64,000 bases of DNA from Erythrobacteraceae bacterium Alg239-R51. Its GTDB lineage: Bacteria > Pseudomonadota > Alphaproteobacteria > Sphingomonadales > Sphingomonadaceae. Both the position numbers and the translations under genes were made by a program. The notes below the pieces were generated by a model that saw nothing but the letters and a program-made list of their open reading frames with translations, ran no database searches and had not been told where the DNA came from. The stretch is taken from NCBI GenBank assembly GCA_947331495.1, contig CAMZOI010000002.1:248001-312000 (forward strand). Direction: 5' to 3'. Positions 1 through 64,000 of this stretch are shown here, piece by piece (position 1 is the first letter of the stretch; each line of letters begins with the position of its first letter).

Positions 1-1031
1 CGGCGGATTCCCCGGTCATAAAGTTGCATCTCCTCATCGGGGCCGAATGTAGAAAACACGGCTTTCCGCTGCTCGTCTGGAAGGCGCGCGATGTCTAGCT
101 CGTCGTGGTTGCGAAGGAAATGCGCCCATTGGGCAATAGGCGGTAAGTCGCGCGAGGCCTGCAACTTTTCGCGCAGCGGCGCGGTGTCGCCGCTCGCGAG
201 GGCATAGAACAGCGTCTGGTTTACCGGGAAATTGAACATCATCTGCAGTCGGTCACCTGTTTCGCCGAAGTAGCGCACGCAATCCTCGGGCGGGATGTTC
301 GCCTCGGCCAGGAATACAGCATCGCCTTTCCGCCATTGGGCAAACTCTCGCAGATGACGCAGGAACTCGAAGGCGGGCTCCGGGTCCTTCACGTTGATGC
401 CATCGGCTGCGATCAGGAACGGAACGGCATCGACCCGGAAGCCGGAAATACCGAGTTCCAGCCAGAACCCCACAATCTTAAGCATCTCTGCTTGGACCTG
501 GGGATTGGCAAGGTTTAGATCGGGCTGAAAGTCGTAGAAGCGGTGGAAATAATAGGCCTGAGCGTGCCGGTTCCAAGTCCAGGTTGTTTCCTGCACGCCC
601 GGAAAGATCAGCCCTTCATCAGCATCTTCGGGCCGTTTGTCTGCCCAGATGAAAAAATCGCGATACTTGCAATTCCGGTCCGCAAGCGCCGCCTGGAACC
701 AGGGGTGTTCGGTCGAGGTGTGATTCAATACGAGGTCCATCAGCACCCGGATGCCGCGCTGGCGACAGGCCTGCGTGAATTCGACGAAATCGCCCAGTGT
801 GCCGTAGCGCGGATCGACCCCGTAATAGTCCGAAACATCGTAACCGTGATCGCGGCGGGGCGATGGGTGGAACGGCATCAGCCAGATCGCGGTCACGCCC
901 AGACCTTGCAGATAATCAATGCGATCGAGCAGCCCTGCAAAATCGCCGATGCCGTCACCGTTTGAATCGAGGAAACTGTCGAGCGAAAGCGAATAGATCA
1001 CTGCATTCTTATACCAGCGGTCGGCGCTCAT
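1..1031 (-). CDS. GH13 alpha-amylase family protein, trehalose synthase-like (partial, runs off left edge)
   Basis: This is the N-terminal 343 residues or so of a glycoside hydrolase family 13 enzyme; the C-terminus lies outside the window. It opens with WYKNAVIYSLSLDSFLD and NGDGIGDFAGL, typical of the trehalose synthase / maltosyltransferase branch. The catalytic signatures are visible: GFRVDAVPFL (nucleophile Asp), FLAEANIPP (acid Glu) and FLRNHDELD (transition-state Asp). The FLRNHDEL form favours trehalose synthase, which interconverts maltose and trehalose, over a plain amylase. The ATG overlaps the stop of the upstream alpha-glucosidase gene (ATGA), so the two are probably translationally coupled in one minus-strand operon for alpha-glucan or trehalose use. 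The exact substrate is inferred. Confidence 0.85.
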   Translation of the reverse strand, partial: MSADRWYKNAVIYSLSLDSFLDSNGDGIGDFAGLLDRIDYLQGLGVTAIWLMPFHPSPRRDHGYDVSDYYGVDPRYGTLGDFVEFTQACRQRGIRVLMDLVLNHTSTEHPWFQAALADRNCKYRDFFIWADKRPEDADEGLIFPGVQETTWTWNRHAQAYYFHRFYDFQPDLNLANPQVQAEMLKIVGFWLELGISGFRVDAVPFLIAADGINVKDPEPAFEFLRHLREFAQWRKGDAVFLAEANIPPEDCVRYFGETGDRLQMMFNFPVNQTLFYALASGDTAPLREKLQASRDLPPIAQWAHFLRNHDELDIARLPDEQRKAVFSTFGPDEEMQLYDRGIR

Positions 1032-2650
1032 CCTTCGTGCTCCTCTGCTTGCAGGATAACGCCCTCGGCCGGTTTCAGGCGAAGGCTATGCGCAGGAAGG
1101 CCGGATCGACTTTCTCCTACAGAGGAAAACAGCGTCTTCGCCTTTCGGTAGCGATCCGGCAGGTCAGGCAGAGGAGCTTCCTCCTCGGAAAAGTTGAGAA
1201 TGACCGCCAGACGTTTCGCTTCGATTTCTCTTTCGAACGCGAATATCGAAGGGTCGCAATAAAGCTCATGATAGGTACCGCTGCGAAGCGCCTGTTCCGT
1301 TCGGCGGAAGGCAAGGAGACGGCGATAAAGCTGCAACAGGGATTGGTCTTCCTCGTCCAGCGAAGCGACGTTGCGCTCTTGCCAGTCATCGCTAACTGGC
1401 AACCAAGGCTGGGCCGACGAGAAACCGGCATTCTCTTTACCTGACCACTGCATCGGTGTGCGTGCCTTGTCCCTGTTGAAGCTGGTGTCGGGTTCCTGTT
1501 TCGCCCAGGGATCCTGCACCCGTTCGGGCGGGATGGTGATATCGGCGAGACCGATCTCGTCTCCGTAATAGAGTGTCGGTGTTCCGCGCAACGTAAGCAG
1601 CAGCGTGGCGGCGATCCGCGCCTGCGACGGACCTGTTCGCGCCGCTATTCTCGGCTGGTCATGATTGCTCAGCACCCAGTTCGGCCAGCCGTGCTCTGGC
1701 AGTGATGCTTCATATTCCGTGACAAGAGAGGCGATTGCCTGCGTCTGCCACGGGCATTGCAACAGCTGAAAGTTGAACGGCAAATGCACGCCGCTGTCGT
1801 GGGTCTTTCCGTAGTAGTTGACCAAACGTTCCATAGGGAGGTAGATCTCGCCAATCATAAGGCGGTTATCGTACTCCTCGATGACACCGCGCATCTCCGC
1901 AATGAGATCGTGAACTTCAGGCTGGTCTGCCGAATGAACCTGGAGGTTCTTTTCGATTTCCGGCTGGTCCGCGTGATAGTTGGGGTTGGGCGGATTATCG
2001 CGGAAGTGTTCGTCCTTGATCAGATGCCAGATCACGTCGACGCGAAAGCCGTCGACTCCCTTGTCGAGCCAGAAGCGAAGGGTGTCGAACATGGCTGTTC
2101 GCACTTCCGGATTGCGCCAGTTGAGATCGGGCTGGGACTGCAGGAATGCGTGATAGTAATACTGCCCGGTCCGTTCGTCGAACTGCCATGCCGAACCGCC
2201 GAAATTGCTGATCCAGTTGTTGGGCGGACCGCCATCCGGGGCCTGATCCTTCCAGATGTACCAATCGCGTTTCGCGTTCTGGCGCGAAGACCGGCTTTCG
2301 ATGAACCATTCGTGCTGATCGGAGGTATGGTTCGGCACGAAATCGAGCAATAGCTTTAGCCCGCTCGAATGAGCTTCATCGAGCAGCTCATCGAAATCGG
2401 CCATCGAGCCGAAAAGCGGATCGATCTCGCGGTAATCGGCAACGTCGTATCCGAAATCTTTCATGGGGGAGGCGAAAACGGGCGACAGCCAGATGCAATC
2501 GATGCCAAGTTCGGCGAGGTACGGCAGTCGTTTGCGGATACCGGCGAGGTCGCCAACCCCATTACTCCCAGTGTCCTGAAAAGAACGCGGATAGATCTGG
2601 TAGATGACCTGGTCGCGCCACCAGTTGTCCGCTCTTTCTAAGCTGCCCAT
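1028..2650 (-). CDS. alpha-glucosidase, GH13 family
   Basis: A GH13 exo-acting alpha-glucosidase that releases glucose from short alpha-glucosides. The N-terminus has WWRDQVIYQIYPRSFQD, followed by the conserved DFVPNHTSDQH region. The catalytic residues lie in GVDGFRVDVIWHL (nucleophile Asp), MIGEIYLP (acid Glu) and VLSNHDQPRI (third Asp). The chosen start, MGSLERADNWW, puts the barrel seven residues from the N-terminus; the frame stays open to 2707, so a form about 19 residues longer is possible. Length is about 540 residues, normal for the family. No signal peptide is seen, so it is probably cytoplasmic and acts on imported oligosaccharides. It lies upstream of the trehalose synthase-like gene with a 4-bp overlap. 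Confidence 0.9.
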   Translation of the reverse strand: MGSLERADNWWRDQVIYQIYPRSFQDTGSNGVGDLAGIRKRLPYLAELGIDCIWLSPVFASPMKDFGYDVADYREIDPLFGSMADFDELLDEAHSSGLKLLLDFVPNHTSDQHEWFIESRSSRQNAKRDWYIWKDQAPDGGPPNNWISNFGGSAWQFDERTGQYYYHAFLQSQPDLNWRNPEVRTAMFDTLRFWLDKGVDGFRVDVIWHLIKDEHFRDNPPNPNYHADQPEIEKNLQVHSADQPEVHDLIAEMRGVIEEYDNRLMIGEIYLPMERLVNYYGKTHDSGVHLPFNFQLLQCPWQTQAIASLVTEYEASLPEHGWPNWVLSNHDQPRIAARTGPSQARIAATLLLTLRGTPTLYYGDEIGLADITIPPERVQDPWAKQEPDTSFNRDKARTPMQWSGKENAGFSSAQPWLPVSDDWQERNVASLDEEDQSLLQLYRRLLAFRRTEQALRSGTYHELYCDPSIFAFEREIEAKRLAVILNFSEEEAPLPDLPDRYRKAKTLFSSVGESRSGLPAHSLRLKPAEGVILQAEEHEG

Positions 2651-2780
2651 AGTGGTTGAATTGCAGGCAATGGCCATTGTTCCGCAAGGTCTGGACGGGA
2701 GGCGCAAATATTCGCCTTCAGACCCGGGCTTGGGGCATGCATGAAAGGTGGCACCGTACAGGGACGGATGGCGAAAAAGT

Positions 2781-3341
2781 TTAGCAGTCCGACCCCGAAA
2801 GGTAACCTAGCACAGCGTCCATTTGTTTGCTCGTCGGCAACCCGCCGTCAATGCGGACGGCGTTTTCCTCGTCGTACGGCGGCTCGAGAGAGGAAAGCTG
2901 ACTTTCTAGCAGGCCCGGTGGCATGAAATGGTTCCCCCTCTCCTCCATTCTGCGTTCGAGTTCTTCCCGGCTGACCTTCGGCCAGACAAAGAGGATACCG
3001 TCATTAAAGCTGCGCAGGATGTCACGGTGTAAAGTGGTGAGAGCAGAACAGCTCGCTACCGCAGGCGAACGGGCGGCAAGTTCGCGCCCTACGCTCTTGA
3101 GGAACGGCAGGCGGTCTTCGTCCGTAAGTGGCTCACCTGCCTTCATTTTCATAACGTTTTCGGGAGGGTGATGGTCATCTCCCTCGATAAACGTCCATCC
3201 CAGGGACTCGGCAAGAGCTTTGGCGAGCGTCGATTTTCCGCAACCGCTTGGCCCCATCACCACGATGGCTGTTGATCCGCCAGGCAAGGAGGCGGTTGGA
3301 GGTCTTTCGCTATTCGGGCTCTGCTCATTTCCAACGGTCAT
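2781..3341 (-). CDS. gntK: gluconokinase
   Basis: ATP-dependent phosphorylation of D-gluconate to 6-phosphogluconate, feeding the Entner-Doudoroff and pentose phosphate routes. The P-loop is GPSGCGKSTLAKAL near residues 31-44, followed by the family-specific EGDDHHPPENVMKM segment and the C-terminal LSSLEPPYDEENAVRIDG, which resembles the conserved end of GntK proteins. The 186 residues match the usual size (about 175) plus a short polar N-terminal extension. It lies on the same strand as the two GH13 genes with a gap of about 130 bp, so the three may form a sugar-use group. Confidence 0.9.
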   Translation of the reverse strand: MTVGNEQSPNSERPPTASLPGGSTAIVVMGPSGCGKSTLAKALAESLGWTFIEGDDHHPPENVMKMKAGEPLTDEDRLPFLKSVGRELAARSPAVASCSALTTLHRDILRSFNDGILFVWPKVSREELERRMEERGNHFMPPGLLESQLSSLEPPYDEENAVRIDGGLPTSKQMDAVLGYLSGSDC

Positions 3342-3596
3342 TATCTCTGCTTCACTTGAACGGATGAGGCAGGTTGGCCTTGCCGTTTGAACGGATCATT
3401 TCAACTCCATGTGACAGCAGCGGGCGACGGCGCGCGGCCCTTCGCCTGCACGAGCAGGGACAAGGGACTTGGGTAAAATTCGATTAGCGGTTCCCAAACG
3501 GCGATTGAGACCGCTATGTCCCTCGATAGCAAACGAAAGGTTCGGCAAGACGGCCTGTCGGATCGGATCGATCCATTCCTCAGGAGGTGATTGCGC

Positions 3597-4349
3597 ATGT
3601 TTGCAGGCAGCTATTGCGGAAGCCCGCCCGCTCTGGCGGAGATAGGTTCGCGCTGGAACCTCGACCCGGTCGTGATCGGCTTCCTTGCCATCGCGATCGC
3701 GCTGGCCCTCAAGGCGCGCAATCGAATGGCGGCAAGTGGCATCGCGATTCTGGCTCTGGCGTTCATTTCACCACTTTGTGCAGCCAGCGTATCGCTGTTC
3801 GCGGCTCGTTCGATACATCACCTGCTACTGATTGCCGCTGCCCTTGCTTTTGCGCTCGCGTTACGGCCCTCGGGCGCTGCCGGCGGCGGCCTTCTACGAG
3901 TGCGTCTGCCAGTCAGTCTGACCACGTTCACGATGACGGCGGTGCTCTGGGCCTGGCACGTGCCCGCGCTATACAATGCGGCCTTGGCGAACATCGCGTT
4001 GTACTGGGCTATGCAGATCACCATCTTCGCATCGTCCTTCGCATTCTGGCTGGCAATCCGCCAGGCGGGCGTAATGGGCGCGGTAGGTGGGTTGCTGGGC
4101 GGAATGGTCCAGATGGGGTTCCTTGGCGCCTTGCTTACCTTCGCTACGGAGCCATTGTATGTAACCCATGCTCTGGCCGCGCCATCCTGGGGTCTGCCAG
4201 GGCTGATGGACCAGCAATTGGCGGGGCTGGTCATGTGGGTGGGCGGAATGATTCCCTTTGCGGTCGGCGGCTTACTGATCGCCCGCAAGGCCTGGCAAGT
4301 TCAGTCGCCAGGCAGAAAGTCGATCACCGCAACGGGTATTTCCGCTTGA
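3597..4349 (+). CDS. ctaG: CtaG-like cytochrome c oxidase assembly protein (Caa3_CtaG family)
   Basis: A polytopic membrane protein of about 250 residues of the caa3-oxidase assembly type. This family is distinct from the Cox11 type of CtaG. Seven or so hydrophobic helices run through the protein, with family-typical histidine-containing helices (ARSIHHLLLIAAALA, LWAWHVPALYNAAL). AGGAGGTGA lies 8 bases before the ATG at 3597; a TTG two codons earlier is too close to that site to be preferred. It heads a plus-strand cluster of oxidase genes, which supports a role in metal-centre insertion or maturation of the oxidase encoded at 5.4-8.5 kb. The biochemical role is inferred from family and position. 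Confidence 0.85.
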   Translation: MFAGSYCGSPPALAEIGSRWNLDPVVIGFLAIAIALALKARNRMAASGIAILALAFISPLCAASVSLFAARSIHHLLLIAAALAFALALRPSGAAGGGLLRVRLPVSLTTFTMTAVLWAWHVPALYNAALANIALYWAMQITIFASSFAFWLAIRQAGVMGAVGGLLGGMVQMGFLGALLTFATEPLYVTHALAAPSWGLPGLMDQQLAGLVMWVGGMIPFAVGGLLIARKAWQVQSPGRKSITATGISA

Positions 4350-4362
4350 GCGAGCGCGCGGC

Positions 4363-4854
4363 ATGACACTCATGCTAATCAAGGCATTGCATCTTGCCTC
4401 GCTCGTGGTGTGGTGCGCGGGCTTGCTCGGCTTGCCATTGATGTTGAGCAAGCACGAGATCGGCGAAAGTCAGGCAAGCTACAGTCAACTTCGTCTGCTG
4501 ACGCATCGTACATACTCCTATCTGATCACGCCCGCTGCGGTCATTGCCATTACTGCAGGAACCACGCTGATCTTTCTGGCCGGGGTGTTCACGCTGTGGA
4601 TGCTGTTGAAGCTCCTGCTGGTGGGCGTACTGGTTACGTTGCACGCCTGGATCGGGCATCTGGTGGTGTTGATGAGCGAACGGCGAGGCCGGTTCGCGCC
4701 GCGAAGCGCAATACTCACCCTGGTGCCTATCGCGGCGGCCATGCTGACGATACTTTTCCTCGTTCTGGGCAAGCCGGAGCTTCCGAATTTTGCTCCGGGC
4801 TGGCTGAACGAGCCGCGCGGTTATGAACTGCCGGTGGAAGAGACGCCGATTTGA
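4363..4854 (+). CDS. CopD/HemJ-like membrane protein
   Basis: A 163-residue protein with four predicted membrane helices. The first helix carries a histidine near residue 10 (IKALHLASLVVWCAGL), and a later helix has Lys plus His (WMLLKLLLVGVLVTLHAWIG). That pattern recalls HemJ-type protoporphyrinogen oxidase and CopD-like proteins. It follows ctaG by 13 bp, so it is probably co-transcribed and concerned with heme or copper supply for the oxidase. The last 34 bp overlap the convergent DUF2231 gene. I cannot separate HemJ from CopD function by eye. Confidence 0.75.
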   Translation: MTLMLIKALHLASLVVWCAGLLGLPLMLSKHEIGESQASYSQLRLLTHRTYSYLITPAAVIAITAGTTLIFLAGVFTLWMLLKLLLVGVLVTLHAWIGHLVVLMSERRGRFAPRSAILTLVPIAAAMLTILFLVLGKPELPNFAPGWLNEPRGYELPVEETPI

Positions 4855-5378
4855 TATTCGAATACCAGCTTGCCCCCGTGCCAGCCGGTAAAGCCGGCAA
4901 AGCCCACGGCGAAGGCGGAGAACATGATGCCGAAAGGAAGCACAGCCTCCTCGTATCCCAGCAGACGGTAACCCCAGTTCATTCCGAGGATGGAAAGCAG
5001 CATCACCGCTACGATGAAATGCGTCCAGCTTGCAGAGCGCTGGCGGATACCCGGCACGCTCAGCAGTTCGACCGTGCCGGTAATGCCTGCCACGACGCCG
5101 AAAAGGAATGCCGTTCCCGCTGCCCACAGGCCTGCGCGCGCCCAGAAGAGGTCTCCAGTCCACCAATAGAAGGTATCCGCCCCCAGCACGCAGGCAGTGA
5201 GCGCAATCGGGAAAGAGACCAGCATCGCGTGAATGGGGTGGCCTGCGAGCGCGATGCGGGATTCGAGCCTGTAGAAATTCGGCTGCTGTTCAACCGGATC
5301 GACGAGATCGTCCGAGTTCGCTTCGACCAATTCCTTCTCCATGACCTTTTCGCGGCTCGTATCGCTCATTGGCTTCAT
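4821..5378 (-). CDS. DUF2231 family membrane protein
   Basis: A 185-residue membrane protein with a charged N-terminal tail of about 40 residues and four hydrophobic segments. The motif GHPIHAMLVSFPIAL is the family hallmark (GHP-H-hydrophobic). The molecular function of DUF2231 proteins is not established. An ATG three codons in (5369) has a better-spaced AAAGGA and may be the true start. The gene lies in reverse orientation inside the oxidase cluster, convergent with the CopD/HemJ-like gene (34-bp overlap) and divergent from coxB with only 3 bp between start codons. Any coxB promoter must therefore lie inside this gene. Confidence 0.85.
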   Translation of the reverse strand: MKPMSDTSREKVMEKELVEANSDDLVDPVEQQPNFYRLESRIALAGHPIHAMLVSFPIALTACVLGADTFYWWTGDLFWARAGLWAAGTAFLFGVVAGITGTVELLSVPGIRQRSASWTHFIVAVMLLSILGMNWGYRLLGYEEAVLPFGIMFSAFAVGFAGFTGWHGGKLVFEYQIGVSSTGSS

Positions 5379-5381
5379 CCT

Positions 5382-6059
5382 TTGCGCAATCGCGCTCGCC
5401 TGACGGCAGCGAGCTGCCTGCTGCCCCTTATTGCGGCGTGCGAGGGGAACTTGTCCACCATCGATCCCGCCGGCCCGTCCGCTTCGCGGGTGGCGTACCT
5501 GTGGTGGTGGATGCTGGGCGGCTCGATCCTGCTGGCTGCGCTGGTTCTCTTATTGCTGCTTGTCGCACTGTTCCGGCGCGGCGTGGCAGATCGGGAGACC
5601 GGCGGACACAAACGGGTGTGGATCGTAGGGCTGGGTCTCGCCATGCCGATAGCGGTGCTAATGGTGCTGCTCGGCTTTGCCTTATGGATAGGAGAGCGCA
5701 ATCTGCCGACTGGACCTCCAGCTCAGACCATCGAGGTGACTGCCTACAACTATGGCTGGGAGTTCTGCTACGAGGACGGGACTTGTTCGCAAAACGTGCT
5801 GCGGTTACCAACCCAGCGCCCTGTCGATCTCGATATCCGGTCGACCGACGTGATCCATAGCCTCTGGATCCCGCGGCTGGCGGGCAAGATGGATGCCATC
5901 CCCGGTCAGGTGAACCGACTGCGGATCGAAGCCAATGCACCGGGTATCTATGAGGCGGTTTGCGCGGAATACTGCGGCATCGGGCATGCTGGCCATCGCT
6001 TCGTCGTGGAAGCCTACGACGACCCTGTTCCGGATAGCATGATGGAACTGGCGCGATGA
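5382..6059 (+). CDS. coxB: cytochrome c oxidase subunit II (lipoprotein form, unusual CuA ligand set)
   Basis: Subunit II receives electrons at the binuclear CuA centre. No ATG is available before the coding sequence starts. TTG at 5382 gives a short leader ending LLPLIAAC, a convincing lipobox, so this start is favoured although no clear ribosome site precedes it. Two membrane helices follow, then the cupredoxin domain (TAYNYGWEFCYEDG). CuA residues are DVIHSLWIPRL (His) and CAEYCGIGHAGH (Cys, Glu, Cys, His). The position that is normally Met, three residues after the last His, is His (codon CAT). The protein is about 225 residues with no cytochrome c domain. Its stop overlaps the start of the fused subunit I gene (ATGA). 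Confidence 0.9.
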   Translation: MRNRARLTAASCLLPLIAACEGNLSTIDPAGPSASRVAYLWWWMLGGSILLAALVLLLLLVALFRRGVADRETGGHKRVWIVGLGLAMPIAVLMVLLGFALWIGERNLPTGPPAQTIEVTAYNYGWEFCYEDGTCSQNVLRLPTQRPVDLDIRSTDVIHSLWIPRLAGKMDAIPGQVNRLRIEANAPGIYEAVCAEYCGIGHAGHRFVVEAYDDPVPDSMMELAR

Positions 6060-8533
6060 AGGCTCTCGAACTGCACCGCGAACTCACCAGGATCTGGCAG
6101 AACGAGCCTGGCTGGCGCGGAGTATTAAGCAGTGTCAGCCATACTGATCTTGGAAAGAGGTTCATAGTAACGGCTGCTGCCTTTTTCGGCATCGGCGGTG
6201 TGCTCGCCATGCTGATCCGCGCCCAGCTGGCCACCCCGCAAAGCGCATTCGCCGGACCCGAAGTCTATGGCCAGATATTCACGATGCATGGCAGCATCAT
6301 GATGTTCCTTTTCGCCATACCGATGCTGGAAGGGCTAGCGATCTACCTCCTACCCAAGATTCTAGGTGCCCGCGATCTCGCCTATCCGCGCCTCACCGCG
6401 CTGGGCTGGTGGTGCTATCTTTTCGGCGGGACGATCATGATCCTGGCCCTGCTGGGCGGGGTGGCTCCCGATGCTGGCTGGTTCCTCTATCCCCCCCTTT
6501 CCGGCCGCGAATTCACGCCTGGCATCAATTCGGACGTGTGGCTTTTGGGAATAACCTTCGTAGAAATCTCCGCGATCTCCGCCGCTATCGAGATCGTGGT
6601 GACCATCCTCAAGTTCCGCGCTGCGAACATGTCGCTGACGAGGATGCCGATTCTGGCCTGGTATCTGCTGGCGACTGCGGGGATGATCATATTCGGCTTC
6701 CCCCCGCTAATCCTTGCCTCGATCCTACTGGAAGTCGAGCGCGCTTTCGGCTGGCCGTTCTTCCAGCCCGAACTTGGCGGTTCGCCGCTCCTGTGGCAGC
6801 ACCTATTCTGGCTGTTCGGTCACCCGGAGGTATATATCATCTTCCTTCCGGCAGCCGGTGCCCTGTCCACTATTATTCCGGTCATGGCGCGCACGCCGCT
6901 GATCGGATACAGCGCGATCGTGGCTGCGGTGCTTGCCCTCGCATTCCTTAGCTTCGGCCTGTGGGTGCATCACATGTTCACAACCGGCATCCCGCATATG
7001 GCGCTCGGTTTCTTCTCTGCCGCATCGGTTCTGGTGGCGATACCCACGGCGGTGCAGATCTTCGCCTGGATCGGGACGATCTGGGCGGGAAGGCCCAAGT
7101 TCACGCTACCGATGTACTATATCCTCGGCTTCTTCATCACCTTCGTGATTGGGGGGCTAACTGGGGTGATGCTGGCAATCGTGCCGTTCGACCAACAGGC
7201 TCACGATACCGCTTTTGTCACGGCCCATCTGCATTACGTCCTCGTCGGCGGCTTCGTCTTCCCCATGCTGGCTGCGGCCTACTACTGGCTGCCCCACGTC
7301 GCCGGCCGGACGCGGGTGATGAGAGTTGGTATCGCAGCGTTCTGGCTGATCTTCATCGGGTTCAACCTGACATTCCTGCATATGCATCTGACCGGCCTGT
7401 TGGGAATGCCGCGCCGGGTCTATACCTATCCGGTGGAAGCTGGATGGACCACGCTCAACCTGATCTCCTCCATCGGCGGCTTCATGCAGGCGTTCGGCTT
7501 TGCCCTTTTTGCCATCGATGTCGCGCTGCAGCGGCGGCTGGGCAGTCGTACGCGGCGTGATCCGTGGGAGGCCGAAACGCTGGAATGGGCAATGCCCACT
7601 CCGCCGGCGCAATACAACTTCGCAAGCCTTCCGACGGTCGACAGCCGTGAACCACTGACACGCAACCGCGACTTGGGTGCCGATCTCGCTGGCGGGAGAG
7701 GCCTGCTGGGCCGCGCTGTCGGACGACGGCGCGAGACGCTGGCCGTCGACATCGCGACCGGCACACCCGAACATGTTGCCATACTGCCCGGCCCCAGCCT
7801 GATACCACTGCAAACCGCGCTGGTGATCGGCGGGTTCTTCCTCTCCTTGCTTGCAGGCCTGTACTGGCTCGCACCGGTATTCATCGCCGCCATATCGGTG
7901 ATGGTCTGGCGATGGGTTGCCACGACCGGAACAGTGCGTGATCTCGGCCCAATCGATGCTGGCGACGGATTTTGTTTGCCAACTAGCTTTGCGGTGCGGG
8001 GAAGCGTGGGTTACTGGGGCAGCATCCTCGCCATAGCGGTCAGCGCTACGTTGTTTGCCTCGCTGATCTTCGGCTATCTCTTCCTCTGGGTCGTCGCGCC
8101 CAACTGGCCGCCGTCGGGGCAATTCGACGTCTTTTTCCTCGAACCGGCCATCGTAACCTTGGGAACGCTGCTGGCGGTTGGCGGAGGGCGGGCTGGACTG
8201 CGCGATTTCAGAAAGGCCAAGCGCGGCTGCCTGGCGTCAGCAGGTGGCTCGGTATTGGCAATCACCGGACTTCTGTTGGGCGCGCTGCGACACCTGCCGG
8301 GGCCGACCGAACATTCCTTTGCCGCCGCGGCCTGGACGCTGACCGGTTATGCAATCTTTTCAGCCGGAGTAGGCATCTTGGTGCAACTATTCATTTGCCG
8401 CCGGATCGCCAGTAAACATGTTTGTGCCGAGCGGCCGAATGAAATGGGCATCGCCGCCTTGTGGAGCGATTACGGGGCGGGGGTTGCGCTCGTGGTGATC
8501 TGGCTAGTCGCCTTGTCGAGCGCTGTTTTGTGA
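6056..8533 (+). CDS. fused cytochrome c oxidase subunits I and III
   Basis: Catalytic subunit of a proton-pumping heme-copper oxidase fused at its C-terminus to a subunit III-like domain. Residues 1-500 or so form the 12-helix subunit I, with HPEVYIIFLPAAG (CuB His and cross-linked Tyr), LWVHHMFTTG (CuB His pair) and TAHLHYVLVGG (heme a3 and heme a His). A hydrophilic linker at about 510-580 leads to two helices near 585-625. A five-helix subunit III-like region follows, ending in GIAALWSDYGAG. The 825-residue length matches known I+III fusions in bacteria. It overlaps coxB by ATGA and the next gene by GTGA, indicating tight translational coupling. Confidence 0.93.
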   Translation: MKALELHRELTRIWQNEPGWRGVLSSVSHTDLGKRFIVTAAAFFGIGGVLAMLIRAQLATPQSAFAGPEVYGQIFTMHGSIMMFLFAIPMLEGLAIYLLPKILGARDLAYPRLTALGWWCYLFGGTIMILALLGGVAPDAGWFLYPPLSGREFTPGINSDVWLLGITFVEISAISAAIEIVVTILKFRAANMSLTRMPILAWYLLATAGMIIFGFPPLILASILLEVERAFGWPFFQPELGGSPLLWQHLFWLFGHPEVYIIFLPAAGALSTIIPVMARTPLIGYSAIVAAVLALAFLSFGLWVHHMFTTGIPHMALGFFSAASVLVAIPTAVQIFAWIGTIWAGRPKFTLPMYYILGFFITFVIGGLTGVMLAIVPFDQQAHDTAFVTAHLHYVLVGGFVFPMLAAAYYWLPHVAGRTRVMRVGIAAFWLIFIGFNLTFLHMHLTGLLGMPRRVYTYPVEAGWTTLNLISSIGGFMQAFGFALFAIDVALQRRLGSRTRRDPWEAETLEWAMPTPPAQYNFASLPTVDSREPLTRNRDLGADLAGGRGLLGRAVGRRRETLAVDIATGTPEHVAILPGPSLIPLQTALVIGGFFLSLLAGLYWLAPVFIAAISVMVWRWVATTGTVRDLGPIDAGDGFCLPTSFAVRGSVGYWGSILAIAVSATLFASLIFGYLFLWVVAPNWPPSGQFDVFFLEPAIVTLGTLLAVGGGRAGLRDFRKAKRGCLASAGGSVLAITGLLLGALRHLPGPTEHSFAAAAWTLTGYAIFSAGVGILVQLFICRRIASKHVCAERPNEMGIAALWSDYGAGVALVVIWLVALSSAVL

Positions 8534-8841
8534 TAGAGCTGGTGCGTCTGGTTTCCGGGCTCGTTCTATGGGCGATAGCCTTCAGCACCCTCTACGCTCT
8601 TCATGGTCTCGGTTGCTCACTGGGATGGAGCAAGCAGGTCGTGTTCGGCCTTTCGCAGTCGCGGATGCTGTTGCTGGCCGCCTGGATCTTGTTTGTTGCT
8701 ATCCAGTGCGGGCTGCTGCGCCGGATGGCTCGACAGAAGGAAACGCATTTGGACTGGATGGCCAGGGCGATCGGGTGGATCGGCTTGGTTGCCACGTTAG
8801 TCACCGGCTTACCGATAATCGCGATATCGAGTTGCGTTTGA
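8530..8841 (+). CDS. small membrane protein of the oxidase cluster
   Basis: A protein of about 103 residues with three hydrophobic segments (VSGLVLWAIAFSTLYALHGLG, MLLLAAWILFVAIQCGLLRRM, IGWIGLVATLVTGLPIIA; approximate boundaries). The GTG start at 8530 overlaps the stop of the fused oxidase gene (GTGA), so it is the last gene of the coupled set. I do not recognise the family. By position it may be a subunit IV-like or assembly component; this is inference only. The frame is open further upstream to 8461 inside the oxidase gene, but the overlapping GTG is the more natural start. Confidence 0.65.
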   Translation: MIELVRLVSGLVLWAIAFSTLYALHGLGCSLGWSKQVVFGLSQSRMLLLAAWILFVAIQCGLLRRMARQKETHLDWMARAIGWIGLVATLVTGLPIIAISSCV

Positions 8842-9181
8842 CGAACCTCGCCGGGCGTCGGGCATCAAGATGTCGGGAATCATCTGTGGCTCGCTGCGAC
8901 ACCAATACTGGCGTGTGACGGAAAGCACTGGCACGGGGAAGTTTGATTGAACGGCAGCTTCCAGGATTACGCGACGGCCATCCGAGCGACCGAAATTAGG
9001 GCGCGAAGCTGACATTGTAACCTTTTCACTTTCCATTCGACTTCCCTGCACGTTCGAGCATGGTGCTTCTCACCGGACCGCAGCCGATCGTAACGACTGC
9101 AACCCCGCTCGAGCCGATGCTCGCGGGGCTCTGGGCGGTGGGACCGGCATTCACTCCGCGTCCGAACCAGGAGAACCACCC
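8842..9181. other. 340-bp intergenic region, no gene seen
   Basis: No convincing reading frame is present between the oxidase cluster and the recombinase cassette. The right end carries GGAGAACCACCC directly before the ATG at 9182, a clear ribosome-binding site for the DUF3489 gene, so a promoter for the cassette probably lies here. No recognisable terminator or repeat was found. Confidence 0.5.
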
Positions 9182-9442
9182 ATGACGACGAAGACTCAGA
9201 GCCGCGACCGCAAGACGCTCGCCAGCAAGCCGGAGCCGCGCGAGACCAAGATTGGCAAGGTTGCCGGCCTGCTGAAGCGCAAACAGGGCGCGAGCCTCGA
9301 ACAGATGACCAGCGCGACGGGCTGGCAGGCTCACACCGTCCGCGCTGCGCTGACCGGGCTGAAGAAGAAAGGCCATGCGATCGAACGCGAGGCTGTCGAA
9401 GGCGGCTCGCGCTATCGCATCGTCAAAAGCACTTCCGCATGA
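9182..9442 (+). CDS. DUF3489 family protein
   Basis: An 86-residue basic protein. Residues 25-80 fit a small winged-helix-like fold (TKIGKVAGLLKRKQGASLEQ, then TGWQAHTVRAALTGLKKKG and a C-terminal strand RYRIV), the hallmark of DUF3489. The N-terminal 20 residues are highly charged. The stop overlaps the start of the DUF2924 gene by 4 bp. The family recurs next to DUF2924 and large serine recombinase genes in sphingomonads, so it may be a DNA-binding accessory or regulator of the recombinase. That role is inferred from association and has not been demonstrated here. Confidence 0.85.
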   Translation: MTTKTQSRDRKTLASKPEPRETKIGKVAGLLKRKQGASLEQMTSATGWQAHTVRAALTGLKKKGHAIEREAVEGGSRYRIVKSTSA

Positions 9443-9858
9443 CCCTGCGGGAAGGAGAACTCGCCGCTCTGGACGAGCTGGACCGGCAGGAGTTGCGGAA
9501 TCGGTGGGCGAAGCTTACCGCTCGCCCGGTGCCCGAGGTCAGCGCCAAAATACTGCGGCTCGCCCTAGGCTATGAATTGCAGGCGAAGGCTGGAAGATGT
9601 CTATCGCGCAAAGCCATGCGACAGCTAGACCAGGCGGCTGCGGGCCGCGCGTCGGCCAAAGACATTCATCCCGGCATGCGGCTTGCGCGCGAACATGGCG
9701 GAACGGTCCATGTCGTGACTATCGGCGAGAACGGCGAGATCATCTGGAACGGGCGTGAATGGCGCTCGCTGAGCGAGGTCGCACGCGCTATTACCGGCAC
9801 GCGCTGGTCGGGTCCTGCCTTCTTCGGCCTGCGCAAACGAACGGTGCCGGCAGCATGA
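9439..9858 (+). CDS. DUF2924 family protein
   Basis: A 139-residue protein with the DUF2924 pattern: an N-terminal helical region with LDRQELRNRWAKLTARPVP, then a stretch resembling a small strand-rich DNA-associated fold (GGTVHVVTIGENGEIIWNG, EWRSLSEVARAITGTRW, GPAFFGLRK). The last segment resembles intein-free recombinase-associated domains in which the newly made strand ends in SGPAFFGL. It overlaps the upstream DUF3489 gene and the downstream recombinase gene by 4 bp each, so the three proteins are made from one coupled message. Function is unknown; a cofactor for the serine recombinase is the simplest guess. Confidence 0.85.
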   Translation: MTLREGELAALDELDRQELRNRWAKLTARPVPEVSAKILRLALGYELQAKAGRCLSRKAMRQLDQAAAGRASAKDIHPGMRLAREHGGTVHVVTIGENGEIIWNGREWRSLSEVARAITGTRWSGPAFFGLRKRTVPAA

Positions 9859-11510
9859 GCAAAGTCCGCTGTGCCATCTACACCAGGAAATCGAGCGAGG
9901 AAGGTCTCGAACAGGACTTCAACTCGCTCGACGCCCAGCGCGAGGCCTGCGCAGCCTATGTCCTGAGCCAAGCGTCGGAAGGCTGGTCGCTGCTGCCCGG
10001 GGTCTACGATGATGGCGGCATCTCCGGCGGCACGCTTGCACGCCCTGCTCTCCAGCGTCTGCTCGACGACATCGAAGCGGGCAGGATCGATATCGTGGTC
10101 GTTTACAAGGTCGACCGGCTGACCCGCTCGCTGCTCGACTTTGCGAGACTCGTCGAGACTATGGACAAGGCTGGAACCAGCTTCGTCTCGGTCACCCAGT
10201 CGTTCAATACCACCACCAGCATGGGTCGCCTGACGCTCAACATGCTGCTCTCGTTTGCGCAGTTCGAGCGCGAGGTGACCGCCGAGCGCATCCGCGACAA
10301 GATCGCTGCGTCCAAAGCGAAGGGCATGTGGATGGGCGGCACACCGCCGCTGGGCTATGAGCCAAACGGGAGGACGCTGACCATCGTCTCCAAACATGCA
10401 GCCGTGGTGCGCTCGCTGTACGAGCGCTATCTCGAGCTCGGCACCGTTCGGCTGCTGACCGAAGCGCTCGATGACGAAGGCACGCTGGTGCCCGAACGCA
10501 GGATCGGCAAGACAAGGCGGATCGGCGGAGTGCCTTTCTCGCGCGGGCAGATCTACCGCATTCTCGCCAACCCGATCTATATCGGCAAGATCGCCCATCG
10601 TGGCACGGTCCACGAAGGCCAGCACGAGAGGATCGTCGAACAAGCTCTTTGGAACAGCGTACAGGTAAAGCTGAAGGACAATGTGCAAGGGACGCAACGC
10701 GCAGCGAGCCAGCGGCATGGCAGTATCCTCGCGGGCCGCTGCTTTGATGCGCAGGACGAACCGCTGGTCGCGAGCCATGCTTGCAAGGGTGCGCGGCGCT
10801 ATCGATATTACGTCAGCCGAGCTCTTCAGCATGGCGGTGCGAACGCGCGAGGTACCGGCATGCGGATCCCGGCGCTCGAACTGGAAAAGACGGTCGCGCA
10901 GCATATTGCCGACTCGCTGGGGGATCCGCTCGCCCTTATGGCGCAGCTCGCACCGGACGCCGCGCCCGAACAATCACGCATGGTTCTGACCGCAATCGCC
11001 GGGCTTGCAGAGGCCATTTGCAAGCGGCAGCGACAGGCCATGCGCAGCCTTTGTCGTCGGGTCACGGTTCGGTCCGACCATATCGTGATCGAACTTGATG
11101 CGAAGCGGCTTGGCGAACAGCTGTCCCTCCCCGTTCCTGGCGAGTTGTCTCCGATCCTTCTCGACGTACCGGTCCGCTTGCAGAAGTCCGGTCGTCGGCT
11201 AACCTTCGTGCAGGACGGCATCCAGGAGCACGGGGGCGAACCCAATCCCGAACTGGTTCGCCTGATCGCCAGGGCGCGCAGCTGGTGGAAGCGTCTGGGT
11301 GAGGGACAGATCACTATCACTGAGCTGGCGCGCGAACAGGAGATGACCTCCTCTTATATCTCGCGGGTCGTGCGGCTGAACTTCCTTGCGCCTGCCATGG
11401 TCGAAGCGATCCTTTCCGGACGCCAGCCCGCTTCGGTATCCGCGCAGAGCCTGCGCTTGCTCGATCTGCCGATCGAATGGGACGAGCAGATGCGCGCACT
11501 CGGCGCTTAA
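9855..11510 (+). CDS. large serine recombinase (resolvase/invertase N-terminus plus recombinase domain)
   Basis: A site-specific recombinase of about 551 residues. The N-terminal catalytic domain begins CAIYTRKSSEEGLEQDFNSL, with the nucleophilic Ser in the YTRKSS motif, and continues through VVYKVDRLTRSLLDFA and the FAQFEREVTAERIRDKI helix. Residues about 165-300 form the Recombinase domain (GTPPLGYEPNGRTL, FSRGQIYRILANPIYIGK). The usual Cys-rich zinc ribbon is reduced (SHACKGARRYRYYVSRAL). A C-terminal helix-turn-helix-like region (ITELAREQEMTSSYISRVVRL) is present. ATG 9855 overlaps the DUF2924 stop; the frame is open earlier but that overlap decides the start. The target site is not identifiable. 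Confidence 0.92.
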   Translation: MSKVRCAIYTRKSSEEGLEQDFNSLDAQREACAAYVLSQASEGWSLLPGVYDDGGISGGTLARPALQRLLDDIEAGRIDIVVVYKVDRLTRSLLDFARLVETMDKAGTSFVSVTQSFNTTTSMGRLTLNMLLSFAQFEREVTAERIRDKIAASKAKGMWMGGTPPLGYEPNGRTLTIVSKHAAVVRSLYERYLELGTVRLLTEALDDEGTLVPERRIGKTRRIGGVPFSRGQIYRILANPIYIGKIAHRGTVHEGQHERIVEQALWNSVQVKLKDNVQGTQRAASQRHGSILAGRCFDAQDEPLVASHACKGARRYRYYVSRALQHGGANARGTGMRIPALELEKTVAQHIADSLGDPLALMAQLAPDAAPEQSRMVLTAIAGLAEAICKRQRQAMRSLCRRVTVRSDHIVIELDAKRLGEQLSLPVPGELSPILLDVPVRLQKSGRRLTFVQDGIQEHGGEPNPELVRLIARARSWWKRLGEGQITITELAREQEMTSSYISRVVRLNFLAPAMVEAILSGRQPASVSAQSLRLLDLPIEWDEQMRALGA

Positions 11511-12552
11511 GCAATTGCAACCCCATTGCATCAGCGTTGCATCGCCATTTTTGCTTATTTGAACACCCCCACTACGTACTGGCGCAGGGCCGCGCGGAGA
11601 AGACCGAGCGATATGGGGCTAGGTTCCTATCGTAGACGCTCTCCGCAGACCCGTCATGATCGCGGAACCGCCCGGAACTGCGCCCTTCGGCAGAAGAAGG
11701 AAGATCGTTCTGGATCAACAACTTATAGATGGCGGAGACGGAGGGATTCCGATTGGAAGATTAAGTTATTGGATACAAATATCTTTCATTCCTTTCAAGC
11801 AATCTATGCCCCCTTGCGTGCCCCGATTTTCTCGTCTTTTAACTGCGTAACGAGGCAAAGCTCGCGAGTGTACCCATGGCCCTTGTGGTGTCCGCTGAGC
11901 GCCTCCAATGGCGACGTCTAGTCGTCGCCGAGCGACTTCTAAAAGCTGACGCTTACATCCAGTGAGTTGGCAACCTAGCGGATTGGAAGGCGCAGACGGT
12001 CGGGGTCGCAGGAGAAGGCAAGATCTGCGTAGCACTCGGCGTCAGGAACGCCAAAGCACGGCGAGGCCAGCGCGCCGAATACCATGGCTGCCGCGCCACG
12101 CTGCAAGACAGTTGGCTAGGGACCGACTGGTGTTGGCGAGATCGGCTTATGTACTGCAGGATTGCAAACCAATCGTTAGGCCGCGACGCTGAACTGCCGC
12201 CAAGACTGGAGGCTGCGGCAGAGGTCAGGCTCAGACGATTTCTGGCGATATGCAGACCGTCAAGCTCGCGATCACGGAAAGCAAACGGGGAAAAACGAGC
12301 TCGGCCCCAAATCGCGGACAGCGCGATAGACGAGCGTTCGTCGGAATAAGACATTTCTATAAATATCGTCAGTCCCTTCAAAAAACCCAGCTATTTGATT
12401 AAACGCAAAGACAGGCGCGGAGCTCGTAGATACGCCGGAATTTCCCCCTCCGTTTAAAGAAGACGCGGTCAAATTCGCGCTTCAGTTCCCTTTTGCCTGA
12501 TTGAAGTGAAACAACAGGAAAGCCAGAGCGACGCCAAGCTAAGTTCAGGTCG
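11511..12552. other. 1-kb region without a recognisable gene; contains left island junction
   Basis: Between the recombinase stop and the efflux-operon control region no frame gives a recognisable protein. Several short open frames exist on both strands but have no convincing start site or domain. The one clear element is a 20-bp copy of the tRNA-Ser 3' end at 11730-11749, annotated separately. The rest is likely junction debris. Confidence 0.5.
11730..11749 (+). repeat. putative island attachment site: copy of tRNA-Ser 3' end
   Basis: TGGCGGAGACGGAGGGATTC here is identical, in the same orientation, to 42028-42047, the 3' terminal 20 bases (CCA to T-loop) of the tRNA-Ser(GCU) gene. The match stops on both sides (A/G before, C/G after). 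No tRNA body is attached here, so this is a fragment. Direct repeats of a tRNA 3' end flanking an integrase-bearing segment are the classic signature of tyrosine-recombinase island integration. Confidence 0.8.
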
Positions 12553-12568
12553 TTCAGTTGATACTGAA
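12553..12568. promoter_or_regulatory. inverted repeat, candidate operator upstream of gbsR-type gene
   Basis: TTCAGTTGATACTGAA is a perfect 6-4-6 palindrome located 42 bp before the ATG of the GbsR/MarR-type regulator. The same TTCAGT-N4-ACTGAA arms recur at 22164-22179, upstream of the FnrL-type gene. Position and symmetry suit an autoregulatory operator for the adjacent regulator. Confidence 0.5.
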
Positions 12569-12609
12569 AGAAACCAGTGCTACTCGATTTTTCGAAAGGA
12601 TTGAAGGGA

Positions 12610-13086
12610 ATGTCCGGCAGCACAAACCATGGCCACACCGATGCGATCATCGAACAGCTAGGCCTGACGGCCGAAAGGGAGGGCATGCCCAGAATTTCCG
12701 GCCAGATCTGGGGGCTTTTGCTCGCTACCGAGACCCCCTTGAACGGCAAACAGATTGCCGAAAAACTGGCTGTTAGCCGCGGTAGCATCAGCACTGCTAC
12801 GCGCATGCTTGAAAGCTTGGGCGTCCTCGAACGCCGCGTCCGTCCAGGAGACCGGCAAACCTATTACGCGATGCGCGAGCACCCCTATTCCAACCTCGCC
12901 CGCTTGTCTGCCGAGCGCGCTCGGACCAATAGCCTGAAAATTCGCAAGCTTCGCGACGGGGAAGCGAACACGGAAACGCGGCAGAGGCTTGAGAACCTCA
13001 TGCATTTTTACGCGAATACCGCACATGCGCTGCAAAAATGCGCGGACGATCTCGCCGCATTTGCCATATCCGAAAACCGTGACTGA
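12610..13086 (+). CDS. GbsR/MarR family transcriptional regulator
   Basis: A 158-residue winged helix-turn-helix regulator. Residues about 20-100 contain the recognition region NGKQIAEKLAVSRGSISTA followed by the wing around ERRVRPGDRQTYYAM. A long C-terminal helix that probably mediates dimerisation follows. The ISGQIWGLLLATETPL segment fits the GbsR subgroup. ATG 12610 is chosen because it follows a purine-rich GAAGGGA and gives the expected N-terminus; the frame opens 11 codons earlier. It precedes the efflux genes by 47 bp on the same strand, so it likely controls that operon through the palindrome at 12553. Confidence 0.85.
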   Translation: MSGSTNHGHTDAIIEQLGLTAEREGMPRISGQIWGLLLATETPLNGKQIAEKLAVSRGSISTATRMLESLGVLERRVRPGDRQTYYAMREHPYSNLARLSAERARTNSLKIRKLRDGEANTETRQRLENLMHFYANTAHALQKCADDLAAFAISENRD

Positions 13087-13133
13087 GCCGGCCGTGAAGT
13101 GTTCCGCGACGGCATCACGCGAAAGCTAAGATC

Positions 13134-13874
13134 ATGCCTGTGAGCCAAATAGAGATCAGCGAGAATCTGCACGAGGCGATCTATCGCACTGTTGGCCTGA
13201 CCAAGGTCTATGGGGAAGGGGCGGCGGCCGTTCACGCGCTTCGCGGCGTCGATCTGGTAATTCCACCGGGCGAGATTGTCGTTCTGCTTGGCCCCTCGGG
13301 CAGCGGCAAATCGACGTTGCTCAATATCATAGGCGGACTTGATCGAGGGACAGATGGCGAGGCCTGGTTCGAAGACCAGAATCTTGCAGATATGAGCGAT
13401 GCCGAACTGACGATTTATCGCCGTGATAACGTCGGCTTCGTGTTTCAGTTCTACAATCTCATGCCCAGTCTAACCGCGCGCGAGAATGTCGAACTGGTCA
13501 CCGAAATTGCCGATGACCCGATGGATCCGGGCGAAGCGCTAGCATTGGTCGGACTGCACGAGCGTACCGATCATTTTCCCGCACAGCTTTCCGGAGGAGA
13601 GCAGCAACGCGTCGCCATCGCCCGTGCCATCGCCAAGCGTCCGCGGGTGCTGTTCTGCGACGAGCCGACCGGTGCGCTGGACAGCAAGACAGGGCGTGCC
13701 GTGCTCAAGGTGCTGAAGGAGGTCAATGAGACGCTCGGCTCCACGGTGCTTATCGTCACCCATGCAGCTGCCACCGCCGATATGGCGCACCGCGTCATCC
13801 ATTTCGCCGATGGCGATGTCCGCGAAGTCATAGAAAACGAAACACAAGCCGACCCGGACGAGATCGAATGGTGA
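13134..13874 (+). CDS. ABC transporter ATP-binding protein, MacB/LolD-like
   Basis: A 246-residue ATPase of the MacB/LolD/FtsE class that couples to FtsX-type permeases. Walker A is [15 protein letters not shown] near residue 56, the Q-loop is [18 protein letters not shown], the signature is [16 protein letters not shown], and Walker B with catalytic Glu is [13 protein letters not shown]. The H-loop is [16 protein letters not shown]. The gene ends 7 bp before the permease gene, so the two are co-translated partners. The wider operon, with adaptor and outer-membrane factor, indicates a tripartite export machine spanning both membranes. Confidence 0.92.
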
Positions 13875-13881
13875 TGCGGCT

Positions 13882-16245
13882 ATGAGCCCTCTCGACCGCA
13901 AGCTGTTGCGCGATCTGTGGCGGATCAAGGGTCAAGCCATTGCCATCGGCGCGGTCATCGCGGTGGGCGTCCTGATGCTGGTGATGATGACCGGCCTCGT
14001 CTCCTCGCTCGAGGAAACCCGCAAGGCATATTACGAACGCTATCGTCTTGCGGAAGTGTTTGCGCCAGTCACGCGCGCACCCGAACGCGTCGTGTCCGAA
14101 CTCGCAGCCTTGCCCGGCGTGGCGGCTGCGGAGGGCCGTGTGACCGGCGCGGCTCTCGTCGATATCGAAGGTAGCGCCTTGCCGCTTCAGGCACGGGTAG
14201 TCTCGCTGCCCGATTTCGGCGAACCCAAGCTGAACGACGTCTATCTGACGGGCGGACGCAGGCTGGAAGGGGATCGCACGGACGAGATCCTGCTGTTGCA
14301 AGGCTTTGCCGACGCCCACGGACTTGTGCCCGGGGACACATTGCGACTGACCGTGCGCGGCGCCCGACGCGACTTCCGGATCGTCGGCCTCGCGCAGTCG
14401 CCCGAATTTCTTTATGTCACCGCTCCGGGGGAACTCGCCCCGGACGATGCGCGCTTCGCAGTAATCTGGATGAGCCGGACAGCGGCGGAAGCGGCATTCG
14501 ACCTGCAGGGCGCGTTCAACGAAGCGCTGCTGTCTATGGCCCGTGGCGCCAGCGAAGCCGCAGTGCTCGACGCGGTCGACCGGATACTCGAGCCTTACGG
14601 CGGACAGACTGCCTATGGGCTGGAAGATCACGTCTCCAACCGGTTCGTAACCGAAGAGATAAGCGGTCTGCGCACGATGAGTACCGGGGTACCGCCGATC
14701 TTTCTCGGCGTGGCGGCGTTCCTGCTCTACATCGTCATTTCGCGGATGGTCGAGGCCGAGCGAGAGCAGATCGGCCTGATGAAGGCTTTCGGCTACAACA
14801 ACCGCGAAGTGGGCCTCCATTATTTCAAGCTGGTGATCGTGATTGCCGCAGGCGGTGCAGTAACCGGTTGCCTGCTCGGGATTGCCGCCGGGAATGCGAT
14901 GGCGGGTCTCTATCTTGAGTATTTCAAGTTCCCGTTTCTCATTTTCCAGCTTTCGCCCGGACCGTTCATCATCGGCTTTCTGACCAGCATCCTCGCCGCC
15001 TCGGCGGGCGGGCTGTTCGTGCTTCGCCGCGTGTTCGCGCTCACCCCGGCCGTGGCGATGCGCGCGGCCGCTCCGGCCGATTACTCCGGCGCAGGCGCAT
15101 TCGGCAGCGCACTCAACCGGCTGCTCGACCAGCCCAGCCGGATGGTCCTGCGGCGAATCACCCGTCAGCCTGGCCGGATGGTGGGGGCGATGCTGGGTAT
15201 CGCGGCGGGACTGGCGTTATCTGGTGCGATGATCGCCGTGATGTCGGGGTTCGACGAAACGCTCGGTATCGCCTTCGGGGTGATCGATCGCAGCGATGTG
15301 ACCGTGACATTCACCGATGCAAGGTCGGACAAGATCCTTCTGGAACTGGCTCGCATACCCGGCGTCAAGCACGTGGAGCCGGTACGGATGGTTCCCGCCG
15401 TCCTGCGCAACGGTCTCAAAACCCATCGCGGCGCGATCAGCGGACTGGTGCCCCGCCCGCGGCTCAACCGCGCGCTCGACAGCGATCTGGATCCGATCGA
15501 AATGCCTGGTTCGGGCGTGATCCTGGCAAGGCCGCTGGCCGATATTCTCGACATTTCTCCCGGCGAGATGCTGACCATCGAGGTGCGCGAAGGTCGCCAA
15601 CCGGATTTGCAGGTGCCGGTGGTCGGGCTCGCCGACAGCTTGCTCGGATCGCCCGCTTACATGGACATCGCGGCAATCAATCGCGCATTGAAGGAACCCG
15701 GGAGAGTGTCCGGCGCCTATCTCGCAATCGACGCCTCTCAGAGCGAGGCGATCTATAGCAGGCTGAAGAATATGCCGACGGTGGCGGGCGTCCATTTGAA
15801 GGATAATGCGCGGCGTTCGTTCCAGCAATTGATGGATAGCGGCGCAGGAGCGATGCGCTACGTCATGGCCCTGATCGCTTTCGTCATCACCTTCGGCATC
15901 GTCTACAACACCGCGCGTATCGCGCAGGCTGAACGCGAGCGCGACATCGCCAGCTTGCGGGTTATCGGCTTCACCAAATCCGAGGCGTCGTTCGTCCTGC
16001 TCGGCGAGATCGCGGTCGTGACCCTTCTCGCCTTGCCGATCGGCGCGGTGCTGGCCTTCTTCCTTACCTTCGGGGTCGCGGCCGGTTTCAGCAGCGACCT
16101 GTACCAAATTCCCGCCGGGTTCGGTCGCGCCGATTTCGGGATGGCCGCGCTCGCCGTTCTGGCCGCGTCTCTACTCTCGGGATGGCTCGTCAAGCGCGAC
16201 ACCGACCGAACCGATCTCGTCTCCGCTCTCAAATCCAAAGAATAG
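13882..16245 (+). CDS. FtsX-like ABC transporter permease with two permease domains
   Basis: A 787-residue inner-membrane permease. It has an N-terminal helix (residues 15-40), a periplasmic region to about 240, a first FtsX three-helix domain at about 265-395, a helix near 430-450, a second periplasmic region with EVREGRQPDLQVPVVGLADS, and a second FtsX domain at about 655-780. The duplicated FtsX arrangement resembles ABC-3 type permeases rather than the single-domain MacB fusion. The cognate ATPase is the gene just upstream. The substrate is unknown; drug, lipid or lipoprotein-like exports are all known for this class. Confidence 0.9.
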   Translation: MSPLDRKLLRDLWRIKGQAIAIGAVIAVGVLMLVMMTGLVSSLEETRKAYYERYRLAEVFAPVTRAPERVVSELAALPGVAAAEGRVTGAALVDIEGSALPLQARVVSLPDFGEPKLNDVYLTGGRRLEGDRTDEILLLQGFADAHGLVPGDTLRLTVRGARRDFRIVGLAQSPEFLYVTAPGELAPDDARFAVIWMSRTAAEAAFDLQGAFNEALLSMARGASEAAVLDAVDRILEPYGGQTAYGLEDHVSNRFVTEEISGLRTMSTGVPPIFLGVAAFLLYIVISRMVEAEREQIGLMKAFGYNNREVGLHYFKLVIVIAAGGAVTGCLLGIAAGNAMAGLYLEYFKFPFLIFQLSPGPFIIGFLTSILAASAGGLFVLRRVFALTPAVAMRAAAPADYSGAGAFGSALNRLLDQPSRMVLRRITRQPGRMVGAMLGIAAGLALSGAMIAVMSGFDETLGIAFGVIDRSDVTVTFTDARSDKILLELARIPGVKHVEPVRMVPAVLRNGLKTHRGAISGLVPRPRLNRALDSDLDPIEMPGSGVILARPLADILDISPGEMLTIEVREGRQPDLQVPVVGLADSLLGSPAYMDIAAINRALKEPGRVSGAYLAIDASQSEAIYSRLKNMPTVAGVHLKDNARRSFQQLMDSGAGAMRYVMALIAFVITFGIVYNTARIAQAERERDIASLRVIGFTKSEASFVLLGEIAVVTLLALPIGAVLAFFLTFGVAAGFSSDLYQIPAGFGRADFGMAALAVLAASLLSGWLVKRDTDRTDLVSALKSKE

Positions 16246-16263
16246 TCTGGAAACACCACACTC

Positions 16264-17460
16264 ATGGCCAAAAAACCAAAATCCCGGCTGATCCTGACGG
16301 TGCTCGCAGCCGTGGTCGTCGCGGCGCTGCTGATCTTCGCCTTCTGGCCAAGCCCGACGATGGTCGATATCGGCACGGTCACGCGCGGTCCCATGCAGGT
16401 GACGATCAACGAGGAGGGTCGAACGCGCGTGCACGATACCTATGTCGTATCTGCTCCAGTGAATGGGCAATTGCTGCGGATCGAAGCCGAGCCCGGCGAC
16501 TTGGTAAGCGCGGGCATGGTAATCGCGCGCATGACCCCGACACCGCTCGATGCGCGCAGCCGTGCCCAAGCGCAGGCAGCCATCGCATCGGCGCAAGCTT
16601 CCATCCGCGCGGCGCGGGAATCGGTAGAACAGGCGCGTTCGGACAAGCGACTTGCGGACGCGGAACTGGCGCGCGAGCAAGAGTTGTGGGAGTTGCAATC
16701 GACGAGCCGCGCTGCGCTCGACCTGGCAATACGCGATGCGGAAAACGCGCAGGCGGCGCTGGAATCCGCGCGATCCTCGGTCGCCATGCGCGAGGCCGAA
16801 CTGGCTGAGGCGCGCGCGCGATTGTTGGGTAGCGCACCCGGAGCAAGTGGTGGCGCGATTGCACTGCGGGCACCGGCATCGGGCCGAATCCTGGAAGTCA
16901 TGCAAGAGAGCGCCGCCACGCTTGCGGCCGGAACGCCCATTGTCGAAATCGGTGATGTCGGCAGCGATCTGGAAGTGCTGGTCGAACTGCTCTCTACCGA
17001 TGCTGTAACAGTTTCGCTGGGGGATCCGGTATTAGTCGAAGGATGGGGTGGAGATACGCCGCTGCGAGGCGTTGTCGTGCAGCTCGAACCGCAGGGCTTT
17101 ACCAAGGTATCCGCGCTGGGTGTCGAGGAACAACGGGTCAATGCGATCGTGCGCCTTTCAGCGGATCAGCCGACGAACGCCGGCCTGGGCAGCGGGTTTC
17201 GCGTCGAGGCACGTATCATCGTCTGGCAAGACCGCGACGCGTTGGTCGTGCCGGCAAGCGCACTGTTTCGTGATCAGGGCCACTGGGCCGTGTTAGCCGT
17301 GGACGGCGGCGAGGCGGTGCTGCGGCGCGTCACAATCGGGCGCAACAACGGGACACAGGCGCAAGTCCTCGAGGGACTGGAAGAGGGCGCGCAGGTCGTG
17401 CTCTATCCCTCCTCGGACCTGGCCGATGGCGAGGCCGTCGAGCAAAGGGAGGTGGGCTGA
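16264..17460 (+). CDS. HlyD/MacA-type periplasmic adaptor subunit
   Basis: A 398-residue membrane-fusion protein. A single N-terminal helix (residues 8-28) anchors it in the inner membrane. A lipoyl-like half-motif (VSAPVNGQLLRIEAEPGDLV) precedes a long Ala/Glu/Arg-rich alpha-helical hairpin at about 95-185. The second lipoyl half (LRAPASGRILEVMQESAATL) and beta-barrel regions follow. It bridges the ABC permease to the outer-membrane factor encoded 2 bp downstream. Usual family length is 350-400 residues. The start ATG follows the permease gene by 18 bp. Confidence 0.9.
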   Translation: MAKKPKSRLILTVLAAVVVAALLIFAFWPSPTMVDIGTVTRGPMQVTINEEGRTRVHDTYVVSAPVNGQLLRIEAEPGDLVSAGMVIARMTPTPLDARSRAQAQAAIASAQASIRAARESVEQARSDKRLADAELAREQELWELQSTSRAALDLAIRDAENAQAALESARSSVAMREAELAEARARLLGSAPGASGGAIALRAPASGRILEVMQESAATLAAGTPIVEIGDVGSDLEVLVELLSTDAVTVSLGDPVLVEGWGGDTPLRGVVVQLEPQGFTKVSALGVEEQRVNAIVRLSADQPTNAGLGSGFRVEARIIVWQDRDALVVPASALFRDQGHWAVLAVDGGEAVLRRVTIGRNNGTQAQVLEGLEEGAQVVLYPSSDLADGEAVEQREVG

Positions 17461-17462
17461 TC

Positions 17463-18950
17463 ATGCGAACCCAAGGAGCTCGATCGAGCAGCCCTCGACG
17501 CGCAAGGCGAGCGATCGCGTTGCTATCCCTGACAGCACTTGCCGGATGTACAACTGTTCAATCGACACCGCAGGCGAACCTCCCGGAACTTCCCGCCGCA
17601 TTTATCGCGGCTGATAGTCTGCAAACAGAACCGGTCGACAGCGATTGGTGGACGCGGTTTGACGACCCGCAGCTTGCCGCCCTCGTCAACCGGGCCGTTT
17701 CAGACAACCCTTCCGTGGGCATGGCTCTGGCACGAGTAGCACAGGCACAGGCGCGCGCGCGGATCGCCGGTGCCGACCGCTATCCGCAACTCGACCTTGC
17801 CCTGTCGGCTTCGCGCCAGCAGCAATCTCTCGCCAGCCTAGGCATCGTGCTGCCCGGAACGGAAGACGAAACGGACGAAACTTTCACCTACGACACATTC
17901 CAGCTTTCCGCACAGGTGAGCTGGGAACTCGATCTGTGGGGCAGGCTTTCCTCGCAAACCGCGGCTGCGCGAGCCAATTTTCTTGCGAGCGAGGCCAATC
18001 TGCTCGCCGCGCGGCAATTGATCGCAGCGCAGACAGCGCGCACCTATTTCGAAACGATCGAGGCAGACCAGCAGATCGAACTGGCGCAACGCACCGTCGA
18101 TGCCTTTGCGGAATCGGCGCGTCAGGTCGCCAATCGCGTTCAGGTCGGCAGAGCCGCGCCGAACGAAAGCTATCTTGCCAATTCGAACCTCCAGTCCGCT
18201 CGCGCCGAACTCGAGCGCCGTAAACAGCAGCACGCTCGCGCGGTTCGGAAACTCGACGCGCTGGTCCGGGCCTATCCCGATGGCGAAGTCGCCCTAGCCG
18301 GGGCCCTGCCCGAGATGCCCCCTGCTCCTCCCGCGGGACTTCCTGCCAACCTCCTCGAGCGCAGGCCGGACATCCTGGCGGCACGCGCTCGGCTTACGGC
18401 GACAGGCTACAGACTGACAGCGGCGGAACGGTCTTTCCTGCCTCAGATCGCACTCACCGGATCGGCCGGAACCGCCAGCACCGACATTGCAAATATCTTC
18501 GATCCCGATTTCTTCATCTGGTCGGTCGCCGGACGCCTGTTGCAGCCCGTTTTCCAAGGTGGGCGCCTGCGCGCGCAAGTTGCGGTGCGCGAAGGCGAGC
18601 GCGACGAAGCGGTGGAGGCGTTCGCCGATGTGGTTCTGACCGCGCTTTCCGAAGTCGAGATCGCACTTGCGCTCGACGCCTACCTGGCGCGTCAGGAAGC
18701 GGCCCTGGCCGAGGCCGCGCGCGAAGCCGAGCGATCGGTCGAGGTGGCATTCAATCGCTATTACGTGGGAAGAGAACAGTTTCTGACCGTGGTCGAAGGG
18801 CAGCAACGCGCCTATGATGCGCGCAGCACTCTTCTGAGCGTGCGACGGGCGCGGCTGGATAACCGGGTGGCGCTCCATCTGGCCCTGGGGGGTGGCTTTG
18901 CAGACGAACCGGGCCAGAGCGCGAGCGGCAACAGTATTGGTAGTCGGTAG
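17463..18950 (+). CDS. efflux transporter outer-membrane factor, NodT/OprM-like lipoprotein
   Basis: A 495-residue TolC-type channel. The N-terminus is basic, then hydrophobic, ending LSLTALAGCTT, a lipobox with Cys near residue 28. Two homologous outer-membrane efflux repeats follow (around residues 70-265 and 290-480), with the PQLDLALSASRQ and LPQIALTGSAGT strands typical of NodT proteins and NLLERRPDILAARARL between them. The start ATG lies 2 bp after the adaptor stop, with GGGAGGTGGG upstream as a strong ribosome site. It completes an ABC-adaptor-channel efflux set; the cargo cannot be told from sequence. Confidence 0.92.
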   Translation: MRTQGARSSSPRRARRAIALLSLTALAGCTTVQSTPQANLPELPAAFIAADSLQTEPVDSDWWTRFDDPQLAALVNRAVSDNPSVGMALARVAQAQARARIAGADRYPQLDLALSASRQQQSLASLGIVLPGTEDETDETFTYDTFQLSAQVSWELDLWGRLSSQTAAARANFLASEANLLAARQLIAAQTARTYFETIEADQQIELAQRTVDAFAESARQVANRVQVGRAAPNESYLANSNLQSARAELERRKQQHARAVRKLDALVRAYPDGEVALAGALPEMPPAPPAGLPANLLERRPDILAARARLTATGYRLTAAERSFLPQIALTGSAGTASTDIANIFDPDFFIWSVAGRLLQPVFQGGRLRAQVAVREGERDEAVEAFADVVLTALSEVEIALALDAYLARQEAALAEAAREAERSVEVAFNRYYVGREQFLTVVEGQQRAYDARSTLLSVRRARLDNRVALHLALGGGFADEPGQSASGNSIGSR

Positions 18951-19033
18951 ATCACGGACCGCTAGAGCATCGGTCGGTGACTACGCTAAGCTACGTGCAC
19001 CGGAACTAGTCAGCTAATCGGCTTAGCGACCAA

Positions 19034-20059
19034 TCAAAGTTCGATAACGATGCGGCCCTCGACCTTGCCGGCTTCAAGATTCGCGAAAACATCGTTGATG
19101 TCCTCCAACCGGGCCTTGCTGATGCGCGTCTTGACCTTGCCTTCATTCGCAAACTGCACGGCTTCTGCCAGATCTCTGCGATTGCCTACGATTGATCCGC
19201 GCATGGTAATCCGCTTCAGCACGACATCGAAGATCGGCGTGGGGAATTCACCAGGAGGCAGTCCGGTCAAGGCGATGGTTCCTTTTCTGCGAACCATTTT
19301 CAGGGCCTGCGCAAACGCGGGGACTGAAACAGCCGTGACCAGCACGCCCTGGGCCCCTCCCTCCGTTGCAGTATTCACCTGCTCGGCCGCGTCGTCGTCC
19401 AGCGCGTTGATCGCAACGTCCGCGCCCAGTTCCTTGGCGAGCGCGAGCTTTTCTTCGGCAACATCGAGCGCAACCACGTGCAAACCCATTGCTTTGGCAT
19501 ATTGAACCGCGACATGACCCAGACCGCCGATGCCGGAAATTGCCAGCCATTCGCCGGGCCTGGCCTCGGTTTCCTTGATGCCCTTGTAGGTAGTGACGCC
19601 CGCACAAAGTATCGGCGCCATAGCGGCGAAATCGACATCGTCCAGAAGCCGCGCCACGAAAGGAGCGGCACCGATCGCATATTCTGCGAATGTGCCGTTG
19701 ACCGTGTATCCGCTCATATGCTGGGCTTCACAGAGCGTTTCCCAGCCGGTTTCGCAATATTCGCAGTTGCGGCAAGCATCGTGCAGCCACGCGATTCCGA
19801 CCTTGTCGCCTTCCTTCAGATCGGTGACGCCTTCTCCAAGTGCGCTGACAATGCCCACCCCCTCGTGACCAGGGATGAATGGCAGGTTTGGTTTGACCGG
19901 CCAGTCCCCGGCGGCGGCGTGGAGATCGGTATGACAAACACCCGACGCCACGATTTTCACCAGCACTTCGCCGGGGCCGGGCTCCGGAACAGGAACCTGC
20001 TCGATGACCAGCGGTTTGCCAAACTCGTGTACAACCGCAGCTTTCATTGTCTTGGTCAT
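19034..20059 (-). CDS. adhP: zinc-dependent alcohol dehydrogenase, AdhP type
   Basis: NAD(P)-dependent interconversion of primary alcohols (ethanol in well-studied AdhP enzymes) and aldehydes. Catalytic zinc ligands lie in [13 protein letters not shown] and [10 protein letters not shown]. The structural zinc site has all four cysteines ([15 protein letters not shown]). The Rossmann fingerprint is [18 protein letters not shown]. The protein is 341 residues from ATG 20059, chosen because AGGAG lies 8 bases upstream; a GTG at 20068 overlaps that site. An FNR-type box lies about 64 bp upstream, suggesting induction at low oxygen. It fits a fermentation role alongside acetate kinase in the same block. 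Confidence 0.93.
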
Positions 20060-20122
20060 CGTCGTCACTCCTCTTCACACACTTTCGCCAGTCAGCCATA
20101 AGACGCGCGACAGAAGCGCGCG

Positions 20123-20136
20123 TTGATAAAGGTCAA
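20123..20136. promoter_or_regulatory. FNR-type box upstream of adhP
   Basis: TTGATAAAGGTCAA matches the FNR/FixK consensus TTGAT-N4-ATCAA with one substitution (G for A). It lies 64 bp before the adhP ATG, a distance that suits activation from about -41 of a short-leader promoter. A cognate FnrL-like regulator is encoded at 22221-22994. Confidence 0.65.
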
Positions 20137-20245
20137 TCTTCCTGATTGGTGATCGATATTGCGAACAATCGCGCCTTCGACCTGAGCACAGGACGCTGTG
20201 GCGCAGCGCAGAATGCTGCGCCGCGCCACAATGCTACGTCTAAGT

Positions 20246-20998
20246 TCAGGCTTCTTTGGCCCAGTCCCAAGCAGCGTCTTCGTCTTCTGTGGCGAAAGGC
20301 CGCATTTCAATCGGGATCAGTGCCGAGACATTCGAGACCACACCATTCATCCACGAGGGGGCTCCGACAATAGCGTAGCGTTCGACATGACCGATGGCGC
20401 TGGCTTTCATCCCGAGAAAGGATCCATCCCGCAACAGGCCCAGATCGAAGCCGCCGTAGTTCTTGAAGCGGGCAAGCAGATTGATTTTCTTATCGCTTTC
20501 GAGAACCGGCTTCAAAGGCTTCATGACTTTCTCGATGCCATCTTGCGTGATCATTCCGTCGATTTCAAACGCGATCAGGCCTTCCGAGCCATCGGCAAGC
20601 AACGTCAATCCGGAACCAGCTTGCCGTTCAGACAAGTCGGATGCGAACGCTTCTGCAGCCGAAACATCGGACGATGAAAAACTCTTCATGTCGATCATCG
20701 GCAGAATGGGATCGATCCATTTCATAAGCGCCGAAAGAGCCTGCAGGTCGGTAACGACGGCCATTTTAGCGATTTTCGACCACTGGGTGAGCATGCCGAA
20801 TTCGTATTTCATATCCTCGGCGATGGCGTCCGCCGTGAAATCCTGCAAATTCTCAGCCCTGACAACCAGACCGAGCGGCCCTTCTCCCTTCAACGCGGGA
20901 GTAAGGTCGCGCTCCATCGTCTCGATGTCGGATTTCTCAATAACGCCTTCCAATGTCAGTTCGAAGACGTTCGACTTGATTTCTTTGACATTCAACAT
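20246..20998 (-). CDS. tandem SpoIIAA-like (STAS-related) domain protein
   Basis: A soluble protein of about 250 residues with two copies of a SpoIIAA-like fold. The first (about 1-120) contains NVFELTLEGVIEKSDIETM and the mixed segment MLTQWSKIAKMAVVTDLQ; the second (about 135-250) contains LIAFEIDGMITQDGIEKVM and ASAIGHVERYAIVGAPSWM. Each resembles the single-domain SpoIIAA-like (DUF3478) family with its Trp-rich C-terminal part (DAAWDWAKEA). The chosen start MLNVKEIKSN has GGAATT upstream; a frame 22 codons longer exists. Function is not known. It lies between adhP and the outer-membrane barrel gene in the oxygen-response block, but no complete FNR box was found directly upstream. Confidence 0.75.
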   Translation of the reverse strand: MLNVKEIKSNVFELTLEGVIEKSDIETMERDLTPALKGEGPLGLVVRAENLQDFTADAIAEDMKYEFGMLTQWSKIAKMAVVTDLQALSALMKWIDPILPMIDMKSFSSSDVSAAEAFASDLSERQAGSGLTLLADGSEGLIAFEIDGMITQDGIEKVMKPLKPVLESDKKINLLARFKNYGGFDLGLLRDGSFLGMKASAIGHVERYAIVGAPSWMNGVVSNVSALIPIEMRPFATEDEDAAWDWAKEA

Positions 20999-21157
20999 GT
21001 GAATTCCATTAATGTTCTCGTGGGGGTTGGGAATCAAAGCCCGGGATACGGTCCTGCCGATCAATGTTCAGTGCGCTTCGATTCGATTTCCGGTTATCAC
21101 GATTGATTTTGTGGAATGTCCGCACGTGACCTTTGGCCCCGTGCGGCATCCAGCCAT

Positions 21158-21859
21158 TCAAAACCGTATACCGAAACCGGTCATGATCTGATGACGATCA
21201 AGATCGATGTCGATCGTGTTGTCGGCGAAAATCTCATCGTCGAATGAAAGATCGTCATATTTCGAGAAGCGATATTCCAGCTTGATATAGCTATTTGCGC
21301 CAAGCCCAAGATTTCCGAGCAGATGTTCGACGCCCGCACCAACGCGGAACCCATCGATGCTTTCATCGGTGTCGAGGTCGAAATCGAACCCATCGTCGGC
21401 GAGCTGGTCGTCGAATGCGGCTTCTACACGAGTGCTCGTGTAGCCGCCTTTGGCGTAAACCAGTGTTCTTGGACTTGCCTTGAGACCCAATCGCGCACCG
21501 AGGTAGATGTCCCGGCTTACATCGATGCGGTAGCCGAACGGTGCGCTGATGATTTCATCGCTATCCTGTTCGCCTGTGGACTCGGTGAACTCGCCTTCGA
21601 GTCCGATTACGGCGTTCCCGAAGTCATAGTCATAGCCAAGCGCAAAACCGTAACCGATACCGTCTATAGACTCGTCGGGACCGTCGGTGTCGAACAAATC
21701 TCCGTCGGCTACGTCCAAGTCCGTGCTGCTACCTGAACGCAGGGTATCATAGCCGACGAGAACTTCCCCTTTGGCTCCGGTGAACGATCCATCGTCCTGA
21801 GCATACGCCGGCGCTGCTAGGCATATGGTGGCAATTGCTGGGACAAAATATTTTATCAT
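21158..21859 (-). CDS. outer-membrane beta-barrel protein
   Basis: A 233-residue exported protein. The signal peptide MIKYFVPAIATICLAAPAYA ends in a clean AxA cleavage site. The mature part has alternating amphipathic strands with acidic loops (a DGDLFDTDGPDESIDG stretch) and ends GFGIRF, the C-terminal Phe that barrel proteins use for Bam recognition. It resembles the OmpA-like barrel/porin-opacity group common in sphingomonads. The start at 21859 follows GAGGAAATT, a good ribosome site; the frame is open upstream. A perfect FNR box lies 134 bp upstream. Confidence 0.85.
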   Translation of the reverse strand: MIKYFVPAIATICLAAPAYAQDDGSFTGAKGEVLVGYDTLRSGSSTDLDVADGDLFDTDGPDESIDGIGYGFALGYDYDFGNAVIGLEGEFTESTGEQDSDEIISAPFGYRIDVSRDIYLGARLGLKASPRTLVYAKGGYTSTRVEAAFDDQLADDGFDFDLDTDESIDGFRVGAGVEHLLGNLGLGANSYIKLEYRFSKYDDLSFDDEIFADNTIDIDLDRHQIMTGFGIRF

Positions 21860-21992
21860 AATTTCCTCGATATAGTTCAATGAGACTTCACCCCGGAAAG
21901 GGGTCGTTCGCCTCTCCTGCGGCCGCAATATTTTCAGGAAAATCCTGCTGCGTTGTGCCGGACCGGAAATAGCCCTTCCTCCGTCGCTGGCG

Positions 21993-22006
21993 TTGATTTT
22001 TATCAA
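21993..22006. promoter_or_regulatory. perfect FNR-type box
   Basis: TTGATTTTTATCAA is an exact match to TTGAT-N4-ATCAA. It lies in the divergent region between the outer-membrane barrel gene (134 bp from its ATG) and the FnrL-type gene (215 bp from its start), so it could serve either or both, including autoregulation of the regulator. Confidence 0.7.
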
Positions 22007-22163
22007 CCGGAGCAGGGTGGCCGTCGCTGCACCTGAGCGAGCCTTCCCCTTGGGAAGCCTCAGAAAAACGTATGTTTGCCCTGTCCCGGCAGCTCCGTTT
22101 TTCTAGGCCATGCTTGCGACGAGACGTTTCGTGCGCCCGGTATTTTTCAATAAGACTAATTCA

Positions 22164-22179
22164 TTCAGTGTTGACTGAA
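22164..22179. promoter_or_regulatory. inverted repeat upstream of the FnrL-type gene
   Basis: TTCAGTGTTGACTGAA has the same perfect six-base arms as the palindrome at 12553-12568 and differs only in the four-base centre. It lies 42 bp before the TTG start of the regulator gene, the same distance as the other copy from its gene. A shared binding protein, perhaps the GbsR-type regulator, is inferred. Confidence 0.45.
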
Positions 22180-22220
22180 CGGTCTATCGTCCTCATTGGC
22201 TGTTCAGATTTCGAAACCGC

Positions 22221-22994
22221 TTGCTACCCGATCGGATTTTTAAACTGTCCAACGTCACGAACATCCAGTCGCTATTTGGCCGGACAGCGCTGCCGGAGCG
22301 ATGTGCTCGTTGCGAAGCGAGGCAAATTTCGCTTTGTTGTAGTCTGCGGGCCGATCAGCTCCATCACCTCGCCAGGATCGGAAAACAAAAAAGCTTTTCT
22401 GCGGGCGATCCGGTCATCTGGGCGGGAGAGGACAACTTGCTGTGCGCACATATCCAGTCCGGCATGGCCAAAGTGATTGCGGCAACTTCCGAGGGCGACG
22501 AACAAATCGTTGATATCCTTATGCCGGGTCAGATGATTTCCGATCCGTATTCGACGAGCAACAGACATTCGGTTGTCGCTCTAACCGATCTCGAACTGTG
22601 TCAGTTCCGGACAAGTGAATATCAAGCTGAAATTGACAGCCAGCCCGACATGAAGTCAATGCTGCTCCATCGGTCGCTCGAACTGGTTTCGGATTGCCGC
22701 GACTGGATGCTGGTGCTCGGCCGGACCGTGGCGCGAGATCGGGTTGCGGCATTTCTGTGTGTTCTGGCCGAGCGAATGACGGCGGCGAACCAGGCCACCC
22801 GGACCGAAGCCGGCATAGAGATCGATCTTCCGCTGACCCGCGCCGAAATAGCCGACATTCTTGGCCTCACGATTGAAACGGTCAGCAGGCAGATTACCAA
22901 GCTGAGGAATGACGGGCTGATTGCCATGGGACCTAGCCGATCGATTGTCATACCGGATGCCGAGGCATTGATGCCCGAGGCACTGGTCGCCTAG
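22221..22994 (+). CDS. Crp/Fnr family regulator, FnrL-like with iron-sulfur cysteines
   Basis: A 257-residue oxygen-sensing activator of the FNR class. N-terminal cysteines are spaced C28-x2-C31-x7-C39 (within ERCARCEARQISLCC), with a further Cys at 127, matching the four ligands of an oxygen-labile 4Fe-4S cluster in FnrL proteins. A cyclic-nucleotide-binding-like barrel spans about 45-145, followed by the dimer helix and a C-terminal HTH (LTRAEIADILGLTIETVSR). The E-x2-SR recognition residues are those that read TTGAT half-sites. The only suitable start is TTG at 22221, since an in-frame stop lies just upstream. Four matching boxes surround the gene. Confidence 0.88.
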   Translation: MLPDRIFKLSNVTNIQSLFGRTALPERCARCEARQISLCCSLRADQLHHLARIGKQKSFSAGDPVIWAGEDNLLCAHIQSGMAKVIAATSEGDEQIVDILMPGQMISDPYSTSNRHSVVALTDLELCQFRTSEYQAEIDSQPDMKSMLLHRSLELVSDCRDWMLVLGRTVARDRVAAFLCVLAERMTAANQATRTEAGIEIDLPLTRAEIADILGLTIETVSRQITKLRNDGLIAMGPSRSIVIPDAEALMPEALVA

Positions 22995-23172
22995 CACCCG
23001 ATCTTGGATGGCGTCCCGGCGCGGTCCTCATCTCGTGAATAAGCGTTCGGCGATAACCGTCGAAAAAGTAGCGGAGCATACAATCCGTCGCTTCCAAACC
23101 AGCGCTCCTCCGATCTTCGGGCCGTTCGAGCGCATCCTGGATTTCCTTGGCAAATCGTCGGCCTCAACCACC

Positions 23173-23186
23173 TTGACAAAGATCAA
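23173..23186. promoter_or_regulatory. FNR-type box before the PHA synthase remnant
   Basis: TTGACAAAGATCAA fits TTGAY-N4-ATCAA. It stands about 80 bp before the first recognisable part of the decayed PHA synthase gene and 650 bp before the MaoC-Pta gene. It may be the old promoter site of a phaC-pta-ackA operon and may still drive the two intact genes. Confidence 0.6.
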
Positions 23187-23250
23187 GGTTTTAGACCGCT
23201 CGTAGCCTTACTCGCTGGCCAACTTCCTCAAGTTCGGGGCTGCAGACGGA

Positions 23251-23833
23251 ATGACGAACAGCAAGATCAAAGCCAGGTCCAATGCTCTAGAGGGATTGGC
23301 TGGCCACCTGGACCAAACTGAGCTGGCGGCGGGCGCAAGGTGCTGCAGCTCGCCGATTTCGTCGCTGGGTAAGCGGTACGCGACAACGACCTGGGTGCGA
23401 TCAAGCCGCAGCCTCAGGCTCGCAGGTTCGACGACCCCCTGTGGGGCAACCTTGCGTTTAACGTGATTTCCGAGCTTTCCTTCTCAATCAGCAATGGTGG
23501 GACGCCGCGACAAGTGGAATTTCCGGCGTCGGACGCCATCATCAGGACATCGTTCGCTTTATGGCGCGGCAGATGCTCGACATGACGTCTCCGACCAACT
23601 TCGTGGCAACCAATCCGGTCTTGGAGAAACGCATTTCCGACACCGGCGGGCAGTGCCTGGTGGATGGACTTCGTCACCTAATGCATCTGGCAAAGCAGCA
23701 TGGAGGCAGTTGGTGGCTGGCGTGGAAGGACTGGCTCGACGAAAATTCGGGTACGCCGGTTGCGCCTCCTGGACCCAGCGCCGCCTTTCCGCCAATTGCT
23801 GCGGCCCCCGGGCGCGACGTGATGGAACATTAG
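23251..23833 (+). pseudogene. decayed poly-beta-hydroxyalkanoate synthase (phaC-like), internally deleted
   Basis: Pieces of a PHA synthase are readable in different frames. ARRFDDPLWGNLAFNVISEL is in one frame. LNQQWWDAATSGISGVGRHH, then QMLDMTSPTNFVATNPVLEK, is in the next. The N-terminal synthase region then jumps within a few residues to a sequence like the synthase C-terminus (GGSWWLAWKDWLDENSGTPV). The central alpha/beta hydrolase core with the catalytic Cys is therefore missing. At least one frameshift and an in-frame TAA are present. The gene sits directly upstream of MaoC-Pta and ackA, an arrangement known for PHA and acetyl-phosphate genes in alphaproteobacteria. It cannot make a functional enzyme. 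Confidence 0.75.
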
Positions 23834-23836
23834 AAT

Positions 23837-25261
23837 ATGGCCGAGCGAACCTATATCGAGAACCGGACCTTCGACGAGATCGAGATGGGAGACGAAGCCA
23901 GTCTCCAGCGCAGGTTGGACGAATCAGACATTCAACTGTTCGCGCTGGTTTCGGGTGATGTGAACCCTGCCCACGTCGATTCCGAGTTTGCCGCGCAAGA
24001 CGGTTTTCACGAAGTGATTGCGCATGGCATGTGGGGCGGCGGGCTGATTTCTGCCGTTCTTGGCACGGAACTTCCGGGTCCGGGCGCGATCTACCTCAGT
24101 CAGTCGTTGCGCTTTATCCGGCCGGTCCGGCTGGGAGATTCGATCACCGCCTCCGTCAAAGTCATCCGTAAGGAGGAAAGTGGCCATCGGCTGACCTTCG
24201 ACTGCCGATGCAGCAACCAGAATGGCGAAGACGTCATCCTGGGTGAGGCGGTGGTAAAAGCCTCTAACGAGAAAGTGCGACGTCGGCGCATGGCGCTGCC
24301 CGATGTTCGGATTGCCGATCATGATCGTTACCGCCAACTGATCGAATGGGCAGCAGAGCAACCTCCTGTTCCTACCGCTGTGGTACACCCATGCAGCGTC
24401 GCGGCACTGACAGCGGCGATCGAGGCTGCAGCAGAAGGATTGATCGCGCCGATCCTAGTGGGACCGCGCGCACGCATTGAAAAGCTTGCCGACGAGTTGG
24501 GCATCGATCTTACAGACATTTCCATCGTCGATGCTCTGCACAGTCACGCCGCTGCCGAAACCGCAGTCAGGATGGTCGCCAGCGGCGACGCGCAGCTGCT
24601 GATGAAGGGCTCGTTGCACACGGACGAACTGATGGCGGCAGTTCTCGCGCAGACAAGCGGGCTCAGAACAGAAAGACGTATCAGCCATGCCTATATCATG
24701 GACGTACCCGGCCACGACGCACCGCTGATAATTACAGATGGGGCGATCAACATCCAACCATCGCTTACGGAGAAAGCGGATATCATTCGTAACGCCATCG
24801 ATCTGGCGCATGTCATCGGGATCGAGCAGCCACGGGTAGCGCTTCTTTCTGCGGTCGAAACCGTCAATCCTGCGATCCCCGCTACCATGGACGCCGCCGC
24901 ACTGTGCAAGATGGCCGAACGCGGGCAGATAGCCGGCGGTCTGGTCGACGGTCCCCTTGCCTTCGATAATGCAATCGATCCGGAGGCGGCGCGCGAGAAG
25001 GGCATTCAGTCGCCCGTTGCTGGCCGTGCGGACATTCTGGTCGCGCCCAATCTCGATGCCGGCAACATTCTGGCTAAACAGCTGACTTTCCTGGGTGGTG
25101 CCGACGCCGCCGGAATCGTGCTGGGCGCGCGCGTGCCGATCATCCTGACGAGCCGCGCCGATACCGTGCGCACCCGCCTTGCCTCCTGCGCAGTCGCGGT
25201 GCTCCTGGCCGGTGCGGCAACGAAAGCGGCCCCGGGCCTCGCCGGCGATGGCCGACAATGA
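23837..25261 (+). CDS. bifunctional enoyl-CoA hydratase (MaoC) / phosphate acetyltransferase
   Basis: A 474-residue fusion. Residues 10-135 form a MaoC-like hotdog domain with the hydratase-2 motif (SGDVNPAHVDSEFAAQDGF, then IAHGM). Residues about 160-470 form a phosphate acetyl/butyryltransferase domain (LLMKGSLHTDELMAAVL, GRADILVAPNLDAGNILAKQ). The second domain converts acetyl-CoA or a short acyl-CoA plus phosphate to acyl-phosphate; the first hydrates enoyl-CoA. Coupling to ackA by a 4-bp overlap gives a Pta-AckA route to ATP and acetate. Whether acetyl or butyryl substrates are preferred cannot be read from sequence. Confidence 0.9.
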   Translation: MAERTYIENRTFDEIEMGDEASLQRRLDESDIQLFALVSGDVNPAHVDSEFAAQDGFHEVIAHGMWGGGLISAVLGTELPGPGAIYLSQSLRFIRPVRLGDSITASVKVIRKEESGHRLTFDCRCSNQNGEDVILGEAVVKASNEKVRRRRMALPDVRIADHDRYRQLIEWAAEQPPVPTAVVHPCSVAALTAAIEAAAEGLIAPILVGPRARIEKLADELGIDLTDISIVDALHSHAAAETAVRMVASGDAQLLMKGSLHTDELMAAVLAQTSGLRTERRISHAYIMDVPGHDAPLIITDGAINIQPSLTEKADIIRNAIDLAHVIGIEQPRVALLSAVETVNPAIPATMDAAALCKMAERGQIAGGLVDGPLAFDNAIDPEAAREKGIQSPVAGRADILVAPNLDAGNILAKQLTFLGGADAAGIVLGARVPIILTSRADTVRTRLASCAVAVLLAGAATKAAPGLAGDGRQ

Positions 25262-26448
25262 ACGGACAGATACTCTGCCTTAATGCCGGCTCATCGAGCA
25301 TCAAGTTCGCGCTGTTCGAAGCTGGTGCCGCTACAAAGCTCGTCCGCCGCCATTTCGGCAAGGTCGAGGAGATCGGCAGCGATCCGCGCCTGACCGTCAA
25401 GGATGCCAGTGGAAAGACGGTTATCGAGCGGCGGTGGCCGGAAGGGGTTTCTTCGCATGAATCCGTGCTCGAGGATCTGCTCACTGTCGTCCGCCATGAA
25501 CTGCCCGGCACCGATCTGATCGCCGCGGGTCACCGTGTGGTCCATGGCGGGACCCGGTTTGCCGAGCCATGTCTGATCGAAGATGACAATCTGCGCGATC
25601 TCGACACCCTTTGTGCGCTCGCGCCGCTGCACCAGCCGCACAATCTGGCCGCGATCAGGGCCGTGGCAGCGCTGCTGCCCGATCTGCCGCAGGTGGCGTG
25701 TTTCGATACCGCGTTTCATCGCGGGAATCCTGACCTCAATCAGCGTTTTGCCCTACCGCGCTCGCTGCATGACCAGGGTATTCGCCGCTATGGGTTTCAT
25801 GGACTTTCCTACGAATTCATCGCGGACGAACTGCACCGCATCGATCCTGGGCTGGCGAAAAAGCGGGTCATCGTCGCCCATCTCGGCAACGGCGCCAGCC
25901 TGTGCGCGATGCATGACGGGCGCAGCATCGATACGACCATGGGCTTCACGGCGCTTGACGGGCTGATGATGGGGACACGCTGCGGTTCGCTGGATCCCGG
26001 CGTGGTGCTACATCTCATCCGGCAGGCGGACATGTCCGTGCAAGAGGTCGAGCGAATGCTATACCGGCAATCCGGGCTGCTGGGCGTGTCTGGCCTGTCG
26101 AGCGATGTGCGAACCTTGCTTGAAAGCGATGATCCGCGCGCGCAGGAGGCTCTAGACCTGTTTTGCATGCTCGCAGCGAAGGAGATTTCTGCGCTCGCTA
26201 CCGTCTTGGGCGGACTTGACGCAGTGGTTTTTACCGCTGGTATTGGCGAGAACCAGCCCCGTATTCGACAAGCGATCTGCAATCGCCTGGAATGGCTCGG
26301 TATGGTTCTGGATCAAACCGCCAACACTACGAATCAAACCTCAATCAGCGCAGTTGACGGCAATATTGCGGCGATGGTTATTCCGACAGACGAAGAGCGC
26401 ATGATTGCCAATCATACCTGCAGATTGCTTTGGAACCCGAGCCCCTGA
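25258..26448 (+). CDS. ackA: acetate kinase
   Basis: A 396-residue ASKHA-fold kinase that converts acetyl-phosphate and ADP to acetate and ATP. It opens with the family signature ILCLNAGSSSIKFALFE and contains YGFHGLSYEFI, the second signature, and AHLGNGASLCAMHDGRSIDT, the phosphate-binding loop. GLMMGTRCGSLDPGV and VFTAGIGENQPRIRQ complete the conserved set. The start overlaps the MaoC-Pta stop (ATGA). With adhP and the FNR-type sites it forms a small overflow and fermentation module. Confidence 0.95.
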   Translation: MNGQILCLNAGSSSIKFALFEAGAATKLVRRHFGKVEEIGSDPRLTVKDASGKTVIERRWPEGVSSHESVLEDLLTVVRHELPGTDLIAAGHRVVHGGTRFAEPCLIEDDNLRDLDTLCALAPLHQPHNLAAIRAVAALLPDLPQVACFDTAFHRGNPDLNQRFALPRSLHDQGIRRYGFHGLSYEFIADELHRIDPGLAKKRVIVAHLGNGASLCAMHDGRSIDTTMGFTALDGLMMGTRCGSLDPGVVLHLIRQADMSVQEVERMLYRQSGLLGVSGLSSDVRTLLESDDPRAQEALDLFCMLAAKEISALATVLGGLDAVVFTAGIGENQPRIRQAICNRLEWLGMVLDQTANTTNQTSISAVDGNIAAMVIPTDEERMIANHTCRLLWNPSP

Positions 26449-26634
26449 AAGTTCCGGCGGCAGTCGAAACATGGTTCAGTCAGCCACCTTCGAACTACCC
26501 TTCCGTTTTGCCTTGTCCGTCGTCAGAACGCACGACTTGAACGAACGAAGTGCAGGTCTTTTTGAACCCGCACCGCACGCAACCAGAACCGGCTTGCCGA
26601 TCGCCCCAGGGCCTATTTCTTCGCCCGGATCCGA

Positions 26635-27981
26635 TTACCCCTTAGCTGAAGATGCCTCTAACAGCTGGGAATCAGGAATTTTCTCTGCCAACCAGCGATC
26701 CATGACCACGCATGCAGTAAGATCGCCCGTTACGTTCACGGTCGTGCGGCACATGTCGAGAATCCGGTCGACCCCCAGGATCACAGCAACGCCTTCGGCC
26801 GGAATGCCGATGGACTGGAGAATTGTCGCCAGCACGACGATGCCCACGCCCGGCGTACTCGGACTACCAATGGAAGCGCCGACAACGGTCACGATCAGGA
26901 CCGCGAGTGCCGCGGGAGCAAGCGCTATCCCGAACATCTGGGCAACGAACAGCGCGGCCACCACCTGATACAGGGCGGTCCCGTCCATGTTCACGGTCGC
27001 GCCCAGCGGTATGATGAAACGCGCCACCGGCGGCGAGACAGCAAGCCGATCCTCGGCGATGCGCAGCGATAGTGGCATGGTGGCGGCAGAGCTTGACGTG
27101 GAGAAGGCCAACAATTGCGCATCGACGACATCCTTGGCGAACCGTATAGGGTGGCGCCGCGCAACGAAGGCTACGATCGCGAGGTAGAAAGATAGCAGGA
27201 GCAGGAGGCCGGCCAGGACAGTGCCGATATAGGCCGACACGCCGTAGAGCGCGCTCACTCCCGCCTGCATGACGAAATCGGCAATCAGCCCGAACACCGC
27301 TATCGGAGCAAGTAGCATCGCCCAGCCGACGATCTTCATCGCCAACTCCTGGATGAGCTGGACGATTTGGAGCAGCGGACCCATCCTCTGGCTGCCCAGC
27401 GCAGCCAGGGCAACGCCGGCAATGATCGCTGCTATCACGATCTGCAACATGTTCTGGGAAAGCTGCGCCTCGGAAAGGTTCGCGGGCACTAGATCGGCAA
27501 GCCGCTCGGCCATTCCGACTTCCGCGCCGGTATCCGCAGTATCGATCTCGAGTTCGATGGAGTCCATCGAAAGACTGGCAGCATCCACCAGCGTGCCCGG
27601 TTCGATCAGGTAAGCCAGTACGGCACCGATGATGACGGCTACTGTGGTGGTAAACACGAAATAGGGCACTATGCGGCTTGCAGCCCGACGCAGGAAATCA
27701 GGATCCTCCGCCGACGTGAGCCCCAGCACGATAGAAGTCGTGATAAGCGGTATCACGACCATCTGGATGAGGTTTAGAAAAAGTCCTCCGGGCAGCTTCA
27801 GCCAGCCGCTCAGTTCCTCGGAGGTCTCCTGTCCCAGCGCCAGCGGGCTCCCGACAGCAGGAGACAGCAACAGCGCCACGATAATACCCAGCGCCATGGC
27901 GGCGAGGATCTGTACCCACAACTGAGCGCGGATGAGGATCCGGATGTCCCGGATCCGCAGGTGATGACGAAACGCCATCAT
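26635..27981 (-). CDS. dicarboxylate/amino acid:cation symporter (DAACS family)
   Basis: A 448-residue secondary transporter of the glutamate / C4-dicarboxylate symporter family. It has about eight membrane helices plus the two re-entrant hairpins. The serine-rich first hairpin is FSTSSSAATMPLSLR, the NMDGT motif is GATVNMDGTALYQVV, and the second hairpin is ASIGSPSTPGVGIVVLATI. An unusually acidic insert near residues 145-165 (SMDSIELEIDTADTGAEVG) lies in an extracytoplasmic loop. Substrate could be glutamate, aspartate, succinate or fumarate. It is convergent with ackA and ends 27 bp after the L,D-transpeptidase gene stop on the same strand, so the two might be co-transcribed. Confidence 0.92.
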   Translation of the reverse strand: MMAFRHHLRIRDIRILIRAQLWVQILAAMALGIIVALLLSPAVGSPLALGQETSEELSGWLKLPGGLFLNLIQMVVIPLITTSIVLGLTSAEDPDFLRRAASRIVPYFVFTTTVAVIIGAVLAYLIEPGTLVDAASLSMDSIELEIDTADTGAEVGMAERLADLVPANLSEAQLSQNMLQIVIAAIIAGVALAALGSQRMGPLLQIVQLIQELAMKIVGWAMLLAPIAVFGLIADFVMQAGVSALYGVSAYIGTVLAGLLLLLSFYLAIVAFVARRHPIRFAKDVVDAQLLAFSTSSSAATMPLSLRIAEDRLAVSPPVARFIIPLGATVNMDGTALYQVVAALFVAQMFGIALAPAALAVLIVTVVGASIGSPSTPGVGIVVLATILQSIGIPAEGVAVILGVDRILDMCRTTVNVTGDLTACVVMDRWLAEKIPDSQLLEASSAKG

Positions 27982-28008
27982 GGGTTGAACACTCGCGAAA
28001 CCGTCATC

Positions 28009-29034
28009 CTACGGTCGCGATTCATCTTCGTTTTGCGTTCCCATTATCTGGAAGTCGCTATGGGTGTCGGGCAAGAGCCCTTCCTTGGTAATGACGGCCA
28101 CCGTGCCCGGGCTGAGCACCTCGACCAATCGTTCCCTGAACGCATCAGCAATTACCAGTTGGGCGCGCTCGTCGACAGTGACCGGAGCGGCGTCGGGGCT
28201 TTCTTCGGACAGGGGGACGCGCACCCACTCAAAGCGATCCTCGGCAGCGTTCATCGTCTCCAGCGAATATACTTCGGTGCCGGCTACTTCTCGTCGGAGA
28301 ATAGCAGGGGCGGAGCCTATCTCGATGCCATTTCTAAGCACCCGGATTTCACGATCCGCTTCGCTCACGATGATCGAGACCGGCCCTGCGGGTGAAAGCT
28401 CGGGATGCCAGGCAAGTTCATAATGATCGAACGCAAGACGACCGTCGTCCCCCTCCAGAAATTGGGGGGCAGGTGCGATCCTCGGAACGCTGGACGCGTC
28501 GGTCACGATGACCGTTATGCCGAGGCTTGTGGTTTCGAATAGCAATCTGGCAAATTCATCGGGCAATCTGATGCATCCGTGCGATGCCGGACCATCGCGC
28601 ACCGCGCCTGCGTGAATGGCGATACCGGTCCAGGTTAGCCGCTGCATGTAGGGCATGGGCGCATCGTCATAAATGTTCGAATAGTGCTCTTCGCGTTTCT
28701 GAAGCACAGTGAACACGCCGGTCGGTGTCTGATGATCTGCGGTGCCCGTCGAAACCGTCGACACGGCGATCGGTACACCGTTGCGATAAACGAACATGCG
28801 CTGCGCAGGGAGGCTGACCACCACCAGAAGCGGTCCCGTGGGAGCGACAGCGTCGGCCCACCAGTAGTCGCCAGGCTCAAGGCCGGAAACCCGCTCGTCG
28901 AAAGAAGGTCTCTCCGGTTCGCTCTGCGCCGAGAGCGCCGCGGGCTGGATAAGGCCGAGTGCGAGGACGACTGCCAATAATCGATCTATTGAAAGACCGT
29001 TTCGAATGCGTATTGCCTTGAATGTGACAGTCAT
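28009..29034 (-). CDS. L,D-transpeptidase, YkuD family
   Basis: A 341-residue exported enzyme that forms 3-3 peptide cross-links or attaches lipoproteins to peptidoglycan. The start MTVTFKAIRIRNG gives a basic N-terminus, a hydrophobic helix (LLAVVLALGLIQPAA) and a likely cleavage at ALSAQ. The YkuD domain (about 60-190) opens with LLVVVSLPAQRMFVYRNG and carries the catalytic pair in AIHAGAVRDG and ASHGCIRLP (His and Cys). A C-terminal half of about 150 residues, with a second LVV-like strand set (VSIIVSEADREIRVLRNG), resembles a degenerate repeat of the N-terminal strands without the catalytic motif. An FNR-type box lies 67 bp upstream. Confidence 0.88.
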   Translation of the reverse strand: MTVTFKAIRIRNGLSIDRLLAVVLALGLIQPAALSAQSEPERPSFDERVSGLEPGDYWWADAVAPTGPLLVVVSLPAQRMFVYRNGVPIAVSTVSTGTADHQTPTGVFTVLQKREEHYSNIYDDAPMPYMQRLTWTGIAIHAGAVRDGPASHGCIRLPDEFARLLFETTSLGITVIVTDASSVPRIAPAPQFLEGDDGRLAFDHYELAWHPELSPAGPVSIIVSEADREIRVLRNGIEIGSAPAILRREVAGTEVYSLETMNAAEDRFEWVRVPLSEESPDAAPVTVDERAQLVIADAFRERLVEVLSPGTVAVITKEGLLPDTHSDFQIMGTQNEDESRP

Positions 29035-29100
29035 TGTGAACTCGCGGCCTCGCTCAACTTCGCAGGAAGTTCGACCTGTCACGATTTCGCCTCGTTGTGT

Positions 29101-29114
29101 TTGACATTGATCAA
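29101..29114. promoter_or_regulatory. FNR-type box upstream of the L,D-transpeptidase gene
   Basis: TTGACATTGATCAA fits TTGAY-N4-ATCAA. It lies 67 bp before the ATG at 29034, nearly the same spacing as the adhP box, which supports a common activation geometry. Confidence 0.65.
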
Positions 29115-29357
29115 TTCGATAGGCGGTCAAAAGCAGACCGGGCGAAAATCTATTGTCGAGCAAGCTACCCCCAAATGCGATTCAAGAACGTTGTGGTGCA
29201 CTTAGCTCTTATAAGAGCAACCGCGCGTTGCGTAGGATGCAACCGTCTAAATCTTAACAGATGAGCCGCTCTTTTTAACCTTCGTCGGCTACGAAGCGTC
29301 AACGCATTCGAGCGTAAAAACGTTATGCTCAGGGCAACCGACCAACGAAGATAGCTA

Positions 29358-29396
29358 GGCAGCGAGCGCTGCCGGATCGCCCCTCGACGATCCGGC
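29358..29396. terminator. two adjacent perfect hairpins after the gene at 29409
   Basis: GGCAGC-GAGC-GCTGCC (29358-29373) is followed at once by GCCGGATCG-N8-CGATCCGGC (29371-29396); the two stems share three bases and would be alternatives. They lie just past the stop of the minus-strand gene at 29409-29930. There is no T-tract, so an intrinsic terminator is not proven; a protein site or mRNA-end structure is equally possible. Confidence 0.4.
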
Positions 29397-29408
29397 GCAC
29401 AATGAAGT

Positions 29409-29930
29409 CTAGGCCGCCTGGGCGAGATAAGGCAGGTCGAAGATGTCGCCCCTCTCCCATTGATCCGCTTGGATCGAGATCAGTCGCTGATAAGCTCGGA
29501 CCATGGCGCCATCCGCACGAACGACGCTCGATGCTGGCGCTTCGGTGCTGCGGTGAAGGTCGAGCGCATCGTCGAACCTGTAGGCACCCAGCTCAAAGCT
29601 GTCCGGAACGAGAATCGCGCGGTCGCCTTCGCTGGCGAGGCAGAGCATGCAGTTTTCGACATAATGCGTTCCGCCGTCTACCTGAGCGACCAGGCCGATC
29701 TGCGGAACATGGGGGCTCTCTGCAGGCTGATGTACCCAGATGAGCGGGCGACCAGTTGCCTGGACCCGGTCGGAGAACTGCATCAGGCCGAAGGCGTGGG
29801 GAGCCGACCCGCCTAGCATGATGTCCACCTTGTCCCGGAATTCGGCGAAGCGCCCGGGCTGGCCACCCACCAAGTGGACAAAGGCGGCGAGGTAGTTGGC
29901 GATGCGCTTCTGTTGTTCAATCTCAGTCAT
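29409..29930 (-). CDS. hypothetical protein, 173 residues
   Basis: A soluble protein of mixed composition with no signal peptide, no membrane segment and no motif I recognise. The N-terminal half is helical (EQQKRIANYLAAFVHLVGG); the middle has strand-like stretches (GRPLIWVHQPAESPHVPQIG, HYVENCMLCLASEGDRAILV). GGAG stands eight bases before the ATG, supporting real translation. Coding character is good over the full length. It sits alone between the oxygen-response block and the catabolic block, with a 260-bp upstream region and hairpins at its end. No function is proposed. Confidence 0.65.
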   Translation of the reverse strand: MTEIEQQKRIANYLAAFVHLVGGQPGRFAEFRDKVDIMLGGSAPHAFGLMQFSDRVQATGRPLIWVHQPAESPHVPQIGLVAQVDGGTHYVENCMLCLASEGDRAILVPDSFELGAYRFDDALDLHRSTEAPASSVVRADGAMVRAYQRLISIQADQWERGDIFDLPYLAQAA

Positions 29931-30190
29931 CTCAAGTCTCCATGGGACGCGGGGATCGCGTGCCCTTTTCCGCTCTCTTCCAGAGAGCCACCTCCTTTCG
30001 TTCTGAGAGAGTCTACCAAGAGGGCGCGTCTGCTTCGCGCCCGAAATTAATACCTCAAAAAGCGGACCGTCGGCTTTTCCGGCGGATCGACCTCAGTTAT
30101 GACGCATTGGGGTGGGAAGCAGAGGGACCGGTTTCTAATTTGCCTATTCAGGCCTTCATTTTACAGCCCATCGCCGAGATGGGGCCCGTC

Positions 30191-32647
30191 TCAGCTCTCA
30201 TTATCCAGCGCATAGGCAATCACATAACCACCTTTGCCATCGCGTATGTTTTGTGAATCCAAATACTCATTCGTCGCCGGATCGCGCGGGTAACGCCAAG
30301 AGGGGTTGGGCACTGTGACGATGAGTATTTGGCGACCCGATTCTTCGGAGATGTAGGACATCGGCGTCGCCTGCCCATTGCCCGGAAGTTCGGCTTTCCA
30401 TTTCTCCTCGCCGGTGCGGACATCATAGGCACGCACCTTTGAATCCATCGTCGAGCTGATAAAGGTCAGCCCGCCGCGCGTTGTCAGCGTGCCCGCGCGT
30501 ACCGCCGTGCCGACATCAATCGGCAGCCCAGAGCGCAGATTGAACGGGCCGGCATCGCTCATGTCGCCAACGGGACGACTCCACAACAGCTCTTTGGTGT
30601 TGAGGTCGATTACGGCAATCCGCGACCATGGCGGCTCAAAGCATGGGATGGCCGTGCCGAGACGTGACATGAAAGGCATGGGAATGCCGAAATACTTTAC
30701 CCGCATTTGATCGTATGGATTATCCGGATCGGGATCGGGCAATCTGGCAAGTGGTGCATTCTCATCCAACCGCACCGCCGGATGATCCTCGCCCAGAATC
30801 GCCGCCGCGCGGGGCCCTGCCTCCTGCACCTGTTCGGGCGTCACCAGCAGCAACCGGTGCGCGAGCAGCATCGGCGCGGCGACCAGCAGGCCGTTGTCTG
30901 CATCGACAGAGACGCTGCCCCAGTTGAACCCGCCAAAATTACCGGGCGCGATGAGAGTCCCGCCGCGTGTCGGGGGAGTGTACATCCCATCATAGCGCAT
31001 CATGCGATATTCGATGCGGCACACCATCTGGTCAATTGGCGTCAGGCCCCACATGTCCTTTTCATAACGATAGGGATGAAAATCGGGCAGCACCGAGGAT
31101 GGCTGGGTATCCGACAGATACTCGCCCAGTTCAGGGTCCTGCGGCGCGGGTCGGTCCTCGGCCCGATAGACCGGAGTGCCATCGCGCCGATCGAGCAGAA
31201 ATATCTCGCCCATCTTGGTCGGCACCGCGACCGACGGCACGCTTTCGCCATCGCGCTCCACATCCACCAGCACGGGTTGGGCGGGAACGTCATAATCCCA
31301 GATATCGTGCTTCACTGTTTGATAGGTCCAACGTTCCTCGCCGGTTGTCGCATCAATCGCGACGATGGCCGAGGAATACCGATCATCAAAATCGCGCCTT
31401 TCGCCGCCAAAATAGTCGGGATTGGCGTTCCCTGTCGGGGCAAAGACAAGATCGAGCGCGGGATCATAGCTCATGATCGACCAGACATTGGGCGTGCCTG
31501 CAGTATAGGTCTTGCCCTCGGCGGGGAGCCCGCGATTGCCCGGATTGCCAAGATCCCATGCCCATTTGAGATCACCTGTGATGGCATCGAACGCGCGAAC
31601 CACCCCCGATGGCAGGCCGAGCTTCTGCGAATCGTTCACCAATCCGCCAACCACCAGGTTATCGCCCGCCACGGTGGGCGGCGAAGTGTGATAATAATCG
31701 CCGCGCTTATGCTCGCCCATGCCCTCGCGCAGATCGACAACGCCCGCTTCGCCAAAGTCGTTGCAGCGTTCGCCGGTTTCGGCATCGACCGCGATCAGGC
31801 TGGCATCTATCGTGGCAGTGATAACCCGCTTGCGGCACTGGCCCGCATAATCCTCCCCCGCCTCGTGATAGGCTACGCCGCGGCAAGTGATGGCATATTG
31901 GTGATCGGCCGGCGGGGTCAGCTGCGGATCATGACGCCACAGCTCGACGCCCGTTTCGCCATCCACCGCCATCATCACATTGCCAGCGGCGCACATGTAA
32001 AGCGTGCCATCGATAGCAAGGGGGGTGGCCTTAAAATCTTCCTCGACGCCTGTGCGATAACGCCAGATTTCCTTGAGCCCAGATACGGTTTCGGTATTGA
32101 TCTGGTCGATGGCTGCAAAGCGTGTGCCGCCCGGCGTGTTGCCATAATGCCGCCAATCAGAGGCCAGCCCGTCCGCTGCCTCACGCACACTGCCAGTGCT
32201 GTTCTGAATATATCCCGGAATGCTCGCGATTATCAGGACTGCGATGCCGGCCAGCGTGGGCACGGCGATAAACCACCGTTTGATCGCCGGTGCCTCCGTG
32301 TCGTCATCGGCGCGCTTTGATCGCAGTGATTGCCTGTACCAGGGCGTAAGGAAATAGAGCCCGACCACCAGCCACGCAGCGAAACGCGGCAGCAGGGCAA
32401 ACAGATCGAGACCTGCCTCGTAGATCGACCAGACAAGCGTGATCGCGAGAATCGCGCCATAGATCACGACAGCGTCAGGCCGCCGCCGGATGAATTGCAC
32501 CGCCACCGCCAATGTCGCGATACCCGCCAGCACGTAATATGGACTGCCTCCCAGATAGACCAGAAAACCGCCCGGAACCGTCAACAAAAGGCCGATGAGA
32601 ATGAGCAGTATTGCAAAGGCCCAGTGGGTGATGGCTCTCAGTTCCAT
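30191..32647 (-). CDS. membrane-bound PQQ-dependent dehydrogenase, glucose/quinate/shikimate family
   Basis: An 818-residue quinoprotein. Five hydrophobic helices in the first 150 residues anchor it in the inner membrane and should hold the ubiquinone site. The remainder is an eight-bladed PQQ propeller facing the periplasm, opening with SDWRHYGNTPGGTRFAAIDQ. Conserved active-site segments include DRYSSAIVAIDATTGEERW and HDIWDYDVPAQPVLVD, the latter holding the catalytic Asp region, and GTLIAPGNFGGFNWGSVSVD. It oxidises sugars, cyclic alcohols or similar substrates and passes electrons to ubiquinone. No PQQ synthesis genes are in the window. It is last in a three-gene minus-strand run with the SDR and VOC genes. 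Confidence 0.92.
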   Translation of the reverse strand: MELRAITHWAFAILLILIGLLLTVPGGFLVYLGGSPYYVLAGIATLAVAVQFIRRRPDAVVIYGAILAITLVWSIYEAGLDLFALLPRFAAWLVVGLYFLTPWYRQSLRSKRADDDTEAPAIKRWFIAVPTLAGIAVLIIASIPGYIQNSTGSVREAADGLASDWRHYGNTPGGTRFAAIDQINTETVSGLKEIWRYRTGVEEDFKATPLAIDGTLYMCAAGNVMMAVDGETGVELWRHDPQLTPPADHQYAITCRGVAYHEAGEDYAGQCRKRVITATIDASLIAVDAETGERCNDFGEAGVVDLREGMGEHKRGDYYHTSPPTVAGDNLVVGGLVNDSQKLGLPSGVVRAFDAITGDLKWAWDLGNPGNRGLPAEGKTYTAGTPNVWSIMSYDPALDLVFAPTGNANPDYFGGERRDFDDRYSSAIVAIDATTGEERWTYQTVKHDIWDYDVPAQPVLVDVERDGESVPSVAVPTKMGEIFLLDRRDGTPVYRAEDRPAPQDPELGEYLSDTQPSSVLPDFHPYRYEKDMWGLTPIDQMVCRIEYRMMRYDGMYTPPTRGGTLIAPGNFGGFNWGSVSVDADNGLLVAAPMLLAHRLLLVTPEQVQEAGPRAAAILGEDHPAVRLDENAPLARLPDPDPDNPYDQMRVKYFGIPMPFMSRLGTAIPCFEPPWSRIAVIDLNTKELLWSRPVGDMSDAGPFNLRSGLPIDVGTAVRAGTLTTRGGLTFISSTMDSKVRAYDVRTGEEKWKAELPGNGQATPMSYISEESGRQILIVTVPNPSWRYPRDPATNEYLDSQNIRDGKGGYVIAYALDNES

Positions 32648-32701
32648 GCTTTCTCCAAATAGACCCTGCGCACCTGATCGGTATTGCCGCGTTTGGCTGT
32701 C

Positions 32702-33460
32702 TTACATTGGGTGGATAGTGTGCCCACCATCCAGGATCATGCAGCGACCTGTCATGAAATCGCTGTGATCAGACGCGAGGAAGACCGCCGGCCCCTCCAT
32801 GTCTTCCAGCTTCCCTATCCGGCCAATCGCCGAGCGACGACGCGCAGCTTCCTGAAATGCTTCGCTGGTGTTCAGCGACATTTCCGTCTCGATGAAACCG
32901 GGCAGAATTGCATTCACGCGGATACCCCCCTGTCCAAGCTCCAGCGCCAGCGCCTGAACTAAACCAATCACCGCTGCCTTTGTAGTCGAATACGCAGCCG
33001 CGCCACCGGTACCCACGAGAGCGGCAACCGATGACGTGACGATCAACCGTCCGCCCTCGCCTCGGGCGAGCAAATGCTCGGTCACCGGCTTCCAGGTTTG
33101 CACGACGCTCATCAAGTTGAGATCAATCGCGGCAAGCCAATCTTCGCGGCTGGTCATATGCGACATTCCGCGAAAGCCGCCGCCGCCTGCATTGGCAAAG
33201 CAGCTATCGACCTTTTCGAACCGCTCGATAGTACCCGCAAAAGCTTCGGCAATCTGCTCTTCGTCCGTAACGTCGCAGGCGAAGGCTTCGACATCACCGC
33301 CGATGCCACGCAGTTCTTCGATGGCGGCAGAATTCTTATCCAGATTGCGGCCCCATATGGCAACTTTCGCTCCACATTTTATCAGACCGCGCGCATAGGC
33401 GAGACCCAGTCCCCCGTTGCCGCCGGTAACGATTGCGACTTTGCCTGTCAGATCGAACAT
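32702..33460 (-). CDS. short-chain dehydrogenase/reductase (SDR)
   Basis: A 252-residue classical SDR. The cofactor motif is TGGNGGLGLAYARGLI near residue 12. NAG is present in CFANAGGGGFRG, catalytic Ser in LIVTSSVAALVG, and YxxxK in AAYSTTKAAVIG. PGFIETEMSL follows, and the C-terminus has the usual DGGHTIHPM end. Arg/Asn residues after the glycine motif (WGRNLDKN) lean toward NADP, but this is only suggestive. It starts 14 bp after the VOC gene stop and ends 54 bp before the PQQ dehydrogenase gene, so the three are probably one transcript. The substrate is presumably an alcohol or ketone intermediate of the same pathway. Confidence 0.9.
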   Translation of the reverse strand: MFDLTGKVAIVTGGNGGLGLAYARGLIKCGAKVAIWGRNLDKNSAAIEELRGIGGDVEAFACDVTDEEQIAEAFAGTIERFEKVDSCFANAGGGGFRGMSHMTSREDWLAAIDLNLMSVVQTWKPVTEHLLARGEGGRLIVTSSVAALVGTGGAAAYSTTKAAVIGLVQALALELGQGGIRVNAILPGFIETEMSLNTSEAFQEAARRRSAIGRIGKLEDMEGPAVFLASDHSDFMTGRCMILDGGHTIHPM

Positions 33461-33474
33461 CTAAACTCCTGAAA

Positions 33475-34602
33475 TTATCTGGCGCCGTTATCGGCGAAAT
33501 TCTTGGCTGAAAATGGTGAGGTGCCTGCGACCTTGTGCAGGACCAGCAAATTGCCGTCCGGGTCGCGGCCGAAGATTGCCTGGCCTCCAGCAAAGCTCTC
33601 TGGCCCTGCGACCAATTCGCCGCCTGCGTCGACAAATCGCTTGCGCGCTCCGTCTAGGTCGGAGACGTCGAGTACGATCATGTTATAACCGGGCGCATCG
33701 ATCGGGCGAGGCTCGACCGGACGCTCTGGCAGATGGCTGTGATACTGGAAAATTTCGAGTTCGATATTGCGGATTTGGAACCACGCCATTTCAAGCTCGC
33801 TGTCCTTCAGCCCGGAAACCTGATCGATCGTCTCGCCAGAAACTGGAGACAGCCATCCGGTGTGGCGTGGCTCCTGTCCACCCAGAAACGCTGAGTAGAA
33901 TTCGATCATCGCGTCGATGTCGGGCGTCGCCAGCGAAACGTGGCGCATGCGGAATTTGTTCGTCGGCGGCTGAGGCAGATCGAGTGCGGCGACATCAACC
34001 TCTTCAATTTCGGTGATGATGCCATGCGGATCGGCGAGATAGCCGTAATAGACGGGGTTCTTCGGGTTGAGGTGTACCAGATCGGGCGCACCAATTGTGT
34101 TCGCGCCCGCTCGAACCATCTTGGCATAAGCGTCGGTCTCTTGAGCAACTTGGAAGCAGACATGTGCAATACCTGGACCGTTGACCGGAACGGCCGAGGT
34201 TTGCGTGCCGGCCTCTGAACGGTTAGCCGATGTCATCAGCCATAACTGCGCATTGCTGCTGCGGATGAGCCTGGAGCTTGGTCGGGCGTCGTCCTCGACT
34301 TCGTCCGTCGCGCCATCTTCTTCAGACACGCCGCTGGCACCGAAAGCTACGAACAGACCGGACGGATCAAGCGAAGGTGCATCAACCTCTTCTGTCGCGA
34401 CCGAGCTCGCATAATACGCCGCTGCCGCATCGACATCGTCGACATGAATGCCGACAAAATTCACACCCAAGATGATCGCATCGGGCTCAACTTCGCGCGG
34501 CGTCGCACTCTTGATGATGGTGTACCCCAGCCAGGCGGCAGCAAGCGCGATTGTCAGGACAAGCCCGACCAACGTCACGATTATCTTGCGCTTTTTAGTC
34601 AT
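33475..34602 (-). CDS. membrane-anchored protein with two VOC (glyoxalase-like) domains
   Basis: A 375-residue protein. An N-terminal helix (KIIVTLVGLVLTIALAAAWL) anchors or exports it. Two vicinal-oxygen-chelate modules follow, about 48-205 (VNFVGIHVDDVDAAAAYYAS, then GPGIAHVCFQVAQETDAYAK) and about 218-360 (FRMRHVSLATPDIDAMIEFY, then YNMIVLDVSDLDGARKRFVD). Candidate metal ligands are His and Glu in the strand pairs (HVDD, HVCF, ITEIEEVD, RHVSL), which fit dioxygenase, isomerase or lyase members. Periplasmic location is unusual for VOC enzymes. It is the first gene of the minus-strand operon and diverges from the TonB receptor gene. Confidence 0.82.
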   Translation of the reverse strand: MTKKRKIIVTLVGLVLTIALAAAWLGYTIIKSATPREVEPDAIILGVNFVGIHVDDVDAAAAYYASSVATEEVDAPSLDPSGLFVAFGASGVSEEDGATDEVEDDARPSSRLIRSSNAQLWLMTSANRSEAGTQTSAVPVNGPGIAHVCFQVAQETDAYAKMVRAGANTIGAPDLVHLNPKNPVYYGYLADPHGIITEIEEVDVAALDLPQPPTNKFRMRHVSLATPDIDAMIEFYSAFLGGQEPRHTGWLSPVSGETIDQVSGLKDSELEMAWFQIRNIELEIFQYHSHLPERPVEPRPIDAPGYNMIVLDVSDLDGARKRFVDAGGELVAGPESFAGGQAIFGRDPDGNLLVLHKVAGTSPFSAKNFADNGAR

Positions 34603-34657
34603 ATCTATCCTCGTTAGCCGGTTTGGCCATTGGCCCAGCCATGATCTTAGGTGACAC

Positions 34658-34680
34658 TAGTTGGACTGAAAGTCAAATTA
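34658..34680. promoter_or_regulatory. 23-bp imperfect palindrome between divergent promoters
   Basis: TAGTTGGACT-GAA-AGTCAAATTA has 10-base arms that match as a palindrome at eight positions. It lies in the 160-bp region between the VOC operon (minus) and the TonB receptor (plus). A TetR-type regulator encoded at the far end of the same cluster is the natural candidate to bind it. Confidence 0.5.
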
Positions 34681-34761
34681 AAGGCTTGGATATTGCGTGA
34701 AGTTAGCTTATCGCCTTATACAGGAGGACGCAAAGTCCATTTAATTAGGGAGAGAGGGAAA

Positions 34762-37176
34762 ATGTACACATCAGTCGGGAAATCCAGGCGGTTCACGCTG
34801 CTTACGGGAGTAGCCGCAGCCTCGTTGGCTGGATTCGCTGCCCCCTCTTACGCGCAGGACTTGGACGAGACCTCGGCAGCCGCTGATGCAGACGATGGTA
34901 ACGTTATTATTGTTACAGCCCAGAAACGCTCGCAAGACATTCAAGATGTGCCGATCGCCATTACAGCGTTCGATGCGGCCGAGATCGATAACAAGGTTAT
35001 CGACGACGTGGTTGACCTCAGCTTCTCCGTCCCCAACCTGACCGTGGACCAGTTCGGCGCGTCGCTGCGCGGCGTCGGTAATCTCGCCATCTCATCCACT
35101 GCAGAAGCCGGGCTCGGCTATCATGTGAACGGTGTCTATCTCGGTTCGCCCGCAATCGAAGCGGAATATTACGATCTGGAGCGGATCGAGGTTCTGCGCG
35201 GACCGCAAGGCACGCTGTACGGACGCAATACCACTGCCGGCGTACTGAACGTTATCACGCAAAAGGCAACCGATGAGTTTGAAGGCTATGTCACTGCCGG
35301 ATACGGCAACTACGATTCTATCAAGCTGCGCGGTGCGATCAATATTCCGCTGTCGGACAATCTGGCGACGCGCGTTGCAGGCTTCTTCCTTGATCGTGAT
35401 GGTTATTCGACAAATCTTTTTACCGGCAATGATGTCGATGACCGCGAGATGTTCGGCATCCGCAGCAGCACCAAGCTGGAATTCGGCAACACCCGCGCCG
35501 ATCTGGTCGTATCCTATTTCCGCGAGGATGACCGGCGGCAACTGCGCACGAAAGTGCTGTGTGTCGAGGATGTAGTGCTTGGGTGCTCACCACTTGAGAC
35601 AGGGTTTGGCGTGCCGAATTCGCAACCCACCGTCTATAATACCTTTGCCGTCGGACTGGGCTTGTTTGCGCCCGGCACCAACTATTTCGAGGGCAGTCTG
35701 AACCCTGCGGATACTCGTCTGCTCAACGAAGATGTCGATCCAAGCTATTTCGTTGAAGAATGGCAGGCGTCGCTTGAGATCACGCACGAATTCGGCGCGC
35801 TGACGCTAACCTCGTTGACCGGCTACACGGAGATAGAGCGCGACAGCTTTCGCGATTTCGATCGTTTCGTTCCAACGGTGAACCTACCGATCCCGGTCAC
35901 GTTCGATTTCTTTGGAGATGGAACCAGCGTCACAAGCAATGCGATCCTTAGCGGCCGCCGCGACCGAAGCGAAGAGCGAGAATATTACCAAGAACTGCGC
36001 CTGGCATCCGACTTCGACGGCGCGTTCAACTTCATCGTCGGCGGCAATTACTATGACCGCCGAGGCTCCAGCACCGCGATGTTCACCAGCAATATATTCG
36101 CGTTCCGCCAGCAAGTTACAGGACTGAGCGCAGAGTTTGCGACGCTGACCACTGAGACCGATCCCACGACCACAGAAAGCTTCGGCGTGTTCGGAGAGGT
36201 CTATTTCGACCTGACTGAAAGAACCCGCATCACCGGCGGCCTGCGCTACTCCGACGACAAGAAGACCATTCTGACACGTCAGATATTCTTCAATCCGGAA
36301 ACCGATGGCAGCGTGCCAGACTTTACCTTCGGCGATTTCGAGCGCGGCGTCGTGACCGGCCGGATCGTAATTGATCAGGACATTTCGGATGATCTGCTCG
36401 GCTATGCCAGCTACTCACGCGGCTATAAGGCCGGCGGCATCAACCCAGGCCAGATTGATGTCGGCGTGCGCGGCTTCGATCCGGAATTTCTGAACGCCTA
36501 TGAGATCGGCCTGAAAGGCGGCTCTTCCGATGGAACCTTCAATGCCAGTGTCGCGGCATTCTATTACGATTATGAAGGTTTGCAGCTCGGCCAGACGACG
36601 CCAACCTCGGCGCTGACGGTCAATTCCGATGCGACGGTTTGGGGCGCAGAGGCGGAATTCGCTATGCGTCCGTCAAGCCGCTTCCAGGTTGATGGCAGCT
36701 TTTCCTACCTCAATACTGAAATCGTCGGCTTCCAATCGATCGATGAAACCGATCCATTCGGCGTTGCGCCCGGTACGGTGATTGTCGCCGCAACGCCGGC
36801 TGGCGTGATCAAGAACGCAGATGGCAATCCACTGCCCTTCTCACCCGAGATCAAGGTTTCCATCGGCGCGCAATGGGAAATCCCAGTGGGTACATGGACC
36901 ATCACACCGCGGGTCGATCACTATCTGCAAAGCGAGTTTGTGAGCTCGGCCTTCGACAAGCCAATCGACCGGTTTGAAGGGTACAGCCAAACCGATCTGA
37001 AGCTTTTGCTCGCCCCGGACTCTGGTCCGTTCGAAATCCGCGGCTATGTTAAAAACCTGTTCGATAATGACGACATTACTCGCGTTTTACCTGCAGGCCG
37101 CTTGGTTGGCCGTTTCCGCGAAGTCGTGATCTTGGAACCGCGGACCTACGGGGTCGAAGCGACCTTCCGGTTCTAG
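34762..37176 (+). CDS. TonB-dependent outer-membrane receptor
   Basis: An 804-residue gated outer-membrane transporter. The start at 34762 follows GGGAGAGAGGGAAA and gives a signal peptide ending PSYAQDL. A TonB-box-like VIIVTAQKRSQDIQDVPIAI leads into the plug domain (about 50-160), with the RIEVLRGPQGTLYGRNTTAG motif that ends the plug. The barrel (about 200-804) ends VEATFRF, with C-terminal Phe. It belongs to the large sphingomonad receptor type that imports aromatic, sugar or terpenoid molecules as well as siderophores. The linked dehydrogenase, VOC and hydrolase genes point to an organic substrate rather than iron. The frame opens earlier at 34651, but the ribosome site favours 34762. 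Confidence 0.93.
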   Translation: MYTSVGKSRRFTLLTGVAAASLAGFAAPSYAQDLDETSAAADADDGNVIIVTAQKRSQDIQDVPIAITAFDAAEIDNKVIDDVVDLSFSVPNLTVDQFGASLRGVGNLAISSTAEAGLGYHVNGVYLGSPAIEAEYYDLERIEVLRGPQGTLYGRNTTAGVLNVITQKATDEFEGYVTAGYGNYDSIKLRGAINIPLSDNLATRVAGFFLDRDGYSTNLFTGNDVDDREMFGIRSSTKLEFGNTRADLVVSYFREDDRRQLRTKVLCVEDVVLGCSPLETGFGVPNSQPTVYNTFAVGLGLFAPGTNYFEGSLNPADTRLLNEDVDPSYFVEEWQASLEITHEFGALTLTSLTGYTEIERDSFRDFDRFVPTVNLPIPVTFDFFGDGTSVTSNAILSGRRDRSEEREYYQELRLASDFDGAFNFIVGGNYYDRRGSSTAMFTSNIFAFRQQVTGLSAEFATLTTETDPTTTESFGVFGEVYFDLTERTRITGGLRYSDDKKTILTRQIFFNPETDGSVPDFTFGDFERGVVTGRIVIDQDISDDLLGYASYSRGYKAGGINPGQIDVGVRGFDPEFLNAYEIGLKGGSSDGTFNASVAAFYYDYEGLQLGQTTPTSALTVNSDATVWGAEAEFAMRPSSRFQVDGSFSYLNTEIVGFQSIDETDPFGVAPGTVIVAATPAGVIKNADGNPLPFSPEIKVSIGAQWEIPVGTWTITPRVDHYLQSEFVSSAFDKPIDRFEGYSQTDLKLLLAPDSGPFEIRGYVKNLFDNDDITRVLPAGRLVGRFREVVILEPRTYGVEATFRF

Positions 37177-37217
37177 TGCCCGATCCGCTTGCATAGCGCA
37201 CTCACCGCCTCTCTCCA

Positions 37218-37256
37218 GATGGCTCGGCTTATCCAAGGTCGGGCCATCATTTTTTT
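37218..37256 (+). terminator. rho-independent terminator after the TonB receptor gene
   Basis: An 11-bp stem (GATGGCTCGGC pairing with GTCGGGCCATC, including two G-T pairs) encloses an eight-base loop and is followed by ATTTTTTT. It lies 42 bp after the TonB receptor stop and just before the hydrolase gene, so the two plus-strand genes may be only partly co-transcribed. Confidence 0.75.
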
Positions 37257-37277
37257 CGGATCAAGAATGGCACCGCA

Positions 37278-38312
37278 ATGAAACGGCTAGGCATCAAGTT
37301 TGGCGGCACTTTGCTTTCAATTATCCTGCTGGGCTTTGGGATCAGCCTGATTTGGTCGAACACTGAGTTGAAAGTCGAGCCCACGACAGCAGACCCTGCG
37401 GTCGCCTACCTGAACACGCAGTTCGAAAGCGGTGCATCGTTTCGTGAAAGCTACTTCGAGTATGCGGGCAACAGACTTCACTATGTTGAAGGGGGCGAAG
37501 GAGAGGTTGTGCTCTTCCTCCATGGCTTTCCATCATACTGGCTGTCACTTTCGCCGCAGATGGTGGCGCTGAAGGATCGATACCGGGTCGTCGCAATTGA
37601 TGGGCTGGGCGCGGGGCGATCCGACGCACCCTTAGACGCAAACCAGTATGGGCTCGAGCGGATGTCTGCCCACGTGATAGCATTGCTTGACGAACTGGGC
37701 GCAAACAGGGTGCATCTGGTGGGCCACGATTGGGGCTCGACCTTTGCATTTGGAATAGCTCAGCGGCACCCAGAGCGAGTGGCAAGCGTGACGGGGATTA
37801 GCGCCCCACCGCAAAATGTATTGCTCGAAAGCCTCGGAAGCGATCCGGTTGCCCGCGAGGCCGCTGCCTATATCGAACGGCTTAAAGCAGCGAATTCACT
37901 TCTGATCCTTGCGACAGGCGGCCACAAACGGGTCTGGACGGATGCGTACGAACCGCTGGTCGCCACTGGTCGTATGAAGCCCGAAGTGGGACAGTTGATG
38001 CGCGAAGCTACAGGCGATCCGCGCCGTCTCAACGCCCATATCAATTGGTACCGCGCGAATATTCCAGCAATCGAAGAGCTGAGTGAAGACGACTATTGGC
38101 CTTCTAGGGACGCACGCCTCTCGATGCCCGCCCAGATGATTTGGGGCGAGGATGATCCCATTATGGTTTTGGTCTACAATGAACGGCTTGCCGATCTCTC
38201 GGATAACCTTCTTATGCTCACTCTGCGGGGAACCGGTCATTGGCCGCATATCGAGCGCGAAGCAGAAGTGACTGAGGCGATTTTGGCACTCATCACAGAG
38301 GCGTCGGGCTAA
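37278..38312 (+). CDS. alpha/beta hydrolase, epoxide hydrolase-like, N-terminally anchored
   Basis: A 344-residue hydrolase. An N-terminal hydrophobic segment (GGTLLSIILLGFGISLIWS) suggests membrane anchoring or export. The fold starts near residue 60 with LHYVEGGEGEVVLFLHGFPS (oxyanion HGFP). The nucleophile elbow is VGHDWGSTFAF, with Asp as in epoxide hydrolases and haloalkane dehalogenases. The acid residue is in WGEDDPIMV and the base in GTGHWPHIE. A cap region lies at about 170-260. It is separated from the TonB gene by a terminator yet shares its strand. Hydrolysis of an imported epoxide, ester or lactone is a reasonable inference. Confidence 0.88.
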   Translation: MKRLGIKFGGTLLSIILLGFGISLIWSNTELKVEPTTADPAVAYLNTQFESGASFRESYFEYAGNRLHYVEGGEGEVVLFLHGFPSYWLSLSPQMVALKDRYRVVAIDGLGAGRSDAPLDANQYGLERMSAHVIALLDELGANRVHLVGHDWGSTFAFGIAQRHPERVASVTGISAPPQNVLLESLGSDPVAREAAAYIERLKAANSLLILATGGHKRVWTDAYEPLVATGRMKPEVGQLMREATGDPRRLNAHINWYRANIPAIEELSEDDYWPSRDARLSMPAQMIWGEDDPIMVLVYNERLADLSDNLLMLTLRGTGHWPHIEREAEVTEAILALITEASG

Positions 38313-38333
38313 GCTTGGCCGTAATTGAGGTCT

Positions 38334-38969
38334 TCAACGTTTTAGTTTTCGCCTCCGGATCATGTAATCATCTCTGACCCCATTGATCGAACCGATGATC
38401 ATCGACACGGTGATATCCTGCAGCTTCTCGATATCGATGTCGTGGCGGAGCAGATATGATCCCGCCGCAGACGGCACGCCGAAGGAAATATCGGTCACCG
38501 CGCGGGCTGTTTCCAAAGGGATGTCGAAATTGCGGTTCACGATGCCCGCGAGATAATCGACCGCAATGTCGCGATTGAAGGCTGTCGGATCCTTAGTTTC
38601 GGAAATCGCGGGATCGGCCTGCAAGCGCTCTATCAGCAATCCCTTTTTCGAGATATTCCGCAGATACGTCTTGGTAATTCCCTGAACCAGCTCTTCAAAG
38701 GTATCGGCGGCTTCTGCTGCTTGAAATTGAGTTTCGCGCAGATATGTCAGCTCGCGCTGCAAGAGCTTTCGTAAGATCTCGCTGGTACTTTCGAAGTATT
38801 TGTAGATCAGAGACTTACTGATTCCAGCCTGCTTCGCCACGCGTTCCATTGAGACCTGCGATAACCCTTCGTGCTCTACCATAGTAGCGGCGGCATCGAG
38901 GATCATGGAACGACGTACCTCGGGCGAGTAGCGCCTTTTGATTCTGGTTTTCTCTGCCGTTTTCGTCAT
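38334..38969 (-). CDS. TetR family transcriptional regulator
   Basis: A 211-residue repressor-type protein. The N-terminal HTH region (YSPEVRRSMILDAAATMVEH, then ERVAKQAGISKSLIYKYFES) is typical, with the SLIYKYF recognition helix. A C-terminal helical ligand domain follows. The gene is convergent with the hydrolase gene, ending 22 bp from its stop. It most likely controls the catabolic cluster at 30.2-38.3 kb, with the ligand being a pathway compound. A palindrome at 34658-34680 is the best candidate operator. Confidence 0.9.
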   Translation of the reverse strand: MTKTAEKTRIKRRYSPEVRRSMILDAAATMVEHEGLSQVSMERVAKQAGISKSLIYKYFESTSEILRKLLQRELTYLRETQFQAAEAADTFEELVQGITKTYLRNISKKGLLIERLQADPAISETKDPTAFNRDIAVDYLAGIVNRNFDIPLETARAVTDISFGVPSAAGSYLLRHDIDIEKLQDITVSMIIGSINGVRDDYMIRRRKLKR

Positions 38970-39144
38970 CAGGTGGTTTCAAAGCCTGTTTATTTGGTAA
39001 TCCGACAACCGATAGCAGGCCCGAGCCTGCAACTCCAACTGGGACGTTGGAAACGGAACCATCACGAACAGGTCTATACCCCTTGTTATGGGTTAATAGT
39101 TTCCAGCGGTTATGGAAAGCCGGGTCCTGCCGACAAGGTCTGAC

Positions 39145-39290
39145 TGACGTACCCCCTGAGATGCGACCGGTTTCAGGTAGAGTGCGATGCAAAGGAGTTG
39201 GACGAGAATGGAAAGAAGCTGGTTCAGCGAAGAGCAAATCATCGCGGTTTTGAAGTAACGGGAGGCTGGGGTGCCGCGATTGGAATAAAT
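39145..39290 (+). mobile_element. IS3-family insertion sequence remnant (left end and start of transposase OrfA)
   Basis: TGACGTACCCCCTGAG resembles the terminal repeat of IS3-family elements of the kind that begin TGA-CCCCC. Sixty bases on, ATG at 39208 opens MERSWFSEEQIIAVLK, a near-standard OrfA N-terminus. It then meets a TAA at 39256-39258, after which the frame continues REAGVPRLE before a further stop. The rest of the element, including OrfB and the right end, is absent. The fragment is inactive and marks a deletion junction. Confidence 0.6.
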
Positions 39291-39318
39291 CGTTTCCGGC
39301 CTGATCCGGTTCCAACTC

Positions 39319-39747
39319 GTGGCGGATAGCCCCATGCTGACCGCCAGCGCTTATCAGGCGCTTCCGCCGCCGCTGCGCCGGAGAGCCCTTCACCGCATCG
39401 CGCAAGTGACCAGTCGCATTGCGGGTCTGGTATCCGACGGGATTGCTGCGGGTACTATCCGCCCGATCCACCCAATGATAGCGTCACATGTGATCATGGC
39501 GCTGATCGGAGCTGCCGCCTATCTACGCCAGATATCGGCAAACGATTCGATGAACGAAATGACTACAGTGAACGCGCAGATCGTATCGCAAGGACTTCTT
39601 TCAGCAACGGCTGCCCCGATAGGGACACGTTCGATATCCATGCCTTCCCCGAGGAAACAACGCGCGCAGCGACGGCTTCATGTCAACTGGCATCCTCTTC
39701 CCGCTCCGGCCACGCGAAACAGACCACCGGAAAGGGAGTGGTGTTGA
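39319..39747 (+). pseudogene. fragment of a TetR-type regulator C-terminal domain
   Basis: The first 75 residues or so (PPPLRRRALHRIAQVTSRIA, GLVSDGIAAGTIRPIHPMIA) look like the ligand-binding half of a TetR protein; the DNA-binding half is missing. After about residue 85 the frame continues without recognisable content and runs into sequence antisense to the decarboxylase fragment. It lies directly after the IS3 remnant, so insertion and deletion probably removed the N-terminus. The assignment rests on pattern similarity only. Confidence 0.45.
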
Positions 39748-40000
39748 CGATTTTCCAACCGCTCTCCCGAAGTTTTTGCGCCAGTTCCTGGCCAAGCGCT
39801 ACATCTCGATCGATCTGCTGCTCGTATGCGATGCGACCGATAGCTGCCAAGGTAAGGAAGAGGCGTAGCCCCCTGAACGGACGCGACCACTGGGGCGAGG
39901 TCATGCAAAAGTCGACGGCTCCTTCGACACTCTGAGGCATGTAGCTCGTGGAGACGGAGAAAGTGCGCTTCAGGATGGACGCCTCCCGCGCAAAAAACAT
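39683..40000 (-). pseudogene. fragment of a PLP-dependent (aromatic amino acid type) decarboxylase
   Basis: About 105 residues match the segment after the PLP lysine in group II decarboxylases: FFAREASILKRTFSVSTSYM, VDFCMTSPQWSRPFRGLRLF and KIVNTTPFPVVCFAWP. A full enzyme has about 470 residues, so both ends are lost. No sensible upstream continuation with the PLP-binding Lys was seen at higher coordinates. It is part of the debris zone between the TetR gene and the integrase. Confidence 0.55.
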
Positions 40001-40125
40001 GCCCGTAGCTTCAAGGACGTCGACGGCGACATCGCCAGTGTGGAAGCGGTCGATCTAAGCAAGGATGGGGGTGTGTCACCACGCCGCGGGGCGATGGTGA
40101 ACAGAGGCCGGCGGGTACGTCCTGA

Positions 40126-40350
40126 TTACATGCCTACGAAGGTGGTTCGCGGATGATGCCTGAGGTTATTCCTTGCTGGTCGATGCATATCGTCAGCGAC
40201 CGATTTCGAAACTGCGTCGAAGAGGTCGCCTGCGTCCCGTTCCTCGAGCCAAAACGGACGGATCATGATGTCATCGTGCCCCTCTTCGATGAGGGTCTGC
40301 CGGATATTCTTCACGAACTTGCGAAGCTGGCTGCGAAATTCATTGTTCAC
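40126..40350 (-). CDS. hypothetical small protein, 74 residues
   Basis: The frame starts with GTG at 40350, with AGGAG placed seven bases upstream, an excellent ribosome site. The product is hydrophilic, with a helical basic N-terminus (NNEFRSQLRKFVKNIRQTLI) and an acidic middle (ERDAGDLFDAVSKSVADD). No known domain is recognised. It lies between the island debris and the integrase gene, a common place for small accessory genes of integrative elements. Expression is plausible from the ribosome site, but homologues would be needed for proof. Confidence 0.45.
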   Translation of the reverse strand: MNNEFRSQLRKFVKNIRQTLIEEGHDDIMIRPFWLEERDAGDLFDAVSKSVADDMHRPARNNLRHHPRTTFVGM

Positions 40351-40552
40351 TTCGTTTCTCCTTGCGGAGCAAGGCGAGGCATTTTCCCCTCTGTAACCTT
40401 ACTCACCGATCCTGACGACACATCGTCAACCCAAACGCGAATCGCTGCGGGAACGAGCGCGGAAGTTCGGCCTTAAATCCCCAAAGATTTAGAAATTTCT
40501 ATTCCCCAGCACGGTTGGACCGCGTTACCCAGGGCACAGAAGCGAAGGAGGT

Positions 40553-41869
40553 CTAAGTGACCGCGCGCCTCCTGCCGCCGATGAGTTCCTGAAGCGGGAC
40601 GGCGTCTACGAGAATGTGATCCGCCCATTCATTTGCGAGTTCACGCCGGCGTTCGGAGAAACGCGAGCGGTTGTAGGCGAACTCCTCCGCGCTCATCCCC
40701 GTCGGCAGATGCGCCAGCATGATATCGATCACCAACCGGTCGATCATGAACCGCTGCTCCGCCATCAGTCCACGTTCGAGCTTCTCGTTCATGATCGTGG
40801 AGAAGCTGGTTCGCCAGCCATGGGGCACGTGCTTCCCCTTGAACCCCTGCCGTCTGTATAACGAGTTGAGGGCGTTCTCCGACATCGGAGCGTGGGAATT
40901 CCAGCAGTTGGGAAACACGTAGGGTCCGAGCCCCGTCAGCTTGCGGACCTCGAACAGCACTTCGAGTGCCTGAGACGCCAAGGGGACGTCGTGGTCGAAC
41001 TCCTCATCGCCCCGCCGGTCAAACTCGAGCTTCATTTCCTCCGAGTTGATGTACCAGTGCGCGGCGGGAGAGGCGTCAGGCCCCTTCGACCATTCGATGT
41101 CCTGAAGGTGGTCCCATTTCATCCTGTGGACCATGCCCGGGCGTTGCGCGACCAATGCGAGGAAGCGCGAGGCGAGACGCGTCACAGGGTATGAATTCGA
41201 GGTGTCGATCCGGCGGATCAACGCCCTGACTTCCTCGACCTTCGTAAGGGCCGGCCACTTCCTTCGTTTGGGCACAGGGCTCATCGCTTCCTTGATCTCG
41301 GTAGCCGGGTTGCCAATGATGGGCACGCCTTTCGCCTTGGCGTAGCGGATCACTCGCTCGATGCGCTGCCGCAGACGATGCGCCGTCTCGATGGCACCCC
41401 GCTCCTCGACCTTCTCCAACACTCCAAGGAGCACTGGCTCGTTTAGTTCATGGATGGGCAACGGCCCCACGTGCGGAAAAAGATCCCGCTCCATTGAGTT
41501 CAGAACGTCATTGGCATGGACAGGGCGCCATCTCGGCTTCTGGACCTTCCACCAATCGCGCGCATATTTTTCGAACGTGCCTGAGGCCAGCTCTTGGTTC
41601 GCCAGTCGCTGCTTCTTGACGTCGATCTGGGGGTCGCGTCCCTCCTTCAACGCGAGCTTCGCCGAATCGCTTCTACTTCTCGCATCCGAGAGCCGCACCT
41701 CCGGGTAGGTACCGATCATCAACCGCTTCTCCTTGCCAAGATAGCGGTACTTGAGGCGTCAGGTCTTGTGCCCAGTCTTCGACACGAAGAGGTAGAGCCC
41801 ACCGGAATCGGATAGCTTGTAATCCTTGTCTCTGGCCTTCGCTTGTCTGGCCGCCGCGTCGGTCAACAT
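40553..41869 (-). pseudogene. tyrosine-type (P4-like) integrase with an in-frame stop
   Basis: From ATG 41869 the frame reads a DUF4102-type arm-binding N-terminus (KDYKLSDSGGLYLFVSKTGH) and reaches TGA at codon 37, where the family has Trp (HKT-stop-RLKYR). The frame then continues uninterrupted for 402 codons. The catalytic domain keeps its Arg (VAQRPGMVHRMKWDHL), H-x2-R (HGWRTSFST), LAH (MLAHLPTG) and Tyr (AYNRSRFSERR). Only that one base change separates it from an intact gene of about 438 residues. A shorter product could start at an internal Met (41722) but would lack much of the arm-binding domain. It is transcribed away from the adjacent tRNA-Ser. Confidence 0.85.
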
Positions 41870-42027
41870 CCGTGCCCCCAATCCGCTGAATGGGTGCCCC
41901 CGGCGTGCCCCCACTTGGTTCCGGATGATGATGGAACCCGTCGGACCCTAATGGAATCCTAACGTCTCGGAAATCTGGGGAATATTCCGGCGTCCGGAAC
42001 GTCTCGGACGTCGGCGGAACGGGTGGT

Positions 42028-42047
42028 GGCGGAGACGGAGGGATTCG
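42028..42047 (+). repeat. putative island attachment site at the tRNA-Ser 3' end
   Basis: TGGCGGAGACGGAGGGATTC is the 3' terminal 20 bases of the tRNA-Ser gene read on the plus strand. It is the direct-repeat partner of 11730-11749. A core extending from the T-loop to the CCA end is a usual crossover zone for tRNA-targeting tyrosine integrases. Confidence 0.8.
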
Positions 42048-42118
42048 AACCCTCGATACCCGTTACCAGGTATGGCTCCTTAGCAGGGAGCTGGTTTCAG
42101 CCACTCACCCACGTCTCC
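42028..42118 (-). tRNA. tRNA-Ser (anticodon GCU)
   Basis: The minus strand folds into a complete tRNA: 7-bp acceptor (GGAGACG with CGTCTCC), D arm, anticodon stem GCTCC/GGAGC with loop CTGCTAA (anticodon GCT), a long variable arm as expected for serine, T arm with GGTTCGAATCC, discriminator G and an encoded CCA. Length is 91 with CCA. It decodes AGC/AGU. Its 3' end is duplicated at 11730, marking it as the integration site of an island. Confidence 0.95.
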
Positions 42119-42332
42119 GCGACGCATGCGTTTCCGCTGCGAGAGGCGCGCTATAGCCATGGCATGGGACCGCTTCAAGGACGATTTTCCCGCTGCAATC
42201 GCGCGGGGGTGCGACTCGCTTCGGCGTATTTTCGATTCGGTTCATCGCCGTTTCATTGCTGCATTGCTCTAGAAGGATTCTCTTCGGATCGAAGCCGTCT
42301 GCGTGCGTCGCGCGGGCAGGAAGGAAGCAACA

Positions 42333-43130
42333 ATGACATTCAGAGCGAAACTTCCAGGTATCGGCTTGACGCTGGCGGCGTTCGGACTTGCGATGGCGCC
42401 GCTGAGCGCCCAGGTCGAGACGATCGATCCGGACACCGCTATCGACGGCGACCTGATCGAGCGACCCGGTGATCGCCCGGTCTATTCCGAGCCTCGATCC
42501 CAGGTGGAGCAAAACGGAGCCTCCACGCCCGATCCCTATGTCGCGGACCCGGCGGAGCCTTATTCCGAACAACAAGGCTGGTCCGAGCAATCGGTCGAGA
42601 ATGCAGCATCGGCGGCGATTGATTCTGTCCCGGTCGACGACGCGTCGACCACCTATCGCGAAGACGACCTGATCGGTGCGGCTGAAGGCGTCTTCGGCAA
42701 GGGCGCCGAAGGCGTTGCCAAGCTTATCCGGAACCTGCTGGCCGAACAGGGTGAGCCCAATGCCTATATTGTCGGGCGCGAAGCGGGCGGGGCGTTCATC
42801 GTCGGCGCACGCTACGGTTCGGGAACGTTGTTCCACAAGGTCGAAGGCGATCGGCCGGTCTACTGGACGGGCCCGTCGGTAGGCTTCGATGCCGGTGCCA
42901 ATGCAGGCAGCACATTCGTGCTGGTCTACAACCTCTACGACAGCGAGGAGTTGTACGAGCGCTATCCGGCCGGCGAGGGGCAGGCCTATGTCGTCGGCGG
43001 AATGACCGCGAGTTACCTGCGCAAGGGCGACGTCGTGCTTATCCCGATCCGCGTAGGCGCGGGCCTGCGGCTTGGCGTCAATGCAGGCTACATGCGTTTT
43101 TCGAAGAAACAGCGCTGGCTGCCCTTCTGA
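42333..43130 (+). CDS. DUF1134 family exported protein
   Basis: A 265-residue protein with a signal peptide (LAAFGLAMAPLSAQ). An acidic, proline-containing linker (about 25-95) is followed by the DUF1134 domain at about 110-260, with YIVGREAGGAFIVGARYGSG, VYWTGPSVGFDAGANAGSTF and RVGAGLRLGVNAGYMRFSK. The family is restricted largely to alphaproteobacteria and resembles lipid-binding Ysc84-like folds in its glycine-rich strands; its function is not established. AAGGAAG precedes the chosen ATG. It is the first gene beyond the tRNA and probably marks the return to the core chromosome. Confidence 0.88.
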   Translation: MTFRAKLPGIGLTLAAFGLAMAPLSAQVETIDPDTAIDGDLIERPGDRPVYSEPRSQVEQNGASTPDPYVADPAEPYSEQQGWSEQSVENAASAAIDSVPVDDASTTYREDDLIGAAEGVFGKGAEGVAKLIRNLLAEQGEPNAYIVGREAGGAFIVGARYGSGTLFHKVEGDRPVYWTGPSVGFDAGANAGSTFVLVYNLYDSEELYERYPAGEGQAYVVGGMTASYLRKGDVVLIPIRVGAGLRLGVNAGYMRFSKKQRWLPF

Positions 43131-43178
43131 ACGAGAAGGAGCCCTTCGGGTCGCACAAATATAAAACCGGAGAGCTCC

Positions 43179-43210
43179 GGGGCCGTGGCAGGATTTCCTG
43201 TTGCGGCCCC
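43179..43210 (+). terminator. strong hairpin between the DUF1134 and aminotransferase genes
   Basis: GGGGCCG and CGGCCCC form a 7-bp outer stem, with inner CAGGA/TCCTG pairing around a two-base turn. It lies 49 bp after the DUF1134 stop and 26 bp before the aminotransferase ATG. No T-tract follows, so it may be a weak terminator or a structured leader of the aminotransferase message. Confidence 0.4.
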
Positions 43211-43235
43211 TTCCATATCCGGCGATGAGGCGCCC

Positions 43236-44417
43236 ATGCTCGACCGTCTCGAACCGCAAGCTCCCGATGCGCTGCTGGCGCTCATCAAGATGTATGCGCA
43301 GGATCCGCGCGAGGACAAGATCGACCTGGGCGTCGGTGTCTATCGTACCAATGACGGCGCGACGCCCGTCTTCCGCGCGATCAAGCAGGCCGAACAACGC
43401 CTGGTCGATACGCAGGACAGCAAGTCCTATCTGGGGCCGGAGGGTGACAAACAGTTCGTCGATGCGCTCAAGCCCTATATATTCGGCAGCGACAAGGGGA
43501 CGAACGACCGGATAGAAGGCATGCAGACCCCCGGCGGTACAGGCGCCGTGCGTCTGGCCGTTGCTCTGGCGCAGCAGGCCGGTATCGAACGGATACATAT
43601 GGGTGTCCCAAGCTGGCCGAACCATGCACAGATCCTTGGCGATGTCGGGGTAGAGACTGCGCCGTTCGATCACGCCAGCAAGGATGGTTCGGCCGATCTC
43701 GCTGCCGTGCTGGACGCGATCGCCAACGCCCGCGAAACCGACGCTATTCTGCTGCATGGCTGCTGCCACAACCCGACCGGGGTCGACTACACGAACGAAC
43801 AGTGGGACGCGATTGCGCAGGCTCTCACTGATCATGGCGTGCTGCCCATCATCGATGTCGCTTATCAGGGCCTCGGGCACGGGCTGGAAGAAGACGCCTA
43901 TGGCGTGCGGCGCGTGCTCGCTTCCGTTCCCGAAGCGCTTGTTGCCTATAGCTGCGACAAGAATTTCGGCCTCTATCGCGACCGGGTCGGCGCATTCTAC
44001 ATCATGGCTGCCAAGCCCGACCAGATCGAAGCCATACTCTCGAACGCCAATGCGCTGGCGCGGGCCAACTGGTCGATGCCGCCCGATCACGGTGGCGCGG
44101 CAGTTCGCACGGTCCTGCATGACGACGAACTGACAGCCGCCTGGCTCGCCGAAGTGGAAGACATGCGCACGCGCATGCGGAAGGTGCGCAACCGGCTCGC
44201 CGCGGCGGACAGCGAGGTGCCGAGCCTGAACCTTGCTGCCTTGGCCGAACAGAACGGACTGTTCGCCGTGCTTGCGCTGAGCAAGGACCAAATTGCGCAG
44301 CTGCGCGAGGATCACGGCATCTACATGGCCGGATCGGGACGCATCAACGTGGCGGGGCTCCACGAAGGCAATACTGACAGATTCATCGCTGCATTGGCCG
44401 AGGTCACGCGAGACTGA
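43236..44417 (+). CDS. class I aspartate/aromatic amino acid aminotransferase
   Basis: A 393-residue PLP enzyme of the AspC/TyrB subgroup. It opens with LDRLEPQAPDALLALIKMYA and KIDLGVGVYRTNDG, a signature of this branch. PLP contacts are seen in QTPGGTGAVRLA, HGCCHNPTGVDY and the Schiff-base Lys in AYSCDKNFGLYRDRVGAF. The C-terminal substrate-binding Arg is in MAGSGRINVAGL. It transfers amino groups between aspartate or aromatic amino acids and 2-oxoglutarate. The ATG at 43236 is preferred; the frame opens 17 codons earlier. Subgroup preference (aspartate or aromatic) cannot be fixed by eye. Confidence 0.92.
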   Translation: MLDRLEPQAPDALLALIKMYAQDPREDKIDLGVGVYRTNDGATPVFRAIKQAEQRLVDTQDSKSYLGPEGDKQFVDALKPYIFGSDKGTNDRIEGMQTPGGTGAVRLAVALAQQAGIERIHMGVPSWPNHAQILGDVGVETAPFDHASKDGSADLAAVLDAIANARETDAILLHGCCHNPTGVDYTNEQWDAIAQALTDHGVLPIIDVAYQGLGHGLEEDAYGVRRVLASVPEALVAYSCDKNFGLYRDRVGAFYIMAAKPDQIEAILSNANALARANWSMPPDHGGAAVRTVLHDDELTAAWLAEVEDMRTRMRKVRNRLAAADSEVPSLNLAALAEQNGLFAVLALSKDQIAQLREDHGIYMAGSGRINVAGLHEGNTDRFIAALAEVTRD

Positions 44418-44457
44418 CGGCTTTCGCAGCGGTTCCGATTGACGGATATTGCGAAAT

Positions 44458-45090
44458 TCAAAACCGTGGCCCATGGCTCAAGCCCGCATGCAGATCGGGC
44501 AGGGGTGCCCCGCGGCCCGTCTGCGCGACCCATTGCAACAGGTCGGAATTGCAGGGTTTTCTCTTCACGCCGGCATAGCATCCGTGCCTGAGAGTGACCT
44601 TCCATTGGCCGCTTTCGACCCGCCATTCCAGTTCCTCGACCGTGACTTTACGCTGCAGGCATGCGTGACTTTTCGCACGAATGTAACCTTCCGCGCGGTT
44701 CCTTGCGTTCCCGGCCGTGTGCCGGGTCTCTGACTGGTGGCCCAGCGCCGCATCCCAAGCTGCGTTGAAGCTTTCGGACCACTTGCGGCGGCGCAGGCGA
44801 TATGCGCTCTCGCGCGCCATCCCGACGCGCCGTGCCGCCTCGGCGATCGAGCGCGTTTCGGCGAGCTGGCCGATGAACTCCGCCTGCTTCAGCGGTGTCC
44901 ATCCGTCGGACCGCCTCCGCCCGGGAACGGCGTAGAAAGCTGGAATACGGGGAGGAAGCCACGAGCGGACATACTCCGAGAAGCGAATCGAACGATAAGT
45001 CATCCGCCAGGGTGAACCAGAAATCACCCGTGTAGGAAAATGCCTCGAGACGGGGTGCCCAACCATCGACAATGCGATATGCGCGTACAT
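44458..45090 (-). CDS. helix-turn-helix-containing hypothetical protein
   Basis: A protein of up to 210 residues. A central region (WTPLKQAEFIGQLAETRSIA, EAARRVGMARESAYRLRRR) is a clear helix-turn-helix of the kind in phage or transposase-like adaptor proteins. A following Trp-rich segment (KWSESFNAAWDAALG) and a basic C-terminal half complete it. A later start at 45003 (MTYRSIRFSEYV) would give 181 residues and avoid close overlap with the divergent PAP2 gene promoter. I do not recognise a named family; a DNA-binding role is inferred from the HTH alone. Confidence 0.65.
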   Translation of the reverse strand: MYAHIALSMVGHPVSRHFPTRVISGSPWRMTYRSIRFSEYVRSWLPPRIPAFYAVPGRRRSDGWTPLKQAEFIGQLAETRSIAEAARRVGMARESAYRLRRRKWSESFNAAWDAALGHQSETRHTAGNARNRAEGYIRAKSHACLQRKVTVEELEWRVESGQWKVTLRHGCYAGVKRKPCNSDLLQWVAQTGRGAPLPDLHAGLSHGPRF

Positions 45091-45108
45091 TCCGGGGAAG
45101 GGTGGGGC

Positions 45109-46122
45109 ATGATCACGATTTCAAAGCGTGCTGCTGCGGCACTGGTCATCGCTGCGTCGTTCGCCCCGGTGCTGTTCGCAGCGGCGTTCATGGGCGCCGA
45201 TTGGCTCTGGCAGGCGCCGCTTTCGCCTCGCGTGCTCATGGTCGCAGTAACGGCATCGCTGGCCACGCTGCTGATCCGGTTGCGACAAAAGCGGGTCGCG
45301 GGAGGACAAGTTACATCGCGTACGCTTCTAGAGGAAATACGCGGCGATGCGCTCGGCTTTCTTTTGCCCGGAGCGCTGATCGTTCTGGTTACTTTTCCAA
45401 GCGCCGCTTTCTCGGTCATCAAGGCAGGTATTCCCGCTTATGTGCCCTTCTATGCCGATCTCTTTTTCGTACAGGCCGACCGTTGGCTGTTTTTTGGAGT
45501 AGATCCCTGGAGGGTCAGCCATGCACTGCTTGGAACCTGGGGTACGATCGCCATAGACCGGCTTTACGTGTTATGGTTCACGCTCTTTCCCTTCCTCGCC
45601 ATATGGATCGGTGCATCGCGCGATCGCAGCTTCCAGTTTCGCGGCGTGATGGCGGTCTATTTCGTGCTCATCGTGCTGGGAAATATACTGGCCTTGGCGC
45701 TCTCTTCCAGCGGGCCGATCTTCTACGAATACTTTTTCGGTTCGGACTATTACGATCCGCTGATCGCACGTCTGGCCGAGGCGAACGAGACGTACCCGAT
45801 CACGGCCTTGCGCATCGCCGACTGGCTGATCGAGGTGAACCGGACTTCCGCTTTTGGATCGGGCATATCGGCGATGCCCTCGGTCCATTGCGGTTTCGCG
45901 GTGCTGACCTTCCTGATGGTGCGCGAGCGGGTCCGTGCGCGATGGGCACGATGGGCTGCCGGAGCCTATGCGTTGGCGATCTGGATCGGCTCGTTCCATC
46001 TTGCATGGCACTACGCATGGGACGGCATCGTCTCGGCAGTGTTGGTATTGCTCGCTTGGCGTGCGCTCGGAAGAATCGAGGTACGGAAATCTACGCCGCG
46101 CGAAGAGTTTCCATCCGCTTGA
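45109..46122 (+). CDS. PAP2-superfamily membrane protein
   Basis: A 337-residue polytopic membrane protein. The catalytic signatures of the PAP2 phosphatase/phosphotransferase superfamily are MPSVHCGFAVL (PSxH) and SFHLAWHYAWDGIVSA (second His with Asp). Six or seven helices are seen. The spacing, with a long N-terminal membrane region before the motifs, resembles inositolphosphotransferase-like PAP2 members rather than soluble acid phosphatases. ATG 45109 follows GGGAAGGGTGGGG. It overlaps the convergent riboflavin synthase gene by 32 bp. The substrate is probably a lipid phosphate. Confidence 0.85.
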   Translation: MITISKRAAAALVIAASFAPVLFAAAFMGADWLWQAPLSPRVLMVAVTASLATLLIRLRQKRVAGGQVTSRTLLEEIRGDALGFLLPGALIVLVTFPSAAFSVIKAGIPAYVPFYADLFFVQADRWLFFGVDPWRVSHALLGTWGTIAIDRLYVLWFTLFPFLAIWIGASRDRSFQFRGVMAVYFVLIVLGNILALALSSSGPIFYEYFFGSDYYDPLIARLAEANETYPITALRIADWLIEVNRTSAFGSGISAMPSVHCGFAVLTFLMVRERVRARWARWAAGAYALAIWIGSFHLAWHYAWDGIVSAVLVLLAWRALGRIEVRKSTPREEFPSA

Positions 46123-46711
46123 GATAGCGCGCCAGAACGTCGATCTCGAGGTTGACCGCATCGTCTTCCGACAGGTCGCCGAGTGTCGTGACTTCGCCGG
46201 TATGCGGGATGATGTTCAGCGCAAAGCGGACATTGCCGCCCGCCTCGTCTTCCACGTCGTTGACCGTTAATGAAACCCCGTCGACCGTGATGGACCCTTT
46301 TTCCGCCACGTAGGGTGCGATATTCTCGTCAGCGACGATTTCGAAGCGGGTCGATCCCCCGACGTCCTTTGCCAGCGCGATCCGGCCGACTGCGTCCACG
46401 TGACCGGTTACGAGATGCCCGCCCAGTTCATCGCCCAGGCGCAGCGCGGGTTCGAGATTGAGCCGGCGATTGACGGTCCATTGGTCCTGCGCGGTACGGC
46501 TGACGGTCTCGCCCGAAACGTCGACGGCGAACCAGGCAACACCTGCGACACCGCCTTTTCCGACGACAGTGAGGCAAACACCCGAACACGCAATGGATGC
46601 GCCGATCGAAATCTTGTCGGGATCCCACGGACAGGCAATGGTCACGTGCAGATCGCCGCGGTCCTCGACCTTGGTGATGGTGCCGATTGCTGTGACGATA
46701 CCTGTAAACAT
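46091..46711 (-). CDS. ribE: riboflavin synthase, alpha subunit
   Basis: Dismutates two molecules of 6,7-dimethyl-8-ribityllumazine to riboflavin. The 206 residues form two lumazine-binding repeats. The first starts MFTGIVTAIGTI and has SIACSGVCLTVV; the second starts GHLVTGHVDAVG and has GSITVDGVSLTVNDV. The two repeats and the N-terminal MFTG are diagnostic. The start is ATG 46711. It follows ribD by 13 bp in the same direction, so the two steps of the pathway are co-expressed. Its tail overlaps the PAP2 gene. Confidence 0.95.
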   Translation of the reverse strand: MFTGIVTAIGTITKVEDRGDLHVTIACPWDPDKISIGASIACSGVCLTVVGKGGVAGVAWFAVDVSGETVSRTAQDQWTVNRRLNLEPALRLGDELGGHLVTGHVDAVGRIALAKDVGGSTRFEIVADENIAPYVAEKGSITVDGVSLTVNDVEDEAGGNVRFALNIIPHTGEVTTLGDLSEDDAVNLEIDVLARYLKRMETLRAA

Positions 46712-46724
46712 GCGCGCTCCGAAC

Positions 46725-47699
46725 CTATCGTGTGCGGCTGTAGGCTTCGAATACGTCGCTGCCAAGCTGACGGCGTTCGGCAAGCGTCCAGCGCCCGTGC
46801 GTCAGGGCGAGGTTTTCGATGGCGAGGCGGCCAATGGCAGGCTTGCCCGAGCCGATCAGGATCGGTGCGCGGTAGAGTTCGAGCCGGTCGACCAGATCTT
46901 GGGCCAGGAAACTGGCCGCGGTACCCGCGCCGCCTTCGACGTAAAGATATTGCACCGCCTCGAGCTCTGCGATCTGGCTGGGTGCATCGATAACCTCTAC
47001 TCCATCCGGCGCAGATTTGCGCGTGAGAATGACCGGTCGGGGGCTTAGCCCTTCAATACCGGGCAGGCGGACATCGAGGCGAGGTTTGTCCGCGCGCCAC
47101 GTGCCGCCGCCGACCAGGATGGCATCGGCCATCGCACGCCGCGAATGAACATGTGCGCGGGCCGTCTCGCCCGTGATCCAGCGGCTCTGGCCATCGGCAA
47201 GCGCGATACAACCATCGAGCGAGATCGCCAGCTTGAGCGTGACATGCGGACGGCCGAACCGTGCGCGGACAAGATAGCCGGCGAGGCTTTCTCGCGATGC
47301 CTGGGACGGACAATGTTCAACCGCGATCCCGGCAGCACGCAATTTCGCAAACCCGGTTCCCGCAGTGCGTGGGTCGGGATCTTCGACTGCGCAAACCAGC
47401 CGTCCGATACCCGCTTCGCACAACAGACTGCTACAGGACGGACCGCGCCCCGAGCGATGGGCGCACGGCTCAAGCGTCACATAGGCCGTCGCGCCACGGG
47501 CGGCTTTGCCCGCCTGCTCGAGAGCCATGGCCTCGGCATGCGGACGCCCGCCCCGCTGGGTCCAACCGCGTCCAATGACGGTGTCGTTCTTGACCAATAT
47601 GCATCCGACCGCCGGGTTCGGACGGCTCAGCGGCCGTGCACGTGTCGCCAATCGCGCGGCCGCGTCGAGCCAACGCGCATCATTCGCTACCGTCGGCAA
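46725..47699 (-). CDS. ribD: bifunctional riboflavin biosynthesis deaminase/reductase RibD
   Basis: A protein of about 324 residues. The N-terminal cytidine-deaminase-like domain (1-145) has the zinc site GGRPHAEAMALEQAG and LEPCAHRSGRGPSCSSLLC. The C-terminal reductase domain opens PHVTLKLAISLDGCIAL and has DAILVGGGTWRADKPRLDVR. No in-frame ATG lies near the domain start. TTG at 47699 is the best candidate and overlaps the upstream gene by 20 bp; the frame itself is open to 47792. It performs the second and third steps of riboflavin synthesis, adjacent to ribE. Confidence 0.93.
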   Translation of the reverse strand: MPTVANDARWLDAAARLATRARPLSRPNPAVGCILVKNDTVIGRGWTQRGGRPHAEAMALEQAGKAARGATAYVTLEPCAHRSGRGPSCSSLLCEAGIGRLVCAVEDPDPRTAGTGFAKLRAAGIAVEHCPSQASRESLAGYLVRARFGRPHVTLKLAISLDGCIALADGQSRWITGETARAHVHSRRAMADAILVGGGTWRADKPRLDVRLPGIEGLSPRPVILTRKSAPDGVEVIDAPSQIAELEAVQYLYVEGGAGTAASFLAQDLVDRLELYRAPILIGSGKPAIGRLAIENLALTHGRWTLAERRQLGSDVFEAYSRTR

Positions 47700-48144
47700 C
47701 CGTCTCGCCCGCTCGGTACAATTCCTGCCTGCGGGCTTCTTCAGCAGCCCGTTCGCGCGCGTTCTCGATTTCGGCCTGCGCAGCCATCGCATCTACATCC
47801 AGTCCGGTTGCCCGGCCGAGTGCCTTGTACGCATCGACCTTGCGTTCGAGAAGTTCGGCACGTTCGGCCTGGCGCTGTTCCTTGCGACGTTGGTTCTCGA
47901 CATTGGACGCCACGATTTCCGCGTCCGTACGGCCCTCGGGGAAGGTGTTGATGAATGTCACCCTGGGCGGCTCCGGTGGAACGAAAACCGATTCCTGCAT
48001 GAAGGCGAACAACAGACCAAAGGTCATCAGGCACGATACGCCGAGTATCGGCCAGCGGTATGGGACCGGTTGACGGACATATTCCCAGAAATCGGCAATG
48101 CCGGCCTTTGCATTATACCGGCTGGAGACTTTCAGACGTCGCAT
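47680..48144 (-). CDS. hypothetical single-pass membrane protein with coiled coil
   Basis: A 154-residue protein. The N-terminus is basic, a single helix (WPILGVSCLMTFGLLFAFMQ) spans about residues 31-50, and the rest is periplasmic or cytoplasmic with a strong helical, charged coiled-coil character (NVENQRRKEQRQAERAELLE and ENARERAAEEARRQELYR). No catalytic motif is seen. It lies inside the minus-strand operon between the YgjP-type and ribD genes, overlapping ribD. Likely a conserved sphingomonad envelope protein of unknown function. Confidence 0.75.
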   Translation of the reverse strand: MRRLKVSSRYNAKAGIADFWEYVRQPVPYRWPILGVSCLMTFGLLFAFMQESVFVPPEPPRVTFINTFPEGRTDAEIVASNVENQRRKEQRQAERAELLERKVDAYKALGRATGLDVDAMAAQAEIENARERAAEEARRQELYRAGETVADGSE

Positions 48145-48186
48145 GCGGACATCATAGGGATTATCGATGAACCACGCCAGTATCGC

Positions 48187-48909
48187 TCAACCAAAACTGG
48201 CGTAAAGCTCGCGGCCGTGCCGCGACAGCCATTGATTGGCCGCGCCAAGGTCGCCTTCGTACAGGCCAGCCAGAAGCGTATGGAAGGCCGGTGAATGATC
48301 GAAATGAACCAGATGCGCGACTTCGTGCGCGACGACCGAGCGCCGTACCGCGTCCGGAGCCTGCACCAGTCGCCAGTTCAACCGTAACGTACCGTGCGAC
48401 GAGCAACTGCCCCAGCGACGCAGCGCGCGGGTCAGCTTTACCTCGGCATGTTCGAGCTTGCCGCGTTCACAATATTCGCGGGCATCTTCCTTGAACAGGC
48501 GCAGCGCTTCGGCTTCGAGCCAGCGTTGCAGACGTTTGTCCAGCGTGGCGTGCGGTCCGCCCACGGTCAGTGACCGGCCTGAATGAAACGGCTGACGCGG
48601 AAAATCTTCTGACCAGTCGAGCAAGAGGTCATCTCCGCGATAGCGGAGCTTGCCCTCACTCGCCGGACGGCGCGGTTCCGGCACCTTGGCGAGTTGCTTG
48701 GCAAGCCATTCGCGCCGCGCATGGGCAAAGGCGATGGCGTCGGCGCTGCGGCACCATGCGGGCAGGGTGATGCGCACCGCGCTGCCATCGGGCGCAAGGC
48801 GCAGGGTCAGGCGCTTTGCCCGGCCGTGGCGCGTCAGTTCGATCGGCACGTTGCGTCCCGCGATCGCTATCACAGGCTCCTGATTTTCGCGGCGCAACCA
48901 GTCGATCAT
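48187..48909 (-). CDS. YgjP-type metal-dependent hydrolase (M48-like)
   Basis: A 240-residue protein of the YgjP / DUF45 family. The zinc-protease-like motif is SVVAHEVAHLVHFDHSPAFH (HExxH with a third His), preceded by RALRRWGSCSSHGTLRLNW, the family marker. The N-terminal region has VPIELTRHGRAKRLTLRLA. Cellular targets of YgjP proteins are not well defined. The ATG overlaps the stop of the upstream YcgN-type gene (ATGA), so the two are coupled. Confidence 0.9.
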   Translation of the reverse strand: MIDWLRRENQEPVIAIAGRNVPIELTRHGRAKRLTLRLAPDGSAVRITLPAWCRSADAIAFAHARREWLAKQLAKVPEPRRPASEGKLRYRGDDLLLDWSEDFPRQPFHSGRSLTVGGPHATLDKRLQRWLEAEALRLFKEDAREYCERGKLEHAEVKLTRALRRWGSCSSHGTLRLNWRLVQAPDAVRRSVVAHEVAHLVHFDHSPAFHTLLAGLYEGDLGAANQWLSRHGRELYASFG

Positions 48910-49370
48910 GGAACCGCGCTTTCATCGTCATCGTCGTGCCATTCTACCACATGATGCTCGAGGGGGCCGGCCATATCCTCACTGATTACGCGACCGGCCA
49001 CGGACACGCCCGCCCTGACAACGCCGTCGCGCCCGCTGCCAAGAAGGTGATGCCAGTTCGGCAAAGGGCGTCCGTCGGCCCGCCGGCGATAGGCGCAGGT
49101 CGAAGGCAACCAGGAGACATCGTCGACGATCTTCAAGGTCAGCCGAAGACAATCCGGAACGGTAGCCTTGCGATTTGCGTAGTCGGTGCAGCGCGCGGTC
49201 TGCGTGTCGAGAAGGCGACAGGCTACATTGGTTTCCTCGATCTCGCCCGTGTCCTCGTATTCGACCTTGTGCAGGCAGCATCGACCGCAGCCATCGCACA
49301 GTGCTTCCCATTCTTCCTGCGAAAGCTCGGCGAGCGGGAGCTCCCAGAAACGTTCTCTCAACGCACCCAT
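48906..49370 (-). CDS. YcgN-family cysteine cluster protein (UPF0260)
   Basis: A 154-residue protein with the YkgJ/YcgN Cys pattern: ALCDGCGRCCLHKVEY, then VACRLLDTQTARCTDY and VPDCLRL, likely binding a metal or iron-sulfur centre. The opening FWELPLAELSQEEWEALCDG is typical of the UPF0260 group. Function is not established. It starts 13 bp inside the end of the SCO1-type gene and overlaps the next gene by 4 bp, all on the minus strand. Confidence 0.92.
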   Translation of the reverse strand: MGALRERFWELPLAELSQEEWEALCDGCGRCCLHKVEYEDTGEIEETNVACRLLDTQTARCTDYANRKATVPDCLRLTLKIVDDVSWLPSTCAYRRRADGRPLPNWHHLLGSGRDGVVRAGVSVAGRVISEDMAGPLEHHVVEWHDDDDESAVP

Positions 49371-49951
49371 TTTTCCAGTTCCGCAGCAACGGCCTCGGGT
49401 CCCTCATCGGTCGACAACATTGCGATCGGCTCGCCGTCCGGCCCGAACAGATAGGTGTAGCCGAAGTGGTTCATGAGATAACCGCCACCCTCGCTCGTCT
49501 CGCCGCGCGAAAAAGTGGTGCCGAAATCCATCGCGACGTCCCGTAAGGTGGCTTCATCGCCCGTCATGCCGATCAAGCGCGGGTGAAACGCATCCGTGAA
49601 TTCGGTCAGAACTTCCGGTGTGTCGCGGTCTGGATCTACGCTGACGAAGAGCGGCTGTATCTTGGACCCCAGTTCAGGGTTTTCATCTTCGAAGCGTTTC
49701 AGGCCGGCCATTCCCCGCTGGACATCTGTCGGACAGATATCGGGACAGAAGGCGTAGCCGAAGTAGATCGTGCGATATTGCCCGTCGAAATCGTTCCAGC
49801 TCACCGGCTCGCCGCTTTCTCCCGTCAGGATGAAGTCGCCTCCGATGGTCGCTCCGGCTAGCGGTGGCTCGCCTGGATCGACCTTTTGCGCAGCTTCGCA
49901 CGCGGACAGGGTAACAACGAGGGCGAGGGAGAGGATGAACTTGCGAGCCAT
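49358..49951 (-). CDS. SCO1/SenC family copper chaperone
   Basis: A 197-residue lipoprotein. The leader ends LALVVTLSACEAA, a lipobox. The thioredoxin-like domain carries the copper site FGYAFCPDICPTDVQ (CxxxC), and the distal His lies in LMNHFGYTYLFGPDG. SCO proteins deliver copper to the CuA centre of cytochrome c oxidase subunit II, so this gene may serve an oxidase such as the one at 5.4-8.5 kb, though it is far from it. The start is ATG 49951; a start five codons earlier is possible. Confidence 0.93.
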   Translation of the reverse strand: MARKFILSLALVVTLSACEAAQKVDPGEPPLAGATIGGDFILTGESGEPVSWNDFDGQYRTIYFGYAFCPDICPTDVQRGMAGLKRFEDENPELGSKIQPLFVSVDPDRDTPEVLTEFTDAFHPRLIGMTGDEATLRDVAMDFGTTFSRGETSEGGGYLMNHFGYTYLFGPDGEPIAMLSTDEGPEAVAAELEKWVR

Positions 49952-50038
49952 GGCTTCCCGGTTCATGGTCTGCTAACCGCCCGCAGGCAAGGGCGAGTCC
50001 GCTTTGGGACTGCTAAAAACACGAACGGGATCACTGGC

Positions 50039-50641
50039 ATGAAGCGCGCGGCGCAGATCGTTATCGGCACACTGGCTCTGGCAATGGTGGCTCCGCCTGC
50101 AACTGCGCAGCTCAAGCGCGACGGTTACGTCTTTCTCGAGGCGGTGCGTGACCGGGACGGCGATATCGCCACCGAAATGCTCAGCCAGCCGGGAAATGTT
50201 CTGATCAACGCGCGCGATATCGGGACTGGCGAGACCGGCCTTCATATCGTGACCCAGAGGCGGGACCCTGTCTGGATGCGTTTCCTGTTGAGCCGCGGGG
50301 CCAACCCGAATGCCGAGACCAAGAATGGCGTGACCGCGTTGCAGATTGCCGCACAGCTCGGGTTCGTGGACGGGGTTGAGATCCTGCTGGACCGCGGAGC
50401 CGACCCCGATGTGACCGATGCCTCGGGCGAAACACCGCTGATTTCGGCAGTGCACCGCAACGACACCGCGATGGTCAAGATGATGATCGACAAGGGTGCC
50501 AATCCCGACCGGGCAGACAATTCCGGCCGTACGGCCCGCGATTACGCGACCCTGATGGGCGCGCGTTCCCAGATGCTTGTCGCTATCCAGCAGGCCGAAA
50601 CCGACCGCGGCGAGCAGACATCGACCTACGGGCCGATTTGA
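50039..50641 (+). CDS. exported ankyrin-repeat protein
   Basis: A 200-residue protein with a signal peptide (LALAMVAPPATAQ). Four or so ankyrin repeats follow: GETGLHIVTQRRDPVWMRFL, KNGVTALQIAAQLGFVDGVE, SGETPLISAVHRNDTAMVKM and NSGRTARDYATLMGARSQM. Ankyrin repeats mediate protein contacts; in the periplasm of alphaproteobacteria their partners are mostly unknown. ATG 50039 is the start that yields the signal peptide. The coding frame ends 3 bp before the COQ9-type gene, suggesting co-transcription. Confidence 0.9.
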   Translation: MKRAAQIVIGTLALAMVAPPATAQLKRDGYVFLEAVRDRDGDIATEMLSQPGNVLINARDIGTGETGLHIVTQRRDPVWMRFLLSRGANPNAETKNGVTALQIAAQLGFVDGVEILLDRGADPDVTDASGETPLISAVHRNDTAMVKMMIDKGANPDRADNSGRTARDYATLMGARSQMLVAIQQAETDRGEQTSTYGPI

Positions 50642-50644
50642 TCG

Positions 50645-51316
50645 ATGGATTATGCCGACCTCACACTCGATGAACTTCGCCTCGCCCTGGCCGACGCCGT
50701 CGCCGACGAGGCGGTATTCGATGGGTGGAGCGATATTGCCGTAGAGGCAGCGGCGCGAAGGATGGGTGCCGATCCGGATGTAGCCCGGCTGGCTTTCAAG
50801 GCAAACGGGTCGCAGGCGAACGCGATGGAGATGATCTGCGCCTGGATCGAAACGATTGACCGGCGAATGGATCTCGAGATGGCGCCGGAAAAGCTGGCGA
50901 GCATGAAAATCCGCGAGCGCATCCGATCGCTTGTCCAGTTCAGGCTGGATGCGGTGACGGGACAGGAAGAAGCCCTGCGGCGCGCGCTTGCGATCATGGC
51001 GATGCCGCAGAACGCGGCGCGCGCCCTGAAAACAGGTTGGCGCACCGCCGACGTGATGTGGCGCCTCGCCGGCGATACCGCGACCGATTACAATCACTAT
51101 ACCAAGCGCGCGATCCTCGCTTCGATCTACGCGGCGACATTGGCAGTCTTCGTCGAGGATGAAAGCGAGGGCAAGGCCGACACGCGGGCCTTCCTTGACC
51201 GCCGCATCGACGGTGTAATGAAGTTCGAGAAAGCCAAGGCGAAGTGGCTGCAGCCCGATCGCGAGACTTTCAGTGTCACGCGGTTCCTCGGCCGACTGCG
51301 TTACCCGGCGCGCTGA
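50645..51316 (+). CDS. COQ9 family ubiquinone biosynthesis protein
   Basis: A 223-residue helical protein of the COQ9 family, which binds isoprenoid lipids and supports COQ7-type hydroxylation in ubiquinone synthesis. It has an N-terminal TetR-like HTH fold (LDELRLALADAVADEAVFDG, WSDIAVEAAARRMGADPDVA) and the C-terminal COQ9 domain with WRTADVMWRLAGDTATDYNH and YTKRAILASIYAATLAVF. The tDxNhYTKR segment is the family signature. It could be mistaken for a TetR regulator because of its N-terminus. Confidence 0.93.
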   Translation: MDYADLTLDELRLALADAVADEAVFDGWSDIAVEAAARRMGADPDVARLAFKANGSQANAMEMICAWIETIDRRMDLEMAPEKLASMKIRERIRSLVQFRLDAVTGQEEALRRALAIMAMPQNAARALKTGWRTADVMWRLAGDTATDYNHYTKRAILASIYAATLAVFVEDESEGKADTRAFLDRRIDGVMKFEKAKAKWLQPDRETFSVTRFLGRLRYPAR

Positions 51317-51370
51317 TCCGCTATTGATAACCAGTTGCAAAAAGAGCTCCGCTCTGACAGGGCGGCAGCC

Positions 51371-51610
51371 ATGACTCTCGACGGTTTCGATCAGGCAAGA
51401 CCGGCACGCATCGTCGGCGTGAACTGGGCCGCATTGGCCGAGGACGAAGGCAAGCGGCTGCGCGCAATCGGGCTGGACGAAGGCGCCGAGGTGTTCATAC
51501 TCCACCGCGGCGTGTTCGGCACTCGCGACCCGCTCGCGCTGCGTCTCGGCAATATGACCATCGCGGTCCGCCGGGCGCATGCGCGCGCTATCGAGGTGGA
51601 ACCGCTATGA
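51371..51610 (+). CDS. feoA: FeoA-type ferrous iron transport protein
   Basis: A 79-residue SH3-like protein. It contains KRLRAIGLDEGAEVFILHRG and PLALRLGNMTIAVRRAHARA, the standard FeoA core. It supports the FeoB ferrous iron transporter, whose start overlaps its stop by 4 bp (ATGA). ATG 51371 gives the expected N-terminus; an earlier TTG at 51335 is possible but unlikely. Confidence 0.92.
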   Translation: MTLDGFDQARPARIVGVNWAALAEDEGKRLRAIGLDEGAEVFILHRGVFGTRDPLALRLGNMTIAVRRAHARAIEVEPL

Positions 51611-53454
51611 GCCGCAAACGCACTGCTGCTCTGGTCGGAAACCCGAATTCGGGTAAGTCGGCGTTGTTCAATGCGCTGACCGGTGCGCGCCAGAAGATTG
51701 CCAATTACGCGGGCGTCACGGTCGAGCGTAAGGCCGGGCGCTTGACATTGCCCAGCGGCGAGCCGGTCGAAATTATCGATCTGCCCGGATCGTACAGTTT
51801 CGACGCGGCAAGTCCGGACGAGGCGGTGACCCGCGATGTGGTCAAAGGGCGGTTCGAGGGTGAGGCGACGCCCGATGTCCTGGTGCTGGTGCTCGACGCA
51901 TCGAACCTGGAACAGGATCTGGTCTTTGCCCAGGAAGTTCTCGAACTCGGCCGACCGACAGTGGTTGCGCTCAACATGGTCGATTTGGCCGAACGCGATG
52001 GCCTGACGCTTCATCCGGAAGGATTGAGCGAGGCGCTTGGTGTGCCTGTCGTGGCTACCGTTGCAGTGCGCCGCAAGGGGATTGCCGAACTGACCGACGC
52101 GATTGCCGAAGCAGAAACCCACGCGGACGAGGACGCGCACAAGCAATGGCACCTGACCCTGCCCGAACGGCGTCTGGCGGCAAAGCATATCGCGCGTAGC
52201 GCGATCCTGTCGAAATCTGCGCGCCATACGATCGAAAACGGCATTGACCGCATCCTGCTCAATCCGTGGATCGGGCCGGTCATTCTCTTTGCGCTGCTGT
52301 TCGTCATCTTCCAGGCCGTTTTCGCCTGGGCCACGCCGTTTGCGGACGCACTGGAAGGCGGCGTGGGCGTTCTGTCCCAGAGCGTGATCGGGGGCTTGCC
52401 AGAAGGCCTTTTCCGGGACTTCCTGACCGAAGGCGTGTTAGCCGGGGTGGGCTCGGTGGTTGTTTTCCTGCCGCAGATCGTGATCCTGTTCTTCTTCATC
52501 CTGATCATGGAAGCGAGCGGATACATGGCCCGCGCGGCCTTTCTCATGGACCGGCTGATGGCTGGCGTCGGGCTTTCCGGCAAAAGCTTCATTCCGCTCC
52601 TGTCCAGCTTCGCCTGCGCAATCCCAGGCATCATGGCGACCCGCTCGATCAGTGATCCCAAGGACCGCCTGACCACGATACTCATCGCGCCGCTGATGAC
52701 CTGTTCGGCGCGGCTTCCGGTTTATGCCGTGGTCATCGCCGCAGTCATTCCGCGCACCAGCGTGGGGCCGGGAATTGGCTTGCAAGGCCTTGTCCTGTTT
52801 GCCCTTTATGTGGCCGGGATCATCGGGGCGATGGTCGTCGCGCTGATCTTGCGGCGCACGGTGACCAAGGGCACGGCAAGCGGTTTCATCATGGAACTGC
52901 CGCGCTACCAGATGCCGCGGATCAAGGATATCGGCATCGGGTTGTGGCAGCGCGCCTGGGTGTTTCTGCGTCGCGCCGGCACCATAATCTTCGTCGCCAC
53001 GATCGCATTGTGGGTCCTGCTGAGCTTTCCGCAGGCCGATCCGGGAGAAAGCCAGCTGGATGCAAGCTTTGCCGGAGCCGTCGCCGACGGGCTTCATCCA
53101 GTGCTCGAGCCGGTCGGCTTCAATCGCGAGATGAGCCTGGCAATCATTCCCGCCCTTGCAGCGCGCGAGGTCGCCGTGTCGGCCCTGGCGACCACCTATG
53201 CCGTGAACGCGGAGGATGAGGATCTGGCAGCCGAAGGCGTGACCGATCGCATCGCCGCCTTGTGGAGCCTGCCGACCGCGCTGGCATTCCTGGCGTGGTT
53301 TGTGTTCGCGCCCCAATGCCTGTCGACGATCGCGGTCGCACGGCGCGAAACCAACGGATGGAAATGGCCGGTCGTGATGGTGGTCTATCTGTTCGCGCTG
53401 GCGTGGATTTTCGCGGGCCTGACCTACTGGACGGCGGTGGCATTGGGTTTGTGA
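51607..53454 (+). CDS. feoB: ferrous iron transporter B
   Basis: A 615-residue Fe(II) transporter. The N-terminal G domain has G1 VGNPNSGKSALFNALTG, G3 DLPGSYSF and G4 NMVDLAE, followed by a helical guanine-dissociation-inhibitor region. From about residue 215 there are about ten membrane helices in two Gate domains, with FIPLLSSFACAIPGIMATRS (Cys-containing Gate 1) and SLAIIPALAAREVAVSALAT. The protein is somewhat shorter than the E. coli form (773), as in many alphaproteobacteria. It is translated with feoA. Confidence 0.95.
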   Translation: MSRKRTAALVGNPNSGKSALFNALTGARQKIANYAGVTVERKAGRLTLPSGEPVEIIDLPGSYSFDAASPDEAVTRDVVKGRFEGEATPDVLVLVLDASNLEQDLVFAQEVLELGRPTVVALNMVDLAERDGLTLHPEGLSEALGVPVVATVAVRRKGIAELTDAIAEAETHADEDAHKQWHLTLPERRLAAKHIARSAILSKSARHTIENGIDRILLNPWIGPVILFALLFVIFQAVFAWATPFADALEGGVGVLSQSVIGGLPEGLFRDFLTEGVLAGVGSVVVFLPQIVILFFFILIMEASGYMARAAFLMDRLMAGVGLSGKSFIPLLSSFACAIPGIMATRSISDPKDRLTTILIAPLMTCSARLPVYAVVIAAVIPRTSVGPGIGLQGLVLFALYVAGIIGAMVVALILRRTVTKGTASGFIMELPRYQMPRIKDIGIGLWQRAWVFLRRAGTIIFVATIALWVLLSFPQADPGESQLDASFAGAVADGLHPVLEPVGFNREMSLAIIPALAAREVAVSALATTYAVNAEDEDLAAEGVTDRIAALWSLPTALAFLAWFVFAPQCLSTIAVARRETNGWKWPVVMVVYLFALAWIFAGLTYWTAVALGL

Positions 53455-53545
53455 CCACGCGCGATGTGGGAAAGCGTCGGCAGGGGTGGCGACTCGCCCG
53501 ACCATTCGATAGTCCCGCGACTGAACAGACAAAGGACGCGAATCG

Positions 53546-54058
53546 ATGGCCGGTAGCCTCAACAAAGTCATGCTGATCGGAAATCTCGGGCAGGACCCGG
53601 AAATCCGCAGCTTCCAGAATGGCGGCAAGGTCTGCAACCTGCGCATCGCGACGAGCGAGACGTGGAAGGACCGCAACAGCGGCGAGCGGCAGGAGCGGAC
53701 CGAATGGCATACGGTTGCGATCTTTTCCGAAGGCCTCGTCAATGTCGCCGAACGTTATCTGCGCAAGGGCAGCAAGGTCTTCATCGAAGGCAAGTTGCAG
53801 ACCCGTAAATGGCAGGACCAGTCGGGCAATGACCGCTATTCGACCGAAGTCGTCTTGCGTGGCTTTGACGGCACGCTGACCATGCTCGACGGTGCAGGCG
53901 GGGCTTCCGGCGGCGGCGGGGGCAATTACGGTGGCGGCCAATCCGGCGGCGGTTATGGTGGCGGTTCGTCGGGTGGCGGCAATCAGGGCGGCGGATCGCA
54001 GGGCGGTTCCGGCGGCGGATCGAACTACGACGATCTCGACGACGACATCCCGTTTTGA
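53546..54058 (+). CDS. ssb: single-stranded DNA-binding protein
   Basis: A 170-residue SSB. The OB fold (1-110) opens [20 protein letters not shown] and has [20 protein letters not shown] and [16 protein letters not shown] glycine-rich linker at about 118-155 leads to the acidic tail DDLDDDIPF, which binds partner proteins of replication and repair. The C-terminal Pro-Phe is present. The ATG at 53546 follows an AGGACGC region. It stands alone between feoB and the convergent DUF177 gene. Confidence 0.96.
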
Positions 54059-54163
54059 TGATTGGCGATCGAACAAGCTATTTAGGTCCGATGGCGAACT
54101 AGACCACGATGGGGTCATTGCTGAGCTCGCCTTGTCTCCGTTGGAAGAGAGGCCCCTGGCGGC

Positions 54164-54700
54164 TCAGCTCTCGCGTCGCTTCAAGGCCGCCAATGCATCG
54201 GCCAGCGGACCACTCGGCGTCACGTCTTCGTCGCTGACGATACCGGCCTGCTCGCGCGCCGCGTCGGCGTCCGGTCCTTCCCGGTAGGGATCGATGGCGA
54301 GGCCGAGCGTCTGGGCGATCGCTTCGCCGAGGTCGAACGTCTCGCCTTCGTATTCGATCTCGTCGAGGCGCTCGCCATCCAGTTCGATCTCTTCGTCCGG
54401 TGCAGCCTCGGGAAGCGAGCTAGCAGGCACGAAGCGAAGCGCGATCGGCTCGTCCACCTCGTAGATGAAATCCTCGCGGGTTACGGCGCAAGGTTGTTCT
54501 ACCGTGGCGATCAGCCGACCATTGGCCACGACTGCCTCGTCATCCTGTGCAAGCTCCACATGGGCGTTCAAGGCGTGGATCGTCGTCAGCCCGAACCGTT
54601 GCGACAGCGCCTCGCGCTCGGCAGTGTCGGCGGTGATCGTGGTCGCCTTTGCAGGCAGGGCGCGCGGCTTCATCTCGCGCCGAAGTTCGGTTTTGCTCAT
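54164..54700 (-). CDS. DUF177 (YceD-like) protein
   Basis: A 178-residue protein of the YceD family, linked to 23S rRNA accumulation in bacteria and chloroplasts. Conserved elements are LIATVEQPCAVTREDFIYEV (with the family Cys) and EIELDGERLDEIEYEGETFD followed by DLGEAIAQTLGLAIDPYREG. The stretch between is acidic. It overlaps the upstream ubiquinol-cytochrome c chaperone gene by 4 bp; this pairing recurs in alphaproteobacteria. Confidence 0.9.
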   Translation of the reverse strand: MSKTELRREMKPRALPAKATTITADTAEREALSQRFGLTTIHALNAHVELAQDDEAVVANGRLIATVEQPCAVTREDFIYEVDEPIALRFVPASSLPEAAPDEEIELDGERLDEIEYEGETFDLGEAIAQTLGLAIDPYREGPDADAAREQAGIVSDEDVTPSGPLADALAALKRRES

Positions 54701-55215
54701 GCTGCGATCTCGCCCTTTCGCAAGGTTTCGACACCGGTCCGCTGGAGCCGCTCGTGCAAGCTGGCCATGCGCTGGACCAGCGCTTCGGCTTCGTCTTCCT
54801 GCGCCATGGTGACGTTGCGGCGCACCGCATCGATCAAAACTTTCCGTTCGCTGGCGCCCAAGCCTTCTCGATAGGCGCCGATGCGGCCGTTGAGGCTGGC
54901 CATCAGCGCAGAGATTTTCTTGCCCACCGTGGGATCGCCGATGCCTGCCTCGCGCATTTGCCCTTCCATGTCCTCGACGAACAGTTCCGTCAGCCGCGCC
55001 GTGGCTATCTCGACCTCGGGTTCGTTTTCGAGCCGCATCATCACCAGCGCCAGCACCAGCGTGATCATGTCAAAACGCCCTTCCTGCGTGTCGGCGACTC
55101 CGCACATGCGGTACCAGTCGGGATCGCGGGCCTCTTGCACCGTGCGATGCCAGAGCGCGCGCCATTCCTCGCGCGGGTCGGGTCCTTTTGAAAACAGGCG
55201 GCCAAGCAGCGACAT
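54697..55215 (-). CDS. ubiquinol-cytochrome c chaperone family protein (CBP3/UQCC1-like)
   Basis: A 172-residue helical protein of the CBP3 / UQCC1 family, which aids assembly of the cytochrome bc1 complex. The core lies at about 20-130: WRALWHRTVQEARDPDWYRM, GRFDMITLVLALVMMRLENE and VEDMEGQMREAGIGDPTVGK. ATG 55215 gives MSLLGRLFSKGPDPREEW, a typical N-terminus; the frame opens further up to 55314. It is translationally coupled to DUF177. Confidence 0.9.
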   Translation of the reverse strand: MSLLGRLFSKGPDPREEWRALWHRTVQEARDPDWYRMCGVADTQEGRFDMITLVLALVMMRLENEPEVEIATARLTELFVEDMEGQMREAGIGDPTVGKKISALMASLNGRIGAYREGLGASERKVLIDAVRRNVTMAQEDEAEALVQRMASLHERLQRTGVETLRKGEIAA

Positions 55216-55371
55216 CGGTACTCCGTTCAGCGGTAATTCAAGCCGCGTTCTCCAGCGGACGGCATTGTCACATTGCACGCCGCCCCGCTTTGCGACTAAG
55301 GCGTTGGCGAGCATATAGGAGCCCCGCGCCGAACGGCCAAGCTTCCTGCATAACGGAGAAGACCCCGACCT

Positions 55372-55839
55372 ATGAACCGGGCAAAGATTTTGAGCCTAAC
55401 CGCCCTTGCCGTGGCTGGCATTACGGCATCGGGCTGTACCTCGATCCGCGAACCGCGTGGCTATATTGTCGATGCATCGCTGGTGAATTCGGTCCAGCCG
55501 GGTATCGACAACGAACGCAGTGTCACGGCGACGTTGGGTCGTCCTACCTTCACCAGCCAGTTCGGCGAGCCGACCTGGTACTATGTTTCCAGCACGACCG
55601 GGCGCAAACCTTTCGTGCGGCCCCGTGTCCAGCAGCATCTTGTGCTTGCTGTTCAGTTCGACGAGGCGGGGAATGTGGTTTCGGCCGAACGTTCGGGCAT
55701 CGACCAGGTGGTCTATCTACGTCCCGATGGTGATGAGACGCCGACCCTCGGACGCGAGCGCGGCTTCCTCGAAGATCTGTTTGGCAATATCGGCACGGTC
55801 GGCGCTCCGGGCGCGGGCGCTCCGGGCGGGCCCGGCTGA
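55372..55839 (+). CDS. bamE: BamE/SmpA family outer-membrane lipoprotein
   Basis: A 155-residue component of the Bam machinery that inserts outer-membrane proteins. The leader ends AVAGITASGCTS, with lipid-attached Cys near 22. The SmpA/OmlA domain contains LVNSVQPGIDNERSVTATLG (the family G-x3-x6-LG hairpin) and PTWYYVSSTTGRKPFVRPRV. A glycine-rich tail of about 20 residues follows the last predicted helix. It diverges from the bc1 chaperone gene. Confidence 0.92.
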   Translation: MNRAKILSLTALAVAGITASGCTSIREPRGYIVDASLVNSVQPGIDNERSVTATLGRPTFTSQFGEPTWYYVSSTTGRKPFVRPRVQQHLVLAVQFDEAGNVVSAERSGIDQVVYLRPDGDETPTLGRERGFLEDLFGNIGTVGAPGAGAPGGPG

Positions 55840-55884
55840 TCTGTTACGCTTGACCCGCGCCGCGCGGCTCCCATATCGCGCGGC

Positions 55885-56445
55885 ATGAATGCAGACAATG
55901 ACCGCCATGGCCTTCAGCAATGGCATTCGACCACCATTATCGGCGTGAAGCGCGGCGACAGGATCGTTATTGCCGGGGACGGTCAGGTCTCCATGGGCAA
56001 TACGGTCATGAAGCCCAACGCCAAGAAGGTTCGCCGTATCGGCGAGGGCGACAAGGTGGTTGCCGGTTTCGCCGGGGCGACCGCCGATGCCTTCACGCTG
56101 TTCGAGCGACTGGAAAAGAAGCTTGAGCAGTATAACGGCCAATTGCTGCGCGCCGCGGTTGAATTGACCAAGGACTGGCGCACCGACAAGTATCTGCGCA
56201 ATCTGGAAGCGCTGATGATCGTGGCCGACAAGGAAAACCTTCTTGTCCTGACCGGCAATGGCGACGTTCTCGAACCCGAGGGGGGTATCGCGGCAATCGG
56301 TTCGGGCGGCAATTACGCGTTGTCCGCAGCCAAGGCGCTTGTCGACTACGAAGACGATCCCGAAACGATCGCGCGCAAGGCCATGGCGGTTGCCGCCGAG
56401 GTATGCGTTTTCACGAATGGCAATGTAACCGTCGAGACGGTCTGA
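55885..56445 (+). CDS. hslV: ATP-dependent protease subunit HslV
   Basis: A 186-residue proteasome-like peptidase of the HslUV complex. The catalytic Thr should be T16, in [20 protein letters not shown], exposed after removal of a 15-residue propeptide; many bacterial HslV proteins lack such a long leader. [20 protein letters not shown] and [17 protein letters not shown] are typical. It is followed 8 bp later by hslU in the same direction. Confidence 0.96.
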
Positions 56446-56453
56446 GAGAACTC

Positions 56454-57752
56454 ATGGACAATTTGACTCCCAAGGCGATCGTCGCCGCGCTCGACGAGCA
56501 CATCATCGGGCAGAAGGACGCCAAGCGTGCGGTCGCCGTGGCGCTTCGCAATCGGTGGCGGCGCCAGCGGCTCAGGCCCGAACTGCGCGACGAGGTGACG
56601 CCCAAGAACATCCTGATGATCGGGCCGACGGGCTGCGGCAAGACCGAGATCAGCCGTAGGCTGGCAAAACTGGCCGAAGCGCCGTTCATCAAGATCGAGG
56701 CGACCAAGTTCACCGAGGTCGGCTATGTCGGCCGCGACGTGGAACAGATCGCGCGCGATCTCGCCGAAGAAGCGATCCGGCTGGAAAAAGAACGCCGGCG
56801 CGAGGCTGTTCGCGAAACGGCAAGCAAAGCGGCGATGGATCGGCTGCTCAACGCGCTGGTGGGCGAGAATGCCAGCGAAGCCACGCGCGAAGCCTTTCGC
56901 GCGCGCATCGTCGACAATTCGATGAACGACACTGAAGTCGAGATCGAGGTCAGGGACACGCCGAACATGCCGATGGATATACCCGGAATGCAGGGCAATG
57001 TCGGGATGATCGACTTGTCGGACATGCTCGGCAAGGCAATGGGCAAGTCGAACATGAAGCGCCGCAAGCTCAAGGTTCCCGACGCCTGGGACCGGTTGGT
57101 CGAGGAAGAAAGCGAGAAGCGCATGGACCAGGACGACGTCGCCCGCGTCGCGCTGGAAAATGCCGAGACGAACGGAATCGTTTTCCTCGACGAGATCGAC
57201 AAGATCGCAGTCAGCGATGTACGCGGCGGTTCCGTCAGCCGCGAAGGCGTTCAGCGCGACCTGCTCCCGCTGATCGAAGGCACGACAGTCTCGACCAAGT
57301 ATGGCCCGATGAAAACCGATCACGTCCTTTTCATCGCCAGTGGGGCGTTTCACGTGGCAAAGCCTTCGGACATGCTTCCTGAATTGCAGGGACGCCTGCC
57401 GATCCGCGTGGAACTTCGCGCGCTGACCGAAGAGGATTTCGTGCGTATTCTGAAAGAAACGCGAGCCAATCTGGTCGATCAGTACATCGCCTTGATCGGA
57501 ACCGAAAGCGTTACTCTGGACATCACCGATGAGGCAATTGTCGAAGTCGCCAAGATCGCCGCGCAGGTGAACGAGGGGGTGGAGAACATCGGGGCGCGCC
57601 GACTTCAGACAGTGATGGAGCGACTGCTCGAGGATATCAGCTTCGAGGCCGAAGAACATTCGGGCGAGACGATCACGATCGATGCGGCTTACGTTCGCGA
57701 GCGTCTTGATGAACTGGCGGGCGATACGGACTTGTCGAAATACATCCTTTGA
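56454..57752 (+). CDS. hslU: ATP-dependent protease ATPase subunit HslU
   Basis: A 432-residue AAA+ unfoldase. It opens [20 protein letters not shown]. Walker A is [16 protein letters not shown], the pore region is [20 protein letters not shown], Walker B is [11 protein letters not shown], and the sensor and C-terminal parts include [17 protein letters not shown] and [20 protein letters not shown]. The tail DLSKYIL docks into HslV. A second, divergent copy of this tail is found at 59790-59876. ATG 56454 is standard for the family; the frame opens 17 codons earlier inside hslV. Confidence 0.96.
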
Positions 57753-57969
57753 TGCTGCGGTGATTGTGCCGCTGTCGAGACTTTTCGGGAAGGAGGAAGC
57801 CATTATGATTCGCGAAGGTCGCGCTGCCGCTTCCTTCCAGAAGATATAGTCTGACCCGATGGAAGTGGTGGCTTGCGACAGGCGTGATTGCTTTTGCTTC
57901 CGGCCCGCGCCAGCATGACGGCGTGGACGATATACCTATCTTAAAGAACCGGCGTTATCGGCGGTGTCG

Positions 57970-58566
57970 ATGAGACAGCGGGCCCTCGCTTTTGCGGAAC
58001 GCATCGCCAGTGTCGTCGGCTACGACAAGACGCATGTTACGCGTACAGTCGCCTATCGGGCGATCGACGCATTTCTCGACGCGTTGCCCGTGGCGCAGAT
58101 GGATGCGCTGGAAATTGCTGCCGGATGGAAATGGCGTCAGCGCGACTGGGGCAGCTATACCGAGATGAACTGGCCGAACTACGACATTTGCGAGCATGTG
58201 CTCGACCGCCAGTTCGACATCTGCATCGCGGATAATGTGTGGGAGCATCTTGTTCGCCCTTACCGGGCAACCGAACACGTTCTGCAAATGCTCAAACCGG
58301 GCGGAATATTTATCAATATCACCCCCTTCATGATTCGCCAGCACGCAGTCCCGGTGGACTGCACCCGCTGGACCGAGCTTGGCATGCGCAATTTCCTGGC
58401 CGAGGTCGGTTTTGAGAAGACGGCCATGGAAACAGGGTCTTGGGGCAATCGCAGCGCGGTGAAAGCCAACTTGAATCGCTGGGCCCGCACGGGCTGGCAG
58501 CGACGGTTGAAGAACGAGCCAAACTACCCCGTGACCGTCTGGGCAATCGCCCGCAAGCCTGAATGA
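57970..58566 (+). CDS. class I SAM-dependent methyltransferase-like protein
   Basis: A protein of about 198 residues with a methyltransferase-like fold. The nucleotide-binding loop is atypical: DALEIAAGWKWRQRDWG replaces the usual glycine-rich motif. Later elements are good: DICIADNVWEHLVRPYRATE and VLQMLKPGGIFINITPF, the post-motif II/III strand. The N-terminal 40 residues are helical. A GTG two codons earlier (57964) is an alternative start. It overlaps the glycosyltransferase gene by 4 bp, so methylation of a sugar or glycolipid product is a reasonable guess. Confidence 0.8.
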   Translation: MRQRALAFAERIASVVGYDKTHVTRTVAYRAIDAFLDALPVAQMDALEIAAGWKWRQRDWGSYTEMNWPNYDICEHVLDRQFDICIADNVWEHLVRPYRATEHVLQMLKPGGIFINITPFMIRQHAVPVDCTRWTELGMRNFLAEVGFEKTAMETGSWGNRSAVKANLNRWARTGWQRRLKNEPNYPVTVWAIARKPE

Positions 58567-59405
58567 CTCAGAAACTTCCGACGATCGCGGTTGTCCTTGC
58601 CCACAACGAGGAACGGCTGATCGGGCGTTGCCTCACCAGCCTACCACTCGATGATCCCGACATCGAAGTTCACGTGGTGGTGAACGGATCGCGCGATCGC
58701 ACGGCGAATATCGCGCGCGGGTTTGCCGGCGTTGTCGTCCATGAATATCAGGAGGGCGGCAAGTCCCGGAGTTGGAATCGGTTCATGCTCGACACGCCGG
58801 GAATCGAAGCCCGCCATTACGTCTTTATCGATGGTGATGCGCAAATACTGCCTGGTTCGGTCGCCGCCCGGGTCGAAACGCTGGAGCAAACCGGCGTCAA
58901 TGCGGCATCCGGCTACCCCGCAAACGGACGCCGCGTTGCTCAATATCGTGCGATAATGACGCGGGATCACAGCCTGTTCGGTGATCTTTATGCCCTCCAT
59001 GGCGACTTCGTGGCCCGGTTTCGGGAAAGCGGCTTGCGCCTGCCGGAAGATCTGATCGGCGATGACGGGTTGATCGGTGCGTTGGCCAAGACCGATCTGG
59101 GTCACGAGCGCGAATGGTCTGATCTCCGCGTGCAGCCGGTAGAGAACGCGGGGTTTTTGTGCGATCCGGTCGCGCTGTCATTCGGCGGACTTGCCCTGCA
59201 GGGGCAACGCATGCGGGCTTACAGCCAGCGTTATTTCCAGAACCAGATCATCAGCGACATCATGCGCGGGGAAGGGCCCTTGGGCCTGCCCGCTCAGCTG
59301 TCCGAGCTGTATCCGATCTACCTTCCACGCTTCCGCCGACGGCGGAACCCGAAGTTCTGGTGGTTCGACCGGCAGGCGTTGCGCGACATGCACCGCCTCG
59401 CCTGA
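58563..59405 (+). CDS. glycosyltransferase family 2 protein
   Basis: A 280-residue GT-A fold enzyme. It opens TIAVVLAHNEERLIGRCLTS and VNGSRDRTANIARGF, the nucleotide-sugar site. The metal-binding acidic motif is HYVFIDGDAQILPG, and ESGLRLPEDLIGDDGLIGAL carries the later catalytic acid. The C-terminal part is basic (LPRFRRRRNPKFWWFDRQ). No membrane helix is evident. It forms a coupled pair with the methyltransferase gene. The pair lies between the real hslU and a second hslU tail, so it probably arrived by insertion there. Confidence 0.88.
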   Translation: MTQKLPTIAVVLAHNEERLIGRCLTSLPLDDPDIEVHVVVNGSRDRTANIARGFAGVVVHEYQEGGKSRSWNRFMLDTPGIEARHYVFIDGDAQILPGSVAARVETLEQTGVNAASGYPANGRRVAQYRAIMTRDHSLFGDLYALHGDFVARFRESGLRLPEDLIGDDGLIGALAKTDLGHEREWSDLRVQPVENAGFLCDPVALSFGGLALQGQRMRAYSQRYFQNQIISDIMRGEGPLGLPAQLSELYPIYLPRFRRRRNPKFWWFDRQALRDMHRLA

Positions 59406-59413
59406 AACACGAC

Positions 59414-59785
59414 GGATGCGGCGCCAGCCCAATCTCCACGCCAGTTTTGTCGGTGAGGGCAAACTTGTCCACCAGATCGCTACTCGCCCGGTTCAGACCG
59501 CGCACCACTTCGAACACGGTCATCCCTTGTGAGTGAGGAACGCCCCTAAAAGTACCACGTCTGCCGGCACGTGAAGCGGGAGGTTATGCTTCGCGACAAT
59601 GACGGCCACGGTAGTGAGCATTACGACACTGGACTGCCCTGGGTGCTTCGACAGGTTGGGGGGCGAGTTCCATAAGAAGGGCCCACCGGGACCACGATCA
59701 CGATCGCTCCCAGCGCGGGAAGCGGTACCTGTTTGACCAGATTGCCGAGCAGGATCAGTAGCGAGAGACCTGCCGATTGGCCGAT
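59414..59785 (-). pseudogene. second, deleted copy of the sulP transporter gene
   Basis: The minus strand matches two separate parts of the intact sulP gene at 60722-62224. Bases 59414-59506 match 60726-60818, the gene's C-terminal end, with 2 differences in 93. Bases from about 59507 to 59785 match the 61045-61330 region with many differences. The segment between them (most of the STAS domain) is deleted. It has lost its open frame and is not functional. The uneven similarity suggests recent sequence transfer into one end. Confidence 0.75.
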
Positions 59786-59789
59786 TCCC

Positions 59790-59876
59790 ATCGACGCAGC
59801 TTAGGTGCGCGAGCGTCTCGAGGATCTCGCTGCGGATACCGATCTGTCGAAATATGTCCTGAAAATGCTGGTCTAG
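59790..59876 (+). pseudogene. divergent duplicate of the hslU 3' end
   Basis: The plus strand reads VRERLEDLAADTDLSKYVLK then MLV and TAG, close to the end of hslU ([19 protein letters not shown]) but not identical and four residues longer. The bases just upstream also match hslU, with TAC replaced by TAG. Only about 29 codons remain. The convergent formate/nitrite transporter gene ends within its last bases. It looks like the left-over end of a different hslU allele. Confidence 0.75.
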
Positions 59877-60685
59877 CCCGCATCATCCTGTTCGCCGAGC
59901 GCCTGAGCCGCGTGAGAGAGGGTGACGAGGCCGACCCCACCGACGAGGTTCCCGGCCAGAGCTATTCCGCCGATCTTGGCGAGATGCACCAGACTGAGTT
60001 CGGCCCCGACCAAAAGCCCGAATGCGATGTGAAGCATGGATACCACGACATGTTCGAACGGACCAAGCGCCAGCAGCACACCGACGATGTAAGCCATCGC
60101 CGCGCGCAGCCCCATCGATTGGGAGGCGATGACGAGGTAGGATAGCAAAGCGACGAGCGCTCCGCCGATAACCGAGCGAGCGAAAGTGGCGGCAGGAGCG
60201 CGGTCTGCGATTGCCACGGCCAGCGTGGTTATCTCGTCGCGAGCGATCTGGGGTAGGGTGCCCTCGATCGAGAACACGAAAATCATTAACGCTCCGCCGA
60301 CCAGATTTAGAATTAAGGTAAGGGACCAGAGTTTGACTATGCGAGGAAAGACGTGTTGCTCTTTTCCCTCGAATGCTGTGGCAATGGGATCGAAAAAATT
60401 TTCGCTGAACAGTTCCGCTCTTCCGATGATGAGCAGGACCACGCCCAGGCCGAAACTCATTGCGCCCAGCACCGAAGCAAAGCTGCCAAAATGCGGATAT
60501 GCAGCGGAGTGGACAAGAGCTTGCGCGGCGCTACCGAATACTATCGTGAAGCCGGCGATAAATCCGGTGGCGAGCAGCGCCAAAAGGCTCTGGTCGAGGC
60601 GCCGCTGGCCTTCATCTGCTGCCCTGTCGAATATTTCCTTCGGATTGAGGACGGTTGCCATAACGTAGTGACTGCCATCTCCCAC
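59873..60685 (-). CDS. formate/nitrite transporter family protein
   Basis: A protein of up to 270 residues of the FNT channel family. Six membrane helices are visible, with family-like segments LATGFIAGFTIVFGSAAQAL, GRAELFSENFFDPIATAFEG and ALGPFEHVVVSMLHIAFGLL; the last resembles the FNT pore helix with His. The cytoplasmic N-terminus (NPKEIFDRAADEGQRRLDQS) is typical. It moves small monovalent anions such as formate, nitrite or hydrosulfide; which one is not clear. GTG 60685 or ATG 60661 are the candidate starts. Confidence 0.87.
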   Translation of the reverse strand: MGDGSHYVMATVLNPKEIFDRAADEGQRRLDQSLLALLATGFIAGFTIVFGSAAQALVHSAAYPHFGSFASVLGAMSFGLGVVLLIIGRAELFSENFFDPIATAFEGKEQHVFPRIVKLWSLTLILNLVGGALMIFVFSIEGTLPQIARDEITTLAVAIADRAPAATFARSVIGGALVALLSYLVIASQSMGLRAAMAYIVGVLLALGPFEHVVVSMLHIAFGLLVGAELSLVHLAKIGGIALAGNLVGGVGLVTLSHAAQALGEQDDAG

Positions 60686-60721
60686 TCACGGTTCCGGCCG
60701 TCCTATGCAAATTTGACTTGC

Positions 60722-62224
60722 TCAAGGATGCGGCGCCAGCCCGATCTCCACGCCAGTTTTGTCGGTAAGGGCAAACTTGTCCACCAGATCGCTACTCGCC
60801 CGGTTCAGACCGCGCACCTGCACGCTGCGCCCGCTGCGACGCATCCGTTCGACAACCTTGTCCAGTGCACCGACTGCGCTGATATCCCAGAAATGCGCCT
60901 TCGATACATCGATGATGACGTGGTCGGCCGGATCCGGTTGCGCGCCTTCCGGTCCGAGCGCTGCCTCGAACCGTTCCACGCTGGCATAGAAGATCTGGCC
61001 CTTGGCACGGTAGATCGCGGTTTCGCCGCTGCGTTCGCGCACAACTTCGAACATGGTCATGACCTTGTGGGTGAAGAAAACGCCAGAAAGGATGACCCCG
61101 GCGAGCACGCCGAGCGCAAGGTTGTGGGTGGCCACGACGACGGCGACGGTCGTGAGCATCACCACGCTCGATTGCCAAGGATGCTTCGACAGGTTCGGGA
61201 TTGAATTCCAGCTGAAAGTGCCGATCGAGACCATGATCATGATGGCCACCAGGGCGGGCATCGGTACCTGTCCAACCAGATCGCCAAGAACGGCGAGGAG
61301 TATAAGGAGGGACAGGCCAGCGGTAAATGTCGAAAGCCGCCCACGGCCGCCGCTGGTCACGTTGATGACGGACTGGCCGATCATCGCGCAACCGCCCATG
61401 CCGCCGACCATTGCCGCGGCAACGTTAGCGACACCCTGACCAGCACTTTCGCGGCGTTTGTCCGAGCCTGTATGGGTCATGTCGTCGACAATCTGCGCGG
61501 TCAGCAGCGATTCGAGCAGACCGACCGCCGCCATGGTGGCGGAGTAGGGTGCGATGATGCGCAGCGTTTCCCAGGTAAGGGGTACATCGGGCAGGACGAA
61601 ATACGGCAGCCCCTCGGGAAGATCGCCCATGTCGGCAACCGTGTTCACCGGCGCGCCCAGCCAGATGCTCAAACCGGTCAGCACGACGATAGCAACCAGC
61701 GGGCTGGGCACTGCGGTCGTCAAACGCGGGATGAGATAGATCATCGCAAGACCGGCGGCGACCATTGCGTAGGCTTGCCAACCGACACCGGTAAGCTGCG
61801 GGATCTGCGCCATGAAAATCAGGATGGCGAGCGCATTGACGAAGCCGGTGATGACGCTGCGGCTGACGAACTGCATCAGGAGATCGAGCCGGAGCAATGC
61901 GGCGATGCCCTGAAAAACGCCCATCAGGATGGTGGCAGCGAAAAGATACTCGACGCCATAATCGCGAACCAGCGGCACCACCACGACGGCGACCGCAGCA
62001 GTAGCGGCGCTGATCATGCCCGGCCGACCGCCCGTGAACGCGATGATCATGGCAATCGCGACCGATGCGTACAGACCCACGCGCGGATCCACGCCGGCAA
62101 TTATCGAAAACCCGATGGCTTCGGGAATAAGGGCAAGCGCGACGACAAGGCCAGCCAGTATGTCGGCTCGGATATTGGAGAACCAGTCGCGCTTGATCGC
62201 GCCGAAATCGGGCATGATGAACAT
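60722..62224 (-). CDS. SulP family sulfate/anion permease with STAS domain
   Basis: A 500-residue anion transporter. The membrane domain (about 20-390) includes ADILAGLVVALALIPEAIGF, GLYASVAIAMIIAFTGGRPG and MVGGMGGCAMIGQSVINVTS, the SulP signatures. The C-terminal STAS domain (about 410-500) has VIIDVSKAHFWDISAVGALD. Substrate may be sulfate, bicarbonate or another anion. The start may be ATG 62224 or 62215. Its 3' 93 bp are almost identical to the fragment at 59414-59506. It follows the FNT gene in the same direction with a 36-bp gap. Confidence 0.92.
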   Translation of the reverse strand: MFIMPDFGAIKRDWFSNIRADILAGLVVALALIPEAIGFSIIAGVDPRVGLYASVAIAMIIAFTGGRPGMISAATAAVAVVVVPLVRDYGVEYLFAATILMGVFQGIAALLRLDLLMQFVSRSVITGFVNALAILIFMAQIPQLTGVGWQAYAMVAAGLAMIYLIPRLTTAVPSPLVAIVVLTGLSIWLGAPVNTVADMGDLPEGLPYFVLPDVPLTWETLRIIAPYSATMAAVGLLESLLTAQIVDDMTHTGSDKRRESAGQGVANVAAAMVGGMGGCAMIGQSVINVTSGGRGRLSTFTAGLSLLILLAVLGDLVGQVPMPALVAIMIMVSIGTFSWNSIPNLSKHPWQSSVVMLTTVAVVVATHNLALGVLAGVILSGVFFTHKVMTMFEVVRERSGETAIYRAKGQIFYASVERFEAALGPEGAQPDPADHVIIDVSKAHFWDISAVGALDKVVERMRRSGRSVQVRGLNRASSDLVDKFALTDKTGVEIGLAPHP

Positions 62225-62336
62225 CCGTCGTATTCTTGAGGGTCGGCGCCTGGCACCTTCGACCGCGCATCGCGCAGTTCGCGGCCTCAATGGCAAATGT
62301 TGCAGTGCAGCACAACCCCGAGCTAGCCAGGGGCGC

Positions 62337-64000
62337 CTATTCTGCCGCTTCCATCGTCTGGCGTTCGGCCTGCTGGCGCATCCACATGTCGCGATACAGA
62401 CCGTCTGCCCGCAACAAAGCTTGGTGTGTGCCGCTTTCGGCAAGGCGCCCCTGGTCAAGAACGAGGATCCGGTCTGCATCGGCAATGGTGGAAAGCCGGT
62501 GGGCAATGGCCAGCGTGGTGCGGTGCTCGGATATGCGCCGCAAGGTCCCCAGTATGTCCTGCTCGGTCCGGCTGTCGAGCGCGCTCGTGGCTTCGTCAAG
62601 CACCAGGATCGGAGGGTCCTTCACCAGCGTCCGGGCGATGGCGACTCGCTGTTTCTCTCCGCCCGATAATTTCAGTCCGCGTTCGCCAACTTCGGTCTCG
62701 AACCCGTCCGGCAAATACTCGATGAAGGGCAAGATTGCGGCGGAACGGGCCGCCTCCACGATCCGCTCGTGCGAACTTTCCTCGCGACCGTATCCGATAT
62801 TGTAGCCGATGGTCTCGTTGAACAGAACGCTATCTTGGGGAACGATACCGATATTCGCGCGCAAGGAAATCTGGGTTACGTTGCGGATGTCTTGGCCATC
62901 GATGAGAATACGTCCGGAGTTCGGATCATAGAACCGAAAAAGCAGCCGGGCGATCGTGCTCTTTCCCGCGCCGGACGGACCGACGAGAGCGACCTGGCTG
63001 CCTGCCGGCACCTCGAAGCTGAGACCATGAAGGATTTCGCGTTCTGGTTCGTAACCGAAGCGAACGTTTTCGAACGCAACGGTCGGGCGTCGCACGACCA
63101 GCGCCGGCGCTCCCGGAGCGTCTTCGACCTCGACCTCGCTATCGATGAGTCGAAACATCGCTGCCATGTCGATGAGACCCTGCCGGATCGTGCGATAGAC
63201 CCAGCCAAGCATGTCGAGCGGACGGAAAAGCTGCATCAGGTAGGTGTTCACCAAGACAAGGTCGCCGGTGGTCAATTCGCCGCGGCTCCAGCCCCAAATG
63301 GTGAATGCCATGGCACCGCCCATCAGCAGGTTCATTATCAGCGCCTGCGTGATGTTGAGAAGGCCGAGGGAGTTTTCGCTCTTGATGGCGGCTTCGGCAT
63401 AGGAACCGGCGGCATGGGCGTACCGGTCCCGTTCGCGCGCTTCGGCACCGAAATATTTGACCGTCTCGTAATTCAACAGGCTGTCGACCGCGCGCGACAG
63501 CGCCTGTCCGTCGAGATCGTTCATTTCGCGGCGCAGCTTGGTGCGCCATTCGGTTATCCATCGGGTAATTGCGATATAAGCGACCACCGTCGCCCCTGTC
63601 GCAGCAACCAGTTCCCACCCGAAATTGATCCAGAAGATCACGCCAACGGCGATCAGTTCGATGATCGTGGGAGCGATGTTGAACAGCAGGAAATAGAGCA
63701 TCGAATCAATGCTTTTCGTGCCGCGTTCGATTGTCTTGGTAACCTCGCCCGTCCGTCGCGACAGGTGAAAGCGCAAGCTGAGCTGATGCAGTCTGGCGAA
63801 AGTATCTTCGGCCAGTTGCCGCGTTGCATCCTGTCCGACGCGCTCGAACGTGATGTTGCGCAAATTGTCGAAGACAACACCTGCAAAGCGCCCGGCGGCA
63901 TAGGCAATGACAAACGCCAGCGCGACCATCGCTGCCTCGTTGCCCGGCGTAGTCATTGAATCGACCGCCTGCTTGTAGGCAAAGGGAAGGGCCAGCATGG
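62337..64000 (-). CDS. Atm1/HMT1-type ABC exporter (partial, runs off right edge)
   Basis: A half-size ABC exporter; at least 553 residues are in the window and the N-terminus lies outside. The membrane domain has LAEDTFARLHQLSLRFHLSR and RRTGEVTKTIERGTKSIDSM, hallmarks of the Atm1/HMT1 subgroup. The ATPase domain has Walker A GPSGAGKSTIARLLFRF, Q-loop VPQDSVLFNETIGYNI, signature LSGGEKQRVAIARTL and Walker B ILVLDEATSALD. Related proteins export glutathione-linked or heavy-metal conjugates and support cytosolic iron-sulfur or metal homeostasis. No start codon can be assigned inside the window. Confidence 0.93.
   Translation of the reverse strand, partial: MLALPFAYKQAVDSMTTPGNEAAMVALAFVIAYAAGRFAGVVFDNLRNITFERVGQDATRQLAEDTFARLHQLSLRFHLSRRTGEVTKTIERGTKSIDSMLYFLLFNIAPTIIELIAVGVIFWINFGWELVAATGATVVAYIAITRWITEWRTKLRREMNDLDGQALSRAVDSLLNYETVKYFGAEARERDRYAHAAGSYAEAAIKSENSLGLLNITQALIMNLLMGGAMAFTIWGWSRGELTTGDLVLVNTYLMQLFRPLDMLGWVYRTIRQGLIDMAAMFRLIDSEVEVEDAPGAPALVVRRPTVAFENVRFGYEPEREILHGLSFEVPAGSQVALVGPSGAGKSTIARLLFRFYDPNSGRILIDGQDIRNVTQISLRANIGIVPQDSVLFNETIGYNIGYGREESSHERIVEAARSAAILPFIEYLPDGFETEVGERGLKLSGGEKQRVAIARTLVKDPPILVLDEATSALDSRTEQDILGTLRRISEHRTTLAIAHRLSTIADADRILVLDQGRLAESGTHQALLRADGLYRDMWMRQQAERQTMEAAE

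Follow-up and report, generated by a model that had tools for sequence, protein, structure and literature searches.

A block of 30,297 bp (11730-42026) in the window, the whole 64,000-nucleotide stretch of DNA that was analysed, is very probably a genuine genomic island anchored at tRNA-Ser(GCU). Immediately outside its left end lies a gene for a large serine recombinase whose relatives are mostly found beside tRNA genes. The island is ordinary; the association between the serine recombinases and tRNAs is the new part.

Repeat pair and tRNA gene

The first-pass annotation had claimed a perfect 20-bp direct repeat of the tRNA-Ser 3' end at both ends of the segment. Its left copy was placed correctly, whereas the right copy, given as 42028-42047, is shifted by one base (Table 1). 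The repeat, TGGCGGAGACGGAGGGATTC, is perfect over 20 bp and the sequences diverge on both flanks. The tRNA gene is the sole ARAGORN call in the window and was also called with Rfam (42030-42118). The window contains an intact tRNA and, in matching orientation, a displaced 3' fragment, the arrangement of a tRNA island.

When the genome (2.91 Mb, 4 contigs) was searched with the 20-mer, exact copies were found at just these two positions. Three further matches with 2-3 mismatches fell within tRNA-Ser genes elsewhere, and no match was obtained with the backwards pattern used as a control. The window also holds other exact 20-mer pairs, one of them long-range (8448/53249), and thus an exact repeat is by itself no proof of an island. 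It is the coincidence of the repeat with the tRNA 3' end that proves it.

Table 1 Features of the island and its surroundings (positions in the window)
Feature	Position	Strand	Basis
DUF2924 gene overlapping the serine recombinase start, outside island	9439..9858	+	Pfam PF11149, 122 bits
Large serine recombinase, intact frame, 583 aa, conserved part from near 9855, outside island	9759..11510	+	Pfam; alignment
Recombinase-to-tRNA spacer; last 100 bp homologous to sequence abutting the intact tRNA in G009	11511..11729	+	
Displaced 20-bp copy of tRNA-Ser(GCU) 3' end, island left end	11730..11749	+	Sequence match
Cargo 1: ABC ATPase, MacB/FtsX permease, HlyD adaptor, OEP outer-membrane channel	13134..18950	+	Pfam
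Cargo 2: zinc alcohol dehydrogenase, SpoIIAA-like, outer-membrane barrel, Fnr-type regulator, MaoC-Pta fusion, acetate kinase	19034..26448	.	Pfam/NCBIfam
Dicarboxylate symporter and YkuD L,D-transpeptidase	26635..29163	-	Pfam
Cargo 3: membrane PQQ dehydrogenase, SDR, glyoxalase-type protein, TonB receptor, alpha/beta hydrolase, TetR regulator	30191..38969	.	Pfam/NCBIfam
Tyrosine integrase gene, in-frame TGA at 41759-41761	40553..41869	-	Pfam, translation, homologue alignment
20 bp of intact tRNA 3' end, island right end	42027..42046	+	Sequence match
tRNA-Ser(GCU), intact	42027..42118	-	ARAGORN
Conserved right flank: EipA and class I/II aminotransferase	42303..44417	+	Kept in 23/23 same-genus loci fetched

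Island extent and an island-free relative

An island-free site joining the left flank to a single tRNA copy had been proposed as a check on the island, and such a junction was observed in one genome of the same genus (G009), where sequence resembling the left flank directly joins a single tRNA-Ser(GCU). For the 100-bp stretch that ends at the repeat on its left side, the match to G009 reached z = 12-14, and the right end of the island did not match (z -0.6 to 0.2). When the same junction test was applied to 21 other relatives, 20 fell between z -1.4 and 2.4 and one (G011) gave an unexplained 4.4. Together with the repeat at the tRNA and the sister islands described below, this junction supports the proposed 30-kb island. 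G009 is no close strain, the serine recombinases of G009 and the window being 58 % identical, so that related recombinases may have arrived separately at that tRNA.

The cargo as a block was found in none of 23 same-genus loci searched up to 15 kb from the tRNA; bases 27000-41900 were left out of the comparison across whole relatives. Of the 23 loci, 22 had a called tRNA, and the G005 contig had none. Beyond the 3' end of the tRNA, each gene family recurred in at most 4 of the 23 loci (18 kb was covered in 20 loci and 14.5 kb in one, and two were short; G012, with a fragmentary match, was omitted), so that this search for a left core flank gave no outer limit for the whole accessory region. 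The repeats had also been offered as the boundary of the whole accessory region. They do mark the ends of the 30-kb segment, but this segment is one layer only, as its left end abuts another tRNA-linked recombinase gene. The suggested GC comparison was uninformative: values were nearly equal (0.586 inside, 0.601 left and 0.615 right), the island being only slightly lower, a difference too small for composition to count as evidence.

Tyrosine integrase and sister islands

As the first-pass annotation had described, a tyrosine integrase gene lies just inside the right end and reads away from the tRNA, but its frame is broken by one TGA. In 29 homologous loci the residue at this position is Trp (27) or Phe (2). 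The portion past the stop scored above the Pfam cut-off for Phage_int_M (100 bits) and just under it for Arm-DNA-bind_3 (26.3 bits) and Phage_integrase (23.0 bits). The score against PRK09692 was 155 bits (cut-off 434). By its domain pattern, the enzyme may be a P4-type integrase. The nonsense codon suggests that the island would not be mobile in cis and is probably locked in place, except where a related integrase could work on it in trans.

Homologues of the integrase (E-value ≤ 1e-60) were found in 38 of 199 genomes of the family, its own included. A tRNA was located upstream of the integrase in 27 of the 30 retrieved loci (own included), always on the integrase strand, and 22 of these were tRNA-Ser. 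Outside called tRNAs, a second copy of the genome's own tRNA-Ser 20-bp end was observed on the integrase side in G189 (27.9 kb), G119 (49.9 kb) and G087 (49.0 kb), which represent three other genera and whose islands each carry an integrase homologue. Among the 12 integrase-bearing genomes examined, these 3 alone had an unambiguous second copy that lay on the contig of the integrase and to its side of the tRNA. In addition, G008 has at this tRNA an integrase of 49 % identity, and two more displaced exact copies on another contig.

Cargo and a possible composite origin

Pfam bore out the three apparently unrelated cargo blocks that had been named from the sequence (efflux, FNR-type fermentation and TonB/PQQ catabolism). 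The Fnr-type regulator scored below the FnrL cut-off and the PQQ dehydrogenase just under that of TIGR03074. AckA was found in only one of 26 same-genus genomes, its own. Among the Pfam-scanned island ORFs (small and antisense ORFs left out), neither relaxase or conjugation genes (ICE/IME) nor structural or packaging genes (prophage) were found.

It is possible, if somewhat doubtful, that the segment is composite, with at least two insertions or rearrangements between the repeats and the cargo blocks arriving separately, which would be compatible with a tRNA-Ser island. The blocks are functionally unrelated, and the efflux and pta-ack blocks match separate places in genomes of other families; on the other hand, the genome has just two copies of the repeat and no internal att copy.

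Serine recombinase beside the island

The gene left of the island encodes a large serine recombinase by its Pfam order, with Resolvase (135 bits) followed by Recombinase (51 bits). It scored 133.6 bits against the CcrB (SCCmec) equivalog NF047343, which requires 900. The displaced tRNA fragment lies about 220 bp downstream of this gene, where G009 has an intact tRNA.

We also looked for the other boundary of the serine recombinase element. Its far end was not found for the window or G009, and no adjacent tRNA-end copy above control level was found 3-6 kb upstream of the recombinase in 37 loci. When a tRNA-Leu site (G019) was compared with four relatives, homology ended 10 bp past the tRNA and no far flank was found. 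Three loci (L093, L094 and L131) have an unexplained tRNA-3'-like sequence 2.6-3.2 kb before the end of the recombinase gene.

Given its distance from the fragment, the serine recombinase element could itself have left the 20 bp, the tyrosine integrase being a passenger. In Dehalococcoides, PMC3146451 links a CcrB-type serine recombinase to repeats of 20 bp whose end lies in the T-loop of the tmRNA, and 4 of 11 genomes with the serine recombinase family have a second copy of the tRNA-Gln 20-mer (≤2 mismatches). We consider this origin improbable. The sister islands of the tyrosine integrase show the same type of fragment, and to its left tblastn detected no serine recombinase over 10.4 kb in G189 or over 6.3 kb in G119; none was found among the Pfam-scanned ORFs of the island either. 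Moreover, the tRNA-Gln 20-mer lacks a second copy in 7 of the 11 genomes at ≤2 mismatches and in 5 of 11 at ≤3.

tRNA association of the serine recombinase family

For the family sample the best 80 relatives were kept, and 71 loci were evaluable. A tRNA was found within 800 bp downstream of the recombinase gene in 54 of the 71, facing the gene in all 54. The window locus shows the same arrangement (tRNA 3' end facing the gene end, ≤800 bp) by way of the displaced fragment. In 11 loci where no tRNA had been called next to the gene, no Rfam family reached its gathering score. The identity of the tRNA tracks the recombinase tree (18 changes, compared with 29-37 when shuffled). With the family at tRNAs and tRNA identity following the tree, one tRNA has probably been used in succession by two unrelated recombinase classes.

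The association was much weaker in viral contigs (a tRNA in 8 of the 52 that were evaluable, facing the gene in 7), and tRNA-like 3' ends (≥16/20) were found in 8 of the 44 remaining viral contigs versus 4 of 110 control stretches. This weakness could stem from the trimming of host flanks, but the result counts against a universal tRNA rule.

Two candidates were rejected. Under strict matching, an inverted-repeat attP model (GACTG...CAGTC) was positive in only 2/21 genome loci and in none of the viral contigs (0/44); when each arm was allowed a single mismatch, the counts were 5/21 and 7/44, respectively (controls 4/16, 0/16, 0/36 and 1/23). For the Acidithiobacillus phage AcaML1, the best tRNA-like end at the recombinase end and record junction was 16/20, which controls also reach.

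On balance, we lean towards regarding these mainly alphaproteobacterial, DUF2924-linked large serine recombinases as site-specific at tRNA 3' ends. Their target (Gln, Ser, Met, Leu, Tyr and others) would be inherited with the protein, the crossover would be so near the CCA end that a long tRNA repeat is often absent, and tyrosine-integrase islands would later wedge between element and tRNA.

Proposed history of the locus

Anatomy, the island-free relative and the sister islands strongly favour a tyrosine-integrase insertion at tRNA-Ser. The integrase at the right end would have inserted the 30.3-kb island into the 3' part of the gene by a recombination that we infer, with crossover inside the 20 bp spanning T-loop to CCA end. 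The island-borne end copy would have rebuilt the tRNA and the original end would have been displaced to the left end. This would have placed the island between the tRNA and the DUF2924-serine recombinase pair (9439-11510) of an older tRNA-linked element, an order to which G009 and a similar remnant in G087 point. The alternative that the segment is old chromosomal DNA, with a repeat that arose by chance or from a tRNA, could cite a GC content close to that of the flanks and the other exact long-range 20-mer pair. It is highly implausible, as the G009 junction contradicts it and AckA occurrence, the tRNA-bound integrase family and the three sister islands argue against it.

Significance and comparison with known systems

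The tyrosine-integrase island is a well-bounded member of a familiar class, whose acetate kinase gene is absent from the 25 other sampled genomes of the genus. A tendency to lie beside tRNA genes is unexpected for the recombinase type of its neighbour: PMC4383910 states that serine integrases do not specify tRNA genes, yet the neighbour's family lies at tRNA 3' ends in most evaluable loci. In open-licence papers, this association was not found in print. Elements of this kind would escape island finders that accept tRNA sites for tyrosine integrases alone. The family also provides a set of related serine integrases whose inherited targets are many and differ naturally, useful material for studying target choice by these enzymes.

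Like the tDNA islands of the Islander type (PMC4383910), the window has an intact tRNA, a displaced 3' fragment and an integrase between them, beside the tRNA. Unlike them, the island has a tRNA-linked serine recombinase as its outer neighbour. For the Dehalococcoides ssrA islands, PMC3146451 reports that ssrA repeats of 20 bp are left by DsiB islands. They share with the window a tandem arrangement in which 20-bp copies of a tDNA 3' end mark the islands, and a serine recombinase (there CcrB-type) beside an att site. However, those islands combine tmRNA with a serine recombinase, whereas in the window the 20-bp repeat belongs to tRNA-Ser and a tyrosine integrase, and a different, DUF2924-linked serine recombinase lies outside. 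In PMC6536676, Paracoccus phage vB_PamS_Pami6 is the only serine-recombinase phage with a predicted site; it shares a serine recombinase with a predicted tRNA site (tRNA-Met), a likeness by description rather than protein comparison. The serine recombinases of Wolbachia phage WO are nearly full-length relatives of that of the window at about 34 % identity, a likeness in sequence rather than integration site.

Island boundaries and integrase

When the genome was searched for the 20-bp direct repeat of the tRNA-Ser 3' end, which the first-pass annotation had placed at both ends of a 30-kb island, the repeat was confirmed, with the right copy at 42027-42046, one base from the position first given. 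It consists of the final 20 bases of tRNA-Ser(GCU), including CCA. No further exact copy exists in the 2.91-Mb genome; at ≤3 mismatches, the three additional matches all correspond to other tRNA-Ser genes. A backwards control of the 20-mer gave no match. The window also contains an unrelated exact 20-bp repeat (8448-8467 and 53249-53268), so not every pair of 20-mers should be taken as att sites. The listing of the first 20 of the window's 38 repeated 20-mers includes a series of perfect 20-bp direct repeats with a spacing of about 1.3 kb (59432-59488 and 60744-60800).

Features of the island and its left neighbour (window coordinates)
Feature	Position	Strand	Domain score
Large serine recombinase	9759-11510	plus	Resolvase 135 bits, Recombinase 51 bits
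Displaced 20-bp copy of tRNA-Ser(GCU) 3' end	11730-11749		
Tyrosine integrase gene	40553-41869	minus	Phage_int_M 100 bits
tRNA-Ser(GCU)	42027-42118	minus	
Right 20-bp copy, inside tRNA-Ser(GCU)	42027-42046		

The predicted empty-site junction was present in the related genome G009, where the left flank (window 11630-11729) aligned with the 100 bp before the tRNA at z = 12-14. Against 21 other relatives, the same flank gave z = 4.4 (G011), 2.4 (G017) and ≤1.1 (the rest), and the island's right end against G009 gave -0.6 to 0.2. In G009, about 259 bp separate the intact tRNA from the end of a serine recombinase 58 % identical to that of the window. This is a genuine island of an ordinary kind, with a precise boundary.

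The tyrosine integrase points away from the tRNA, as first annotated, and it is broken. A single in-frame TGA is found at 41759-41761, where 27 of 29 homologous loci have Trp and the other two have Phe. When the part after the stop was searched against 199 genomes of the family drawn by the tool, homologues (E ≤ 1e-60) were found in 38 genomes including its own (61 rows, 7 with inner stops). A tRNA lies upstream on the same strand in 27 of 30 retrieved loci, own included (22 Ser, 3 Lys, 1 Met and 1 Gln), and is absent from the approximately 1.5 kb retrieved upstream in the other three. Two homologues in opposite orientation, a few kb apart, were observed in G257:C3, G146:C1, G159:C1, G225:C1 and G185:C114.

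Cargo and sister islands

The cargo was not found as a block in any of 23 same-genus loci, up to 15 kb from the tRNA. Isolated matches near the tRNA in these loci include the integrase (49 % in G008; 27-28 % in G002, G007, G010 and G022), the G009 serine recombinase (58 %), COX genes in G013, and weak transporter, TonB and OEP matches in further loci. Among the matches listed for window 11750-27000, same-genus genomes showed scattered genes with the block not found, and the efflux operon and pta-ack had 65-73 % matches in other families of the order. AckA was present in one of 26 same-genus genomes, namely its own. Left of the island, COX2/COX1 and a Na/Ca exchanger are located at window 4851-8533 and at 14282-15310 of L068, a stretch of the same contig; beside the corresponding tRNA and on the matching side, G013 has relatives (36-46 % protein, 74 % DNA).

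The window's 20-mer was also searched (≤3 mismatches) in 12 integrase-bearing genomes. A second copy on the same contig, on the integrase side, was found in three: G189 and G119 at tRNA-Ser(GCU), with copies 27.9 kb and 49.9 kb apart, and G087 at tRNA-Ser(GGA), 49.0 kb apart. Paired copies match one another for 20 bp or slightly more, only one of each pair lies within a called tRNA gene, and G189 differs from the window's 20-mer at one base and G087 at three. No clear second copy was found in the remaining nine genomes, in some of which the integrase is near a contig end. The EipA-aminotransferase flank of the window is shared by G189 and G119. Between the copies, the window's proteins gave no cargo match (E ≤ 1e-10) in G189 and G087, and only two CRP-type regulators (34-35 %) in G119.

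Left of the displaced tRNA fragment in G087, about 115 bp away, is a 31-residue match to the serine-recombinase start (window residues 13-43; 69 %, E 3e-6). G087 is a second case of the order serine-recombinase DNA, fragment, tyrosine-integrase island and tRNA. In G119, a 28 % integrase lies directly left of the fragment. A third recombinase trace, left of the window (L068:10718-12019, C2:238718-240019 on its own contig), contains an AlpA-type HTH gene and, apparently, the C-terminal portion of a further tyrosine integrase, which scores 20.8 bits with Pfam (under the cut-off) and shows a 70 % DNA match to a portion of the integrase in the window. The approximately 12 kb leading to it are 82-86 % identical to G022 and G002, with homology ending near L068:11950-11966, and four DNA homologues (G008, G012, G020 and G022) are about 1 kb from tRNA-Ser 3'-end matches. 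This trace is perhaps a third, older layer at tRNA-Ser(GCU).

Serine recombinase family and tRNA genes

What would surprise a specialist is the left neighbour's family and its tRNA habit. The recombinase is preceded by a DUF2924 gene, and its CcrB score of 133.6 bits is well under the cut-off of 900. For relatives, a seven-sequence alignment was scanned against genome contigs and the best 80 of at least 587 confirmed stretches were used, of which 71 were evaluable (≥800 bp downstream or tRNA seen). A tRNA was located within 800 bp downstream in 54 of these 71, at 172-447 bp, and all 54 face the recombinase gene. They comprise 16 anticodon types (16 Gln, 15 Ser, 5 Met, 4 Leu, 4 Tyr, 3 Arg, 2 Lys, 2 Ala, 1 Thr, 1 Asp and 1 Glu). 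Over the best 80 loci, 56 tRNAs were counted in 57,468 bp of this near-downstream DNA versus 4 in 798,757 bp elsewhere. Six of the 17 loci without a downstream tRNA have a tRNA-3'-like 20-mer (≥16/20) at 100-600 bp, compared with 2 of 120 control stretches; the window scored 20/20 in a repeat of this test. On viral contigs, the association was weaker (8 of 52).

In a quick recombinase tree (n = 56; the 54 loci, the window and G009, with inner stops in 10 rows replaced by X), the tRNA amino acid has to change 18 times, versus 29-37 in 200 shuffles. The window, G009 and locus L077, all with tRNA-Ser, formed one group (support 80). A weak motif, GANTG, was observed just outside the tRNA (-7 to -3) in pooled rows, and the window's own copy deviates from it.

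Among 11 genomes with tRNA-Gln elements, a second 20-mer copy was absent from seven and present in four at ≤2 mismatches, and absent from five at ≤3. These counts suggest that the serine recombinases frequently recombine near the CCA end without leaving a 20-bp repeat, in contrast to the island in the window. The nine tRNA-Ser genomes searched were harder to interpret because they have several tRNA-Ser genes each. As the far ends of these elements were not found, we infer only from position, orientation and inheritance that the serine recombinase itself integrates them. In L093, L094 and L131, a tRNA-3'-like sequence with a T-loop motif lies 2.6-3.2 kb before the end of the recombinase gene; these elements may be very short, with this sequence as their far att site. 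L076 and L108, from two distant hosts, have a common inverted repeat (GACTGGATGG..CAGTC) about 230 bp after the recombinase, perhaps a free attP.

Comparison with known systems

In the open-licence literature searched, DUF2924 is named in Wolbachia work only, and one source describes it as partly a RAMA DNA-binding domain (PMC11342252). The word 'tRNA' is absent from the main text of a 2022 survey of large serine recombinases (PMC10083194). Two exceptions were found to the published statement that serine integrases do not specify tRNA genes (PMC4383910): DsiB at Dehalococcoides ssrA, where a serine recombinase is at the tmRNA gene (PMC3146451), and a Paracoccus phage with a predicted serine-recombinase site at tRNA-Met (PMC6536676).
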